A stretch of 49,891 nt of DNA from Kordiimonas aquimaris. GTDB taxonomy: Bacteria > Pseudomonadota > Alphaproteobacteria > Sphingomonadales > Kordiimonadaceae. Numbering within the stretch: position 1 is the stretch's first letter; every line of letters begins with the position of its first letter. Position numbers and translations under genes: made by a program. Location of the stretch: assembly GCF_025574485.1 (NCBI RefSeq), contig NZ_JAOBPO010000008.1:1-49891 (forward strand), read 5' to 3'. The notes under the pieces were generated by a model. That model had not been told where the DNA came from, searched no databases, and was given only the letters and a program-made list of their open reading frames with translations. This document shows positions 1-49,891 of this stretch, piece after piece.

Positions 1-27
1 TGAGATGCCCCTAGATTTGTAGACACC
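1..27 (+). repeat. Left terminal inverted repeat of the IS
   Basis: The first 14 bases match the right end exactly. With two one-base indels the match extends to about 27 bases, ending AGACACC. The 5'-TGA end is typical of IS3-family elements. Confidence 0.9.
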
Positions 28-65
28 TTGTTCATTATAAAATGGAAGCAAGGAGTTTATAGATT

Positions 66-344
66 ATGCCGATAGGTGTTCGTTATACAGAAGAATTCAA
101 GCGCGATGCGGTCGCTCAGATCACAGACCGAGGGTACAGCGTCAAAGAGGTGGCTGAACGGCTTGGTGTTTGTACAAAGTCCCTTTATGATTGGAAGAAG
201 CTTTTTTCAAAGCCAAGCAAGGAACGCAAGCAGGAAGCTGCTGACAGCGCTGAGATCAGGCGGTTAAAAGCTGAGTTGCTTCGAGTCACCGAAGAAAGAG
301 ATATCCTAAAAAAGGCAACGGCGTACTTCGCAAGGGATGCGTAG
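66..344 (+). CDS. IS3-family transposase OrfA (helix-turn-helix protein)
   Basis: This 92-residue protein is the DNA-binding part of an IS3-family transposase. Residues 1-45 form a helix-turn-helix (EEFKRDAVAQI, then VKEVAERLGV and SLYDWKK). Residues 60-85 are a charged leucine-zipper-like helix (EIRRLKAELLRVTEERDILKKA) used for multimerisation in this family. A GGAG ribosome site lies about 10 bases before the ATG. Near its 3' end the frame crosses an A AAA AAG heptamer, so a share of ribosomes should shift by -1 and make the fused OrfAB transposase. OrfA alone usually acts as a regulator of transposition. Confidence 0.92.
   Translation: MPIGVRYTEEFKRDAVAQITDRGYSVKEVAERLGVCTKSLYDWKKLFSKPSKERKQEAADSAEIRRLKAELLRVTEERDILKKATAYFARDA
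308..314 (+). other. Programmed -1 frameshift heptamer A AAA AAG
   Basis: The heptamer is in the correct phase relative to OrfA (A, then AAA at 309-311 and AAG at 312-314). The -1 frame from here to the OrfB start at 344 has no stop codon, so slippage gives a continuous OrfAB fusion. The same heptamer is used for OrfAB production in many IS3-family elements. Confidence 0.85.
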
Positions 345-1219
345 TGAAGTACGCCTTCATTCAGGCGCACCAAACTGTGTTTCGTGTGCGGGTGATGTGC
401 CGCGTCCTGAAGGTTCATCACAGTGGTTTCTATGGCTGGGTCAAGAAGCCTCTCAGTAAGCGGGCCAGAGATGACAACCGGCTTATCGGGCTCATCAAAC
501 AAGCCTGGCTTGAGAGTGGTTGTGTTTATGGATACCGCAAACTTCATGACGACCTGCGGTCGCTCGGTGAGACCTGCTGCCCGAACCGTGTGGCACGACT
601 GGCAAGCATTGCGGGCGTCAAAGCACAAATAGGCTACCGGCGCAAAGCTGGTTTTTACGGTGGCAAACCTGCGATTGTTGCAGCCAACAGATTACAGCAA
701 GACTTCAAAGTGGCCCTGCCAGATCATGCCTGGGTCACGGACATTACGTATATTCGCACGCATCAGGGGTGGCTATATCTGGCCGTTGTCATTGATCTTT
801 ATTCCCGCCGCGTGGTGGGTTGGTCTATGCAACCCCGTATGCAGATGGATTTGGTGTTGAGTGCCTTGCTGATGGCTGTCTGGCGTCGCAAACCAAAGCA
901 AAAGGTGATCATTCATTCTGATCAGGGCAGCCAGTTTACAGGCCATGAGTGGCAGAAGTTCCTCGGCGCTCACAATTTGGAAGCCAGCATGAGCAGGCGC
1001 GGCAACTGCCATGATAATGCTGTTGCTGAGAGCTTTTTCCACCTGTTAAAGCGCGAACGCGTCAGGCGCAAAACCTACGCAACCCGCAAGGATGCTCGCC
1101 AAGACGTCTTCGATTACATCGAAATGTTTTACAATCCAAAAAGAAAGCATGGTAACAACGGGTTGTTGTCTCCCGTCGATTTTGAACAACAAACTAAAAT
1201 GAAATCGCAAGGTGTCTAA
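344..1219 (+). CDS. IS3-family transposase OrfB (DDE integrase core)
   Basis: This 291-residue catalytic frame of the IS starts at a GTG overlapping the OrfA stop, but is probably expressed mainly as the -1 frameshift fusion. An HTH_21-like segment (about residues 40-95, with SGCVYGYRKLHDDL) precedes an rve integrase core. The DDE triad is visible as D133 (WVTDITYIR), D193 (HSDQGSQF) and E229 (NAVAESFF), giving the D-59-D-35-E spacing of the family. The C-terminal YNPKRKHGNNGLLSPVDFE segment is also typical. Nothing is truncated, so the copy looks functional. Confidence 0.94.
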   Translation: MKYAFIQAHQTVFRVRVMCRVLKVHHSGFYGWVKKPLSKRARDDNRLIGLIKQAWLESGCVYGYRKLHDDLRSLGETCCPNRVARLASIAGVKAQIGYRRKAGFYGGKPAIVAANRLQQDFKVALPDHAWVTDITYIRTHQGWLYLAVVIDLYSRRVVGWSMQPRMQMDLVLSALLMAVWRRKPKQKVIIHSDQGSQFTGHEWQKFLGAHNLEASMSRRGNCHDNAVAESFFHLLKRERVRRKTYATRKDARQDVFDYIEMFYNPKRKHGNNGLLSPVDFEQQTKMKSQGV

Positions 1220-1237
1220 CAAACTAGGGGCATCTCA
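1211..1237 (-). repeat. Right terminal inverted repeat of the IS
   Basis: This is the reverse complement of the left end. The stop codon of OrfB (TAA, 1217-1219) lies inside the repeat, as is common for IS3-family elements. Confidence 0.9.
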
Positions 1238-1238
1238 T

Positions 1239-1781
1239 ACCAATACATACAAAGCATTAGCAGAGCTTGGCGTTAAGGTTTCTTCTTCACTTAGTGCAGC
1301 TAATTTACAATCTGACGCCGCGCTTTCTGTGATTGGAAATGTTCGGCAGAAGATTGTTCATGTTACGGAAGTTCCAATTTTATCATTTTCAGCTTTGAAA
1401 TTCGGTAGAAACCTTGCGTGTCCTAACAAATCACTCACGATAACAGGCGTCGGGTTTGAAGAAACGAAAGACGTAATTAAAGATGCAGTAGCTCAAAGGG
1501 TAGAAGATATAGTTATTTTGACACATCCATTTGAGTTTATTAAGCGTGGTGATGCAAAATTTCGAAAAATTACATTAAGTCGCGTTAACCAAAGTAGATT
1601 GAAAAAACTCTGTCGTTGGATTGCGGAAACCGAGACTGTGACAACAGCGGATTTTAAGTCCTCTATTGACCGTTGGCTGTCAGCCACTGTGGCTGATGAT
1701 GTAAAAATTGAATCGCGCCCGCTATCCTCTATAGTACGTGTGATAGAAAATAAACTAAATGATATAATATGGCAGTATTAA
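1239..1781 (+). pseudogene. Polysaccharide deacetylase-like protein, 3' part, cut by the IS
   Basis: An open frame enters from the IS right end and continues for about 180 codons. The text resembles the C-terminal half of NodB-type polysaccharide deacetylases: YKALAELGVKVSSS, then a VTEVPIL strand, VILTHPFEF, and a terminal block of the type LSRVNQSRLKKLCRWIAE. The N-terminal catalytic Asp and His metal motifs would lie left of the IS, outside the window. The few codons between the apparent start at 1212 and 1237 are IS sequence, so this is a 5'-truncated gene, not an intact one. The next gene follows after 33 bases and is likely its former operon partner in surface-glycan metabolism. The family call is from pattern recognition only. 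Confidence 0.65.
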
Positions 1782-1814
1782 ACCACTATTTAAGCGATTA
1801 AATAAAGGGTAAGT

Positions 1815-3062
1815 TTGACTTCTACCTCAAAACAGATTTTAGCGAAAGAATGCATTATTCTTTTCGGTACGGATAACCCTATGGGATTAGCCGCTATGCG
1901 AGACATAGGCTCACATGGAGGCAAAGTTATCGGGCTTGGTTATTCGGCGACTGCACTCGCTAGTACATCAAAATACTGCACTGCTCATTACCTTAGGGCA
2001 CAAGGTGAAAGAGCTGTTGTTCATCAGGTGATCGAGCTTGCACGCACATACGGTGCATCCATGTTAATTGCTATGAGTGAGCCTGACATTGCGCTCTTTA
2101 ATCGCCATAGAGAACAGCTCTCCAAGCATATACGATTACTATTTCCTGAAGCAGATACAATTAATCAAATATTCGATACGAAAAATGCTTTGAAACAGGC
2201 TGCCTCTGTTGGAATACAAACCCCCAAAACAGTATCTATTTCAAACATGGAGAACATAGAGAGCGTACTAGGCGATGTTACGTATCCTGTTGTTCTGAAA
2301 TGGGCTGATCCCAATGCTGTAGCGAGCCGGCTTCACAAGGTAGGCTTGAAGGTTATTAAGGCGGAATATGCGAAGTCTTTTGACGAGCTCATTGGTAAGT
2401 TAGGCAAATATTCGACGTTAAATATTTTTCCTATGATACAAGAATATTGTAAGGGCGAAGGCTTAGGCCATATGTTTTTAATGTATGAAGGCCAAGCTTT
2501 GCTCGAATTTCAACATCATCGAATTCATGAATGGGAGCCAGAAGGTGGAGTTTCATCTTTATGTATGAGTGTGCCGCTAAATGAGCATGTAAGAGCGAGA
2601 GAAAAATCTCGAGTACTTTTAGAAAAGCTCAATTGGACTGGTGTTGCAATGGTGGAGTACCGATATGATGTGTCATCCGGAACATATCTGTTTATGGAAG
2701 TGAATGGCCGGTTTTGGGGTAGCTTGCCATTGGCTATTGCTGCGGGTGTACCATTTGCCACAGGCTTGGTAGTTTCTCAAATTATTAACGATGTAACTCA
2801 GTTTCCAAAGGTATTCCAAGCACCATATAAACGCATTAAATGCCTGTACTTTATTCCTGAAACGAAAAGGTTAGTACGCATTTTATTTGAACGAAAAAAG
2901 ATAAAAGACCCGCTCTTTAAACCTCGACCATTTTTGAGTTTACTGCGATATTGTTTTTCATTTTTGTCGCCTTATACACATTATTATGTATTCGAATGGG
3001 TGGATCAAAGGCCATTTTGGAGCGATGTAAAAAATATACTTTGGAAACTGTTGAAACAATAG
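1815..3062 (+). CDS. ATP-grasp domain protein (carboxylate-amine ligase type)
   Basis: This 415-residue protein probably starts at TTG, with a purine-rich AAAGGG site upstream. The N-terminus has a Rossmann-like preATP-grasp domain (ILFGTDNPMGLAAMRDIGSHGG). The ATP-grasp core follows, with a lysine in VVLKWADP, an acidic patch after MIQEYCKGEG, and the Mg-binding pair E295 and N297 in MEVNGRFWGSLPLA. Enzymes of this type join a carboxylate to an amine or other nucleophile through an acyl phosphate. The substrate cannot be told from the sequence. Its place between a deacetylase fragment and a tyrosine phosphatase suggests surface polysaccharide modification. With the upstream gene broken by the IS, its transcription may now depend on an IS-internal or local promoter. 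Confidence 0.82.
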   Translation: MTSTSKQILAKECIILFGTDNPMGLAAMRDIGSHGGKVIGLGYSATALASTSKYCTAHYLRAQGERAVVHQVIELARTYGASMLIAMSEPDIALFNRHREQLSKHIRLLFPEADTINQIFDTKNALKQAASVGIQTPKTVSISNMENIESVLGDVTYPVVLKWADPNAVASRLHKVGLKVIKAEYAKSFDELIGKLGKYSTLNIFPMIQEYCKGEGLGHMFLMYEGQALLEFQHHRIHEWEPEGGVSSLCMSVPLNEHVRAREKSRVLLEKLNWTGVAMVEYRYDVSSGTYLFMEVNGRFWGSLPLAIAAGVPFATGLVVSQIINDVTQFPKVFQAPYKRIKCLYFIPETKRLVRILFERKKIKDPLFKPRPFLSLLRYCFSFLSPYTHYYVFEWVDQRPFWSDVKNILWKLLKQ

Positions 3063-3077
3063 TTTCTTATAGCTTAT

Positions 3078-3653
3078 CTAATCTTCTAGTTCATAGTGTA
3101 AATTCATAACAGCTTGGTGAATTGTATGAAAACACGTCCGAAAATATGCTCTGCTGTGAGTGTATGGATCATAAATTAATGGTTTGGGTTTGTCACACCA
3201 TAAACCTAATAAGACGACCTGAATATCATCTCTCTTTAATCTTGTTTTTATGCTAGAGATATGGCGCTCTTCCATAACAAGGAAGGTATCATCAGGTTTC
3301 ACTTCAAAATCTTCCAAATCAGTAGCTCTGTGCGCAGACATATCTATGTCAAACTCCTCAGCGATTTCTATAGCGACTGCATTCGCCAGCGAGCCGGTAT
3401 GAGTGGATAGCCCAATAGATGTTATAGGGATATTCCAATTATACTGTTTGGCGGCGTACTCTCCGAAAGGACTGCGACATATATTGCCGTGGCACACGAA
3501 AACTAATCTTTTACTGTTATAAGAATTTAGCTTTGTGGCACTATTGAAGTACCCTAAACGAAGTTTTACCTGATCGATAATGCTACGAATCAAGCCGCGA
3601 TGAGTTCCAAAGTTTGCAGAGATATACTTGATCATAGATTGCTCCAAATTCAT
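3078..3653 (-). CDS. Low-molecular-weight protein tyrosine phosphatase
   Basis: This 191-residue cytoplasmic phosphatase has the signature loop C-x5-R as C54-HGNIC-R60-S (VFVCHGNICRSPFGE). The general acid is D162 in the DPY motif near the C-terminus. The catalytic domain begins near residue 48. The 47-residue N-terminal extension is longer than in classical family members; an alternative start at M7 would shorten it slightly. In capsule and exopolysaccharide loci such enzymes (Wzb type) dephosphorylate the chain-length tyrosine kinase. It converges on the ATP-grasp gene, with only 15 bases between the two stop codons. Confidence 0.88.
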   Translation of the reverse strand: MNLEQSMIKYISANFGTHRGLIRSIIDQVKLRLGYFNSATKLNSYNSKRLVFVCHGNICRSPFGEYAAKQYNWNIPITSIGLSTHTGSLANAVAIEIAEEFDIDMSAHRATDLEDFEVKPDDTFLVMEERHISSIKTRLKRDDIQVVLLGLWCDKPKPLIYDPYTHSRAYFRTCFHTIHQAVMNLHYELED

Positions 3654-3811
3654 GTAAGTATACTATAATAAAAATACCCAACTTTTCAGAGGCATTTATT
3701 TTGTATATTTTGCTTTCACATAGTCGACTATAGCCTAGGAAATCACCTATTTATTTTAATTAAATCAAAAAAGCTTGTTCAATTTTATGGCTTTTCTGCT
3801 TGGAGGCTAAT

Positions 3812-3904
3812 TTGTATATCACTACCCGTAACATTGTCACTCTAAGCGGTCTTGACCGAGCCGAGTTAGAAGGGTTTTTCGATAGTGGACGGGTCGCAGT
3901 GTAA
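3812..3904 (+). pseudogene. Short 30-codon open frame, possible 5' remnant of a lost gene
   Basis: A TTG codon sits 5 bases after a good GGAGG ribosome site and opens a frame of 30 codons with coding-like text (NIVTLSGLDRAELEGFF). It then stops abruptly at TAA. The N-terminus faintly recalls that of RlmN-type rRNA methyltransferases (NLxxLxRxELxxFF), but this is too short to assert. It lies just left of the first tRNA-derived repeat, so it may be what is left of a gene destroyed when the neighbouring DNA was integrated. Confidence 0.25.
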
Positions 3905-4001
3905 CGAAGAGCTGAATGATCAACATATATAAAATCAGCTAGTTGAGAGAATATGACCTCGGAACAGTCTAAAACCTGTTAATGGCTTCTGATGGGCCTT
4001 T

Positions 4002-4150
4002 AAAATGAGTTTTTCGAATCTGAAGACTCACACAAAACGTGCACACAAAATTTTCAATTAAATTAATTACCTATATATTTCATATGGTTAATGACCTATC
4101 AATCAGGCTCATAACCTGAAGGTTGTAGGTTCAAACCTTAACTATAAAGT
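4002..4150 (+). repeat. tRNA-fMet-derived repeat, copy 1 (possible attachment scar)
   Basis: The right half matches the 3' part of an initiator tRNA: anticodon stem-loop TCAGGCTCATAACCTGA (4103-4119, CAT anticodon at 4110-4112) and a T arm with TTCAAAC; the acceptor end is degraded. The left half (4002-4100) is an AT-rich block starting AAAATGAGTTTTT and including GAATC and AAGACTCACACAAAA. The same block recurs at three other places in the window. No tRNA 5' half is present, so it is not a functional tRNA. It marks the left border of the microcin module. Confidence 0.75.
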
Positions 4151-4651
4151 ACCTCGGTCTTTTTGCTCGATTTTGATTAGCTATGATCTTGGATTCTTGG
4201 TTAAGGGTTTTGCCTCAAATACAACTTATTAGTGATTCGTGTTTACTGGGTAGTAATGTGCCGTGGAAATGAAAACAACTAGACTGTTAATTTGTATTAA
4301 TTGAAGTGCTTAATGAACTAGTAAACCATTGAAGAGCCTTGTTTTGAGTTTCTTGAATAATCAGTCGATTAATAAACTTAAAATTTTATTCTTGACTGTA
4401 GTTTACAACTTTGTGTGTAGTGCTGCCACAGAGTGTTGAGTTCAGATGTGGGGGCATCTATCATTTCTCAAGAATAATCGCATGCACCCTATGGGTGTAA
4501 TGTAACGGGGATTAGTTGTTGGTTGATTGTATGCAGCGTTGGGGCACTGCGTATTGATTAACTGGAGGCTGGTCGCTGGAAAAGTGTGTGGTTTGAACTG
4601 CTGGTACCAGTCCAAACCACGATGTCAAAACTATTATGGAGAATTGACAAA
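4151..4651. other. Non-coding stretch upstream of the microcin-like precursors
   Basis: I see no convincing gene in these 500 bases. It probably holds the promoter of module A. Near its right end a strong inverted repeat, GTGGTTTG (4588-4595) against CAAACCAC (4613-4620), encloses the self-complementary CTGGTACCAG. This hairpin would lie in the leader RNA of the first precursor and could act on translation or on RNA stability. Confidence 0.5.
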
Positions 4652-4990
4652 GTGGTTAATATCATAAAACCAAACATCAGGGAACTATCAAATAAAGAGC
4701 TTACTTTTGTAGCTGGTGGTTTCTCTTTTACGGAGCATCAAGTTAGCGAGAATATTGATGCAATCATTAGCAATGGCTTGACTGAGGAAATGCAAAGCAC
4801 AGCGTGTGCTATTTCTGCTGTGTCTTTACGACATTCTTCAAGTGAAGCATTTGTTGATGCTTTGGGCGAGGCTACACCGGAGAATGTGGCTTTAGATAGC
4901 CAGCCGGACGTTGGCTTGCCGAGTATTGCAGCGTTTTTAGATGAGTTTTCAGTGCGTCCATTCAACTTGAACCCTGACGGGCGATTATAG
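4652..4990 (+). CDS. Double-glycine leader peptide precursor 1 (microcin-like)
   Basis: I place the start at GTG 4652, nine bases after TATGGAGA, because the same TATGGAGA site precedes the start of the next precursor; GTG 4586 or ATG 4622 would only add residues. This gives 112 residues. The leader of 23 residues ends FVAGG and carries the motif REL-SN-KEL-TFVAGG, nearly the same as in the second precursor. The predicted mature part of 89 residues is acidic with one cysteine, no transmembrane segment and no glycine zipper. The leader type is the substrate signal for peptidase-C39 ABC exporters, and such an exporter lies downstream. It may be a second bacteriocin component or an accessory secreted peptide; its mature sequence is not one I recognise. 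Confidence 0.7.
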   Translation: MVNIIKPNIRELSNKELTFVAGGFSFTEHQVSENIDAIISNGLTEEMQSTACAISAVSLRHSSSEAFVDALGEATPENVALDSQPDVGLPSIAAFLDEFSVRPFNLNPDGRL

Positions 4991-4991
4991 A

Positions 4992-5010
4992 TAGCTGCCA
5001 ATAGCAGCTA
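4992..5010 (+). terminator. Stem-loop after precursor 1
   Basis: A perfect 7-bp stem, TAGCTGC (4992-4998) and GCAGCTA (5004-5010), closes a 5-base loop directly after the stop codon. There is no T run, so it is a weak or non-canonical terminator, or an RNA-stabilising hairpin. Confidence 0.45.
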
Positions 5011-5126
5011 AAGAAATTCATGTGCGTAATGGTTGCGTATATGGATGGCCCAAAATGGGTCAAAATGGTTCTCAAACCCTGGTACGGGGCGAGGACTTTG
5101 TTAAAACTAAATTATGGAGAAAACAC

Positions 5127-5456
5127 ATGACTACAATGGTACGTGAATTAAATATGAAAGAGCTAGCTTTTGTTAGCGGTGCTGGTGAAATCGAAGAAAT
5201 CACCGTTCACGGTGATCGTCCTAGTTCAGATAGCGGCGGAGGTTTTTTCTCAGTATTCACACCTACAAATATCGGAGGGGCTCTAGGGGGCCTTTTAGGA
5301 GGTGCTTTATGTGGTGCTGGTTGCGCAGCAGTAGGTGGATTAGTTGGAGCTGGAGCTGGAGCTGAACTCGAAGAGCAGCTTGATGCAACAGAAGCTCAGC
5401 GACAATTGGATGCGGCTAATGAAGCTTTTGATCGAGAGCTCGAGGACGGTTGGTAA
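5127..5456 (+). CDS. Class II microcin-like precursor with glycine zipper and TonB-box-like motif
   Basis: The ATG at 5127 follows TATGGAGA and gives 109 residues. The leader (about 1-19) has REL-NM-KEL-AFVSGA, matching the leader of precursor 1, so cleavage is expected after A19 (or after G18). The predicted mature peptide begins GEIEEITVHGDRP: residues 24-27 (EITV) resemble the TonB box found at the start of TonB-dependent receptors and of TonB-dependent colicins. Then come a Ser/Gly linker (33-39), a glycine-zipper hydrophobic segment (about 49-79, starting GGALGGLLGG, with C62 and C66), and a charged helical tail rich in Glu, Asp, Gln and Ala. Gly-rich membrane-inserting segments are typical of class II microcins. 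Longer starts upstream are open but lack a ribosome site. Confidence 0.75.
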   Translation: MTTMVRELNMKELAFVSGAGEIEEITVHGDRPSSDSGGGFFSVFTPTNIGGALGGLLGGALCGAGCAAVGGLVGAGAGAELEEQLDATEAQRQLDAANEAFDRELEDGW

Positions 5457-5533
5457 TAATCAGTCAAGCCTCATGTGCTGCTGAACGGTAAATAATGAAA
5501 TCAGCGTGTATGTGCAGGAGTGATTAAGAAACT

Positions 5534-5569
5534 GCAGGCACTATATTAATGAAAACCCTTAGTGCCTGC
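5534..5569 (+). terminator. 10-bp stem-loop after the microcin-like gene
   Basis: GCAGGCACTA (5534-5543) and TAGTGCCTGC (5560-5569) form a perfect 10-bp stem with a 16-base loop, followed by TATAATTT. It lies between the precursor genes and the rest of the module. It could terminate part of the transcripts so that precursor RNA exceeds exporter RNA, a common layout for bacteriocin operons. Confidence 0.5.
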
Positions 5570-5607
5570 TATAATTTGGTGCACAATTATTAACTAGGAT
5601 TAAGGCT

Positions 5608-5838
5608 ATGTTAGATAAAATTATTCCTTCATTGAAGTTCTTTATAATAGTGTTTTTAGGGATTTTAATCCCTCTAACGCTGTATGAGGTATCTCAAGAG
5701 GAAGGCTATTCCACAAAAGGCGCAACCTACTTCCTAGATATTATACTATCCAATGCAGATACATCGGTGATGGGGGCTCTTGGGGGTTTGCTTGGGAAGT
5801 ATCTATATAAATTTCGCGGTAGGCCGAGCGATACATAA
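5608..5838 (+). CDS. Small membrane protein, candidate microcin immunity protein
   Basis: This 76-residue protein has a strong transmembrane segment at residues 9-26 (LKFFIIVFLGILIPLTLY). A second, weaker one near 53-67 contains GALGGLLG (56-63), the same eight residues found in the glycine-zipper segment of the neighbouring precursor (51-58). It ends in a basic tail. The ATG is preceded by AGGATTAAGG. Immunity proteins of class II microcins are typically small membrane proteins encoded beside the precursor, so this is the best candidate. It could instead be a secretion accessory protein or a leaderless peptide. No known family is recognised. Confidence 0.5.
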   Translation: MLDKIIPSLKFFIIVFLGILIPLTLYEVSQEEGYSTKGATYFLDIILSNADTSVMGALGGLLGKYLYKFRGRPSDT

Positions 5839-5876
5839 TGTTTGATAATTATTCTACATATTCGGATTCAATATAA

Positions 5877-8711
5877 ATGATTCAAAAAGTATTATTAATT
5901 TTGCTGCTTGGAGTGAAGATTGTCTTCGCTCAAGAAAGTCAAGCACATGATCTCTTTTTTGATTCTTCGATTTTTGACGACGAACTTGAGAATGGCATGC
6001 GCTATGTCATTATGCCAAATGATGGACCTCAAGAAACAGCATCAGTTCGCTTGTATTTCGACATTGGCTCATTGCATGAGAAAGATCATGAACGCGGATT
6101 TGCGCATTTTGTTGAGCATATGGCGTTTAATGGTTCGACAAACTTCCCTGAGGGTGAGCTTGTTAAAACGCTGCAAAATGCAGGGCTAGCTTTCGGCGCA
6201 CACGCGAATGCATCAACGAATTTTGACCGCACAATTTACTCGCTTGAATTGCCTAATGTTGAAAGCGAGACAATTAAGCTTGCGCTTAAAGCACTCCGTG
6301 AAACATCTAGCAATTTGACGTTTACGCCGGAAGCTATTGATCGTGAGCGCGGCGTTTTAGTGTCTGAGCTGGACTCTCGTAACGGCAAAGGGCTTCAGGT
6401 TTTTCGTGAGCAGCTTAAGTTCTGGTCGCCAACCAGCCGGACCAATGTTCGATTTGCAGCAGGCACCAAGGAAACGATTGAAAGCGCGACGCGTGAAGAG
6501 CTGGTTGCGTTTTATAATGATTTTTACCGCCCTGAAAACGCTTACCTTGTGTTTGTTGGTGACGTTGAGGTTGAAGATATTGAGGTACTGATTGAAGAAA
6601 TCTTTGGCGACTGGACCAATGATACAGTTGAACGTGATACAGGCTATATGGACATACCGTTGCCTGTTGAAGAAACACCTCAGAACATAAAGTTTTTTGA
6701 CCTTGATGGCATTACAACATCGCTTAGTCTGACGATGCCGTTGCCGTTTGATGCAAGGGAAGATTCTGTTGCCAAGCGTGAAGATTTAATTATCAAATCC
6801 TTTGCAAATACAATGTTTGCACAGCGCCTTAATAAACTGACACGGCAAGACGGTGCGCCCATTCTGTCTTTGCGCGTCAGTTATACGCGGCTTTTTGAAG
6901 AAGCTATGCTGGCGAGCCTTACTGTTAACACGTCGGATGAAAATATTTATGATGCGGCTGGTTTGATGGAGCAGGAAATTCGGCGGGTTCTAACCCACGG
7001 GTTTACCGAAGACGAAGTTGTGGAGCAGAAAGCGAATTTCAAACTATCCTATCAGTATCAAGTAGATGCCGCAGAAAAGAGGCAGAATAACGTTCTAGCG
7101 AATGCGATTGTTAACAGTGTTCATACGGATACAGTGTTTATTCATCCTGACAATCAACTGGCAATATATGAAGGGCTTGAGCCGAGATTGAACGTTGATG
7201 TGTTGAATGCTGCGTTTGCAGATATGTGGGATAATCCATCGCGTTATTTTGCGCTTACCAACACTAAAATTGATGATGCAGAAAACAGATTGCAATTGGC
7301 ACTTGAGCAATCTCGGCAAGTGGCTGTTGCAGCGCCTGAGGTGCAAACGGTCACTGAGTTTGCCTACACAGACTTTGGGACACCGGGCAAGGTTGTTTAC
7401 CGCGAAGAGGATGAAGATTTTAGGTTCACAAAGATACGGTTTGAGAACAACCTGAAAGTGAATTTGAAGCCAACAACTTTTGAAGATAACACAGTTCGAA
7501 TGTCACTGACTCTTGGCGGAGGGGTTGCCTCTATGCCGAAAGAATTCGCTGGCATCCAAAACCTCGTAAACCTTGGCTTTGTTAATGGCGGTCTTGGTGC
7601 GCACGAAGTAACTGATATTCCGCGATTAATGGCAGGCACAACAGCGAGTATCAGGTTGCAGGCATCAAACAGCAGTTACTCTTTACCTGCTGGTGTTATT
7701 CCAGCTGATATGCTTAAGCAGTTTCAGCTTTGGGCGGCTTATCTTACAGATGCGGCATACAGGCCATCAGCGCACAGTCAATATGTACGTGCCATTGAAA
7801 ACTACTTTCAATCAGTAAACTCCACACCGGGCGGTGTTTTTAACGCAAAAATTAGCTCGTATTTGTACGGCGATGACCCTCGGTTCAACCTGCAGTCTGA
7901 GGAGCGACTTAAAGAACTTTCGATGCAAGACCTGCGATCTGTTCTGGCGGACGTGACTGCGAACGGTGCACTAGAATTAACAGTTGTGGGTGACTTTGAA
8001 ATTGATGCTGCAATTGAAGCACTATCTGTAACGCTAGGTGCCTTACCTAAACGCCGCCTCGTACCTGAACTTGACCCGGAGGTTGCAGAAATAACTTTCC
8101 CTGAAGGCACCAAAGAAGTTGTGTTTAAGCATACAGGCGGTGCCGACCAAGCGCTTTTGCGGATGTATTGGCCGACAGTTGGGCCGGATGAGCACGGATT
8201 AAATGCGAAGCTGTATTTGCTGCGTCACGTTCTTCAGGTGATGATGACTGAAACACTGAGAGAAGAAGAAGGGCTTGCTTATACGCCTTCTGTTTCAAAG
8301 TTAAGTTATGGCTATTTTGATGACTATGGTTTCCTAACAATTGCGACGGATATATCGCCGGGTGAAATTGAGCAGGCAAAAGCCATTTTTCTGGAAGTGG
8401 TGAATGAGCTTGTTTCGGGTGATATTGAACAAGACGTGATAGAGCGTGCCAGAAAGCCAATTCTTGAACAGTTACGCAATAGAAAAAAGAACAATTCTTA
8501 CTGGTTAAGAATTCTAGATGGAGCGCAGTCTGACCCCGATTACCTTCAGTATGACCTTCGTCTCGAAGAAGCAGTGACTGAAACAACATTGCAAGACCTT
8601 GTTGGTGTTGCAAGACAGTTTATGAGTGATGGGCCGCGCCTGACAGTAAGCGTTATTCCTGAGCCAATGGTTGCTGAGGACAGTGCGGCACCCAATGTTG
8701 CTACTCAATAA
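5877..8711 (+). CDS. Periplasmic M16-family zinc metalloprotease (PqqL-like)
   Basis: This 944-residue protein begins with a signal peptide (VLLILLLGVKIVFAQ). The inverted zinc motif HxxEH of M16 proteases is H77-FV-E80-H81, and the third zinc ligand is expected within ERGVLVSE (157-164, likely E164). The length and the two-half architecture (two M16 plus M16_C repeats; the second half begins near residue 520) fit the single-chain periplasmic type related to E. coli PqqL, which takes part in TonB-linked protein import. Such enzymes degrade unfolded peptides in a closed chamber. Between the microcin-like precursors and their exporter it could finish maturation, remove leaders, or destroy peptide that re-enters the producer. 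Only 12 bases separate it from the exporter gene. Confidence 0.9.
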   Translation: MIQKVLLILLLGVKIVFAQESQAHDLFFDSSIFDDELENGMRYVIMPNDGPQETASVRLYFDIGSLHEKDHERGFAHFVEHMAFNGSTNFPEGELVKTLQNAGLAFGAHANASTNFDRTIYSLELPNVESETIKLALKALRETSSNLTFTPEAIDRERGVLVSELDSRNGKGLQVFREQLKFWSPTSRTNVRFAAGTKETIESATREELVAFYNDFYRPENAYLVFVGDVEVEDIEVLIEEIFGDWTNDTVERDTGYMDIPLPVEETPQNIKFFDLDGITTSLSLTMPLPFDAREDSVAKREDLIIKSFANTMFAQRLNKLTRQDGAPILSLRVSYTRLFEEAMLASLTVNTSDENIYDAAGLMEQEIRRVLTHGFTEDEVVEQKANFKLSYQYQVDAAEKRQNNVLANAIVNSVHTDTVFIHPDNQLAIYEGLEPRLNVDVLNAAFADMWDNPSRYFALTNTKIDDAENRLQLALEQSRQVAVAAPEVQTVTEFAYTDFGTPGKVVYREEDEDFRFTKIRFENNLKVNLKPTTFEDNTVRMSLTLGGGVASMPKEFAGIQNLVNLGFVNGGLGAHEVTDIPRLMAGTTASIRLQASNSSYSLPAGVIPADMLKQFQLWAAYLTDAAYRPSAHSQYVRAIENYFQSVNSTPGGVFNAKISSYLYGDDPRFNLQSEERLKELSMQDLRSVLADVTANGALELTVVGDFEIDAAIEALSVTLGALPKRRLVPELDPEVAEITFPEGTKEVVFKHTGGADQALLRMYWPTVGPDEHGLNAKLYLLRHVLQVMMTETLREEEGLAYTPSVSKLSYGYFDDYGFLTIATDISPGEIEQAKAIFLEVVNELVSGDIEQDVIERARKPILEQLRNRKKNNSYWLRILDGAQSDPDYLQYDLRLEEAVTETTLQDLVGVARQFMSDGPRLTVSVIPEPMVAEDSAAPNVATQ

Positions 8712-8723
8712 AGCGAGTATGTT

Positions 8724-10862
8724 GTGAATGCGTCACCTGCAATTCTTTTTGGTAAGCGAAAGCTTCCTATTTTGCATCAGTCAGAGGCTGCGGAGTGTGG
8801 TCTTGCGTGTTTGGCGATGGTGGCAGCCTATCATGGATATAAGACTGACTTGAGTGCTTTGCGTGGCCGATTTCAGGTGTCACTTAAGGGGGCAACACTT
8901 CAGAACTTGATGTCGGTTGCAGATCAAATTGGTTTTGCAGCTCGTCCGCTGCGTGCGGAGCTAGAAGCGCTGGATACAATCCAGACACCAGCCATATTGC
9001 ATTGGAACATGAACCACTTTGTCGTGCTGGCGAAAGCAACCAAGAAGCATGCGATCATTCATGATCCGGCACGTGGTAAGCTCAAGCTATCTTTGCGCGA
9101 TGTATCAAACCATTTTACCGGCGTTGCACTTGAACTCAGGCCCACGCCAGCTTTTGAGCCAAAGGAAGATGTTAAGCCGGTAAAGCTTACTGACTTCTGG
9201 GGTAAAATATCTGGCTTGAAGCGCAGCATGGTACAAGCGTTTATGCTGTCTGCATTCTTGCAGGTATTTGCTCTGATCACGCCGCTTTACCAGCAGATGG
9301 TGGTGGATGACGCCATTACAAAGCAGGATACCGATTTCTTGATTGTTCTTGCTATTGGTTTTGGCTTCATGGGTGTGATGAACATCGCTGTTACCTACTT
9401 GCGTTCATACGTGATGCTCTATTTCTCATCTGCGCTTAATTTTCAAATGACGGTGAACCTGTTTCGTCATTTAATGCGTTTGCCGGTTGATTTTTTTGAG
9501 CGACGGCACATTGGTGACATTACCTCGCGCTTCGGATCGCTTGCGCCTGTTGGTCAATTGTTTACATCTGGCCTTGTCGCTGTCGTGCTTGATGGTTTTA
9601 TGGCAATTGGCACACTCGCTATGGCCTTTATCTATAGCGCCAAACTCACGTTTGTTGTGCTTGGGTTTATGATGGTTGGGTTTGCGATTGAGTTAGTCGC
9701 TTTTCCAGTGCGTAAACGTAAGAATGAAGAAATCCTGCACTTGGGCGCGAAGGAAAACTCTAACTTCCTTGAGACTATTCGTGCAGTGCGCGCCATCAAA
9801 ATATTTGGTCAGGAGACGGCGCGGGAAAGTGTGTGGCAAAACCTGAAGGTAGAAACATTGAATGCAAATGTTTCGCTGTCCAAGTTCAATATTAACCTCG
9901 GTAATTTCACATCATTGATTGGTGTAGGGCAGTCTATCATCGTTATGTATATGGGTGCCATTCTTGTTATTGACGGTAGTATGACACTTGGGATGCTGTT
10001 TGCCTATCAAGCTTATTCAGGCCAATTCTCCAGCCGTATCTCTGCGCTTATCGGCCAGTTTATGTCGTTTAAGATGCTTAAACTGCATTTGTCGCGGTTA
10101 GCTGATATCGTTCACACGGAACCAGAAGTCAAAACGGATGAGAACGGCACCGGTTCACAGCAGGCTATTAAGCTTAAAGGTGATATCCAGTTAAATAACC
10201 TTTGCTTCAGGTATGGTGAGCAAGAACCTTTTGTGCTGAAAGGTGTTGATCTTAATATTCAGGCTGGTGAGATGATTGCCATAACGGGCGCATCAGGCGG
10301 CGGTAAATCCACCCTTCTTAAGGTCATGCTTGGTCTATTAAAGCCGCAGGAAGGCGATATCCGAATAGACGGTGTTCCGCTCTCTGTAATGGGGCCGCAA
10401 GCATATCGTAGCAATCTGGGTGTGGTGATGCAGGATGATCAACTGTTGTCGGGCTCTATCGCTGATAACATAAGCTTTTTTGATCCCAATCTTGATCATG
10501 AAAAAATGGAGCTGTGTGCACGTGCAGCCGGTATCCATAAGGACATTGTAAAAAACCCGATGGGTTATAACAGCCTGATTGGTGATATGGGCACATCGCT
10601 GTCTGGTGGGCAAAAGCAGCGTATTATCATTGCGCGCGCTTTATACCGCAAACCGCGCATACTGTTTTTAGATGAAGGCACTGCAAATCTTGATGAGAAG
10701 ACTGAGCAGCATATTACGCATGTGATTGAACGCTTGCCCATCACGCGTATTATCATTGCGCACAGACCTGCGCTCATTGAAGCAGCAGACCGCGTGTTTG
10801 CCATGGTTGATGGCGTGCTCCATGAAGTGCCGCAACAACGCTTTCTTGGTGCCGCAGAATGA
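8724..10862 (+). CDS. Peptidase-C39 ABC exporter (bacteriocin processing and secretion)
   Basis: This 712-residue inner-membrane exporter cleaves double-glycine leaders and exports the mature peptide. The N-terminal C39 cysteine protease has C25 in QSEAAECGLACL, H98 in NMNHFVVL and D114 in HDPARG. A six-helix ABC membrane domain spans about residues 160-450. The ATPase domain has the Walker A loop GASGGGKST near 521-529, the signature LSGGQKQR near 626-633 and the Walker B ILFLDEG. The start is GTG 8724. It overlaps the adaptor gene by ATGA. The family includes CvaB and related microcin exporters; an outer-membrane TolC partner must be encoded elsewhere. The two upstream precursors are the obvious substrates. 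Confidence 0.95.
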   Translation: MNASPAILFGKRKLPILHQSEAAECGLACLAMVAAYHGYKTDLSALRGRFQVSLKGATLQNLMSVADQIGFAARPLRAELEALDTIQTPAILHWNMNHFVVLAKATKKHAIIHDPARGKLKLSLRDVSNHFTGVALELRPTPAFEPKEDVKPVKLTDFWGKISGLKRSMVQAFMLSAFLQVFALITPLYQQMVVDDAITKQDTDFLIVLAIGFGFMGVMNIAVTYLRSYVMLYFSSALNFQMTVNLFRHLMRLPVDFFERRHIGDITSRFGSLAPVGQLFTSGLVAVVLDGFMAIGTLAMAFIYSAKLTFVVLGFMMVGFAIELVAFPVRKRKNEEILHLGAKENSNFLETIRAVRAIKIFGQETARESVWQNLKVETLNANVSLSKFNINLGNFTSLIGVGQSIIVMYMGAILVIDGSMTLGMLFAYQAYSGQFSSRISALIGQFMSFKMLKLHLSRLADIVHTEPEVKTDENGTGSQQAIKLKGDIQLNNLCFRYGEQEPFVLKGVDLNIQAGEMIAITGASGGGKSTLLKVMLGLLKPQEGDIRIDGVPLSVMGPQAYRSNLGVVMQDDQLLSGSIADNISFFDPNLDHEKMELCARAAGIHKDIVKNPMGYNSLIGDMGTSLSGGQKQRIIIARALYRKPRILFLDEGTANLDEKTEQHITHVIERLPITRIIIAHRPALIEAADRVFAMVDGVLHEVPQQRFLGAAE

Positions 10863-12103
10863 GCAGTCTATTTCGTAAAGAAGCAATGGATCATCAGCGC
10901 ACCAAGCTTTGGGGCGATGTCATCATCGTCCAACCAACAAGCTATTACTTCATCGTATTGTTGTTTTTGATTGTGTTTATCGCTCTTGGTATCTTCCTTG
11001 CCTCGCAATCGTATGCTCGTAAAGAGACTGTGCTTGGTTTTTTGGCCCCAGAAGGTGGGCTTGCAAATGTTTATGCCAGCAGAGGTGGGACCGTTGATAC
11101 ACTCTATGTAGCGCCGGGGCAGAAAGTTGTGAAAGGGCAGCGTCTTGCATCCATGAGATTGGAGCGCCGTGTACTTTCTGGTTCTTCTAGTATCGAAATG
11201 TTTAAGGCATCGTTAGAGCGTGAACTGAGTGATATAAATACACGCCTTGCGGATGCTGATGTGCGTCTTGCAAAAGAAACAGGCGGTTTGAGATCGAGGC
11301 TTGTAGGGCAACAAACTGAGCTTTCGTCGATTGTTGATGAAGCAAACATCCTCTCTGGCAGGATTGAGCTGGCACGTAAACAATATGATGCTGCACTGGA
11401 ACTGGTTGCAGATGGTTATACAACACAGCGTACCGTTGATGCCCGGCAAGAGGCATTCCTTGGGCTACAACAGCAACAAACAAGCCTTACCCGGCAAAGA
11501 ACTAACCTTGAAACTAATATCAAGCAGACAGAAGGTTCTTTGGAGCTGTTGCCCTATCGGTTTGATGAAGAAAAGTCTAACTTGCGTCAACGAGCTGAGG
11601 CTTTGGGCCGCCAACTATCGGATCAGGAACTGGCGTCCGGATATGTATTAAGCGCACCACTGGATGGTTATGTGGTTGGCATTCTTAAACAAGAAGGTGC
11701 TGCAGTTATTGGTACTGCACCGCTTCTGGTGATCAGGCCTGAAAGTTCGAACTTAGTTGCAAAGCTCTTGGTGCCAAGTCGGGCTGCTGGATTGCTGGCT
11801 GTTGGACAAGAGGCCAAGATACAGTATGACGCATTCCCGTATCAACGCTTTGGTGTGTTTGACGGTACTGTGAAAGCTATATCTGAAAACATATTGTCTC
11901 CGGGCGAACTGGAGGTGCCGGTTCCTATGCAGGAGGCATTTTATCTTGTCGACTTGGAGCTTGAAAGTAACATGGTTGAATTGGCGACGCAGAGCGTGGC
12001 GTTGAAGTCAGGCATGCTTCTCAAAGCAGATGTGCGGCTTGAAGAACGTTCACTTGTACAATGGGTTTTTGATCCGATTTTGTCGCTAAAGGGTAAGCTC
12101 TAA
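10859..12103 (+). CDS. HlyD/CvaA-type membrane fusion protein
   Basis: This 414-residue periplasmic adaptor links the C39 exporter to an outer-membrane channel. It has a short cytoplasmic N-terminus, one transmembrane helix (about residues 28-49), a lipoyl-like half-motif (GGTVDTLYVAPGQKVVKGQRLA, split across 75-96), a long coiled coil (about 115-260), the second lipoyl half (SAPLDGYVVGILKQEGAAV) and a C-terminal beta barrel. The start overlaps the exporter stop as ATGA, so the two are translationally coupled. The protein resembles CvaA of colicin V secretion more than RND-pump adaptors. Module A ends just after it. Confidence 0.92.
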   Translation: MSSLFRKEAMDHQRTKLWGDVIIVQPTSYYFIVLLFLIVFIALGIFLASQSYARKETVLGFLAPEGGLANVYASRGGTVDTLYVAPGQKVVKGQRLASMRLERRVLSGSSSIEMFKASLERELSDINTRLADADVRLAKETGGLRSRLVGQQTELSSIVDEANILSGRIELARKQYDAALELVADGYTTQRTVDARQEAFLGLQQQQTSLTRQRTNLETNIKQTEGSLELLPYRFDEEKSNLRQRAEALGRQLSDQELASGYVLSAPLDGYVVGILKQEGAAVIGTAPLLVIRPESSNLVAKLLVPSRAAGLLAVGQEAKIQYDAFPYQRFGVFDGTVKAISENILSPGELEVPVPMQEAFYLVDLELESNMVELATQSVALKSGMLLKADVRLEERSLVQWVFDPILSLKGKL

Positions 12104-12154
12104 GCCTTTGGTCATTTAGCATGAAAATATTAAATGTTATGCCTGATAAGGCTT

Positions 12155-12305
12155 AAAATGAGTTTCGATAGAATCAAGTTTATCACAGTTTTTATCACAC
12201 TATCTTTTAATAATTTTTATTATGTAAACATTTCAATGAGTTAATAGCCTATTAATCAGGCTCATAACCTGAAGGCCGTAAGTTCAAACCCTACCTTTAG
12301 CATCA
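12155..12305 (+). repeat. tRNA-fMet-derived repeat, copy 2
   Basis: The AT-rich left block begins AAAATGAGTTT at 12155. The anticodon arm TCAGGCTCATAACCTGA lies at 12256-12272 with CAT at 12263-12265. A T arm with TTCAAAC and an acceptor-like TTTAGCATCA end follow. The distance from AAAATG to the anticodon is 108 bases, exactly as in copy 1. The sequence just before the anticodon arm, AGCCTATTAATCAGGCT, is a near-palindrome and could be a recombinase core. It separates the microcin module from the metal module. Confidence 0.78.
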
Positions 12306-12335
12306 AAACATCGAAAACATTGCAGAGCCAGTATC

Positions 12336-12348
12336 GTTATTGTATAAC
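12336..12348. promoter_or_regulatory. Palindrome GTTATTGTATAAC, candidate Zur-type operator
   Basis: A perfect 5+3+5 palindrome lies 22 bases before the first gene of module B. A Zur-like regulator is encoded two genes downstream. AT-rich GTTAT/ATAAC palindromes are the general form of Fur/Zur operators, and a similar element precedes the gene at 25061. Binding is inferred only. Confidence 0.4.
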
Positions 12349-12370
12349 CTCCGATGGGAGAGATGTAACG

Positions 12371-12697
12371 ATGTTTGGGCAAACGACAAAACATCAGAGA
12401 TTAAAGGGTTTAGGCATGCGTGCAGCTACGCTGGGTGTGCTTTTCCTGTTTGCTCAGTTTTTGATCTCTTTTCATCATGTAAGCGACGCACACAGCTTAG
12501 ATAAGGCGGACGAAGGTGCTGTCGTTGAGTGCGGTGTTTGCACGGTTTCAGCAAGTGTATTCGATCTGCCCTCTGAAACGAGTGAAACTTTCTTTATCAC
12601 AGGTTTTCAAACACCATCCATAACTTGGCTTGAAAACACGCGACTAGCAGCAAGTATTCGCTTGCAGCAGCCTCGAGCACCGCCTGCAATTTCCTGA
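12371..12697 (+). CDS. Small membrane-anchored CxxC protein, DUF2946-like (1 of 3)
   Basis: The start at ATG 12371 follows GGGAGAGATG, giving 108 residues; an upstream frame to 12320 is open but less likely. The layout is a basic N-terminus, one hydrophobic signal or anchor segment (about 16-34), His residues (HHVSDAH), a CGVC pair, and a C-terminal RAPPAIS. Two other genes of the window (24522-24827 and 25061-25360) share the hydrophobic segment, His cluster, CxxC and R(A/G)PP ending. The pattern resembles DUF2946 proteins, which often neighbour metal-uptake receptors; a periplasmic metal-binding role is inferred. It is followed after 86 bases by the Zur-like gene. Confidence 0.6.
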   Translation: MFGQTTKHQRLKGLGMRAATLGVLFLFAQFLISFHHVSDAHSLDKADEGAVVECGVCTVSASVFDLPSETSETFFITGFQTPSITWLENTRLAASIRLQQPRAPPAIS

Positions 12698-12783
12698 ATT
12701 AATGAACCGTAACCGGCTAAACGCTGGTCATTTTTACTTGTTTTCACACTCAACGGTGCTGGAATATTATTCAGGATATAGTC

Positions 12784-13242
12784 ATGACTTCCATTCAAGG
12801 CCGGTCTGAAGGCCGAGCAAATAATACCAACTACAAGAGCGTTGATTTTCCAACTTTAACAGGCAATCAACAGATGATTTATTCTGCGTTGCTAGGGCTA
12901 GGGCGCGCAGCAAAAGCATACGAATTGCTTGATATACTGAGAGACAAAGGCGTCAAGGCTGCTCCAACAGTTTACCGTGCGTTGCATGAACTTGAGGAAA
13001 AAGATTTGGTGCAGCATATCGTGTCTTCACGTGCTTTTGTTGCACTTAAAGAACCTGATAAACGAACAAAAGAAAAGATCACTTTGCTATGTGATACATG
13101 CGGTGAAACCCGGTTTGTTGAGAACGAGCCTTTGCTCGCAGCTTTGTCTGCTAACGCAAGTAATAATGGATTTTCTGTCCGTTCCTATCACCTTGAAATT
13201 GAAACATCATGTGATGGCTGTGACAGGCGGTGTACATCATGA
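12784..13242 (+). CDS. Fur-family regulator, Zur-like but divergent
   Basis: This 152-residue protein has the winged-helix domain of Fur proteins, with the Zur-like recognition text APTVYRALHEL at residues 60-70 and a following SSRAFVALKE strand. The structural zinc pairs are present as C103/C106 and C143/C146, with an extra C150. The regulatory site looks altered: the usual Cys after AFV is replaced (AFVALKE), and the usual His before the first CxxC region is a Lys (TKEKITLLC). It may sense metal differently from classical Zur, or through H136 and the extra cysteine. It overlaps the next gene as ATGA and probably controls module B through the palindromes near 12340 and 25045. Confidence 0.8.
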   Translation: MTSIQGRSEGRANNTNYKSVDFPTLTGNQQMIYSALLGLGRAAKAYELLDILRDKGVKAAPTVYRALHELEEKDLVQHIVSSRAFVALKEPDKRTKEKITLLCDTCGETRFVENEPLLAALSANASNNGFSVRSYHLEIETSCDGCDRRCTS

Positions 13243-13628
13243 GCTCGCTTGTTAGCAACCGAACAGCATTGGATCACTTTGGTATTATTGTAGCCAGTAT
13301 TTGCCTATTGCACTGCTTGGCTATCCCTATCGCGGTGTTAGCCGCACCTACCATGACAGTCTATGCACCAGATAATGAATGGTTGCACCTACCATTGGTG
13401 CTGTTTGCAGCAACACTAGGTGGCTATGCGATGTTGGTAGGCAAAGCACGTCATCAACAGAGCCGCCCGATCATCATCGCATCAATTGGTATCTTGCTAT
13501 TATTGGTATCACTTGCCGAAGCTCAGATTGGAGGGCTCGCAGAGTACCTGGCAAGCATAGGTGCGATCATGATGGCATATGCACACATCAAAAATATGCG
13601 GGCAATATGTATATGTTGCCCCGATTGA
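13239..13628 (+). CDS. MerC-domain membrane protein
   Basis: The start at ATG 13239 overlaps the regulator stop; 129 residues. Four hydrophobic segments are visible. The first carries the MerC-type signature D-x-G-x4-S-x-C-x2-H-C-x-A-x-P (DHFGIIVASICLLHCLAIPI). The protein ends in a cysteine-rich CICCPD tail. MerC proteins are inner-membrane metal carriers first described for mercury and often found with Zur or with TonB receptors, so zinc or another soft metal is a likely substrate here. There is no merR, merA or merP beside it, which argues against a mercury operon. Confidence 0.8.
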   Translation: MSSLVSNRTALDHFGIIVASICLLHCLAIPIAVLAAPTMTVYAPDNEWLHLPLVLFAATLGGYAMLVGKARHQQSRPIIIASIGILLLLVSLAEAQIGGLAEYLASIGAIMMAYAHIKNMRAICICCPD

Positions 13629-13701
13629 CATCATAACAAAACCAGTAAGCCGTCAAAGTGCGGCAGGGTGAATTGACAATCAACGACAGAGAGAAAATAC
13701 A

Positions 13702-15792
13702 TTGACAAAATATAGTGTTTCGCATCTTGCAATATTAATTTGCTTCGCCGCACTGCCCATTGCAGGTGTACACGCTCAGGAAACGCCTGACCTTAAAAGT
13801 GAGTCAACTGCATTGATTGCAGGTCGTGACAGTGCACAGGTATATGAGCGCAGTTTCTTCAATCAATTCACACCGCAGACAGCACGTGATATGATTGATC
13901 GCCTGCCTGGATTTACGCTTGATGGTGGTGATAATTTGCGTGGCTTTGGTGGTGCAGCTGGTAATGTTCTTATTGATGGGGAAAGACCCTCATCCAAGAC
14001 TGGCGGCATTGAAGATGCCTTGAGGCGTATTCCCGCAAATCAGGTAGCACGAATTGAAGTGATCAGAGGATCGGCAGGCTCAGGTGAAGCTGCAGGTCAA
14101 TCTGTTGTCGCGAACGTTATTCGTTTGACGCAAGGCGCTGCAGGCAGCTGGGAAGTTAAGCTGGAGCGGGCTGCTGATGGTATTATCTATCCGCGTGGTG
14201 AGGTTACTATTGTTAGGCAGGTTTCAGGTTGGAAAACATCTACAAAAGTAAATGGGTTTTGGGAAAGGTTTCCCTTAAGCGGCCCTCGTACACAATTTGA
14301 TTCTGAAGGAAATTTGAGGTCATCTCAATTGGAGGACCGCCCAAGCACATTGACCGAAGCATTTATTTCATCTGAAGCAGAACGTGCTGCGGGTGGCGGA
14401 GTATTAACCCTAACCGGACGGTTTGGGCGAAGTGCCTTTTTACCTAATACCGAAAGGCTCGGGTTTGATGGTCGTTTGCCAGACGAAAACCCTGATGAAC
14501 GTTTTTTTATTGATCTGAACAGTGTTTTTTATGAAGGCGAGTTTGGTGCTGACTGGAGCAGAAGTCTTGGCAGTTTGTGGACACTCAAACTGTTATCTTT
14601 GTCATCTTTTCAAACGTGGGAACAGGAACAACTGGTTACGACAGAACGGCCAGTAGGAAGTTTAGAGTCTGGTTCAACATTCACAAGACAGCAAGATACG
14701 TTTGAAACAGTCTTTAGGGGCTCCTTTACCAAGTCAGGTTCCAGCACACTTCGCCCGGAGTTTGGAGCCGAGGTCGCTTATAATAGCCTTGATAGCCAAT
14801 TATCACTCGAAACTCGTAACACTGATGGTGTAAATGTTATCGACCTTCCTGCAGCGGATGTTTTGGTTGAAGAGTTGCGCGGCGAAGCATACTCAAATCT
14901 TATCTGGCAAGCCGGTGGTGGATTATCTATGGAAGCCGGTTTAGCGACTGAAATTTCTCAAATTACAGTTTCAGGTGACGCTGATAGCCGCCAATCTTTT
15001 TTCTTTATAAAACCTTTTGCTACAGCAATCTATGATGTGCGCAAAGGGCTTCAGCTTCGCTTGGGGTTGCGCCGTACAGTCGGGCAGCTTGATTTTAGCG
15101 AGTTTGCTGCCTCCGCGTCTGCGGCTGATGACCGCCTGCTTGCCGGCAATCCGGAACTGGGCCCGGACCAAACCACACGCGCCTCTTTTACTGTTGATCT
15201 TCGGTCTGACAAAAGAGGCGCACTGAACGTTGAGCTGTTTCACGAGTGGCGCGACAACTTGATCGAACAAGTTGAGTTGGCATCCGGTGCCTTTGGTGCT
15301 GCAAATGCTGGAGATGGAAGAGTCTGGGGTGTCACTGCAAACAGCAGTATCCCTTTGACGTCCGTTATACCTGGCGGCTTGCTTGAAGTGGAGGCTGATT
15401 TCAGAGATTCAAGCTTCCTCGACCCAGTTTCTGGACGCAAGCGCGATATATCCAGTGTGTCTTCGCCGACATTGGTGGCTGAATTCAGGCAAGATCTACC
15501 AGATAAAAAACTTGCCTGGGGTGTCTCATACCGCGCGGCAATAGAAAGCCGTTTCTTTTTTGCAGACGAGATCAGCTTCACGCGTGAAGGGGAACAATGG
15601 CGTGCTTTTGTTCAGTCAACACATCTGAAAGGCTGGCGCACTACACTTGAAGCCAGAAGTATAGGCGGTAGGAATCGTTTTCGAGAACGAACATTCTTTG
15701 AACCAAGCAGGGCAGGCAGCCTTTCGGGATCGGAGATTATTAATCGCAGGCGCGGTGCTTTCATCTCACTAACTATAGCGGGGCAATTTTAA
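13702..15792 (+). CDS. TonB-dependent receptor-like outer-membrane protein
   Basis: This 696-residue protein starts at TTG with GAGAG upstream and has a signal peptide ending VHAQ. A plug domain follows (TARDMIDRLPGFTLDGGDNLRGFGGAAGNVLIDGERPSSK in two stretches, then IEVIRGSAGSGEAAGQ). The rest is a beta barrel ending in ...ISLTIAGQF, with the C-terminal Phe expected for outer-membrane insertion. The plug differs from siderophore receptors in lacking the TTKRP-type motif. It sits in an operon after a Zur-like regulator and MerC, so uptake of zinc or a metal complex is the best guess. The Kelch and permease genes follow at short spacing. Confidence 0.85.
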   Translation: MTKYSVSHLAILICFAALPIAGVHAQETPDLKSESTALIAGRDSAQVYERSFFNQFTPQTARDMIDRLPGFTLDGGDNLRGFGGAAGNVLIDGERPSSKTGGIEDALRRIPANQVARIEVIRGSAGSGEAAGQSVVANVIRLTQGAAGSWEVKLERAADGIIYPRGEVTIVRQVSGWKTSTKVNGFWERFPLSGPRTQFDSEGNLRSSQLEDRPSTLTEAFISSEAERAAGGGVLTLTGRFGRSAFLPNTERLGFDGRLPDENPDERFFIDLNSVFYEGEFGADWSRSLGSLWTLKLLSLSSFQTWEQEQLVTTERPVGSLESGSTFTRQQDTFETVFRGSFTKSGSSTLRPEFGAEVAYNSLDSQLSLETRNTDGVNVIDLPAADVLVEELRGEAYSNLIWQAGGGLSMEAGLATEISQITVSGDADSRQSFFFIKPFATAIYDVRKGLQLRLGLRRTVGQLDFSEFAASASAADDRLLAGNPELGPDQTTRASFTVDLRSDKRGALNVELFHEWRDNLIEQVELASGAFGAANAGDGRVWGVTANSSIPLTSVIPGGLLEVEADFRDSSFLDPVSGRKRDISSVSSPTLVAEFRQDLPDKKLAWGVSYRAAIESRFFFADEISFTREGEQWRAFVQSTHLKGWRTTLEARSIGGRNRFRERTFFEPSRAGSLSGSEIINRRRGAFISLTIAGQF

Positions 15793-15871
15793 GGCAATGG
15801 TCTCGAACCCAAATAATGAACCACCATAGCGTGACACGTTTATTAATTGCCAATAATGGAGAGAGGTGAGC

Positions 15872-16882
15872 ATGAAAATCACGCGAAGAACACTCGGGAA
15901 GTATGTCACCGCATCTGCAGCCACTTCTGTTGCTTACAGCCCTCGCATTGCTTCGCAAGAAACGCTGCACCGAACACTCTATATTCCTCGCTATGCTCCT
16001 GCATTAACGACGGATGGTAAGAGGGTACTGCTATCAGGGGGAGCGCCGATCGGTGCAGGACGCATGGAAGACCATACGCATTCAGGCGTTATGTCTGTGG
16101 TTGAAGCGATTGACCCCATCACTTTGGCGCAAACCTTTCTGGCGAACGCTGCCTTCCCGAGAGCTAATCATGCTGCCGTTTGGATGAACGGACAGCTTTG
16201 GTTGTTAGGAGGCAGAACGCAACTTGGTGATGAGCGGCGCATTGCTGCTGAAGTTGAACGCATTAATCTTGCAACTCAAGCAATCTGGCGTGGTCCTGAT
16301 TTGCCATTAGCGTTAATTGATTTGTCTGCGGTAACATTGGGGCGGTCAATTTTTGTGTTTGGTGGCATATACCGTGATGTCCGATCAAATTCTTCAAAAC
16401 CTAGCAGTCGCGTATTTGAATGCGCCCCACCATATGAAGCTTGGGTTGAGCGCACAAATATGCCGGTTGCAGTCGGCAATATGGCTACTATCACGGCGGG
16501 CGCCAAGATATATTTGGTTGGTGGCTTTGATCGTCAGAGATCACTCGCAATAACGCAGGTTTTTGAACCTAGTACCAATTCGTGGTCTATCGGACCGCCA
16601 CCCCCAAGGCCGCTTAGCGCACATGCAGGCGCCGGGGATGAGAGGCGCTTGTTCCTGTTCGGGGATTATCAGGAACAAACGTCAGTTTTAGGGTTTGATA
16701 TTTCATCAGGCAATTGGCGTGATCTTAAAATACCATTTACGCCCAGACGCCATGTCCGGGCGGTGAAGCTACGGGATAGGATTGTTGTAGCGGGGGGCAA
16801 TCAATCATCCCTCGCACCCGCGACTAATGTTCTGGAAACTTTCCACCGAAGCATACTCAATAACGCCTTCGATGACGCATAA
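15872..16882 (+). CDS. Exported Kelch-repeat protein with Tat signal
   Basis: The start is ATG 15872 after GGAGAGAGG; a GTG six bases earlier is less well placed. The protein has 336 residues. The N-terminus carries a twin-arginine signal (TRRTLGKYV at residues 3-11). Kelch-like blades follow, marked by LWLLGG, IFVFGG, IYLVGG, LFLFGD and IVVAGG, each with downstream Trp or Tyr. Five or six blades fit one beta propeller. Export by Tat suggests folding or cofactor loading in the cytoplasm. It is co-transcribed with the receptor before it and the permease 12 bases after it, so it may be a periplasmic binding or assembly partner of either. Confidence 0.8.
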   Translation: MKITRRTLGKYVTASAATSVAYSPRIASQETLHRTLYIPRYAPALTTDGKRVLLSGGAPIGAGRMEDHTHSGVMSVVEAIDPITLAQTFLANAAFPRANHAAVWMNGQLWLLGGRTQLGDERRIAAEVERINLATQAIWRGPDLPLALIDLSAVTLGRSIFVFGGIYRDVRSNSSKPSSRVFECAPPYEAWVERTNMPVAVGNMATITAGAKIYLVGGFDRQRSLAITQVFEPSTNSWSIGPPPPRPLSAHAGAGDERRLFLFGDYQEQTSVLGFDISSGNWRDLKIPFTPRRHVRAVKLRDRIVVAGGNQSSLAPATNVLETFHRSILNNAFDDA

Positions 16883-16894
16883 GGGAGATAAAAG

Positions 16895-19321
16895 ATGTTA
16901 GTATCAAAATGGTTTCCAAAAATAGGTAGAGCAACACTCCCGATAGTCGCGAGTGGGTTTGGTATTACAATTGCTCTTACTGCAATTCTGATGATTGCTA
17001 GTTTTATCGATAGTGAAGTGGGATATGATACGTGGATTGCAGATCATGAAATCACAGCACATGTAAGCTCACATTTTCCAAATAGCGGTACCCGGCTGGC
17101 CAGAGTGCCGGCACCGGTGTCTGATGCGCTGCGTGCGTTTGCACCAGACGACATCGTCGATGTTACGCGGCTGCAGGTACGCACCCTTAGTGTTCAAAGG
17201 GGCGATGCAGTTTTTAATGAGGCAGTATTCTGGGCTGATCCAAACTTTTTTGAGGTCGTTCGGTTGCCTGTGTTGCACGGCAATGAACGTCCAAGATTAG
17301 ATGGTGCAAATGCAGTGATCACTGCAACTGCGGCGATGAAGTATTTCGGGAGAACTAATGCTGCGGGTGAAGCTATCACCATTCAAATGCCGGACGGCCC
17401 GCAAGACTATATAGTTTCTACCGTGTTGCCTGAATGGCCTTCAAACACTCATTTTGCCAATGAAATCTTCATACCCACGCCGATCGCATATATTGAACGA
17501 ACCGGTAACGTTATGTCGAACTGGAATTGGTACAGCAGCCACACGTATGCGCGGTTAAAAAGTACTCAATCTTTTGATCAATTGAACCAAAATATCTCTA
17601 CGTTTATCGACCAAAATATACCGGGGGATGAAGAGCAACCTACCAGTGAACGATTACGCTACATTTTCACGCCGCTTGCTAACGTGCATTTGGAGCCAAC
17701 AGACTTTTACGCTTTTCGGCCTCGAGGGGACAGGTTTCAACTGCAAGTGTTTGCGGGTATTGGTGCTCTAATTTTTCTGGCTGTAACCTTGAATTCAATC
17801 TTTTTAACAACAGCGGACACGCTTATTCGCCTCAAGCTTATTTTGATGAAGAAAATTCATGGTGCAGAAAGTAAGCATATTCTGTCAGCAATTGCATGGC
17901 GTACATTTGCATACAGCATCCCTGCTTTCCCGATAAGCTTTGCAGCACATGAAATCCTGGCGCCTTATTTGTTCTTCGACGAATACTCTCAAGGCACAGT
18001 AAATGTTGATTGGAGTATTATCACTGTTGCGATTGTCTCGGCGTTTGTACCGGCTGTGCTTTCAAGCCTGTATTCTTTATCTCGCATTGAGCAGGTTGGA
18101 CCAGCTCAATTACTTCAGGCGAAGAAACAATTGGGGGTCAATGTAAAATCATTATTTGCGAATATAATGTTGGTCGTTCAGTTCACGGTTTCCCTAAGTG
18201 TAATGATTTTGGCAACCGCGGGGCACTTCCAAACAGATCATCTTCGCAACTTAGACCTTGGATATGACCCTGAACGCCTTCACGCTATCAGGCTTTCGAA
18301 TGTTCCAGGATATATTGATCAGGCAAGGTTGATTGCGGATCGTATTGGAGAATTGCCGGCTGTTGAAGATGTTGGGCTTGTCGCATGGTTGCCGGGGCAA
18401 AATACATCGTCTATGCGCGTTCGTTTGGTAGGTAGTGAAACCAGTGAGGCCGTGAATGTTTCGTATCAAGGCGGTGATGCGAACCAGTTAAGTGTACTAG
18501 GTATTGAGCCTTTTGCTGGGCGTGCATTAGTGCGTGATTTCCCCGGTGATCAGCTAAACGCGCGAAGTCAAGGAGACAACACTGGCGCCGCAAACATCAT
18601 GGCAAACGAATCTGCTGTTCGGTTGCTTGGGTTTGCTAATCCTGAAGATGCTGTTGGTGCGATTGTGCAGGGAACTGGTACATGGCAATTCGAATTGACA
18701 ATTGTTGGTGTTGTTCCGGACTTCCGGTTTGAACCGTCTGACACGAATATCTTACCGCGGTTCTTTATTGATTGGCCTTGGAATCATGGAACTGTTTTGG
18801 CGCGCCTTAATGGAAACAACACGACAGAAACAATTCAAAAGATCGAAGAGATATGGCGTCAAATGCTTCCAGAATTTGCCATTGACCGCGTTCAGGTTGC
18901 AAGCGAAATTGAGGCCACCTACGCTGACGCCGTTGACCGATCAAACATGTTAACATTCTTTGGAATTATTGCAGGCGGTGTTGCGCTTACTGGTTTCTTG
19001 GCGTTGCTGAGGACAGCACAGATGGCAATGCGAAAATCTGCTGCGATTAGGAAGTGTTTGGGGGCGCGCCCATACCAGATATTTTTTCCTGTTATGATGC
19101 GCTCGATCAGGCCTCTAGCCATTAGTACTATCTTGGCTATGCCGATTGGGTGGTATTTTAGCGAACAGTGGCTCACGCTTTATGTTGAACGAATTGAAGT
19201 TGGAGGAGCAGTGCTTATGCTGCCGCTCATCACGTTATTAGTAATTATTTTGCTGTTATCGCTTTATGATGCGGTGAAAGTTTCTACAGAAAGTCCCATC
19301 AATGTGTTGAGAAGGGAATGA
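16895..19321 (+). CDS. MacB/FtsX-type ABC permease (long, two-repeat form)
   Basis: This 808-residue inner-membrane protein has a transmembrane helix at about 15-38, a MacB-like periplasmic domain, three helices between about 285 and 400, a second FtsX-type repeat starting near 422, another periplasmic domain, and three C-terminal helices (about 690-800) ending INVLRRE. The TM region text (RKSAAIRKCLGARPYQIF) is typical of FtsX permeases. Such proteins are mechanotransmission ABC systems that act on periplasmic or outer-membrane substrates. No matching MacB-type ATPase is adjacent; the ATPases of this window are of the other, ABC-2 linked type. Its partner must be encoded elsewhere. Confidence 0.87.
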   Translation: MLVSKWFPKIGRATLPIVASGFGITIALTAILMIASFIDSEVGYDTWIADHEITAHVSSHFPNSGTRLARVPAPVSDALRAFAPDDIVDVTRLQVRTLSVQRGDAVFNEAVFWADPNFFEVVRLPVLHGNERPRLDGANAVITATAAMKYFGRTNAAGEAITIQMPDGPQDYIVSTVLPEWPSNTHFANEIFIPTPIAYIERTGNVMSNWNWYSSHTYARLKSTQSFDQLNQNISTFIDQNIPGDEEQPTSERLRYIFTPLANVHLEPTDFYAFRPRGDRFQLQVFAGIGALIFLAVTLNSIFLTTADTLIRLKLILMKKIHGAESKHILSAIAWRTFAYSIPAFPISFAAHEILAPYLFFDEYSQGTVNVDWSIITVAIVSAFVPAVLSSLYSLSRIEQVGPAQLLQAKKQLGVNVKSLFANIMLVVQFTVSLSVMILATAGHFQTDHLRNLDLGYDPERLHAIRLSNVPGYIDQARLIADRIGELPAVEDVGLVAWLPGQNTSSMRVRLVGSETSEAVNVSYQGGDANQLSVLGIEPFAGRALVRDFPGDQLNARSQGDNTGAANIMANESAVRLLGFANPEDAVGAIVQGTGTWQFELTIVGVVPDFRFEPSDTNILPRFFIDWPWNHGTVLARLNGNNTTETIQKIEEIWRQMLPEFAIDRVQVASEIEATYADAVDRSNMLTFFGIIAGGVALTGFLALLRTAQMAMRKSAAIRKCLGARPYQIFFPVMMRSIRPLAISTILAMPIGWYFSEQWLTLYVERIEVGGAVLMLPLITLLVIILLLSLYDAVKVSTESPINVLRRE

Positions 19322-19364
19322 GTGGTTACTTTAGGTAAAGGAATCGTTTTTCCATATGTCACCG

Positions 19365-20561
19365 CTAACTTTGTGCGACTTGCTTTTTACCAGCAAGTCG
19401 CCGCCAAACGCCCTCAAGCGGACCTTGCTTATAGCGTTTTAGCCATAGGTTACTGCCAATTAACTGAAGTCCCCATACAATGACCGCCAATATGAAAAAG
19501 GTATCATGATCCAGTGTGTCAAAGCGGCTTGGTAAAGCAACATGAAACAGCATCAAGAAAAATACTGAGTGAAACACATAGTTGGATAGGGCTGTTCTTC
19601 CAACTGGCTCAACAGCCTTTCTTAAACGTTCGGATACCTGCGGATATAGAAGGTGCAGTGCTGCAAGCACGGTGAAACTCATTATGGCCGTACCTGTGCG
19701 GAATGTAATATTTTGCAATGGCAAATCTTCTATGAAACCAAGGAATGGCCCAATAGAAGAGTTTACGCCAATGCGTGCGAGAATGCCGTATATCAATAGC
19801 GGTAAACTAACTACAAAACTAATCCATGCCATGCGTTTGTAGAAATCAACACTACGGTTCCCCTGCAAAATTCCTGCACGGAAGAAAGCCATGCCAATAA
19901 GCATGAAGCCCAGCGCGTTCCAAATCCGAAAATAGGGAAGTGCGGTCCATTGTAAGAATTGATTTCTCCAGGCATTGTAAGTGAACAGGTCAACATAACT
20001 ACCAGCATAAGCTGCAGCTGCGCTGGATGGCGCATCGCCGTAATCTACCCACCAAGAAAACAGTAAGCGTTCAATAGTGGCAGAATACAGCTGTGGCCAT
20101 TCGCCGAATAACAGGTCGACTCCTTTGAAAAGGATGCCTGCTGTGAGCAGCAACCAGATAGGTGACCTGAAAAACAACAATAGAAGAGGGCCGCAAATTG
20201 CGTAAGTTATTAGAATATCGCCGGGCCAAAGCAGATAGGCGTGCAAAACGCCAAAGAACAATAAGATACTCATGCGCCGAAGGAAGTAACGGTTAAACTT
20301 TGGGGTCAGGCCATCGCTTCCAGCAAGCAGATATATGCTTGCCCCAAATAGCATACAGAAAAGCGGCATAAACCGCTGATCAAAGATCAAATATTGCGCC
20401 AGCCAAGCGAGAGTGCTTGATAAGTCTGCATCATAAACGCGAGACATGGAGTTGCCTGCATGCCACGGGATATTTGGTACAAGCATGCCCAAAATTGCAA
20501 TACCGCGTATAAAATCCAGAGATTGAATTCGCTTTTTTTGTTCCGGCGCAGATTGGGTCAT
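19365..20561 (-). CDS. DUF418-family (YeiB-like) polytopic membrane protein
   Basis: This 398-residue protein has about ten hydrophobic segments. The N-terminal block (RIQSLDFIRGIAILGMLVPNI) and the C-terminal DUF418 block (VGRTALSNYVFHSVFFLMLF) identify the family. It is related to the acyltransferase-like superfamily that includes DUF1624 proteins. The biochemical role is not established. It is the last gene of the minus-strand operon, after two permeases and an ATPase, and mirrors the position of the acyltransferase-like gene at 27745-28905 in the plus-strand set. Confidence 0.86.
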   Translation of the reverse strand: MTQSAPEQKKRIQSLDFIRGIAILGMLVPNIPWHAGNSMSRVYDADLSSTLAWLAQYLIFDQRFMPLFCMLFGASIYLLAGSDGLTPKFNRYFLRRMSILLFFGVLHAYLLWPGDILITYAICGPLLLLFFRSPIWLLLTAGILFKGVDLLFGEWPQLYSATIERLLFSWWVDYGDAPSSAAAAYAGSYVDLFTYNAWRNQFLQWTALPYFRIWNALGFMLIGMAFFRAGILQGNRSVDFYKRMAWISFVVSLPLLIYGILARIGVNSSIGPFLGFIEDLPLQNITFRTGTAIMSFTVLAALHLLYPQVSERLRKAVEPVGRTALSNYVFHSVFFLMLFHVALPSRFDTLDHDTFFILAVIVWGLQLIGSNLWLKRYKQGPLEGVWRRLAGKKQVAQS

Positions 20562-20673
20562 CTTATTTATATCTTTCAGGCAATAATTTTTATATGAATT
20601 AGCTCGATGGCTTTGTGCTTCCGGGCATTCCCAAGTTTGGGAACGCCCGGAGTGGGCACCATGGGGATGTCGC

Positions 20674-22110
20674 TCACGGCTCCAGTATTCTAGTCTGGAG
20701 GCGGCCCAAATTTTTCAGAGCGATGGTGCCCAAAAGTGATGCAATGATGAGCAGAAAGGCGATTGGCGCAGCTGTTTTTTCTATTACTTGACCAATTGAC
20801 CACTCGTTGTTTTGATAGCGCGGTAGGTTATCGTATTCAGTGAGTGTTAATCGTTGACCAACCAGCACATTACGCTCGACCTCTTCAGCGATCATTTGCT
20901 TGAAATCTCGAACAGACCGCTCAAACCGCAAATGGCGCTCAAGGTTTGTTCCTGCTGACAAGTTGAACGCTTGAAGCGTCAGTGCGGCAGGCGAAGCGTA
21001 CTGAAAGATAGATAGAAAATCGCGGCGTTCTGCTTGCACTTCATCGAAACGATTGAGGACAGGAGCGACAGACTGATCCACTGTGCGCGTTACCAAAAAG
21101 GCTGTACGAATATACTCGGGAATAGAATAATTATCAGCGGTTAAATCTGGATGATCAAACAGCATGCCCTGCATGATATCGGCTTTTGATTTGTAGGCAC
21201 TATTGGAGGCTTCTCGTGCCTCACTTAGAAAAGCTAGACGTGAGGGTGTCGGATAAAGGCTTTCTGCTGTTGCGGATAGAGATGCTGGTCCGGCAAGGCA
21301 GTTAACGATCCAAATTCCAGCCAATAACAAAGCAGTAGTTTCGCCCCTTAGCTTGAGGCTGATCGCCCAGGTGATTACTGCAGCCCACATAAGGAAATAG
21401 CTCGTAGCTATTAGGAACCATATAGTGAAATACGGCAGCCTTTCGCTGATGCCACCATTATCAGTAGCGCCGCTAACAAGACCAATGGCAAGCGCAACAG
21501 CCAGAATGACCGCGATTGCCATAAATCTAACGCGCAGCCGAGTAAGAACAAGTAGCCTCACAGAAATTGGTTGCGATAGAACAAGCCCCAAACGTCCTAA
21601 CTCCTTGTCATCCGACAAAGCGTCATATGAGAGGGCAATCATTAACAGCGGCATGACGAAGATAATAACAAATGCTAGATCAAATGATCCAGCGGCCGTG
21701 TCGATCGGGCTTTGAACCTGATAATTGCCAAATAATCGATCAACACTGCGCCATAAAGAAAGTCGGCCTGTGTGAGGCCTGACATCCGATACACCGTGTG
21801 ACAGATCGGATAATGGACCGGGCGCTGCAACTGCTGGAAATGATACGTCCATGGCAAGCCCAGCCCAGCGATCATCAGCTTCCGTGGTTGTACCATTGTC
21901 AACAGCAACAAGGCGGTCTCGCCACACTTCAATGCTTTTGTTTTGTTCCGCAATAAAGGTTGTTGTCATATCGGTTTGTTGATGACGATAAGCTGCTCCT
22001 TGAACTACGGCATATAAGCATGCAATCAAGAAAGAGATGATGAGAATAAGCTGCGTCGGCTCTGTTTTTAGCGCCTTAATCTCCTGATTTTTTATTGCTG
22101 AAATACTCAT
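20674..22110 (-). CDS. ABC-2 type permease, DUF3526-like (set 1, second permease)
   Basis: The start at ATG 22110 overlaps the stop of the preceding gene as ATGA; longer frames upstream are inside that gene. The 478-residue protein has one N-terminal helix (about 19-38), a periplasmic domain of about 100 residues, a cluster of six or so helices between about 145 and 300, another soluble region, and a final helix (about 448-468). This one-plus-cluster-plus-one layout is that of DUF3526 permeases. It should pair with the preceding permease and the ATPase as an exporter of unknown substrate. Confidence 0.8.
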   Translation of the reverse strand: MSISAIKNQEIKALKTEPTQLILIISFLIACLYAVVQGAAYRHQQTDMTTTFIAEQNKSIEVWRDRLVAVDNGTTTEADDRWAGLAMDVSFPAVAAPGPLSDLSHGVSDVRPHTGRLSLWRSVDRLFGNYQVQSPIDTAAGSFDLAFVIIFVMPLLMIALSYDALSDDKELGRLGLVLSQPISVRLLVLTRLRVRFMAIAVILAVALAIGLVSGATDNGGISERLPYFTIWFLIATSYFLMWAAVITWAISLKLRGETTALLLAGIWIVNCLAGPASLSATAESLYPTPSRLAFLSEAREASNSAYKSKADIMQGMLFDHPDLTADNYSIPEYIRTAFLVTRTVDQSVAPVLNRFDEVQAERRDFLSIFQYASPAALTLQAFNLSAGTNLERHLRFERSVRDFKQMIAEEVERNVLVGQRLTLTEYDNLPRYQNNEWSIGQVIEKTAAPIAFLLIIASLLGTIALKNLGRLQTRILEP

Positions 22111-23540
22111 GCCATTGCCTCCTGTTTGAAGCTGTGACGAACACCTCGGAAAGCAAGCTGGTAGGCGATAAACGCCCACAATAAAAGAATGACCATATCC
22201 ATCCATATTTTGGATACAACATCGCTGAGCGTTGGTGGCTGATAGTCAAAATCAGGGTTTTGCTGCCAGAAATCGTTGTCAGCCATATATGCATATCCGT
22301 CCTTACCTCCTTGCTCGATCATTTCCTCATTTAAGAGTCGAACAAAGTCGCGGCGGAACATCTCTGCGCTATCTGCAAAATGCCGGTGGGCATGAAGGTC
22401 AGACCCTGCGAGAGCGCTCGAAATATTGCCTAGTGCAATGGTTGGCGAGACAATGCTGAAGACACGAACAATGTCGGCTTGTGTTTCATATGCACCCCAA
22501 AGCTCATCATAAATACGATCAAAAACGCCGTTGGCAAACTCTTCACTTTCTTGCAAAAGGTAGCCATCATAATTGATGGGTAAATCTTCGATTGTATCAA
22601 CGCCGTATTGACGCAGCACATCTGCTTCTATTTGCTCGCGGCGAGCGATAGCCTCGTCAGACCCTCCCCAAAATGGTGATGAAGACTCGCTCGAAAGTTT
22701 TGCCGAGAACTCGGCCGCTTGCGGAGCTGGTGATATATTAGACCCAATATCTGTTGCCAGACGCGGCATAAATATGACGGCCACTGCCCAGAAACCAACC
22801 AGCGCAATGAGCGCTGTTTTTGATTTGGAAACCCGTGCAGAAATGCCAATGGCTGCAAAAGTGAAAGCTGCTATATAAATGGCATATGAGGCGACAATTC
22901 CAAACAGTCGCACATCCGCACTGGGCAGCTCAATTTCGTCATGAGTTGATACACTTAGTACAACAGCTGCCACCACGCTTGGTGCAAGCAGAGCAACAAC
23001 ACATAGCGCTGCGATCCCTTTGCCGAGAAATAGCTGCTTCGGCGAAACGCCAGAGCTCATGACTTGCCTGAGCGTGCCGCGTTCACGTTCGGAGGCTATC
23101 CCTGCAAACGCAAGCAGTATGGCGAGTAAAGGCGCAAATACCTGAAGTATCCACGCTGGCGTCAGGCGTGCAAAACGCTGAATTTCAACAGCGTCTTCGA
23201 TGTTACGAAGTGTTGCCGGGTCACGGTAGTGTGCCTCCAGCCATATGGCACTGCCCATATAATCACCAAGGCCGGGATCAAAAACAGATAAGCTTGATGT
23301 TGGTTGGAATGCATAGCGGGAAAAGTGCGCAGCAGTATGTGGGTTTTTCTTACCTTGATTATCCCAGATCGTACGGTCAGTTTTGATGGCTGCCAAACGT
23401 TCTCGCTGCATGTTTTGCACACTTGACCAACTATTGAGTGCAGCGGCTATACCGAGCGTCAACGTAATGAAGAGAACTGCCACGATACGGCCATCTCGTC
23501 GATATTGGAGCAGTTCCTTCCATAAAATGGCTTTAATCAT
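22107..23540 (-). CDS. ABC-2 type permease, DUF3526-like (set 1, first permease)
   Basis: This 477-residue membrane protein has an N-terminal helix (about 18-36), a periplasmic domain containing FSRYAFQPTSSLSVFDPGLGDYMGS (in two stretches), a helix cluster from about 130, and a C-terminal helix. The cytoplasmic SERERGTLRQVMSSG segment after the second helix is the coupling-type motif of ABC-2 permeases. It overlaps the ATPase gene upstream and the second permease downstream by ATGA. The protein at 29698-31131 is a clear paralogue, sharing HYGHYAF/HFSRYAF, LSVxDPGxxxYxGxxxxLEgH and the ERE motif. Confidence 0.82.
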   Translation of the reverse strand: MIKAILWKELLQYRRDGRIVAVLFITLTLGIAAALNSWSSVQNMQRERLAAIKTDRTIWDNQGKKNPHTAAHFSRYAFQPTSSLSVFDPGLGDYMGSAIWLEAHYRDPATLRNIEDAVEIQRFARLTPAWILQVFAPLLAILLAFAGIASERERGTLRQVMSSGVSPKQLFLGKGIAALCVVALLAPSVVAAVVLSVSTHDEIELPSADVRLFGIVASYAIYIAAFTFAAIGISARVSKSKTALIALVGFWAVAVIFMPRLATDIGSNISPAPQAAEFSAKLSSESSSPFWGGSDEAIARREQIEADVLRQYGVDTIEDLPINYDGYLLQESEEFANGVFDRIYDELWGAYETQADIVRVFSIVSPTIALGNISSALAGSDLHAHRHFADSAEMFRRDFVRLLNEEMIEQGGKDGYAYMADNDFWQQNPDFDYQPPTLSDVVSKIWMDMVILLLWAFIAYQLAFRGVRHSFKQEAMA

Positions 23541-24313
23541 GCTGCTTCTCCTTTTTCAAGGTCAGCGTGATCAGCGCGCATATGATTCAGATAAATGGCT
23601 TCTACTTCACTCGCGTCTACGTTATCAGGGCATACTTCCTCAACAAGTTGGCCTGATTTCATGATGCCGATCCTTGTTGCGAGTTCGGTTGCACGGAAAA
23701 TATCATGCGTTGCCATCAGGATAGCGGCACCGTCTTGCCTTAGATTGTTTGCAAGATGTGCAAATTCGTTTGCCGCACTAGGATCAAGACCAGAGAGCGG
23801 TTCATCTAGTAGAAATGCCTTTGCCTGTTTCGCCAGTGCTGTAGCAACACCAATTTTCTGGCGCATGCCTTTTGAGTAGCCCGAGACAGAACGATCCGCT
23901 TGCTCTTTGCGTAAACCCGATCGTTCAATAAACTCATAAAGTTCAGTGTCTGAATAGTAGTCGTGACCAGCAAGGGCGGCGAAGTAACGCAAGTTTTCAA
24001 GACCAGTTAAAGATGGATATAGCGCGACTTGCTCCGGTATATATGCAAGCTCTTTTTTTGTCTCTACAGGCGCTAAGGCCACGTTGCGGCCATTCACTAA
24101 TGCTTCACCTGAATTAGGTTCTAGAAACCCAAGGAACAAATTTATCGTTGTTGTCTTACCAGCTCCATTTGCCCCAAGAAGGCACAAGGTTTCACCTGCA
24201 GATACATCTAAATTCAATCCTTCCAGAGCGATTACCTCCCCGAAAGTTTTACGTAAATTAATTGTTTGCAGAACAGATGTTCTGCCATTGTTATTAATGT
24301 CATGCGACGACAT
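23537..24313 (-). CDS. ABC transporter ATPase (set 1)
   Basis: The start at ATG 24313 has a strong GAGGGGG site; 258 residues. Walker A is GANGAGKTT, the signature is the YSKGMRQ variant, Walker B is AFLLDEPLSGLDP and the H-loop is MATHD. The YSKGMRQ signature marks the CcmA/NosF-like class that works with ABC-2 permeases. It leads the minus-strand operon ATPase, permease, permease, DUF418. It is paralogous to the ATPase at 28979-29701. Confidence 0.92.
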   Translation of the reverse strand: MSSHDINNNGRTSVLQTINLRKTFGEVIALEGLNLDVSAGETLCLLGANGAGKTTTINLFLGFLEPNSGEALVNGRNVALAPVETKKELAYIPEQVALYPSLTGLENLRYFAALAGHDYYSDTELYEFIERSGLRKEQADRSVSGYSKGMRQKIGVATALAKQAKAFLLDEPLSGLDPSAANEFAHLANNLRQDGAAILMATHDIFRATELATRIGIMKSGQLVEEVCPDNVDASEVEAIYLNHMRADHADLEKGEAA

Positions 24314-24387
24314 GTTTGCCCCCTCATTGGTGTTTATATTAGTCTTGTGAAATGTTGGCTGAAGGCAGCTAGATGCAATCAACCAGT

Positions 24388-24401
24388 AAGCCGAAAGGCT
24401 T
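24388..24401. other. GNRA-loop hairpin upstream of the set 1 operon
   Basis: AAGCC-GAAA-GGCTT forms a 5-bp stem with a GAAA tetraloop. It lies 75 bases upstream of the ATPase start. No riboswitch family is recognised. Confidence 0.25.
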
Positions 24402-24521
24402 TGATGCGTTCTTCAGTTAATTAAAGTGGTGGGCTTCAGGTTGCGCTAGTTGAGCTATTAATCGCACAAGCGAATGCGCCGTCAAACCTCGCCTTATATA
24501 CCGTGAAGAAACGCAGATGCA

Positions 24522-24827
24522 TTATGCTTGAGGAGGGCCGCGCGCAAGATGTGTTAGGGTTTTGTGCTGTGGCGCTGTGTTATCTGCGAGAGGCAGAGAA
24601 AACACTTCAGCAGAAATAGCAGCAATCTTGAATGAATGAACAGTGGGTGTAATCAATTCATCATCAGACGCACCGTGTGAACATGCTACACAGTGGTTAT
24701 TGGGCAAATCAGAATGATGCGGTGTATCAGCGTGAGCAAAGCTTATCGCTTGCAGCATTATCCATGCGAGCAATGCAGTGAAACTTGCCGCCTTTATAAC
24801 ACCGGTATGTCTTGCCCCAAATGACAT
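24522..24827 (-). CDS. Small membrane-anchored CxxC protein, DUF2946-like (2 of 3)
   Basis: The start at 24827 follows TAGGGGATTAC; longer frames lack a ribosome site. The 101-residue protein has a signal or anchor segment (about 10-31), His residues (HADTPHHSD), a CVAC pair followed by a His, and the ending LARGPPQA. The arrangement is the same as in the genes at 12371 and 25061, though overall identity is low. It heads the minus-strand set and diverges from the gene at 25061. It is probably periplasmic and metal-binding; this is inferred from the Cys/His pattern and the context. Confidence 0.58.
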   Translation of the reverse strand: MSFGARHTGVIKAASFTALLAWIMLQAISFAHADTPHHSDLPNNHCVACSHGASDDELITPTVHSFKIAAISAEVFSLPLADNTAPQHKTLTHLARGPPQA

Positions 24828-25030
24828 GTAATCCCCTACGCTTCCCATGGACAGTAGAGTAATTTGGGAGAATAATCCATACTGTAAACCTGTTCTGCAC
24901 CGCAACTGATGCACAGTTCACCGCTTTTAATGCAGGCGAGTTTTTGCATTATAGTAATTAACTTAGCGAATTATTGGGTTGGTTGTGCACGCGAATGAAC
25001 ACGCCAGTTCAATTACAAAATATCTTGTGA

Positions 25031-25054
25031 ATTACGATATTGTAATATAATAAC
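25031..25054. promoter_or_regulatory. Overlapping palindromes, candidate Zur-type operator
   Basis: ATTAC-GATATT-GTAAT (25031-25046) overlaps GTAATATAATAAC (25042-25054), which on the other strand reads GTTATTATATTAC and so resembles GTTATTGTATAAC at 12336. It lies 6-29 bases before the ATG at 25061, where a repressor would block transcription. Confidence 0.35.
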
Positions 25055-25060
25055 GCTTTT

Positions 25061-25360
25061 ATGTGGTTGGGTAAAAAAGAAAGAAATCAAACAACGTTGC
25101 TTACAGTGTGCTTTGCTGTACTGCTTGCTTTCGCTCAGTTTCAGCTTGGGTCTCATATTCATGACCTGAATGATGATTCCAGTCTGGTTCAGGAATGCGC
25201 GATTTGTGCTGTCGCATCCCATCTCGATGACGCAGATACGCCCAAGGCACAATTTTTAAGACATAGCGCCTCAAAGGTAGCAATTAAACCACAATTCAAG
25301 ACTGTACCAGCGCACGTGTTCGTGGTGAATGTAAGTGCGCGCGCACCACCTCTTTCCTAA
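25061..25360 (+). CDS. Small membrane-anchored CxxC protein, DUF2946-like (3 of 3)
   Basis: This 99-residue protein has a basic N-terminus, a hydrophobic segment (about 11-28), HIHD, a CAIC pair and the ending SARAPPLS. It is most similar in layout to the gene at 12371 (AQF before the His cluster, ECxxC, RAPP end). It starts the plus-strand set and precedes a TonB-dependent receptor by 127 bases. The ribosome site is weak, so the start is less certain than in its two relatives. Confidence 0.58.
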   Translation: MWLGKKERNQTTLLTVCFAVLLAFAQFQLGSHIHDLNDDSSLVQECAICAVASHLDDADTPKAQFLRHSASKVAIKPQFKTVPAHVFVVNVSARAPPLS

Positions 25361-25487
25361 GCTTTAATAGTAATGTCACTGCGGATGCATCGCAGCGGTC
25401 GCAGCTAAACTTTCATAAAATACATAAGTTTTATTGCGCGCTCTCATTGAGAGCTTGCGCATGCTCACTATGCTCAGGAAATACATA

Positions 25488-27707
25488 ATGAATATCCAAA
25501 CTATTAAGCATGCTTTGCTTACTACAACAGCTATCTGTGCTGCTTCTTTTTCATTAACTACACATTCTTTTGCCACAGCTCAGGCGATTGACGCTGATAC
25601 TGATTACGGTACTGAAGCTATCGAAGAAATATTTGTCACAGGGGATCGTCGGGCTTATCAGGGTAATTTTAATTTCCTCGAAGATACAGCCTCCAATCAG
25701 AAACTGGAGTTCGAATTCCTGCGTGAAGTTGGTGCATTGAATTTGAATGATGCACTCGATTTATCGGCTTCAGTTGCACGACAGAACAATTTTGGCGGTC
25801 TTTGGAACAGTTTCTCTATTCGCGGTTTTTCTGGCGATATTAACCTGCCAAGCGGATTTCTCGTTAATGGATTTAATGCCGGACGTGGGTTTGGTGGGCC
25901 ACGGGATCTGGTAGGTATTGAATCAGTTGAAATATTGAAAGGACCGCGTTCAGCTTTGTTCGGGCGCGGTGAGCCGGGCGGTACAGTAAACCTTACCACT
26001 AAGCGACCTCAATTTGAAGATCGAGTCGAAGTCCGTGCGACATATGGAAGTTGGGATCAGGTCCGATTCGAAGGAGATGTGCAAACCACCTTTGGCTCGA
26101 ACGAAAATGTTGGTGTGCGTTTGGTCGGCTTCTACGAAGAGGCTGATAGTTTCCGTGAAACCGTTGAAACTGAGCGGGTTGGGTTCTATCCGTCTGTGAC
26201 ATGGAACGTGACGGATGATACAAGTCTTACTTACGAGCTCGAATATACCTATCAAGAAATACCGTTCGATCGGGGCGTTGTATTCTCTGAGGAATTTGGC
26301 TTTTCGCCGCGCAGGACCTTTACAGGAGAACCTGGTGATGGGCCTGTTGAGACGGAAGTGATTGGCCATCAATTCGAAGTACAACATAACTTTAATGACA
26401 ATTGGAGTTTACTTGCTGGCGTTGGTTATCGAGAAACGTCTCTTGAGGGTAATGCATCCGAAAACAACTTTGGCGGACGACAGGCATATTTCCTTGATGG
26501 TCAGACTGTGTCGCGCTTTTTCCGCTTTCGGGATTTTGATTCCGAATATTTTGTTGCTCGGGCTGAACTTGCCGGTGAATTTAACACTGGTCCACTGCGC
26601 CACCGGCTTTTGTTTGGTGCAGACATTGACCGTTTTGATAACCGGCTTTTCATCTTACGCTTCAGACCGCCAGGTATTCCGGCTGGCGCCACTGTCGCTG
26701 ATCTCGATCCGGCAACTTATTTATTGCTTGATGTCTTTAACCCGGTTTACGGCCAATTTCCTATCCCCACTCCTGGCCCTAATACTGACCGCGAGGAAAA
26801 GTTGACAGGCGCTGGTATCTATTTCCAAGATCAAATCGATATTACTGACCGATTACAAATTCGTCTTGGCGGCCGTTTTGATGATTTCGAACAGGACCTC
26901 ACCAATCTTCGTGCTAATCCGGCATCAACTATAACTACGTCTGACACACGGTTTTCTCCGCAAGTTGGTGCTGTTTATGCAATCAATGATGGGTTAAGCT
27001 TTTACGCAAGCTACGGCGAAGGGTTTCGCCAACAAACCGGGTCAGACTTTGAAGGTAACCAGTTTGCTCCAAATATAACTGACTCTGCCGAGTTAGGCTT
27101 CAAGGCGGATTTGAGTGCCTATTTCGACGATGTTTCTGGTGCTGTAACCCTAACGGCTTTCCAGGTTGATCAGAGCAATATTCTCGTGAATGACGACCGT
27201 CCTGAAGCAGTAGCCGCAGGCTTCTTCTCATTCACTGCCGGTGAGGCGCGCAGCCGCGGGATTGAATTCGATGCGAATGTGTTTACAGATGATGGTTTCA
27301 GTTTCTGGCTATCATATGCTTACACTGATGCTGAATTCAGAAACAGCAACCCTGACGCTGACTTTGGAGCACAGATCGAAGTAGGTGACCCGCTGATTAA
27401 CTCACCGGAGCATCAGCTAAACATTCAAGCGAGCAAGAACTTTCAGCTTGGCAGTTGGCCTGCCCAATTTGGCGGTGGTATGCAACATACTGGCGAGCGC
27501 CTTGGGTGGACCGGGTTTGATTTTTTCTTGCCTAGTTTCACGACGTTTCGCGCTTTTGCCCAAATCGAACCATTTGAAGGTTTAGCTGTACGTTTAGATG
27601 TCGATAACATCTTTAATGAGACCTTTTATACAAACTCGTTTGCAGATGTTTGGGTGGAGCCTGGTGCACCGCGCCGCTTCCGTCTGACCGCGTCTTACGC
27701 GTTCTAG
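25488..27707 (+). CDS. TonB-dependent siderophore-type receptor
   Basis: I choose ATG 25488 after AGGAAA; 739 residues. A signal peptide of about 30 residues is followed by the TonB-box-like EAIEEIFVTGDR. The plug carries FSIRGFSGD, VEILKGPRSALFGRGEPGGTVNLTTKRP, the classical siderophore-receptor signature in consecutive parts. The barrel ends with a terminal Phe (RLTASYAF), and the C-terminal motif VRLDVDNIFNETFYTNS is typical. It should import a ferric siderophore or another metallophore. It is followed by a membrane acyltransferase-like gene and an ABC exporter set, not by a standard siderophore importer. Confidence 0.92.
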   Translation: MNIQTIKHALLTTTAICAASFSLTTHSFATAQAIDADTDYGTEAIEEIFVTGDRRAYQGNFNFLEDTASNQKLEFEFLREVGALNLNDALDLSASVARQNNFGGLWNSFSIRGFSGDINLPSGFLVNGFNAGRGFGGPRDLVGIESVEILKGPRSALFGRGEPGGTVNLTTKRPQFEDRVEVRATYGSWDQVRFEGDVQTTFGSNENVGVRLVGFYEEADSFRETVETERVGFYPSVTWNVTDDTSLTYELEYTYQEIPFDRGVVFSEEFGFSPRRTFTGEPGDGPVETEVIGHQFEVQHNFNDNWSLLAGVGYRETSLEGNASENNFGGRQAYFLDGQTVSRFFRFRDFDSEYFVARAELAGEFNTGPLRHRLLFGADIDRFDNRLFILRFRPPGIPAGATVADLDPATYLLLDVFNPVYGQFPIPTPGPNTDREEKLTGAGIYFQDQIDITDRLQIRLGGRFDDFEQDLTNLRANPASTITTSDTRFSPQVGAVYAINDGLSFYASYGEGFRQQTGSDFEGNQFAPNITDSAELGFKADLSAYFDDVSGAVTLTAFQVDQSNILVNDDRPEAVAAGFFSFTAGEARSRGIEFDANVFTDDGFSFWLSYAYTDAEFRNSNPDADFGAQIEVGDPLINSPEHQLNIQASKNFQLGSWPAQFGGGMQHTGERLGWTGFDFFLPSFTTFRAFAQIEPFEGLAVRLDVDNIFNETFYTNSFADVWVEPGAPRRFRLTASYAF

Positions 27708-27744
27708 TTGGCTCAAGCCCAGTCAAACTAGGAAAGTGATAGCC

Positions 27745-28905
27745 ATGAGCGATATAGAAAGCACAAATTCTCGCATTTCATCCATTGATGTTATGCGAGG
27801 CTTAGTTATCATTTTGATGATGCTTGATCACGTACGTGAACGGTTTTACATGCATGTGCGTACGGGCGATCCCATCAGTGATATTATTGAGCCGGATCTG
27901 TTCTTCACACGGATGCTGACGCATTTTTGTGCGCCTGTTTTCATTTTCCTGGCGGGGCTGGGTGCTTGGCTTTATGCGCACCCTGCACAAGGTGTTTATC
28001 GTTCTCCAAGTGGGTTTCTATTGAAACGTGGCTTGGTCATCATCATGATTGAATTGGTGCTTTACTACTTGGTCTGGGCAGATAGCTTTCCAAACTTCCT
28101 ATTCTTACAAGTCCTGTGGGCAATTGGTTTATGTATGATCGCGCTATCGGCTGCCAGTCGTTTAAACTATTGGCTCATTGGTGTACTCGGTTTTGTAATC
28201 GTAGTCGGGCATAATTTCTTTGAGCCATTACAGTTTGAACCTAGCGATTGGGCTTACATTCCTTGGACAATCCTTCATGACCCAGGACAGCTCGGAAAGG
28301 TTGGTCCACTAACGGTCAGCCTTTCATACCCTATGTTGCCTTGGTTTGGGGTAATTTTGCTTGGGTATTTCGCTGGGCCTTTATTTGCGCGGTCTTTTGG
28401 CGCTGTGAGGCGTCAAAGAACACTGATCGGGACAGGAATAGCATGTATTGCAGCTCTTCTGATTCTACGCGGGTTTAATATTTATGGTGAAACGCTATCT
28501 TGGTCGGTGCAAAACACCTTTACTGAAACATTGATGTCTTTCATCAACTTTACCAAGTATCCGCCTTCGCTAGACTATATTTTGTTCACGCTTGGAATTG
28601 GATTGATCTGTTTAGCATGGTTTGATGCGACAAAAAAAACCAACCTGACGCTAAATCTACTACGTTACTTCGGCTCTGCGCCGATGTTTATTTACGTAGT
28701 ACATCTCTATGTGCTCTTAGCCGCTTATTGGATATTGTTCCTGATTTTTGGAGCAACACACGGTGAACGTTTCGGCCTCGATAGTGTTGGCTGGATATGG
28801 ATAGGGGCTGGCCTTTTAATCGCCTTGCATTACCCATTGGCAAAATCTTTCTCTGGTTTCAAACACCGAGAAAAGCGGAACAAGCCGTGGCTTAGTTATT
28901 TTTAA
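27745..28905 (+). CDS. DUF1624/HGSNAT-like membrane acyltransferase
   Basis: The start at ATG 27745 lies about 9 bases after AGGAAA; 386 residues. The N-terminal block RISSIDVMRGLVIILMMLDHVRERF with a following FLAGLGAWLY is that of DUF1624 proteins related to heparan-alpha-glucosaminide N-acetyltransferase. About ten hydrophobic segments follow. Family members are thought to move acetyl groups across membranes, but the bacterial substrates are mostly unknown. Its place beside the receptor and exporter parallels the DUF418 gene of set 1. Confidence 0.84.
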   Translation: MSDIESTNSRISSIDVMRGLVIILMMLDHVRERFYMHVRTGDPISDIIEPDLFFTRMLTHFCAPVFIFLAGLGAWLYAHPAQGVYRSPSGFLLKRGLVIIMIELVLYYLVWADSFPNFLFLQVLWAIGLCMIALSAASRLNYWLIGVLGFVIVVGHNFFEPLQFEPSDWAYIPWTILHDPGQLGKVGPLTVSLSYPMLPWFGVILLGYFAGPLFARSFGAVRRQRTLIGTGIACIAALLILRGFNIYGETLSWSVQNTFTETLMSFINFTKYPPSLDYILFTLGIGLICLAWFDATKKTNLTLNLLRYFGSAPMFIYVVHLYVLLAAYWILFLIFGATHGERFGLDSVGWIWIGAGLLIALHYPLAKSFSGFKHREKRNKPWLSYF

Positions 28906-28978
28906 TTTCTTCGTTATTTCAATTGACTAGGTGTTTCCTGGTCCAGTTTGGTTGGTTTATTATTTTTAGGAGGTCTTG

Positions 28979-29701
28979 ATGACGCGCACGGTTGTTGAAG
29001 CACGTAATCTAACAGTTTCGAGAGGGCAGACGCCTGTCCTTTCAGATATTAGTTTTGAGGTGCAAGAAGGTGAAGTTTTTGCATTATTGGGTGGTAACGG
29101 CGCTGGTAAATCAACAAGCCTGTTGACCTTTCTTGGCCTTCTTGAGCCAACGTCCGGTGAAGCATTGGTTTTTGGTAAATCCGTCCAAAACGACATCGCC
29201 TCTGTTAGGGGTAAGATTGCCTATTTGCCAGAAGCAGCAACGCTTTACCCACATTTATCAGCTTATGAGAATGTAGATTATTTTCTTTCTCTTGCAGGTA
29301 TAGGACGCTCACGCGCGGATGTTGAAGAGGTTTTTGATCGGGTTTCACTGCAACAAGAAGCGCGTGACCAGCATATGGAACGATATTCCAAGGGTATGCG
29401 GCAGAAAACGGCCATTGCGCTCGCCCTCTTGAGGGAGACACCCATCCTGTTTCTTGATGAACCAACGTCTGGACTTGATCCTGTTGCTATTGATGAATTC
29501 AATAGACTGGTTACTAATCTTGCCAAGGCGGGAACAACCATCGTGATGGTCACACATGATGTGTACGGCGCTTGTCAGGTTGCACATAAGATTGCGCTCC
29601 TGCGCCGCGGCACTCTTGTCGGCTCTTTCGAAGCGAAGAACGGCGAGCGTATTGATACTGAAACAGTGCATGCTGCTTTTGCGGAAAGGGCGGTAGCATG
29701 A
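28979..29701 (+). CDS. ABC transporter ATPase (set 2)
   Basis: The start at ATG 28979 follows TTTAGGAGG; 240 residues. Walker A is GGNGAGKST, the signature is YSKGMRQK, Walker B is ILFLDEPTSGLDP and the H-loop is VTHD. It shares the YSKGMRQ class signature with the set 1 ATPase and is its paralogue. It overlaps the first permease by ATGA, which makes the transporter assignment secure. Confidence 0.93.
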   Translation: MTRTVVEARNLTVSRGQTPVLSDISFEVQEGEVFALLGGNGAGKSTSLLTFLGLLEPTSGEALVFGKSVQNDIASVRGKIAYLPEAATLYPHLSAYENVDYFLSLAGIGRSRADVEEVFDRVSLQQEARDQHMERYSKGMRQKTAIALALLRETPILFLDEPTSGLDPVAIDEFNRLVTNLAKAGTTIVMVTHDVYGACQVAHKIALLRRGTLVGSFEAKNGERIDTETVHAAFAERAVA

Positions 29702-31131
29702 GTGTCATAAGAAATATAGCAATTGATGAGTGGCGTTATTGGCGACGCTCAAGAATCGCAATATCGGTATTGTTGACGGGTCTTGTTCTGCTGGTTGGAT
29801 CAGCATTCCTGACGGCAATTCAAATGATAGATGCGTCGCATGAAAGAGAGCATCTGCAAACAGAAGCGGAAAATGCCTTTCTAAATCAACCTGAGCGCCA
29901 CCCTCATCGTATGGTGCACTATGGTCACTATGCATTCCGCACACCACCACCATTGAGCGTTATTGATCCTGGCATTGATGCATATACGGGCAACTCTATT
30001 TTTCTGGAAGGGCACCGTCAAAACAGTGCGATGTTTGCTGATCGGCAAGCAAGTGCAGGAATAGCAATGTTTGGTGCACTTTCGCCGGCATTGCTATTGC
30101 AAATACTGGCTCCCTTACTGCTTATTTTGATGGGCTATAGTGCCATAACACGCGAACGCGAGGCGCGGACTTTAGACCAAATGATTGCGCAAGGTGTTAC
30201 ATCTGTTCAGATTATGCTTGGCAAAGGGTTAGCTTTAGGCGGTGTTACGGCTCTGTTGGTTTTGCCATTATGTATCGCTTCAGTGTTAGCTGCCTCAGAA
30301 GGCGAGGCTGTTTCACTGATTGCCTTCTTCATCAGCGGATATGCACTCTACCTTCTAACATGGTGTGCTGCTATTGTTCTTTCATCAACTATCATGCGTA
30401 CAGCAGGTGGCAGCCTTGGGGCGCTGCTCGCAGTTTGGGTGATTGTTGCAATGTTAATGCCGAGGGTATCGAGCACGGTGGCAACAAATATAGTTGATGC
30501 CCCGGGGAAGATAGAAACAGACTTTGCTGTTATCGAAGCTGTTAGCAAGATTGGTGACGGCCACAATGCTGGTGACCCTGCATTCACAGCGCTCAGGGCA
30601 AACCTTCTTCAACAATACAACGTTGACAGTGTGGAAGAACTGCCAATTAATTTTCGCGGCGTTGTCGCGGGTGCAGCAGAAGCAGAGCTGACCGATACTC
30701 TTAATCAGTTTGCTGAAGAACGTATGCGCGTTGAAAGTAAGCAAGTGCGCATTGCACGCTATTTTGGCTGGTTGTCGCCTGTTCTGAGTATCCGCGAGTT
30801 TTCCATGAAGCTCGCTGGTGTTGATCTTGAAACACACCATCGGTTTTTACGAGAAACCGAGAAGCTGCGTTTTGATTTTGTACAATCGTTGAATAAAGCC
30901 CATGCGGAGAAAATGACTTATTTAGATGACGCCGGTCGGAGCGGTGACCCTGAAGCCGAAAAGCGAACACGAATAAGTACTGAAAATTGGAAAGTTCTTG
31001 AGGCGTTTAGCTTTGAGCCGTTTCCCGCGACTGATCGGGTGGAGGCAAGTTTTAATCCGCTTGCAAAGATAATGCTGTGGCTAATTGCCATTTTGTTGTT
31101 GTGCAGAACCATAGGGAGGCGTGCGCTATGA
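29698..31131 (+). CDS. ABC-2 type permease, DUF3526-like (set 2, first permease)
   Basis: This 477-residue protein has exactly the same length as its set 1 counterpart. It has an N-terminal helix (about 19-41), a periplasmic domain with HYGHYAFRTPPPLSVIDPG, the cytoplasmic ITREREARTLDQMIAQG motif, a helix cluster, and a C-terminal helix. It overlaps the ATPase before it and the permease after it by ATGA. The substrate is unknown; the set is probably an exporter or an envelope-maturation ABC system related in layout to NosFY. Confidence 0.84.
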   Translation: MSVIRNIAIDEWRYWRRSRIAISVLLTGLVLLVGSAFLTAIQMIDASHEREHLQTEAENAFLNQPERHPHRMVHYGHYAFRTPPPLSVIDPGIDAYTGNSIFLEGHRQNSAMFADRQASAGIAMFGALSPALLLQILAPLLLILMGYSAITREREARTLDQMIAQGVTSVQIMLGKGLALGGVTALLVLPLCIASVLAASEGEAVSLIAFFISGYALYLLTWCAAIVLSSTIMRTAGGSLGALLAVWVIVAMLMPRVSSTVATNIVDAPGKIETDFAVIEAVSKIGDGHNAGDPAFTALRANLLQQYNVDSVEELPINFRGVVAGAAEAELTDTLNQFAEERMRVESKQVRIARYFGWLSPVLSIREFSMKLAGVDLETHHRFLRETEKLRFDFVQSLNKAHAEKMTYLDDAGRSGDPEAEKRTRISTENWKVLEAFSFEPFPATDRVEASFNPLAKIMLWLIAILLLCRTIGRRAL

Positions 31132-32396
31132 CTGCTACCGCTGTTTTTTCACGTGAATTACGTTTTTTCCTGAAGCAACCTTTTGCAATTTGGCTGATCA
31201 TTGTAGCCACAGGGTTGTCTACTTTTTCAGTATGGTCAGGGTTGACTGAAGTGGATCGACAAAGTGCAACAATTGAACGGTTACTTGTCGCTGATGCAAA
31301 AGACCGAGCGGCGGCGATTGAGAAAGAGTCCGACTTTGGCGGAGCCGCATACTATAGCTTTCATTTGACTTTTGATCCACCTAGCGCGCTCTCTTTTGCC
31401 GCACTTGGTGAGAGAGATGTTTTCCCTTGGAAACATCGTATCCGTATGTTGGCTCTGGAAGGGCAAATCTATGAATCTGACGCAGCAAACGCTGAATTAG
31501 CACAATCTGGGCAGTTTGATTTTGCTTTTTTCCTCAGTGTGTTAACGCCTTTGTTTCTGATTATTTTACTGCATGATCAACGCGCATCTGAAAAAGTAGC
31601 TGGTCGTCATGACCTTCTTGTTGCAACCGCAGGGTATGGCCAAAACCTTTGGCGGTCTCGCACGATAGTTCGTGTCAGTCTTCTTGGTGTTGGGCTTTTC
31701 TTGCCGTTTCTTGTTGGTGCATTGATGTCGGGTGTTGATACACAGTTAATCGCGCTGGTATTTCTTGTTGTTTTTGCTCAGATATTATTCTGGACATTTT
31801 TATGCTTGTGGGCATCTGCCCGGCCATTCAGTGGTCCTGCAATTGCGTCTGGCCTACTCGCCTTTTGGGTGTTGACAACATTTGTCATGCCAGCAGCTAG
31901 CGATGCTATCGTGGAACGTGCAATCCCCGCACCCGAAGGCGGTGACATTATTCTTGCTCAACGAGAGAAGGTTAATGATGCATGGGATCTGCGGAAAGAA
32001 GCAACGATGGAGCCTTTTGTCGCTCAACATCCTGAATGGGCAGATGATGCGAAAATAGAACGCCCCTTTGAATGGAAGTGGTATTACGCATTCCAACAAG
32101 TTGGAGATCAAGCTGTTGCCGCCATGTCTAATGATCGCCGGGTGGCTGTTTCAAGACGGAACGAGATGGCGGGATGGTTTGCCTTTTTGTCACCGTCTGC
32201 ATTGACGCAGCGGTCATTGTCGCACCTTGCAAATACGGATGTGGGATCAGCTCTAACTTATCAGCATCGGGTGCGGAATTTTCATGCTGAACTGCGCTCC
32301 TTCTATTACCCACTTCTATTTAAAAATGCTGCTTATAGAGCGGAAGCGTTTGAGAGTTTGCCTGAGTATGATCCTGCTATGGGATCTGATCGTTAG
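31128..32396 (+). CDS. ABC-2 type permease, DUF3526-like (set 2, second permease)
   Basis: The start at ATG 31128 overlaps the preceding stop; the longer frame from 31077 lies inside the first permease. This gives 422 residues. It has an N-terminal helix (about 18-36), a periplasmic domain with YYSFHLTFDPPSALSF, a cluster of about five helices and a C-terminal soluble domain. Unlike the set 1 second permease it ends in a charged soluble tail with no final hydrophobic helix (last residues ...YDPAMGSDR), so it may be shortened by one helix. It is the last intact gene of module B. Confidence 0.8.
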   Translation: MTATAVFSRELRFFLKQPFAIWLIIVATGLSTFSVWSGLTEVDRQSATIERLLVADAKDRAAAIEKESDFGGAAYYSFHLTFDPPSALSFAALGERDVFPWKHRIRMLALEGQIYESDAANAELAQSGQFDFAFFLSVLTPLFLIILLHDQRASEKVAGRHDLLVATAGYGQNLWRSRTIVRVSLLGVGLFLPFLVGALMSGVDTQLIALVFLVVFAQILFWTFLCLWASARPFSGPAIASGLLAFWVLTTFVMPAASDAIVERAIPAPEGGDIILAQREKVNDAWDLRKEATMEPFVAQHPEWADDAKIERPFEWKWYYAFQQVGDQAVAAMSNDRRVAVSRRNEMAGWFAFLSPSALTQRSLSHLANTDVGSALTYQHRVRNFHAELRSFYYPLLFKNAAYRAEAFESLPEYDPAMGSDR

Positions 32397-32523
32397 ATGT
32401 CTAGTAATGTGTTAGCTGAATTGACTGGTTTCGATGATTGTGGTCAAGGCACGCCCAGTGGCAGCGAGGGGTGTGGGAACAAAACGTTTACCTATTGAGA
32501 TGGTAGGGTGAGAGGAGGTTTTT

Positions 32524-32880
32524 GTGAAATTTATTGCGTGTAGATTTTTGGTTCTTTGGTTTTTAGCCTTTATGCTAACGCCGCCGACTTTAGCGCAAAC
32601 GTCACCCTTTAATTTGGGCGGGCAAACAATTGCACCTGGAACAATACGGGATCTTACGCTCGTTGTTGCGGCAGGGCGAAATGACCCTGCCACACATATA
32701 CCGGTAACAGTAATTCACTCAAATAAAGAAGGCCCGGTGGTGACGGAGCAGAATGGCTCGCGCCATTCATTGGTGTTTGGCGAGAAAGATCAGCTTATCC
32801 TTTTGCAAGTAACCACAAAAGTAAGAGACAGCTATCTGGATGGCCTTAATGTGATTTTTTGTATCTCAAGACTCACATAA
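32524..32880 (+). pseudogene. Truncated aspartoacylase/succinylglutamate desuccinylase-like gene fused to repeat sequence
   Basis: A GTG start lies six bases after an AGGAGG site and begins a 118-codon frame with a signal peptide (residues 1-25). The segment LGGQTIAPGTIRDLTLVVAAGRNDPATHIPVTVIHSNKEGPVV (in two stretches) matches the N-terminal signature of exported AstE/AspA-family deacylases. In that family an alanine- and glycine-rich segment and the HGxE zinc motif should follow. Here the match ends, and the last 40 or so codons are unrelated and run into the tRNA-derived repeat (the frame stops at 32880 within its AT-rich block). The gene was most likely cut by the event that created the repeat. 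Confidence 0.6.
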
Positions 32881-32984
32881 AATTTTCTATTACGTTTGTT
32901 ATTAAATTATTTCAATGACTTCATAGCTGATTAATCAGATTCATAACCTGAAGGCCGTAGATTCAAATCCTACTCCAGCAACCA
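32846..32984 (+). repeat. tRNA-fMet-derived repeat, copy 3 (best-preserved acceptor end)
   Basis: The AT-rich left block (32846-32930) shares AAGACTCACA-AAAATTTT with copy 1. The anticodon arm (TCAGATTCATAACCTGA, one change) has CAT at 32942-32944. The T arm with TTCAAAT and the acceptor end GCAACCA (32978-32984), including CCA, are intact. CCA-ended 3' tRNA pieces without a 5' half are what site-specific integration into a tRNA gene leaves at the distal end. It separates modules B and C. Confidence 0.8.
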
Positions 32985-33325
32985 AAATAGTTGAAGTGCA
33001 TAGGGCTATGTGTCAGCATTTGACTTGGGTTGGGTTTATTAATTGTTCATATGGTACATTGCCCATAATGTTTTAAGTCACAAATCTGCTGAGATTTGCG
33101 ACAGTGAGCATTTGATTAAATAGGTAATGCGGTCATATAGTGGGGTCGCGGAGATACCTCTTTGTTAATTTGAAGATGAGTTCAATTAATGGCGTTGAGG
33201 TCTTGGGGGAGGCGAAATTGAACAGGCATGCACACTTCCTGGCTTCTTGCTGAAAACTTCGGGTTTATAATTTGCTTTTAAATAAGGCTTAATTTCAGGA
33301 CCCCTATTCAGGATTGGAATACGAA
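32985..33325. other. Non-coding stretch before module C
   Basis: I see no gene or strong repeat in these 340 bases. It presumably carries the promoter of the 33326-42131 gene set. Confidence 0.5.
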
Positions 33326-34228
33326 ATGAAAGTACGGCATCTTCCTCTTGCAGCGCTGACATATGCAATTTGTTTTTTTATGCCGTTAACGCTTAATGCC
33401 GATGATTTTCCGTTCGCTGACATTGCAGGTGGCGGACAAGAAGAAATGCCTAATCCCACGCAAGAAGCCACTGTCAGGCCAGGTCTGATAGACTTATGGA
33501 AGTCTGGGAAGCCAGCGTTTGGCGAGTATACAACCCCACGCCATAGAGAAGAGGTCGAGAGTTCACAAGAGCCCCCCCTATTCACAGTGCAGATGGGCCG
33601 TGACCTAGCCGCCAACCCACTTTTGGACTACGTCTTTCTAAACCTTGAACAATATTACAATGCAGACTCAGTTCGTGGCGCCTTAGAAGGTCTTCGCTAT
33701 GACGGCGCCGATTCCGTAAAAACATTATTGGTTCGTATTCCTCCAATCTATCAGGATGGTGTAGACATCTCCCGAGCGCGGGCTAAAGAAGCTCTTGATC
33801 TCGGTGCTGACGGTGTTGTGCTGCCTCATATTCGAAGCGCTGAAGAGGCTCGTGTAGCCGTATCGTTTTTTGATGATTACAATGTCTGGTCTCCAAAAAA
33901 CCCGGACGGCAAAATCGTTGTAATGCTTTTAGTAGAAGATCCGAATGTATTCGCCGAACTTGAGGAAATAGCTAATATTCCAGGCTACAGTTCGTTGGCG
34001 TGTGGCATCGGCAGCCTCACCCAGGCGCTGGGCGGAGACAGGGAGGCGGCCGAAGTACTCAATCAACAAGTTCTCGCGCATAGTAAACGTGCAGGCATGG
34101 TTGATCTGATTACTGCAACCGAAGAAACGATGGCACTGCGAGTAAAGCAGGGCTTCCTTGGGTTATTGCCTATTGGTCCTAATAAGGATGCCGCCATTCG
34201 AGTGGGCAGAGCTGCTGCAGATAGCTAG
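33326..34228 (+). CDS. Exported HpcH/HpaI aldolase-like protein with altered active site
   Basis: The start at ATG 33326 gives 300 residues with a signal peptide ending near LNADD. The TIM-barrel fold of HpcH/HpaI class II aldolases is recognisable: LLDYVFLNLEQ, LVRIPP, GADGVVLPHIRSAEEARVAV, LLVEDPNVFAELEEIANIPGY and GIGSLTQALG. Compared with E. coli HpaI, the metal ligand Glu (E204) and the Arg (R137) are kept. The catalytic His of the EH motif is Gln (Q109), and the second metal ligand, the Asp of GPxDLS, is Ser (S230). Periplasmic location is unusual for an aldolase. It may therefore have a different reaction or a binding role. It is the first gene of module C. Confidence 0.8.
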   Translation: MKVRHLPLAALTYAICFFMPLTLNADDFPFADIAGGGQEEMPNPTQEATVRPGLIDLWKSGKPAFGEYTTPRHREEVESSQEPPLFTVQMGRDLAANPLLDYVFLNLEQYYNADSVRGALEGLRYDGADSVKTLLVRIPPIYQDGVDISRARAKEALDLGADGVVLPHIRSAEEARVAVSFFDDYNVWSPKNPDGKIVVMLLVEDPNVFAELEEIANIPGYSSLACGIGSLTQALGGDREAAEVLNQQVLAHSKRAGMVDLITATEETMALRVKQGFLGLLPIGPNKDAAIRVGRAAADS

Positions 34229-34310
34229 CTTTCATATTCCGACTGAACCTAAGTCTCGGTTTTTCATAGGATAACCTTTTTTAGTTAGTAAATGACTGTC
34301 AGGAGCTAAA

Positions 34311-34652
34311 ATGGAAAAGACCACTTCACGCCGCGCTTTGCTTTTACGATGCCTCCAGTTACCTATTGGAGGAAGCGCTCTTCTCGGGCTGGCGGCTTGC
34401 AGCAGCGACAGCGGGACCTCAAAGGTCTGCGCCGATGAAAGTAAAATGACTGCTGCGGAAAAAAGCTTACGTCGTACTTTGAGTTATACTGAAACTTCAC
34501 CAGACCCGGCCAAAACATGTTCAGACTGTGAGTTCTTTAAAACGGCAACGGACACAGGTGGGTGTGGTACATGTGAGATGTTTGGTGGCAAGCAAGCGAA
34601 TTCGGGTGGCTACTGTGTATCTTGGAGTGTTGATCCGCAGGGTGCAGCTTAA
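34311..34652 (+). CDS. High-potential iron-sulfur protein (HiPIP)
   Basis: This 113-residue protein has a twin-arginine signal (TSRRALLL) that runs into a lipobox-like LAAC at residues 27-30. The mature part has the HiPIP cysteine pattern C70-x2-C73, C88 and C102 with the flanking CEFF, CEMFGG and GGYCVSW motifs; C85 is additional. HiPIPs carry one [4Fe-4S] cluster and shuttle electrons in the periplasm. The next gene is a triheme cytochrome, so it likely carries electrons to or from that protein. Confidence 0.9.
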   Translation: MEKTTSRRALLLRCLQLPIGGSALLGLAACSSDSGTSKVCADESKMTAAEKSLRRTLSYTETSPDPAKTCSDCEFFKTATDTGGCGTCEMFGGKQANSGGYCVSWSVDPQGAA

Positions 34653-34752
34653 ACCTCCTGATGCATAATCAGTAGGGACATAAATAACAGTGCCTTGATT
34701 TCGGTGGATTAAGAATTGTGCTTAAGAAAGCAGTCAAACACAGAGGATAAGA

Positions 34753-36060
34753 ATGATTAAGTTTCTTTTTAATCGCCGCAACCCTAATAGCTCCCCGCAT
34801 GTGCCTACATCAGCTATTTTCAATAGGATGATGCTAACCTCCATTTTAACACTGGGCCTAATGAATTTGTCGGCTATTACTCATGCAGATGACTTATCTG
34901 ATGTAGAGAAAGCTGGGAAATATCTTGTCGCTGCTGGTAACTGTGTGAGCTGTCATACAAGCGAAAATGGAAGCCCATTTGCAGGTGGGCTTGCTTTTGA
35001 AACGCCGTTTGGGACGATATATTCAACAAATATTAGTTCCGATCCAGAGTTAGGCATTGGCGGGTGGAGCCTTGAAGAGTTCGAGGCAGCGTTAAGGCAC
35101 GGGGAAAGGCCTGACGGCGAAAACCTTTATCCAGTGTTCCCTTACACCTCGTACACACTAATCAGCGACGAAGATGTTGCATCGATTTACGCGTTTCTCA
35201 AGACTGTTGAGCCAGTGAAATATACGCCGCCGGAGAATGATCTGGGTTTCCCATACAACCAGCGCTGGGCCGTGGGGCTGTGGAAAGCTTTGTACTTCGA
35301 TGAGGGGCGATTTGAGCCAGAGCAGGCACAAACCAAGCAATGGAACCGTGGTGCCTATTTGGTCGAAGGGCTTGGTCATTGCGGCATGTGCCACTCGCCG
35401 CGGAATTTTATGGGTGCAATCGATACTGACCTCGCCATGACTGGGGGTACTTATATGACGCACGTCGAGAGCAAACTCTCGGCATGGTCAGCACCAAACC
35501 TCACGTCTGCGGATAATGGCCTGTCGATGTGGCATGAAGAAGATATCAAAAATTATCTGAAGCTGGGCGTTAGTGCGCGTGCGGGTGTATTTGGGCCAAT
35601 GAACAAGGTGGTGATGAATAGCACCCGGCATATGTCAGCGGAGGATGTGACCGCGATGGCTGTGTATTTGAAGAGCCTGCCTGCTAACTCTCAGGATACT
35701 AATCCACCTGCAGCAGATACGACTATTCAGGCTGGTTCTGTACAGTACGATATTCATTGCGGCACCTGTCATCTGCCAACGGGACAAGGTTCCCCAAATA
35801 CGGGGCCTACGTTGATTGGCAGTCCAGTAGTTCTGGACACCGATCCATCGTCGCTAATTAATATTACTCTGTTCGGTGCTCAGACACCCAAGATTGCACC
35901 GTCGGACGAATGGAATTCAAGGCGTTGGCAGCATATGAATCCTTTTGCCGCGAAATTGAATGATAAACAAGTAGCCGATCTTCTAAGTTTTATACGTAGT
36001 TCGTGGGGGCACAAAGCAGGCGCAGTAAGCTCAGAACAGGTGACAACACAGCGCAAATAG
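34753..36060 (+). CDS. Triheme cytochrome c (alcohol/gluconate dehydrogenase subunit type)
   Basis: This 435-residue exported protein has three CxxCH haem sites: C64-VS-C67-H68, C210-GM-C213-H214 and C336-GT-C339-H340. The order of three cytochrome domains and the text (YLVAAGNCVSCHT, FAGGLAFETPFGTIYSTNI, YLVEGLGHCGMCHSPRN) match the membrane-bound cytochrome subunit of alcohol, gluconate and fructose dehydrogenases, which pass electrons to quinone or to a terminal oxidase. No flavin or quinoprotein dehydrogenase is next to it, so the electron donor is probably another module C protein. The signal segment is at about 26-45. Confidence 0.9.
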   Translation: MIKFLFNRRNPNSSPHVPTSAIFNRMMLTSILTLGLMNLSAITHADDLSDVEKAGKYLVAAGNCVSCHTSENGSPFAGGLAFETPFGTIYSTNISSDPELGIGGWSLEEFEAALRHGERPDGENLYPVFPYTSYTLISDEDVASIYAFLKTVEPVKYTPPENDLGFPYNQRWAVGLWKALYFDEGRFEPEQAQTKQWNRGAYLVEGLGHCGMCHSPRNFMGAIDTDLAMTGGTYMTHVESKLSAWSAPNLTSADNGLSMWHEEDIKNYLKLGVSARAGVFGPMNKVVMNSTRHMSAEDVTAMAVYLKSLPANSQDTNPPAADTTIQAGSVQYDIHCGTCHLPTGQGSPNTGPTLIGSPVVLDTDPSSLINITLFGAQTPKIAPSDEWNSRRWQHMNPFAAKLNDKQVADLLSFIRSSWGHKAGAVSSEQVTTQRK

Positions 36061-36225
36061 TTTGAGCGCAAAAAATGAAACCGAGCTGCTCACATGGGTA
36101 CTTTGTACTATTTGCCGTGCGATGAACTATAGTTGACAGATTACGTGAAAACGGTTTCAGTATAAGCGTATTACTATCGAATAGGTTTCCTGGGTGGAGG
36201 TGCCTGATAGTGCCAGACTGAAATT

Positions 36226-36245
36226 TTTGTTATTCAAGTAACAAA
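36226..36245. promoter_or_regulatory. Inverted repeat before the DUF1592 gene
   Basis: TTTGTTA-TTCAAG-TAACAAA is a perfect 7-bp inverted repeat in the 275-base gap between the cytochrome and the DUF1592 gene. It may be a regulator site or a hairpin. Nothing else is recognised in this gap. Confidence 0.3.
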
Positions 36246-36335
36246 GCCTGTAAACTCCGCGACATTTTCTGATGTGTCCGATGTAACCGGGTATTGCTGG
36301 CGAGGGTCTTAGGGAGCACTAATCAGGGGGGTAAA

Positions 36336-38072
36336 ATGCACTTATTTGTGATAACTTTGGTTCGCAGGACCATGGTTTATCTGTTGGTTGCGGCGACGCT
36401 TGTTGGCTGTTCCGAGTCAGGTCCAGCCGAACCCGAAACGCAGGGCGCTCAACCTCGGATGAGGCTTGTTACCACGGATCAATATGTCAATACATTGATG
36501 TATGTATTCGGGTCTAGTGTCCATACGCAAGGAGAGTTCTCTCCCGCAGAACGAACAGAGGGATTGCTGGCGAACGGCGCAGCTGTGGCAGGCGTTAGTG
36601 CCTCTCTGCTCGAACAGTTCCAGCGGACAGCTGCTAGCGTGGCGGCTCAAGTGGTGGATGAAGGACATCGTCATTACCTAATCCCTTGCAAGCCTGCATC
36701 CGAAGATGCAGCAGACAACGTTTGTGCAACTGAGTTTCTATCGAAAACAGGGCGTCTTCTTTTTGGGCGTGCCTTGAACGATGCCGAAATCACGGCATAT
36801 GTAGCAAGCGCTGAAACAGCAGCCGAAAGTTTGGAGGACTTTTACCGAGGGCTGGCGACAGCGCTGGAAGGAATGTTGATAAGCCCTGACTTTTTGTTTG
36901 TCTTGGAGAATGCCGAACCAGATCCGAGAACTCCCGGCAAACTCCGTCTTGATGCATATTCGGTCGCCTCGCGTCTCAGTTACTTTTTTTGGAATGCCAG
37001 CCCGGATGCCGAATTGTTGGACGCCGCTGAGAGTGGTGAGTTGCAGACAGAAGATGGCCTCGCGCGCGCCGTTGATAGAATGTTGGCGAGCCCGAGACTA
37101 GATAGTGGCATGCGGGCTTTTTTCGATGACATGTTTGCTTTTGACGACTTTAACACGCTCTCAAAGGATCCGCTCATCTATCCGACTTTCACAAGTGTAA
37201 CGGCTGTGGCTGCACGTGAGCAGACGTTGCGCACGGTGATCAATCATTTGATCAACAATGAAGAAGATTATCGTGACTTGTTCACAACGCGGTCAACCTT
37301 CATATCGCCGGAGTTGGCTGTACTTTACGACATGCCTGCGCCGTCTGGGTGGACGCCTTATACTTTTCCGCCCGACAGTCTAAGGGCCGGGTTGCTTACG
37401 CATGTTAGTTTCCTGGCTTTGCACGCACACCCTGGACGTAGTTCGCCGACACTACGTGGTAAAGCACTACGTGAATTGCTGCTATGCCAGCATGTGCCAC
37501 CTCCGCCTCCGGATGTCGATTTCTCGGTCATAATGGATGCCAATGCGCATTACCCTACACAACGGGAACGTGTGGCGGCTCATCTTGAGAATCCTTCATG
37601 CGCTGGTTGCCACAGAGTTACTGACCCAACTGGACTATCGCTGGAGAATTTCAATGGCGAAGGGCGAGTGCGGTTAAGGGAAAATAACGTTCTGATTGAT
37701 GCAACCGGTGACCTAGATGGTGTGAAATTTGAAAACGTGGTAGGTTTGGGGCAAGCTTTACGTAATAATACGGCTTTGCCGGCATGTTTGGTCCAGCGCC
37801 TCTATAGTTATGGATCAGGCGGGCCAACCGGCGCGCAAGACAATCAACTACTAGAGTACTTCAATGAGCGTTTTGCAGCTGGTGGATATCGATTACCTAA
37901 CCTGCTGCGCACGATAGGATTGAGTGAATCGTTTTCGCGAGTGAAAGATGGTTGGAGCCCTGCGCCAATGGAGCCAGAACCTGATGTTGACAACAGTCCT
38001 GAGCAGCACATTGCCAGTAATACTCATAACGCTGAGCCAACGGTTCAATCTGTAGAAGGTGTGAAGAAATGA
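36336..38072 (+). CDS. DUF1592/DUF1588-type lipoprotein with C-terminal haem motif
   Basis: The start at ATG 36336 follows a GGGGGG-rich site; 578 residues. A lipobox ends at C25 (ATLVGC). The order of regions fits the planctomycete-type DUF1587/1595/1592/1588/1585 family: RLVTTDQYVNTL at the start, ALEGMLISPDFLFVLE, SRLSYFFWNASPD, RAGLLTHVSFLALHAHPGRSSPTLRGK, then CAGCH (the cytochrome c-like motif of DUF1588) and a DUF1585 tail with YSYGSGG. The function is unknown; the haem motif suggests electron transfer. It is always a good partner of DUF1552 genes, and one follows here with ATGA overlap. Confidence 0.85.
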   Translation: MHLFVITLVRRTMVYLLVAATLVGCSESGPAEPETQGAQPRMRLVTTDQYVNTLMYVFGSSVHTQGEFSPAERTEGLLANGAAVAGVSASLLEQFQRTAASVAAQVVDEGHRHYLIPCKPASEDAADNVCATEFLSKTGRLLFGRALNDAEITAYVASAETAAESLEDFYRGLATALEGMLISPDFLFVLENAEPDPRTPGKLRLDAYSVASRLSYFFWNASPDAELLDAAESGELQTEDGLARAVDRMLASPRLDSGMRAFFDDMFAFDDFNTLSKDPLIYPTFTSVTAVAAREQTLRTVINHLINNEEDYRDLFTTRSTFISPELAVLYDMPAPSGWTPYTFPPDSLRAGLLTHVSFLALHAHPGRSSPTLRGKALRELLLCQHVPPPPPDVDFSVIMDANAHYPTQRERVAAHLENPSCAGCHRVTDPTGLSLENFNGEGRVRLRENNVLIDATGDLDGVKFENVVGLGQALRNNTALPACLVQRLYSYGSGGPTGAQDNQLLEYFNERFAAGGYRLPNLLRTIGLSESFSRVKDGWSPAPMEPEPDVDNSPEQHIASNTHNAEPTVQSVEGVKK

Positions 38073-39406
38073 AAAACTTAAGCAGACGCCGCGTGTTAAG
38101 AGGAATGTTAAGAGGGGGTGCGGTAACAATTGCACTACCCATGCTGGATTGCTTTTTAAATGGAAATGGTACCGCTCTGGCTTCGGGTGCTCCCATGCCG
38201 GTCAGGTTCGGGACATGGGGTTATGGGCTTGGAATGACGGCGAACATCTTCGTGCCTAAAAAGTATGGTTCTGGTTACGATCTCCCCGAGGAAATTGAAT
38301 CGTGGGCACCAGTGCGGGATCATATCAATCTGTTCACAAATGCTTCAGCCTTTCCGGACGATTCTCCTGTACCGTGCCATCACACTGGCTGGGTAATTGG
38401 GAGAACGGGCGTTGCACCAAAGGATGGACAATCAATCCCTGGCGAAACTATTGATGTCACTGTTGCCAACCAAGTTGGTGGCACTACGCGCTTCAAGTCG
38501 CTCACTGCGACTGCAACCGCTGACGTTCGCAGCACCTATAGCTACGAGAATGCCACCACGCCCAATGCACCCGAGTGGTCACCGCTGAAATTCTACAACC
38601 GCCTTTTTGGGCCGGAATTCCCGAACCCTAATGCAGAATCGTTCACGCCTGATCCGGAAGTTATGGTCCGAAAAAGCGTTCTATCAGGTGTGATGGATCA
38701 GACACGGTCGTTGATGCGGCAAGTCGGCGCAGAAGACCGACAGCGCCTCGACCAATATTTTACCGGATTGCGTCAATTAGAGAACCAGTTTGCCCAGCGC
38801 CTTAAAAAACCCGAGCCAATTGCAGGTTGTCGCCCTGGCCAAGCGCCGATAGCTGACCCTCCTATGGACAAGACTGCTGAGTCAGTAGCGCTGCGGCACC
38901 GCATGATGACCGAACTGCTTGTCATGGCTGTGGCTTGTGACCAGACCCGAGTTATCAACATGGTGTATTCAGGTGCGGCATCGGTGGTTATTAAGCCAGG
39001 GTATGAAAAGCCAGCTCACACGACAACTCATGAAGAGCCCGTAGATAAAAAGTTGGGTTATCAGCCGAATGCTTCATGGTTTACACGCAGAACAATGGAA
39101 AGCTGGGCAGAATTCGTTGGTGCATTCGCAAGCGTCAAAGAAGGCGACGGAACATTGCTTGATAATATGTTGATATATGCAACTACTGATCATGGATATG
39201 CTCGTTTCCATACCTTAGATGGCATGCCTGTTCTTACCGCTGGACGTGCCGGAGGCAAAGTTAAAACAGGGATGCATATCGATATGGGTGGCGGCTCTGT
39301 AACACAAGTAGGTTACACTGCTATGCGTGTGATGGGCGTGGACACGCCGTCGTGGGGCTCCAAAAGCAATAAAGTATCCTCTGCACTCGGTGATATGCTC
39401 GTTTGA
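38069..39406 (+). CDS. DUF1552 protein with Tat signal
   Basis: This 445-residue protein starts with a twin-arginine signal (LSRRRVLRGMLRGG) and has the DUF1552 layout, including FGTWGYGLG, CHHTGWVIGR, TYSYENATTPN, YFTGLRQLENQF and a C-terminal ATTDHGYARFHTLDGMPVLTAGRAGGK (in two parts). The family is related to DUF1501/alkaline-phosphatase-like folds by its TDHG segment. Tat export suggests a folded, metal-containing protein. It overlaps the DUF1592 gene. The two families are found together in many genomes, but their reaction is not established. Confidence 0.87.
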   Translation: MKNLSRRRVLRGMLRGGAVTIALPMLDCFLNGNGTALASGAPMPVRFGTWGYGLGMTANIFVPKKYGSGYDLPEEIESWAPVRDHINLFTNASAFPDDSPVPCHHTGWVIGRTGVAPKDGQSIPGETIDVTVANQVGGTTRFKSLTATATADVRSTYSYENATTPNAPEWSPLKFYNRLFGPEFPNPNAESFTPDPEVMVRKSVLSGVMDQTRSLMRQVGAEDRQRLDQYFTGLRQLENQFAQRLKKPEPIAGCRPGQAPIADPPMDKTAESVALRHRMMTELLVMAVACDQTRVINMVYSGAASVVIKPGYEKPAHTTTHEEPVDKKLGYQPNASWFTRRTMESWAEFVGAFASVKEGDGTLLDNMLIYATTDHGYARFHTLDGMPVLTAGRAGGKVKTGMHIDMGGGSVTQVGYTAMRVMGVDTPSWGSKSNKVSSALGDMLV

Positions 39407-39499
39407 GTGAGGCAGTGAGTTGAGTGTGCGTTTGCGAAGATACGCCGCATACTCTCAATTCAAAGGAAGATATACGCTGTATATAAGTAAGGCTGGAAA

Positions 39500-40954
39500 A
39501 TGAACAGATATGTGGACACAACAAGTCGCCGTTTCGCATTCATTATGCTGAAAAGTGGATTACTTGCCATAACTGTTGCGCTGAATATAAGTGCTGTGAG
39601 TGCAGCCGACACAGATGTGGTCGCTTCAAATCTTGAGGATTTTGAATATTGGCAGTCGCCAAATAGCCAAGTGCTTGAAGAATATATCGACGTTCCAATG
39701 CCGCCCGAATTTCAGGTGCTGGCTACAGAATTGGAAGGACCGGTTTTTGCTGATGCGGGCGGGCGGACACTATATAGGTGGCCGCTAAAAAACCTACGCA
39801 ATGGGTCAACTGGTGACCGAAAAGACGGCAATAAATCTGTGTGTACGGATGAAGTTATGCAGGTGACATCAGGCCTTATGAGTCCATACCCACCCGGGCT
39901 AGTGTTGCCCAATCTCGACAAGCGTCCGAGTTGCGTTGAGATATGGCCGCCTGTACTTGCTGACGAAGGTTCCGAGCCAGTAGGTAAATGGACATTAATC
40001 GAGCGAGATGATGAGACAAAACAGTGGGCCTTTGATGGGTACCCGTTGTATTTTTCTACTTTGGACCAGCAGTCGGGGGACGTTCTGGGTGGCACTAAAA
40101 TTCAGGGCGGTGGCGGCTCGCCGGCGGGCCGTGTACCTGTAGGTCCACCTTCTGCACATCCACCATTATTTCAAGTTATTGCTATGGCTACTGGGAGAAT
40201 GATCGTTACTGAGGATCGGTATTCAGTATATAGCTTTGAGGGTGATGAGCCCAATAAGTCAAATTGCTATAACAGCTGCCTTAATAACTGGACGCCTGTA
40301 CTGGCATCAGTGTCGGCGGTAGAACAAGGCAAATGGACAGTTATCGAGCGTTCGCCCGGTGTGCGTCAGTGGGCCTTTTGGGGCAAGCCGCTTTATACTT
40401 ATAACCTTGATACTCTCGGCGTTAGTCGCATTGGCAGCGATGTGCCCGGGTGGCACAATGTCTATACACAGCGCTCTCTGGCCCCTCCGCCGGAAAATTT
40501 TTCTGTTCAGGCGGCACGTATTGGCCATGTGCTAGCAGATGGAAACGGCAAAACAGTTTATGTTTACAACTGCGGGGATGATGCCTACGACCAGCTGGCT
40601 TGCGATAATCCGGACACTGATCAGGAGTATCGTTTAGCAATTTGTGGCAACGGCGACCCGAAAGTTTGCCGTGAGACTTTTCCGTATGTTATCGCGCTAG
40701 AAAATGCGACGAGTGAAAGCCGGCTGTGGAGTGTGATGAAAATCGATCCAAATACCGGTCACCGTGCCTTAGAAGGGCAAGTGGACGGGATAAATGTTTG
40801 GGCTTACCGCGCCCGGCCAGTGTTCACTTTCACGGGCGATACTGAGCCAGGAGATGCGAACGGTGACGCATTCGGTGAGTTTAACGGCTACCGTAATGGC
40901 TTCAAAGCCTTCTGGCTGCGTGATGATTATCTGACGAATGCTTATAGACGATGA
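39500..40954 (+). CDS. Exported protein with PF03640-type repeats
   Basis: This 484-residue protein has a signal peptide (about 14-36, ending VSAAD). It holds repeated units of the secreted-repeat family PF03640: GGRTLYRWPL with CVEIWPPVLA, WAFDGYPLYFS, then YSVYSFEGDEPNKSNCYNSCLNNWTPVLA and WAFWGKPLYTY, and a third, weaker unit near GKTVYVYN. The motif pairs a Tyr/Phe strand with paired cysteines (SNCYNSC). Family members are thought to be electron-transfer or binding proteins, without firm proof. The ATG at 39500 is closely followed by a charged, twin-Arg-like RR. It belongs with the redox genes around it. Confidence 0.8.
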   Translation: MNRYVDTTSRRFAFIMLKSGLLAITVALNISAVSAADTDVVASNLEDFEYWQSPNSQVLEEYIDVPMPPEFQVLATELEGPVFADAGGRTLYRWPLKNLRNGSTGDRKDGNKSVCTDEVMQVTSGLMSPYPPGLVLPNLDKRPSCVEIWPPVLADEGSEPVGKWTLIERDDETKQWAFDGYPLYFSTLDQQSGDVLGGTKIQGGGGSPAGRVPVGPPSAHPPLFQVIAMATGRMIVTEDRYSVYSFEGDEPNKSNCYNSCLNNWTPVLASVSAVEQGKWTVIERSPGVRQWAFWGKPLYTYNLDTLGVSRIGSDVPGWHNVYTQRSLAPPPENFSVQAARIGHVLADGNGKTVYVYNCGDDAYDQLACDNPDTDQEYRLAICGNGDPKVCRETFPYVIALENATSESRLWSVMKIDPNTGHRALEGQVDGINVWAYRARPVFTFTGDTEPGDANGDAFGEFNGYRNGFKAFWLRDDYLTNAYRR

Positions 40955-40991
40955 TTGGTCTTAAGGGCATTGGGCCGCAGAGGAGTAACCT

Positions 40992-42131
40992 ATGAATAAT
41001 AGTGGAAAATACCTGCAATCAAGGTTGTCGAATATATCCCGAATATTACCGCGCATAGCAGTGGCGGCAACCTTGCTGACCGGCAGCGGCACGATCTTGT
41101 TGAGCGGAAGCGATGCTGCGCTAGCTGAGGCCCCTCCTGGTGGCCGGATTGGTTATGTTCTGACAAACAGAATGTATGCGGTTTACGAGACTGACGAGAG
41201 TGTTCAATGCCCTGATGGTTTAAATCTTGGGCCTCGCGAACTGTTTGCCAAGCGCTTTCCTGACGATGGTACTAAACGCACTGTTGTCGAGACACAGTTG
41301 AAACTCGAGGGAGAGAATTGGCATTCGAATGCTGAGGAAAACCTAGTAGCCCCTTACCGAGAGCCGCAGGGTAATATTTCGTATGGGCTTAATCTTGATG
41401 GGCAAACCGGACCCAATGATTTCCAAAGCCCGGACGGTGAAGATGGAATTGATAACCAGTTTTACCGTGTGGTTGGCTGTACCAACAACTATATGAAAGC
41501 AGGTTCGCTTCGTCACTTCGTTAACGTGTTTATGGTGCAATATAACAGCAACCGCTGGGTGTTTGAATTGACAGGTGTTGATGATTTGACCAACGACGAC
41601 GAAGTAACATTAACCACGTATCGCGGCCGCGACCCGTTGCTAGCGGATGCTACTGGTGAAGGTTACATTCCCGGCGGAACACAGCGTATTGATATGCGTT
41701 GGGGCAAAGAGTTTATTATGCAGATTCAGGGCAAGATTGTTGATGGGATACTTACCACAGAACCTATTGAACATATCAAGGTGCCTGCGAGTTCTACGTT
41801 CAATACCAACGGATACGAGTCTTATCTCGGCCTTCGTTTTCAGCTTGCCCTGACGCCCAAGGCGGCAAAAGGCACGATGGCAGGCTTCATGGACATCGAT
41901 AAGTTTCGCCATTGGCGGAACACGACTTGGTCAACGCATCATCAGAGCTACGGGCAAGAATCTGCTAGTTCCATGTATAGCGCTTTACATCGTCACGCAG
42001 ACGGTTATCCAGATGCGGTAACTGGGCAGAATACTGCGATTTCTATGGCTCAGGAAGTGACGTTCGTGCAGACTTACATTATGCATCCGAGCGAAAAAAC
42101 GAACCAGGTGGCCGCAGCCTCTCTCAATTAA
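40992..42131 (+). CDS. Exported protein of unknown function (module C end)
   Basis: This 379-residue protein has a GAGGAG ribosome site and a signal peptide of about 46 residues (ending ALAEA). The mature part is rich in Tyr, Asn and Gly, with only two cysteines (C72 and C148 approximately) and no transmembrane segment. A probable beta-rich fold is suggested by the alternating strands in the middle (RWVFELTGVDDL, EVTLTTYRG). I do not recognise the family. It starts 37 bases after the PF03640 protein and is likely co-transcribed with it as the last gene of module C. Confidence 0.75.
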   Translation: MNNSGKYLQSRLSNISRILPRIAVAATLLTGSGTILLSGSDAALAEAPPGGRIGYVLTNRMYAVYETDESVQCPDGLNLGPRELFAKRFPDDGTKRTVVETQLKLEGENWHSNAEENLVAPYREPQGNISYGLNLDGQTGPNDFQSPDGEDGIDNQFYRVVGCTNNYMKAGSLRHFVNVFMVQYNSNRWVFELTGVDDLTNDDEVTLTTYRGRDPLLADATGEGYIPGGTQRIDMRWGKEFIMQIQGKIVDGILTTEPIEHIKVPASSTFNTNGYESYLGLRFQLALTPKAAKGTMAGFMDIDKFRHWRNTTWSTHHQSYGQESASSMYSALHRHADGYPDAVTGQNTAISMAQEVTFVQTYIMHPSEKTNQVAAASLN

Positions 42132-42214
42132 GTGTATTCTCACTATCAAAAAGAAGGCATTCGCTGGTAGTGTTGTTCGGTCTAAAATTATTAGAGTAAG
42201 GCCTGCTGGATTTT

Positions 42215-42330
42215 AAAAGGAGTTTTTAAAATCACTTAACTCATACAAATTTTTAGGTAAATTTATTATCTATATAATTCAATGATTTAATAACCTGTCA
42301 ATTAATCTCACAACCTGCAGACAAAGTATG
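42215..42330 (+). repeat. tRNA-fMet-derived repeat, copy 4 (most decayed)
   Basis: The AT-rich block (AAAAGGAGTTTTT, AACTCATACAAATTTT, TTATCTATATAATTCAATGA) aligns with the other copies. The tRNA part is decayed: ATTAATCTCACAACCTG keeps the anticodon-arm shape with CAC in place of CAT, and only a TTCAA trace of the T arm is left. It ends module C. Confidence 0.65.
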
Positions 42331-42411
42331 TTCAACCGCCAGCGTAGCAATGTATTGCATTGCGAAATTACGCCAAGGACAAGTTAGCAATTCCAATAAG
42401 TATGCGCACCT

Positions 42412-42475
42412 AAAATTCTACTCTAGCAATCGATAAGAAGCCCAATCATCTCGTGTAGCGAGTTTCTTTTTTGAC
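42412..42475 (+). repeat. Second tRNA 3'-end remnant with T-rich terminator-like tail
   Basis: Bases 42412-42433 match the T-arm and acceptor end of copy 3 at 17 of 22 positions (TTCTACTCTAGCAA against TCCTACTCCAGCAA). They are followed by CTCG-TGTAG-CGAG and TTTCTTTTTT, as expected after a tRNA gene. This may be the original downstream end of the tRNA-fMet locus, parted from copy 4 by about 80 bases. Confidence 0.45.
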
Positions 42476-42591
42476 TCCGTGAGGTATGGTTTGACACCTC
42501 GCAAGATGCACTCAAGGTGCAGATTGCCATGATTCATATGGAGTAAAACGAAGCCGAAACGGAATAATGAGGAAACTTTAGAGCAACGAGA

Positions 42592-43374
42592 TTAATCCTG
42601 AGCCAATAAAGTTAAGCGAACGACATCTGCTTGGCTTGCAGCAGACATCTTGGTTTTTACTTGTGCGAATTGAGTTCGCACTGTTGTTATCGATACGCCG
42701 TGAGTGTGGGCATAATCTTTCAGGCTCATTCCTTGTGCGAATGCAGTAGCAAGTGCTGCTTCTCGTTTAGATAGGCCATACCAGCCACGAAGCCGTTCAG
42801 TGTTGATATTAGGTAGATTAGCTGGATCTTGAAAAAATAACGCAGCAATAGCGCTTTTCCCGTCTAACAGTTGAATTGATTCAATAGAAGCGAATATACC
42901 GCGTTCATCATTTGCGCGGTTTAACATCAGGGTTTGATGTGGTTTTGTGGATGCCGCATTAGCTTTGCAAATTTTTCTAATTTTTTGTTTGAATAATTTA
43001 TCATACTCGGCCGATGTGCCTCGTAGATATCCTTTTTCAAGGTATAAGTCAGTCTGATACTGCAATGTTTTCATTGCTGCTTTGTTTGAAAATAAAAGTT
43101 GATGATTGGAGGATATTAACAATGTGGGTATGTACGCATTATTTACAATGTGATGTAGGCTTTCATCGATAAAACTGTTGGTACCCAATGCATCGCTATT
43201 TCGATCCAGCCGTTGATTGATAACGGACATAATCCAGTTTGTACTTTGCTCATCGAGTAATTTGAGCAATTGCATAGATCGATCACCGTACGGTTCTTGG
43301 CGTTCGGCGCGTAAGTTGCGGAAGTAAGCGGTTTCAAAGTCTTCTGCAAACAGTGTCTGTTTTGTTTTGGTCAT
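42592..43374 (-). CDS. LuxR-type transcriptional regulator
   Basis: This 260-residue protein has a C-terminal LuxR/GerE helix-turn-helix (about 198-258): YGLSKREAALATAFAQGMSLKDYAHTHGVSITTVRTQFAQVKTKM in consecutive parts. The N-terminal part (about 70-190) has a PAS-like look (PTLLISSNHQLLFSNKAA) and could sense a small ligand; there is no receiver aspartate pattern. It starts 1 base after the esterase stop, so the two are co-transcribed, and it may regulate the esterase and the divergent RTX gene. Confidence 0.88.
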   Translation of the reverse strand: MTKTKQTLFAEDFETAYFRNLRAERQEPYGDRSMQLLKLLDEQSTNWIMSVINQRLDRNSDALGTNSFIDESLHHIVNNAYIPTLLISSNHQLLFSNKAAMKTLQYQTDLYLEKGYLRGTSAEYDKLFKQKIRKICKANAASTKPHQTLMLNRANDERGIFASIESIQLLDGKSAIAALFFQDPANLPNINTERLRGWYGLSKREAALATAFAQGMSLKDYAHTHGVSITTVRTQFAQVKTKMSAASQADVVRLTLLAQD

Positions 43375-43375
43375 A

Positions 43376-44407
43376 CTAATGTAAGCTTGAACTAGGAATG
43401 CTGCTGCGAATAAAATGACCGATCATTACCAAGGAAGTTTTGCTTTCCGGAATTAGGTTTGACAGTTTTTGCCATACGTGCGGCATCTCTTCCCAAACAT
43501 CCAATCGGGCCCGCCCACCTGCTTTACGTACGTTGCTAACGATTGAGCGTGCATCATCAAGTAACATGTCTGAACCTCCTGCGTGAACTAGTGTGTTTGG
43601 CAGGCCTGATAAATCGGTAAGGGCCGGTGAAACAAGCGGGTGATCAGCTTTTATGCCTTGTCTGTATGCATTGGCGAACATAGATACAAATTCCAAATTC
43701 GACATAAATGGATCAGCCTTAGCGTTCTCGATTATCGATGCACCTGAGAATGTGAGATCTGCCCACGGACATAATGCAACATATGCTGCAGGTATGGGTA
43801 TATTTTGATCTCTTATCGCAATAAGGGCAGCAAGCGCTAGTCCTGCACCTGCGGAATCTCCCACAATGGCAATATCTTTGGGTGCATACCCTTCAGTTAG
43901 TAACCAGCTGTAGCTTTTGACGACATCTTCAATGGCATCAGGAAAAGGGTTTTCTGGTGCAAGTCCATAATCAACGGCAAGGACACGTGCGTCGGCATGA
44001 GTTGCAAGATTGGCCGCAAGCTTGTTGTGTAATTTTGTTCGGTCAAAGCAATAGCTGCCGCCGTGTACGTAAAGCACGATTCTTTTAGGCAGAGTATGGA
44101 CACCTGGATATATATTGTCAGGCGTGAACCAGTTGCTAGGAACGGGGCACCCTTCAACGGGTGTGCTTTTGGGGGTGCGTAAGAATATGGAAATCATACC
44201 TTCTGATCGTGCAATAAAGTGTCGTGCTTTTTTCCAATCGATTTCATCATCAGCGTTTGTTTTTCTTAAAAGCTTCATCGCCCAGACGATGAGCTTAATA
44301 TAACCAACAGCAGCTTTGCCTATTAGGCTTGCTGGATGAGGCTTGGTTGCTTCTGTCCACCAGTCAGCATTGCTGATAGCTACTTCACTGTATGATATGC
44401 TCGCCAT
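43376..44407 (-). CDS. HSL-family (family IV) alpha/beta hydrolase, esterase or lipase
   Basis: The start at ATG 44407 is preceded by GGAG; 343 residues. The oxyanion motif HGGSY is at 115-119, the nucleophile S185 lies in GDSAG, and D280 (HAGGSDMLLDD) and H310 (MPHVW) complete the triad. The text LAVDYGLAPENPFPDAIED is typical of hormone-sensitive-lipase-like esterases. It has no signal peptide and should act in the cytoplasm on short-chain esters. It is divergent from the RTX gene and upstream of the LuxR gene in one operon. Confidence 0.92.
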   Translation of the reverse strand: MASISYSEVAISNADWWTEATKPHPASLIGKAAVGYIKLIVWAMKLLRKTNADDEIDWKKARHFIARSEGMISIFLRTPKSTPVEGCPVPSNWFTPDNIYPGVHTLPKRIVLYVHGGSYCFDRTKLHNKLAANLATHADARVLAVDYGLAPENPFPDAIEDVVKSYSWLLTEGYAPKDIAIVGDSAGAGLALAALIAIRDQNIPIPAAYVALCPWADLTFSGASIIENAKADPFMSNLEFVSMFANAYRQGIKADHPLVSPALTDLSGLPNTLVHAGGSDMLLDDARSIVSNVRKAGGRARLDVWEEMPHVWQKLSNLIPESKTSLVMIGHFIRSSIPSSSLH

Positions 44408-44456
44408 ATTTTTCTCCATTCCTCGTAAAGATATATTACGTGATTTTTATCTAAAC

Positions 44457-44479
44457 ATCATCACTTTTGATGATTTTTT
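44457..44479 (+). terminator. Intrinsic-terminator-like hairpin in the RTX leader
   Basis: ATCATCA-CTTT-TGATGAT forms a perfect 7-bp stem followed by six T residues, in the plus orientation. There is no plus-strand gene upstream within this gap, so it would act on the RTX leader transcript (an attenuator) if the promoter lies before it. It starts 117 bases before the RTX ATG. Confidence 0.5.
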
Positions 44480-44573
44480 CCGAAAAATGACCTTCTACAT
44501 TTCGACCCAAAGCAATACATCAGCCTCTGTGCATCTCATGGGGCGATATTTGAATGAAGAAGGAAATTGCCTC

Positions 44574-47500
44574 ATGCCTACGTTTACCGGAACAGCTGCT
44601 TCAGAGAACCTGATTGGATCAAGCGGAGCCGATACACTATCTGGTGAGGCAGGAAATGACACAATTAACGGCGGCGGCGGCATCGACTTGATCAGCTATG
44701 CTAGCAGCCCCTCCGGCGTTAACGTGAACTTGGTTACACTCAGCGCATCAGATGGCTTTGGTGATACAGATACCCTCATTGATATCAATGATGTAATTGG
44801 TTCGAATTTTTCGGACACTATTTCTGGAGATAACTTGAATAATGGTCTCGAAGGTAATGCAGGTAATGACCTTATCATTGGTCTAGACGGTGTTGACACT
44901 CTGACGGGTCAAGACGGAGAAGATACCCTTTTAGGCGGAGACGGAATTGATAATCTAAGTGGCGGAGACGGAAATGATCAGCTTTCAGGCGGTGCCGGGC
45001 TAGATATTTTGAGCGGAGGGTTTGGAAACGATTCGTTAAATGGAGGCATGGGTGATGACCTGCTCAATGGCGACCAAGGTGATGATACCCTATTGGGTGA
45101 TATCGGAAATGATCTTCTTAGCGGCGGAAGTGGTAATGATTTAATCAATGGCGGCGATGGGGATGATTCACTGGCAGGTGGAGATGGCGCCTTATCCGGA
45201 GTGACAGCGGGTAATGACACATTAACCGGTGGTGCTGGGCGTGATACGTTTTTTATTATTGACCCAAATAGTAACCAGATTATCACAGATTTTAATACTG
45301 CGGATGATACGCTCGATCTGATAAATGTTAACATCACTAGCTTGCAAGAACTGGAAGATGCGTCTACGCAAATGGGTAGTGATGTTGTTCTCTCCATTGG
45401 CGGGAACGGTGCCCAAGTTCTTTTGGAAGGATTAAATTTAGCCGATTTTCTGTCAGCCAACTTCGATTTTGCCACTCCCAATGGCACGGTAGGCAACGAT
45501 ACTCTCACAGGGAGTTCAGACGGGGATGTTTTAGATGGGTTAGCTGGTGCCGATATCATTAATGGTGGTGATGGTAACGACTCGCTTAATGGTGGTGATG
45601 GCAATGATACGCTTAACGGTGATGATGGTAACGACACCGTAAACGGTGGCTTGGGCGACGATGAGCTCAATGGCGGTGCTGGCGCTGATACTACTGGCGG
45701 CCTGTCTGGCGGAAATGACACACTAAACGGTGGCGATGGCAACGATACGCTCGGTGACTTTGAAGGAAATAATAGTTTTTCTGGTGGCGCTGGTGATGAC
45801 TTCCTCATCGGCGGCGCGGGTAATGATTTTTTTGATGGTGGCCCAGGAAACGATGGAATAACTGCGAGCCTAGGCAATGATACCCTTAATGGGGGCATTG
45901 GTGATGATAACTTAAATGGCGGTTCCGGTGATGATCTCCTGAATGGAGGTTTAGGCAATGATACCCTTGTTGGTGGTGCGGGTGCAGATATATTCAGAGT
46001 TGATGGCCTAGGTGGCCTTCAAACCATTACTGATTTTGATTTTACTGCTGATGGTATAGATTTTAGTTCATTCAACTTATTCGACTTCCCTCAGTTAAGC
46101 ACTGCATCCACTCAGGTTGGTGTGGATATCTTTGTTGATCTCGGTGTGGGCGGACAAATTACAATACAAAATGTTGTGCTGAGTGATTTCCTAACCGGCT
46201 CATTTACATTTGCACCTGAACCGCCCGCAAACAGTGGCCCGATCATTACGCTGCCCACTGCTCCATCTGTGGATGAAGATGCTGTGGATGTACCGATTTC
46301 TGATACGGTTGAGATTGCGGACGCCGATGGTGACAACCAAACTGTAACGCTGACTGCAAGTGGCGGAACAATTTCAGTTAGCACAACAACGGGCGTGACA
46401 TTTTCAATCAATGATGGTCTGGAAATATCGTTCATTGGCACATTATCGGATGTTAATGCTGCTCTTGACACGCTGACTTTCACACCACTTGCGGATGTAA
46501 ATGGCACAAATGCAGGGAGCGTCCGTATTCAAACGGTTGACGGTGCTGGGGGTATTGATGATCAAACGCTGATATTTGATATTACACCAGTGAATGATTT
46601 GCCGACATCTAACGGCAATAGAATTACTATTGATGAAGATACATCCCGCACTTTCACTGTAAGTGACTTTGACTTTACCGATGTTGATACAGGCGACAGC
46701 CTACAATCTGTGAGAATTGACAGTATCAGTGTTGGAAACGGTAGTTTCCAACTGTTAGGTGTAGATGTTATCATGGGGCAAGTGATCAGTTTGGCTGATA
46801 TCACAGCAGGTAATCTGGTTTATACACCTGCCGCCGATGAAAACGGCCCTGATCTGTTTAATTTCTCTTTCAGCGTGAATGATGGAACAGACTTTGCTGC
46901 CTTCTCCGCATTCATTGACATTGATGTAACTGATGTGCCTGAACTGTCTCCGGTCATTAACGGAACAGCGGATAATGACACGCTTGATGGTACCTCTGAT
47001 AATGACACAGTGAATGGTCTTGATGGCAATGACAATCTGGACGGCCTTGCCGGTGATGACATGCTGAATGGGGGTGGTGGTTTTGATCGTGTAGAAGGCG
47101 GGCTTGGTAATGATATCCTTGATGGAGGAGAGGGTAGAGACACCCTGAGCGGTGGTAATGATAATGATATTGTGGAAGGCGGTGCTGATAACGATGAGGT
47201 AAGTGGTGGTCTAGGCAATGATACGGTGCGTGGCGGGGCTGGTAATGACACACTGCAAGGTAATACTGGAAACGATAGTATTGATGGTGGGGACGGCAAT
47301 GATGTTTTGTTTGCAGCTTCAGGCTTTATAGCGGGTAATGATGAAGATGATCTGAGGCTTACTGGTAATTTGGCTGGTCAAGTCGGTGATAACACACTTG
47401 ATGGCGGCGCTGGTGATGATACCCTTGTTGGTGGTGATGGCTTTAATACCCTGACTGGGGGGGCTGGTGCAGATACCTTTTTCTTTAACTCTTTGAACCT

Positions 47501-49891
47501 TCTTGGGGAACTTGGCAGGGATACCATCACGGACTTTAGCGTGTTGGAAGACACTATTTCACTTGCCTCTACAAATATCGAAAACCTGACTGATTTGATG
47601 GCCGTATCCAATCAAAATGGCCCTGATGTCGTTGTCACGCTGAGCAATGGTGACCGCATTGTCATTCAAAACATCACGTTAAGTGAGTTTTTTGGTGCGA
47701 CATTCGCATTCCGGCAACCATCACTTGCAGGCACAGCAGGCAACGACACTATAAATGGAACGAATGGCGTCGATTTTGTTGATGGTGGTCCAGGTAACGA
47801 TGTGCTGAACGGTGGTGATGAGGGGGATTTTCTCGAAGGAGGGTCGGGTAATGACACTTTGACAGGAGGCGCTGGTGGTGATGATTTTGCAGTTGATATT
47901 TTCTCCGATGACGTCATTACCGATTTTAACCCTGAAGACACTTTCACTGGAGACAGTTTAGATTTATCAAACACAGACATTGAAAATCTGGATCAGTTAA
48001 CGGCCATTTCCGCGCAAAATGGCAATGATGTTGTGATTACATTTTCCAATGGTAACACGCTGACATTGCAAAATATTATGCTTGCAGACTTCCTTGCATC
48101 ATCACGTATCAGTTTTGACAACGACCTGACAGCAGCAATCCCACCAGATGATTTGAGAATAACGGGTGGTGGTTTCGGTGATTTTCTGAACGGTGATTTA
48201 GGTAATGATAGTATCGAAGGTGCGGGCGGTAACGATAATATTGAAGGCCGTGACGGTAACGACACGTTGCTAGGTGGCGGACAAGATGACAACCTAAGTG
48301 GCGGTAACGGTGATGACAGCCTAAATGGTGGCACGGATAATGACCGTCTTCAGGGTGGTAATGGCGATGACACGCTGGAAGGCGGTGATGGTCTTGGTTC
48401 TGATACGCTAGAGGGCGGCAGGGGTGATAATACGCTTACTGGCGGCGAAGGGATTGATCGGTTTGTTATTGGCGTTGGCGCCTCAGATGAAATCACTGAC
48501 TTTAACCCCGGTCTGGGAGAAGTGATTGACCTTAGTGCGACCGAGACAACCTCCCTAGATAGTATAGGCGAAACAACGACCGGCGATACGATTATTGGGC
48601 TTGGTAACGGTGAGATACTCAGACTCAGAGGCGTATCCATTGCTGACTTGAATGAGAGTAATTTTATCTTTGCAACACCGCCGTCTCCCGCCCCAACCCC
48701 AACACCTTCTCCCGCATCAGTGCCAGCCCCGGCTGCTGAACCTGATCCGGTAGTGATTGTGCGTAGTGAAGCGGATACAACTCCGGATACCATCGAAGGA
48801 TCTTCTGCATCGGATAACATTATGGCCGGTAGCGGCGGTGATAAAGTCGATGCAGGGAATGGCAATGATGTTGTCGCCAGTGGTGGTGGTGATGATACGG
48901 TGTCTGGCGGCATTGGCACAGACAGTGTTGACGGCGGCGCAGGCAATGATGCTCTGCGTGGTGATCAGGGTGATGACACGGTGCTTGGAGGCGCGGGTAA
49001 CGACACCATTGATGGTGGCAGTAACGCCGACTTCCTGCGCGGTGATGCGGGTGATGACAGTATATCTGGTGGTTCGGGTGATGACCGTGTGTTTGCTGGT
49101 CCTGACGACGAAGGCAATGATACGGTTGAAGGTAACCGCGGTAATGATGTTGTTGGCGGCGGTGCCGGTAATGACTTTATCGTTGGTGGTGACATTGACG
49201 GTAATGGCACAGATGCATCAGGTAATGACAGCCTGTTTGGTGGTGATGGTGATGATGTCATCATTGGTGGTTCGTTCGATACGACAACAAATATGGCAGT
49301 GAACGGAAACGGCGGCCGTAACACCATCTATGCTGGTGCTGGTAATGACAGCATCATTGGTGATGATGGTGGCGATACGCTTGGTGGCGGCAACGGAGAT
49401 GACAGTGTCACTGGCGGTATGGGTAGTGACATTATCTATGGTGGTCGTGGCCCTGGTGAAGACACACTTTTTGGTGGCGGCGGCGATGATCAGGCATTTG
49501 GCGCATCAGACAATGATATGGTTAACGGTGGTGCTGGTAATGACACCCTGTTTGGCGGCGCGGGCGATGACACAGTTGACGGCGGTGATGACAATGATCT
49601 GATCTTCGGCGGTGCCGGTGATGACAATATCACTGGTGGTGACGGTAATGACACGTTCGCTTTCATCACAGGCTTTGGCAATGACACGATCACTGACTTT
49701 GGCACAGCGGACGGTGACAGTGACACGCTCGACTTCTCCGAGATCGAAGGCCTTGTGCTGGCTGACCTGCTATCCTCAGCCACGTTTGATGCGAGCGGTG
49801 CCACGCTCACCATCGGTACCCATGGTACACTGACCCTCGAAGGCATCAACCAAACCGAACTGCAAGCACTGTTTGATGCAGGGCAGGTGGT
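44574..49891 (+). CDS. Giant RTX (hemolysin-type calcium-binding) protein, 3' end outside the window
   Basis: The ATG at 44574 follows GAAGGAAA; the frame is open for 1772 codons to the right edge. The protein is mostly RTX nonapeptide repeats (GGxGxDxLx) that bind calcium outside the cell. It has no signal peptide, as expected for type I secretion. At least six capping modules of the type ITDFxxxxDxxDL plus a following LxDFL strand occur near residues 236, 485, 985, 1117, 1307 and 1706. Residues about 548-796 are two cadherin/VCBS-like domains (SVDEDAVDV, then TIDEDTSRTFTV). A Pro-rich linker (TPPSPAPTPTPSP) is near 1368-1393. No enzymatic domain is seen so far. It is a likely surface adhesin, S-layer-like or biofilm protein; a C-terminal secretion signal would lie outside. 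Confidence 0.93.
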   Translation, partial: MPTFTGTAASENLIGSSGADTLSGEAGNDTINGGGGIDLISYASSPSGVNVNLVTLSASDGFGDTDTLIDINDVIGSNFSDTISGDNLNNGLEGNAGNDLIIGLDGVDTLTGQDGEDTLLGGDGIDNLSGGDGNDQLSGGAGLDILSGGFGNDSLNGGMGDDLLNGDQGDDTLLGDIGNDLLSGGSGNDLINGGDGDDSLAGGDGALSGVTAGNDTLTGGAGRDTFFIIDPNSNQIITDFNTADDTLDLINVNITSLQELEDASTQMGSDVVLSIGGNGAQVLLEGLNLADFLSANFDFATPNGTVGNDTLTGSSDGDVLDGLAGADIINGGDGNDSLNGGDGNDTLNGDDGNDTVNGGLGDDELNGGAGADTTGGLSGGNDTLNGGDGNDTLGDFEGNNSFSGGAGDDFLIGGAGNDFFDGGPGNDGITASLGNDTLNGGIGDDNLNGGSGDDLLNGGLGNDTLVGGAGADIFRVDGLGGLQTITDFDFTADGIDFSSFNLFDFPQLSTASTQVGVDIFVDLGVGGQITIQNVVLSDFLTGSFTFAPEPPANSGPIITLPTAPSVDEDAVDVPISDTVEIADADGDNQTVTLTASGGTISVSTTTGVTFSINDGLEISFIGTLSDVNAALDTLTFTPLADVNGTNAGSVRIQTVDGAGGIDDQTLIFDITPVNDLPTSNGNRITIDEDTSRTFTVSDFDFTDVDTGDSLQSVRIDSISVGNGSFQLLGVDVIMGQVISLADITAGNLVYTPAADENGPDLFNFSFSVNDGTDFAAFSAFIDIDVTDVPELSPVINGTADNDTLDGTSDNDTVNGLDGNDNLDGLAGDDMLNGGGGFDRVEGGLGNDILDGGEGRDTLSGGNDNDIVEGGADNDEVSGGLGNDTVRGGAGNDTLQGNTGNDSIDGGDGNDVLFAASGFIAGNDEDDLRLTGNLAGQVGDNTLDGGAGDDTLVGGDGFNTLTGGAGADTFFFNSLNLLGELGRDTITDFSVLEDTISLASTNIENLTDLMAVSNQNGPDVVVTLSNGDRIVIQNITLSEFFGATFAFRQPSLAGTAGNDTINGTNGVDFVDGGPGNDVLNGGDEGDFLEGGSGNDTLTGGAGGDDFAVDIFSDDVITDFNPEDTFTGDSLDLSNTDIENLDQLTAISAQNGNDVVITFSNGNTLTLQNIMLADFLASSRISFDNDLTAAIPPDDLRITGGGFGDFLNGDLGNDSIEGAGGNDNIEGRDGNDTLLGGGQDDNLSGGNGDDSLNGGTDNDRLQGGNGDDTLEGGDGLGSDTLEGGRGDNTLTGGEGIDRFVIGVGASDEITDFNPGLGEVIDLSATETTSLDSIGETTTGDTIIGLGNGEILRLRGVSIADLNESNFIFATPPSPAPTPTPSPASVPAPAAEPDPVVIVRSEADTTPDTIEGSSASDNIMAGSGGDKVDAGNGNDVVASGGGDDTVSGGIGTDSVDGGAGNDALRGDQGDDTVLGGAGNDTIDGGSNADFLRGDAGDDSISGGSGDDRVFAGPDDEGNDTVEGNRGNDVVGGGAGNDFIVGGDIDGNGTDASGNDSLFGGDGDDVIIGGSFDTTTNMAVNGNGGRNTIYAGAGNDSIIGDDGGDTLGGGNGDDSVTGGMGSDIIYGGRGPGEDTLFGGGGDDQAFGASDNDMVNGGAGNDTLFGGAGDDTVDGGDDNDLIFGGAGDDNITGGDGNDTFAFITGFGNDTITDFGTADGDSDTLDFSEIEGLVLADLLSSATFDASGATLTIGTHGTLTLEGINQTELQALFDAGQV

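Follow-up and report, generated by a model that had tools for sequence, protein, structure and literature searches.

A probable tandem genomic-island array at tRNA-fMet in Kordiimonas aquimaris, with an integrase probably supplied by another element

How do gene modules without an integrase come to be separated by partial copies of tRNA-fMet? The window, i.e. the whole stretch of DNA analysed here (49,891 nt), is the entire contig C25 of a 26-contig draft genome of 3.81 Mb (G000), and the assembly does not connect it to any particular tRNA gene. With a probability of roughly 85%, we interpret the window as a stretch of a tandem genomic-island array produced by repeated site-specific integration at tRNA-fMet, the integrase probably being supplied by another element. 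Direct observations underlie this interpretation: the anatomy of the attR copies, an integrase at tRNA-fMet in relatives, empty and filled sites, modules that recur, and arrays of variable size. The locus is a mapped case of a tRNA array in which most islands lack an integrase and one element end has readable enzyme sites, and it makes a general question testable, namely the movement of cargo without a mobility gene through a single borrowed end.

The window and its four attR copies

The features of the window, assigned to modules by Pfam, are as follows.

1-3994, + strand: module fragment truncated by the contig start (Pfam, inverted repeat arms)
1-1237: IS3-type insertion sequence in this fragment
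1815-3062: ATP-grasp-type protein in this fragment
3078-3653, minus strand: LMW phosphatase in this fragment
3995-4137, + strand: attR copy 1
3995-4102: right-end block of copy 1
4027-4037 and 4040-4050: arm repeats of copy 1, CTCACACAAAA and TGCACACAAAA
4078-4090: IHF-like site of copy 1, TTTCATATGGTTA, two mismatches to the consensus
4103-4119: 17-nt core of copy 1, intact
4103-4135: tRNA-fMet nt 28-60 in copy 1
4138-12149, + strand: module 1, bacteriocin/microcin-type export (homologous module flanked by attR in G016:C3, 17602-26095)
4586-4990 and 5022-5456: two small ORFs of module 1
5877-8711: M16 peptidase of module 1
8724-10862: C39-peptidase ABC exporter of module 1
10859-12103: HlyD-type adaptor of module 1
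12150-12291, + strand: attR copy 2, with a second arm type (TTTATCACA / TTATCACA) and an intact core
12256-12294: tRNA nt 28-66 in copy 2
12292-32841, genes on both strands: module 2, with a Fur-like protein, MerC, two TonB receptors, a kelch protein, MacB/FtsX, DUF418, and ABC-2/DUF3526 transporters
32842-32970, + strand: attR copy 3, with a single arm repeat ACTCACATAAAA and two core mismatches
32935-32984: tRNA nt 28-77 in copy 3
32971-42207, + strand: module 3, a redox set of HpcH/HpaI aldolase, HiPIP, cytochrome c, PSD-domain protein, DUF1552 and Lipoprotein_15
42208-42337, + strand: attR copy 4, eroded, with five mismatches in the 17-nt core
42326-42429: T-loop-insert repeat following copy 4
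42338-49891, strand not assigned: module 4, truncated by the contig end (Pfam, repeat families), with a LuxR-type regulator and an alpha/beta hydrolase on the minus strand, then RTX-like nonapeptide repeat DNA

Each of the four copies is an attR, in which an element right end of about 105 bp, containing two arm-type direct repeats and an IHF-like site, is fused to tRNA-fMet from nt 28 in the anticodon stem. A preliminary description of this DNA had reported four copies in one orientation at these positions, with a 108-base spacing between AAAATGAG and CAT in the first two copies, and both statements hold (4002 to 4110; 12155 to 12263). Calling the copies near-identical was too strong, as ungapped identity to copy 1 over 95 nt is only 77% for copy 2 and 64% for copy 3, and the eroded copy 4 falls outside the repeat family that groups the other three. 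Of the block motifs said to be shared, AAAATGAG does occur in copies 1 and 2, but AAGACTCACACAAAA is absent from copy 2, which has TTTATCACA / TTATCACA in its place. A further correction concerns the joined tRNA-fMet part, which begins at nt 28. Over the genus, tRNA identity begins at this nucleotide in 50 of the 52 partial copies listed, and at nt 27 and nt 33 in one copy each. The copies do separate sets of unrelated function, with bacteriocin export, Fur/MerC/TonB/ABC-2 and HiPIP/cytochrome c/DUF1552 genes in successive modules. The window contains no complete tRNA, all four copies being partial, and an Rfam scan of it gave no match. Its G+C content (46.6%) does not contrast with that of C11 at 6-40 kb (47.0%, a figure lowered by some masked N in C11).

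The anatomy of the right end was examined over 59 attR copies of the genus. The core TCAGGCTCATAACCTGA, exact in 32 copies, corresponds to the anticodon stem-loop, in which a 5-bp inverted repeat encloses 7 nt (TCAGG-CTCATAA-CCTGA). Exact matches to the IHF consensus were present in 17 of the 59 blocks (0.7% of shuffles), and 43 blocks (11.7% of shuffles) deviated from it by no more than one mismatch; shuffles served as the control, an AT-rich control spoiled by N runs not being used. The best IHF-like match lies at position -32 or -31 in 40 blocks. To its left stand direct repeats of two types, either CTCACACAAAA/TGCACACAAAA or TATCACA/AGCACA-like. The arm motif TCACACAA occurs in 31 of the 59 blocks and in none of the 59 stretches of 200 nt to the right of the copies, and [TC]ATCACA occurs in 16 blocks. 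Judged from these motifs, arm repeats, an IHF-type bend site and inverted repeats around a 7-nt spacer would make up an att site of the tyrosine recombinase type.

Copies, integrase and target sites across Kordiimonas

Following a suggestion in the preliminary description, the genome and its relatives were searched for further copies. The genome contains at least eight attR copies: the four in the window, two on C26, and one each on C3 and C4. A genome search with copy 1 as query found the other copies at E-values of 2.6e-32 to 7.8e-8 but missed copy 4, which was recovered in a smaller search (E 3.3e-10); against other genomes, E-values went down to 1.9e-37. Given these E-values, the copies are not chance matches. 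With a 149-bp query at E 1e-5, 10 of the 19 Kordiimonas genomes matched, several of them via the tRNA alone. The 59 attR copies examined come from seven of the 19 genomes (G000, 8; G007, 13; G013, 9; G015, 2; G016, 6; G017, 6; G018, 15), a count that applies a score cut of 40 bits and covers the fetched stretches, not every copy per genome. The profile HMM was built from the eight copies of G000, and E-values for those eight are circular. A block-only query of 296 genomes of the order, in which the two best candidates per genome were scored, returned eight genomes: those seven plus G088, which belongs to a sister genus of the same family.

Within each examined array the copies have one orientation and stand whole modules apart, and the array has the orientation of the tRNA where both are on one contig. 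This regularity argues against a dispersed, SINE-like repeat derived from tRNA and unconnected with islands, an explanation that the numerous copies and their diverged ends would suit but that we find barely credible.

Four intact tRNA-fMet genes are assembled in this genome, on C26, C11, C1 and C22, and share a common flank. The gene on C26 comes after 23S and 5S rRNA, and an Rfam scan of that contig returned only rRNA and tRNA-fMet. The idea that a tRNA allele decides which species have arrays was dropped; nine genomes gave no tRNA-fMet match. For at least one of them, G012, the lack of a match reflects missing rrn-linked assembly, as its contig stops inside flank-like DNA. A literature search on Kordiimonas islands and initiator-tRNA integrases, which mostly did not extend to subscription journals, returned nothing on this system.

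In G015 (at two sites), G016 and G017, an intact tRNA-fMet is directly followed by the gene of a 394-403-aa tyrosine recombinase. The expected pairing of an intact tRNA-fMet with an adjoining tyrosine recombinase was therefore found in three relatives, and not in G000. The four integrase-carrying elements in these three genomes measure 25-33 kb. Pfam scores the integrase weakly. A profile search confirmed four full copies and also detected a 58-60% relative located at tRNA-Arg and, at tRNA-fMet in G004, a truncated integrase. The profile search found no such integrase in G000, G007 and G013, and in G018 only a weak match within another integrase; between them, G000, G007, G013 and G018 account for 45 of the 59 attR copies. 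In G000, PF00589 matched three proteins only, all on C1, and tblastn with the integrase gave no match on C25, C26, C3 and C4. Hence, the earlier statement that the window modules lack an integrase stands by PF00589, tblastn and profile search alike.

The conserved block had been proposed to be the end of the mobile unit, and this is borne out by its arm-type repeats, which recur in relatives in the stretch from tRNA-fMet to the integrase gene. In these left ends CACACAAAA was present in three of five and related ACACA/GCACA words in the other two, in a comparison whose random control segments may include blocks. A GTDB survey, limited to the best 80 of 308 related loci, included 19 with at least 65% identity to the integrase. 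A same-strand tRNA-Met(cat) precedes 18 of these by 117-170 bp, and the remaining one begins at a contig edge. Among the best 80 of 308 loci, the adjacent tRNA was Met in 31, Phe in five, Lys in three, Arg in two and Asn in one, with a contig edge in four; 34 had no upstream tRNA by the same rule, and in ten of these a tRNA-Leu lies on the opposite side of the gene. The examined flanks of integrase homologues L126-L203 contained no partial tRNA copy whose core is exact. A plasmid search for the integrase yielded eight records, all under 60%, and module 3 DNA had no match among plasmids. Viral contigs contained one distant integrase (56%) and no exact block-plus-core pattern, a pattern that misses variants. 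A tRNA-fMet-specific candidate integrase family is now available for assays.

Among 10 proteins scanned in the G015 element were a MobA-type relaxase and two T4SS coupling-type proteins, transfer genes being sought among Pfam-scanned proteins only. The G015 element is an integrative mobilizable element (IME); the window modules are not.

G015 also provides a comparison of filled and empty sites, which the preliminary description had called for and which came out positive in this one genome. Two of its three tRNA-fMet loci contain an integrase element and one is empty. The filled sites measure 29,531 and 33,601 bp from core to core, and ahead of the core all three loci share 300 identical bp. 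Beyond the attR core, filled and empty sites match over 278 bp (99.6%) and 417 bp (100%), whereas beyond the tRNA core they match over only 55-57 nt. The four elements of the relatives are thus integrated site-specifically at a tRNA gene; of the corresponding features, the window has the displaced tRNA parts only. Homologous recombination, by which modules would spread through crossovers in rrn, tRNA and flank repeats with the attR copies as passengers, could draw on the flank common to the four assembled tRNA-fMet copies and on the flank-like DNA that follows many attR copies. We nevertheless regard it as unlikely: filled and empty sites diverge at the tRNA core, as expected of a site-specific event, different flank types occur within one array, and the right ends are conserved outside the flank homology.

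In our preferred reading, repeated integration at tRNA-fMet, each attR would consist of the right end of an inserted element plus half a core, followed by the displaced tRNA-fMet from nt 28, with the crossover falling in the anticodon stem-loop. The enzyme would most likely be the tyrosine recombinase of about 400 aa that mobilizable elements of related Kordiimonas carry directly at tRNA-fMet. This candidate may also have made the copies in the window, where it would have acted in trans: the integrase-less modules were probably moved by an integrase from another element. Repeated insertion, which the preliminary description had attributed to one tRNA gene, is supported for tRNA-fMet in a genome with four assembled tRNA-fMet genes and unjoined array contigs.

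A large serine recombinase is a very improbable maker of the arrays. A 576-aa protein with Resolvase and Recombinase domains directly adjoins an attR on C26 (20768-22498), with a TrwC relaxase further along the contig, and a 64% relative lies at a tRNA-fMet fragment in G003. Among the examined arrays, however, a near-full match was present on G000:C26 only, and PF07508 matched nothing in G018, the genome with 15 of the 59 copies. Moreover, the block has arm and IHF-like sites, and serine integrases are not known to require these. This protein was rejected as the driver on its distribution. The final codons of its gene lie within the tRNA fragment.

To recognise a common locus, we used a conserved set of genes located beyond tRNA-fMet (flavin monooxygenase, SSS transporter and adjacent genes). 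As had been anticipated for strains, the number of attR copies at the orthologous locus varies, here between species with one genome each, from none to eight. There was no attR between tRNA and gene set on G017:C2, none on G000:C11 (where a 2-kb segment of the gene set lies 22 kb from the tRNA) and none in G012, whose contig stops in flank-like DNA. Two attR were found on G016:C3, two on G018:C4 (gene set split over two contigs), four on G013:C89 and eight on G007:C89 (tRNA off the contig).

The intact tRNA would be the entry point for new modules, older ones being pushed outward. From the tRNA side outward, the window copies have 0, 0, 2 and 5 core mismatches. Across eight arrays core mismatches increase outward (permutation p 0.009), with a positive rank correlation in all six arrays where it is defined, while a second age measure, the whole-element model score, showed no trend (p 0.20). 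The core mismatches suggest that insertion proceeded in this order along the array.

Modules as units and their left ends

Modules shared between arrays were sought by an all-against-all protein comparison at a minimum of 45% identity. Twelve proteins (92%) are shared between G018:C7 18212-30025 and G016:C3 from 26234, five proteins (90%) between G018:C7 30168-37495 and G016:C6 from 70195, and nine proteins (88%) between G018:C6 30931-48556 and G017:C3, with an attR on each side in both. The two neighbouring modules of G018:C7 thus correspond to separate G016 contigs, each of which starts with its own tRNA-fMet. Three proteins (70%) of the bacteriocin module of the window are shared with the module of G016:C3 noted above, which lies between two attR copies, and the DNA homology extends through the right-end block. 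The other two complete modules of the window had no partner among the examined arrays. That only one of the three complete modules is matched in another examined array speaks against our main explanation. So do several other results: the search outcome for the integrase in G000, G007, G013 and G018, the model score without a trend, the left ends of integrase-less modules (no arm motif), the three arrays whose last module ends without a recognisable right end, and the flanks of L126-L203.

The examined DNA contains 41 complete intervals, four with an integrase (25-33 kb) and 37 without (median 9.6 kb, range 4.4-27.7 kb). The last module of G016:C3, G016:C6 and G007:C89 has no recognisable right end. 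When the stretches following attR were compared with five tRNA-fMet flanks (of which the G012 flank may itself be array-derived), 37 of 59 matched at E 1e-4, 34 of them over at least 56 nt, a group that includes two true chromosomal flanks of G015. In the window, only the stretch after copy 4 matched a flank. The left ends of the four integrase elements matched a flank over 30 nt at most.

These left ends bear on how the modules lost, or never had, an integrase. Ordinary CIME accretion, in which integrative elements decay, lose integrase and transfer genes but keep both ends, and are stacked by later insertions, is a serious contender to which we give somewhat less than even odds. Integrase elements with the same right end do occur at the same tRNA, and the truncated integrase of G004 could represent such decay; the process is documented in the available part of an IME review (PMC5704250) and suggested for Dehalococcoides in that of PMC3146451. 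A CIME keeps attL and attR and has no integrase or transfer genes, whereas the window modules keep right ends only. The arm motif is absent from all stretches following attR, the integrase query had no match in 37 of the 41 complete intervals, and flank-like left ends are found in integrase-less modules but not over comparable lengths in integrase elements, which fits plain CIME decay poorly.

The asymmetry of the left ends leads us to a more tentative reading, which we consider possible but rather doubtful: the modules may be one-armed cassettes, of which only the right end of about 105 bp derives from an element and the left end is host tRNA-fMet flank. With no arm motif at their left ends, integrase-less modules would have an attP with a single arm. 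The integrase of a passing mobilizable element would excise whatever DNA separates a tRNA-fMet from a right end downstream of it, and this DNA would be reinserted at another tRNA-fMet. If so, chromosomal genes could become cassettes of 4-28 kb that move from one rrn-linked tRNA-fMet gene to another and between species, in the manner of an integron operating on whole gene clusters.

Relation to known island arrays

By analogy, the Kordiimonas arrays would work like known tRNA and tmRNA island arrays, CIME accretion, additive islands and tycheposons. What appears to be new, judging from motifs, is a conserved right end with putative arm and IHF-like sites at tRNA-fMet and a majority of modules without integrase. 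The arrays would be a site of exchangeable functions in Kordiimonas, i.e. bacteriocin export, metal uptake and redox sets.

In the available part of PMC3146451, the islands of Dehalococcoides are described as tandem and ssrA-specific, with a tmRNA target, the serine recombinases DsiB/DsiA, a T-loop crossover and a 20-bp repeat, and 15 islands are reported without an integration module. Both systems stand in tandem behind one small-RNA gene, are bounded by direct repeats of the 3' end of that gene with conserved DNA next to them, and include many units without an integration module; cargo differs by strain in Dehalococcoides. In contrast, Kordiimonas has a tRNA-fMet target, a candidate tyrosine recombinase, a predicted anticodon-arm crossover, a right end of about 105 bp with arm and IHF-like sites, and no integrase in 37 of 41 intervals. 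Its arrays are therefore not ssrA islands of the Dehalococcoides type, with a serine recombinase module at tmRNA.

As described in part of PMC5704250, CIMEs and tandem ICE/IME accretions also consist of integrase-less units with att boundaries, stacked at the shared end of the target gene, but a CIME keeps attL in addition to attR, whereas Kordiimonas modules have only right-end arms. Tycheposons, compared here by secondary descriptions in parts of PMC10872708, PMC10803314 and PMC11389934, are likewise tRNA-anchored cargo islands with a tyrosine recombinase and tRNA-Met among their targets. They belong to another phylum, and Kordiimonas has arrays of integrase-less modules. Tycheposons are characterised by transfer in virus particles or vesicles; for Kordiimonas, packaging in virions was not seen, and the search of viral contigs gave the result stated above. 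A large tRNA-anchored cargo element with a tyrosine recombinase is found in the relatives' integrase elements and not in the window modules.

Additive flexible genomic islands, described for Alteromonas (PMC4119200), Actinomarinales (PMC7771536) and Methylophilaceae (PMC10872708), similarly gain cassettes at a tRNA and have repeats of the tRNA 3' end at cassette ends; cassettes are common to genera there. In the available parts of these three sources, neither arm-site anatomy nor a conserved element end extending past the tRNA repeat is described.

The T-loop repeat (class A) that follows copy 4 has six matches elsewhere in the genome with an E-value of 1e-5 or below, each of them adjoining a tRNA-fMet or an attR copy.

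Integrases and recombinases at tRNA genes

The tyrosine integrase of about 400 amino acids that lies beside an intact tRNA-fMet in four elements also occurs as fragments. In one of the two such elements of Kordiimonas genome G015 (stretch L086), the 3' part of the integrase gene is repeated in two separate pieces 1-4 kb past the intact gene, both coding for C-terminal portions of the protein:

G015:C1:167596-167733, C-terminal integrase fragment
G015:C1:169026-169145, C-terminal integrase fragment

These fragments look as if they were produced by repeated cargo insertion at the 3' end of the integrase gene. A relative of the integrase (58-60%) adjoins tRNA-Arg(acg) in genome G004 (stretch L101), and the family therefore switches tRNA targets. 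A further tyrosine recombinase, of 191-193 amino acids, is present both in the four integrase elements and in the element at tRNA-Arg in G004:

L087:6788-7366, 191-193-aa tyrosine recombinase
L092:2873-3451, 191-193-aa tyrosine recombinase
L091 and L086, the same recombinase

Another contig of the K. aquimaris genome, C26, encodes a large serine recombinase of 576 amino acids (L026; G000:C26:20768-22498), whose last codons are provided by a tRNA-fMet fragment. This is a second, unrelated integrase family with tRNA-fMet as its target. A TrwC-type relaxase is encoded further along C26.

Inserts in the T-loop

An acceptor stem could be recognised in 38 attR copies, and 16 of these have a structured insert of 34-123 nt in the T-loop. 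The inserts comprise several sequence types (e.g. in L025, L066-L071 and other loci), and within the K. aquimaris genome the tested type occurred only beside tRNA-fMet or attR copies. The window contains one:

42326-42429, T-loop insert

Module 1 and the window ends

Two small ORFs (4586-5456) lie upstream of the C39 exporter. Their matches to genome G016 were limited to short stretches of about 50 and 100 bp in their 5' parts, a pattern expected of candidate bacteriocin precursors that share a conserved leader.

The very start of the contig (1-1237) is occupied by an IS3-type insertion sequence, which has inverted repeats of 30 bp and probably caused the assembly break there. DNA coding for RTX-like nonapeptide repeats (44650-49652) extends towards the contig end, and the first module of C26 also has an RTX-repeat protein.
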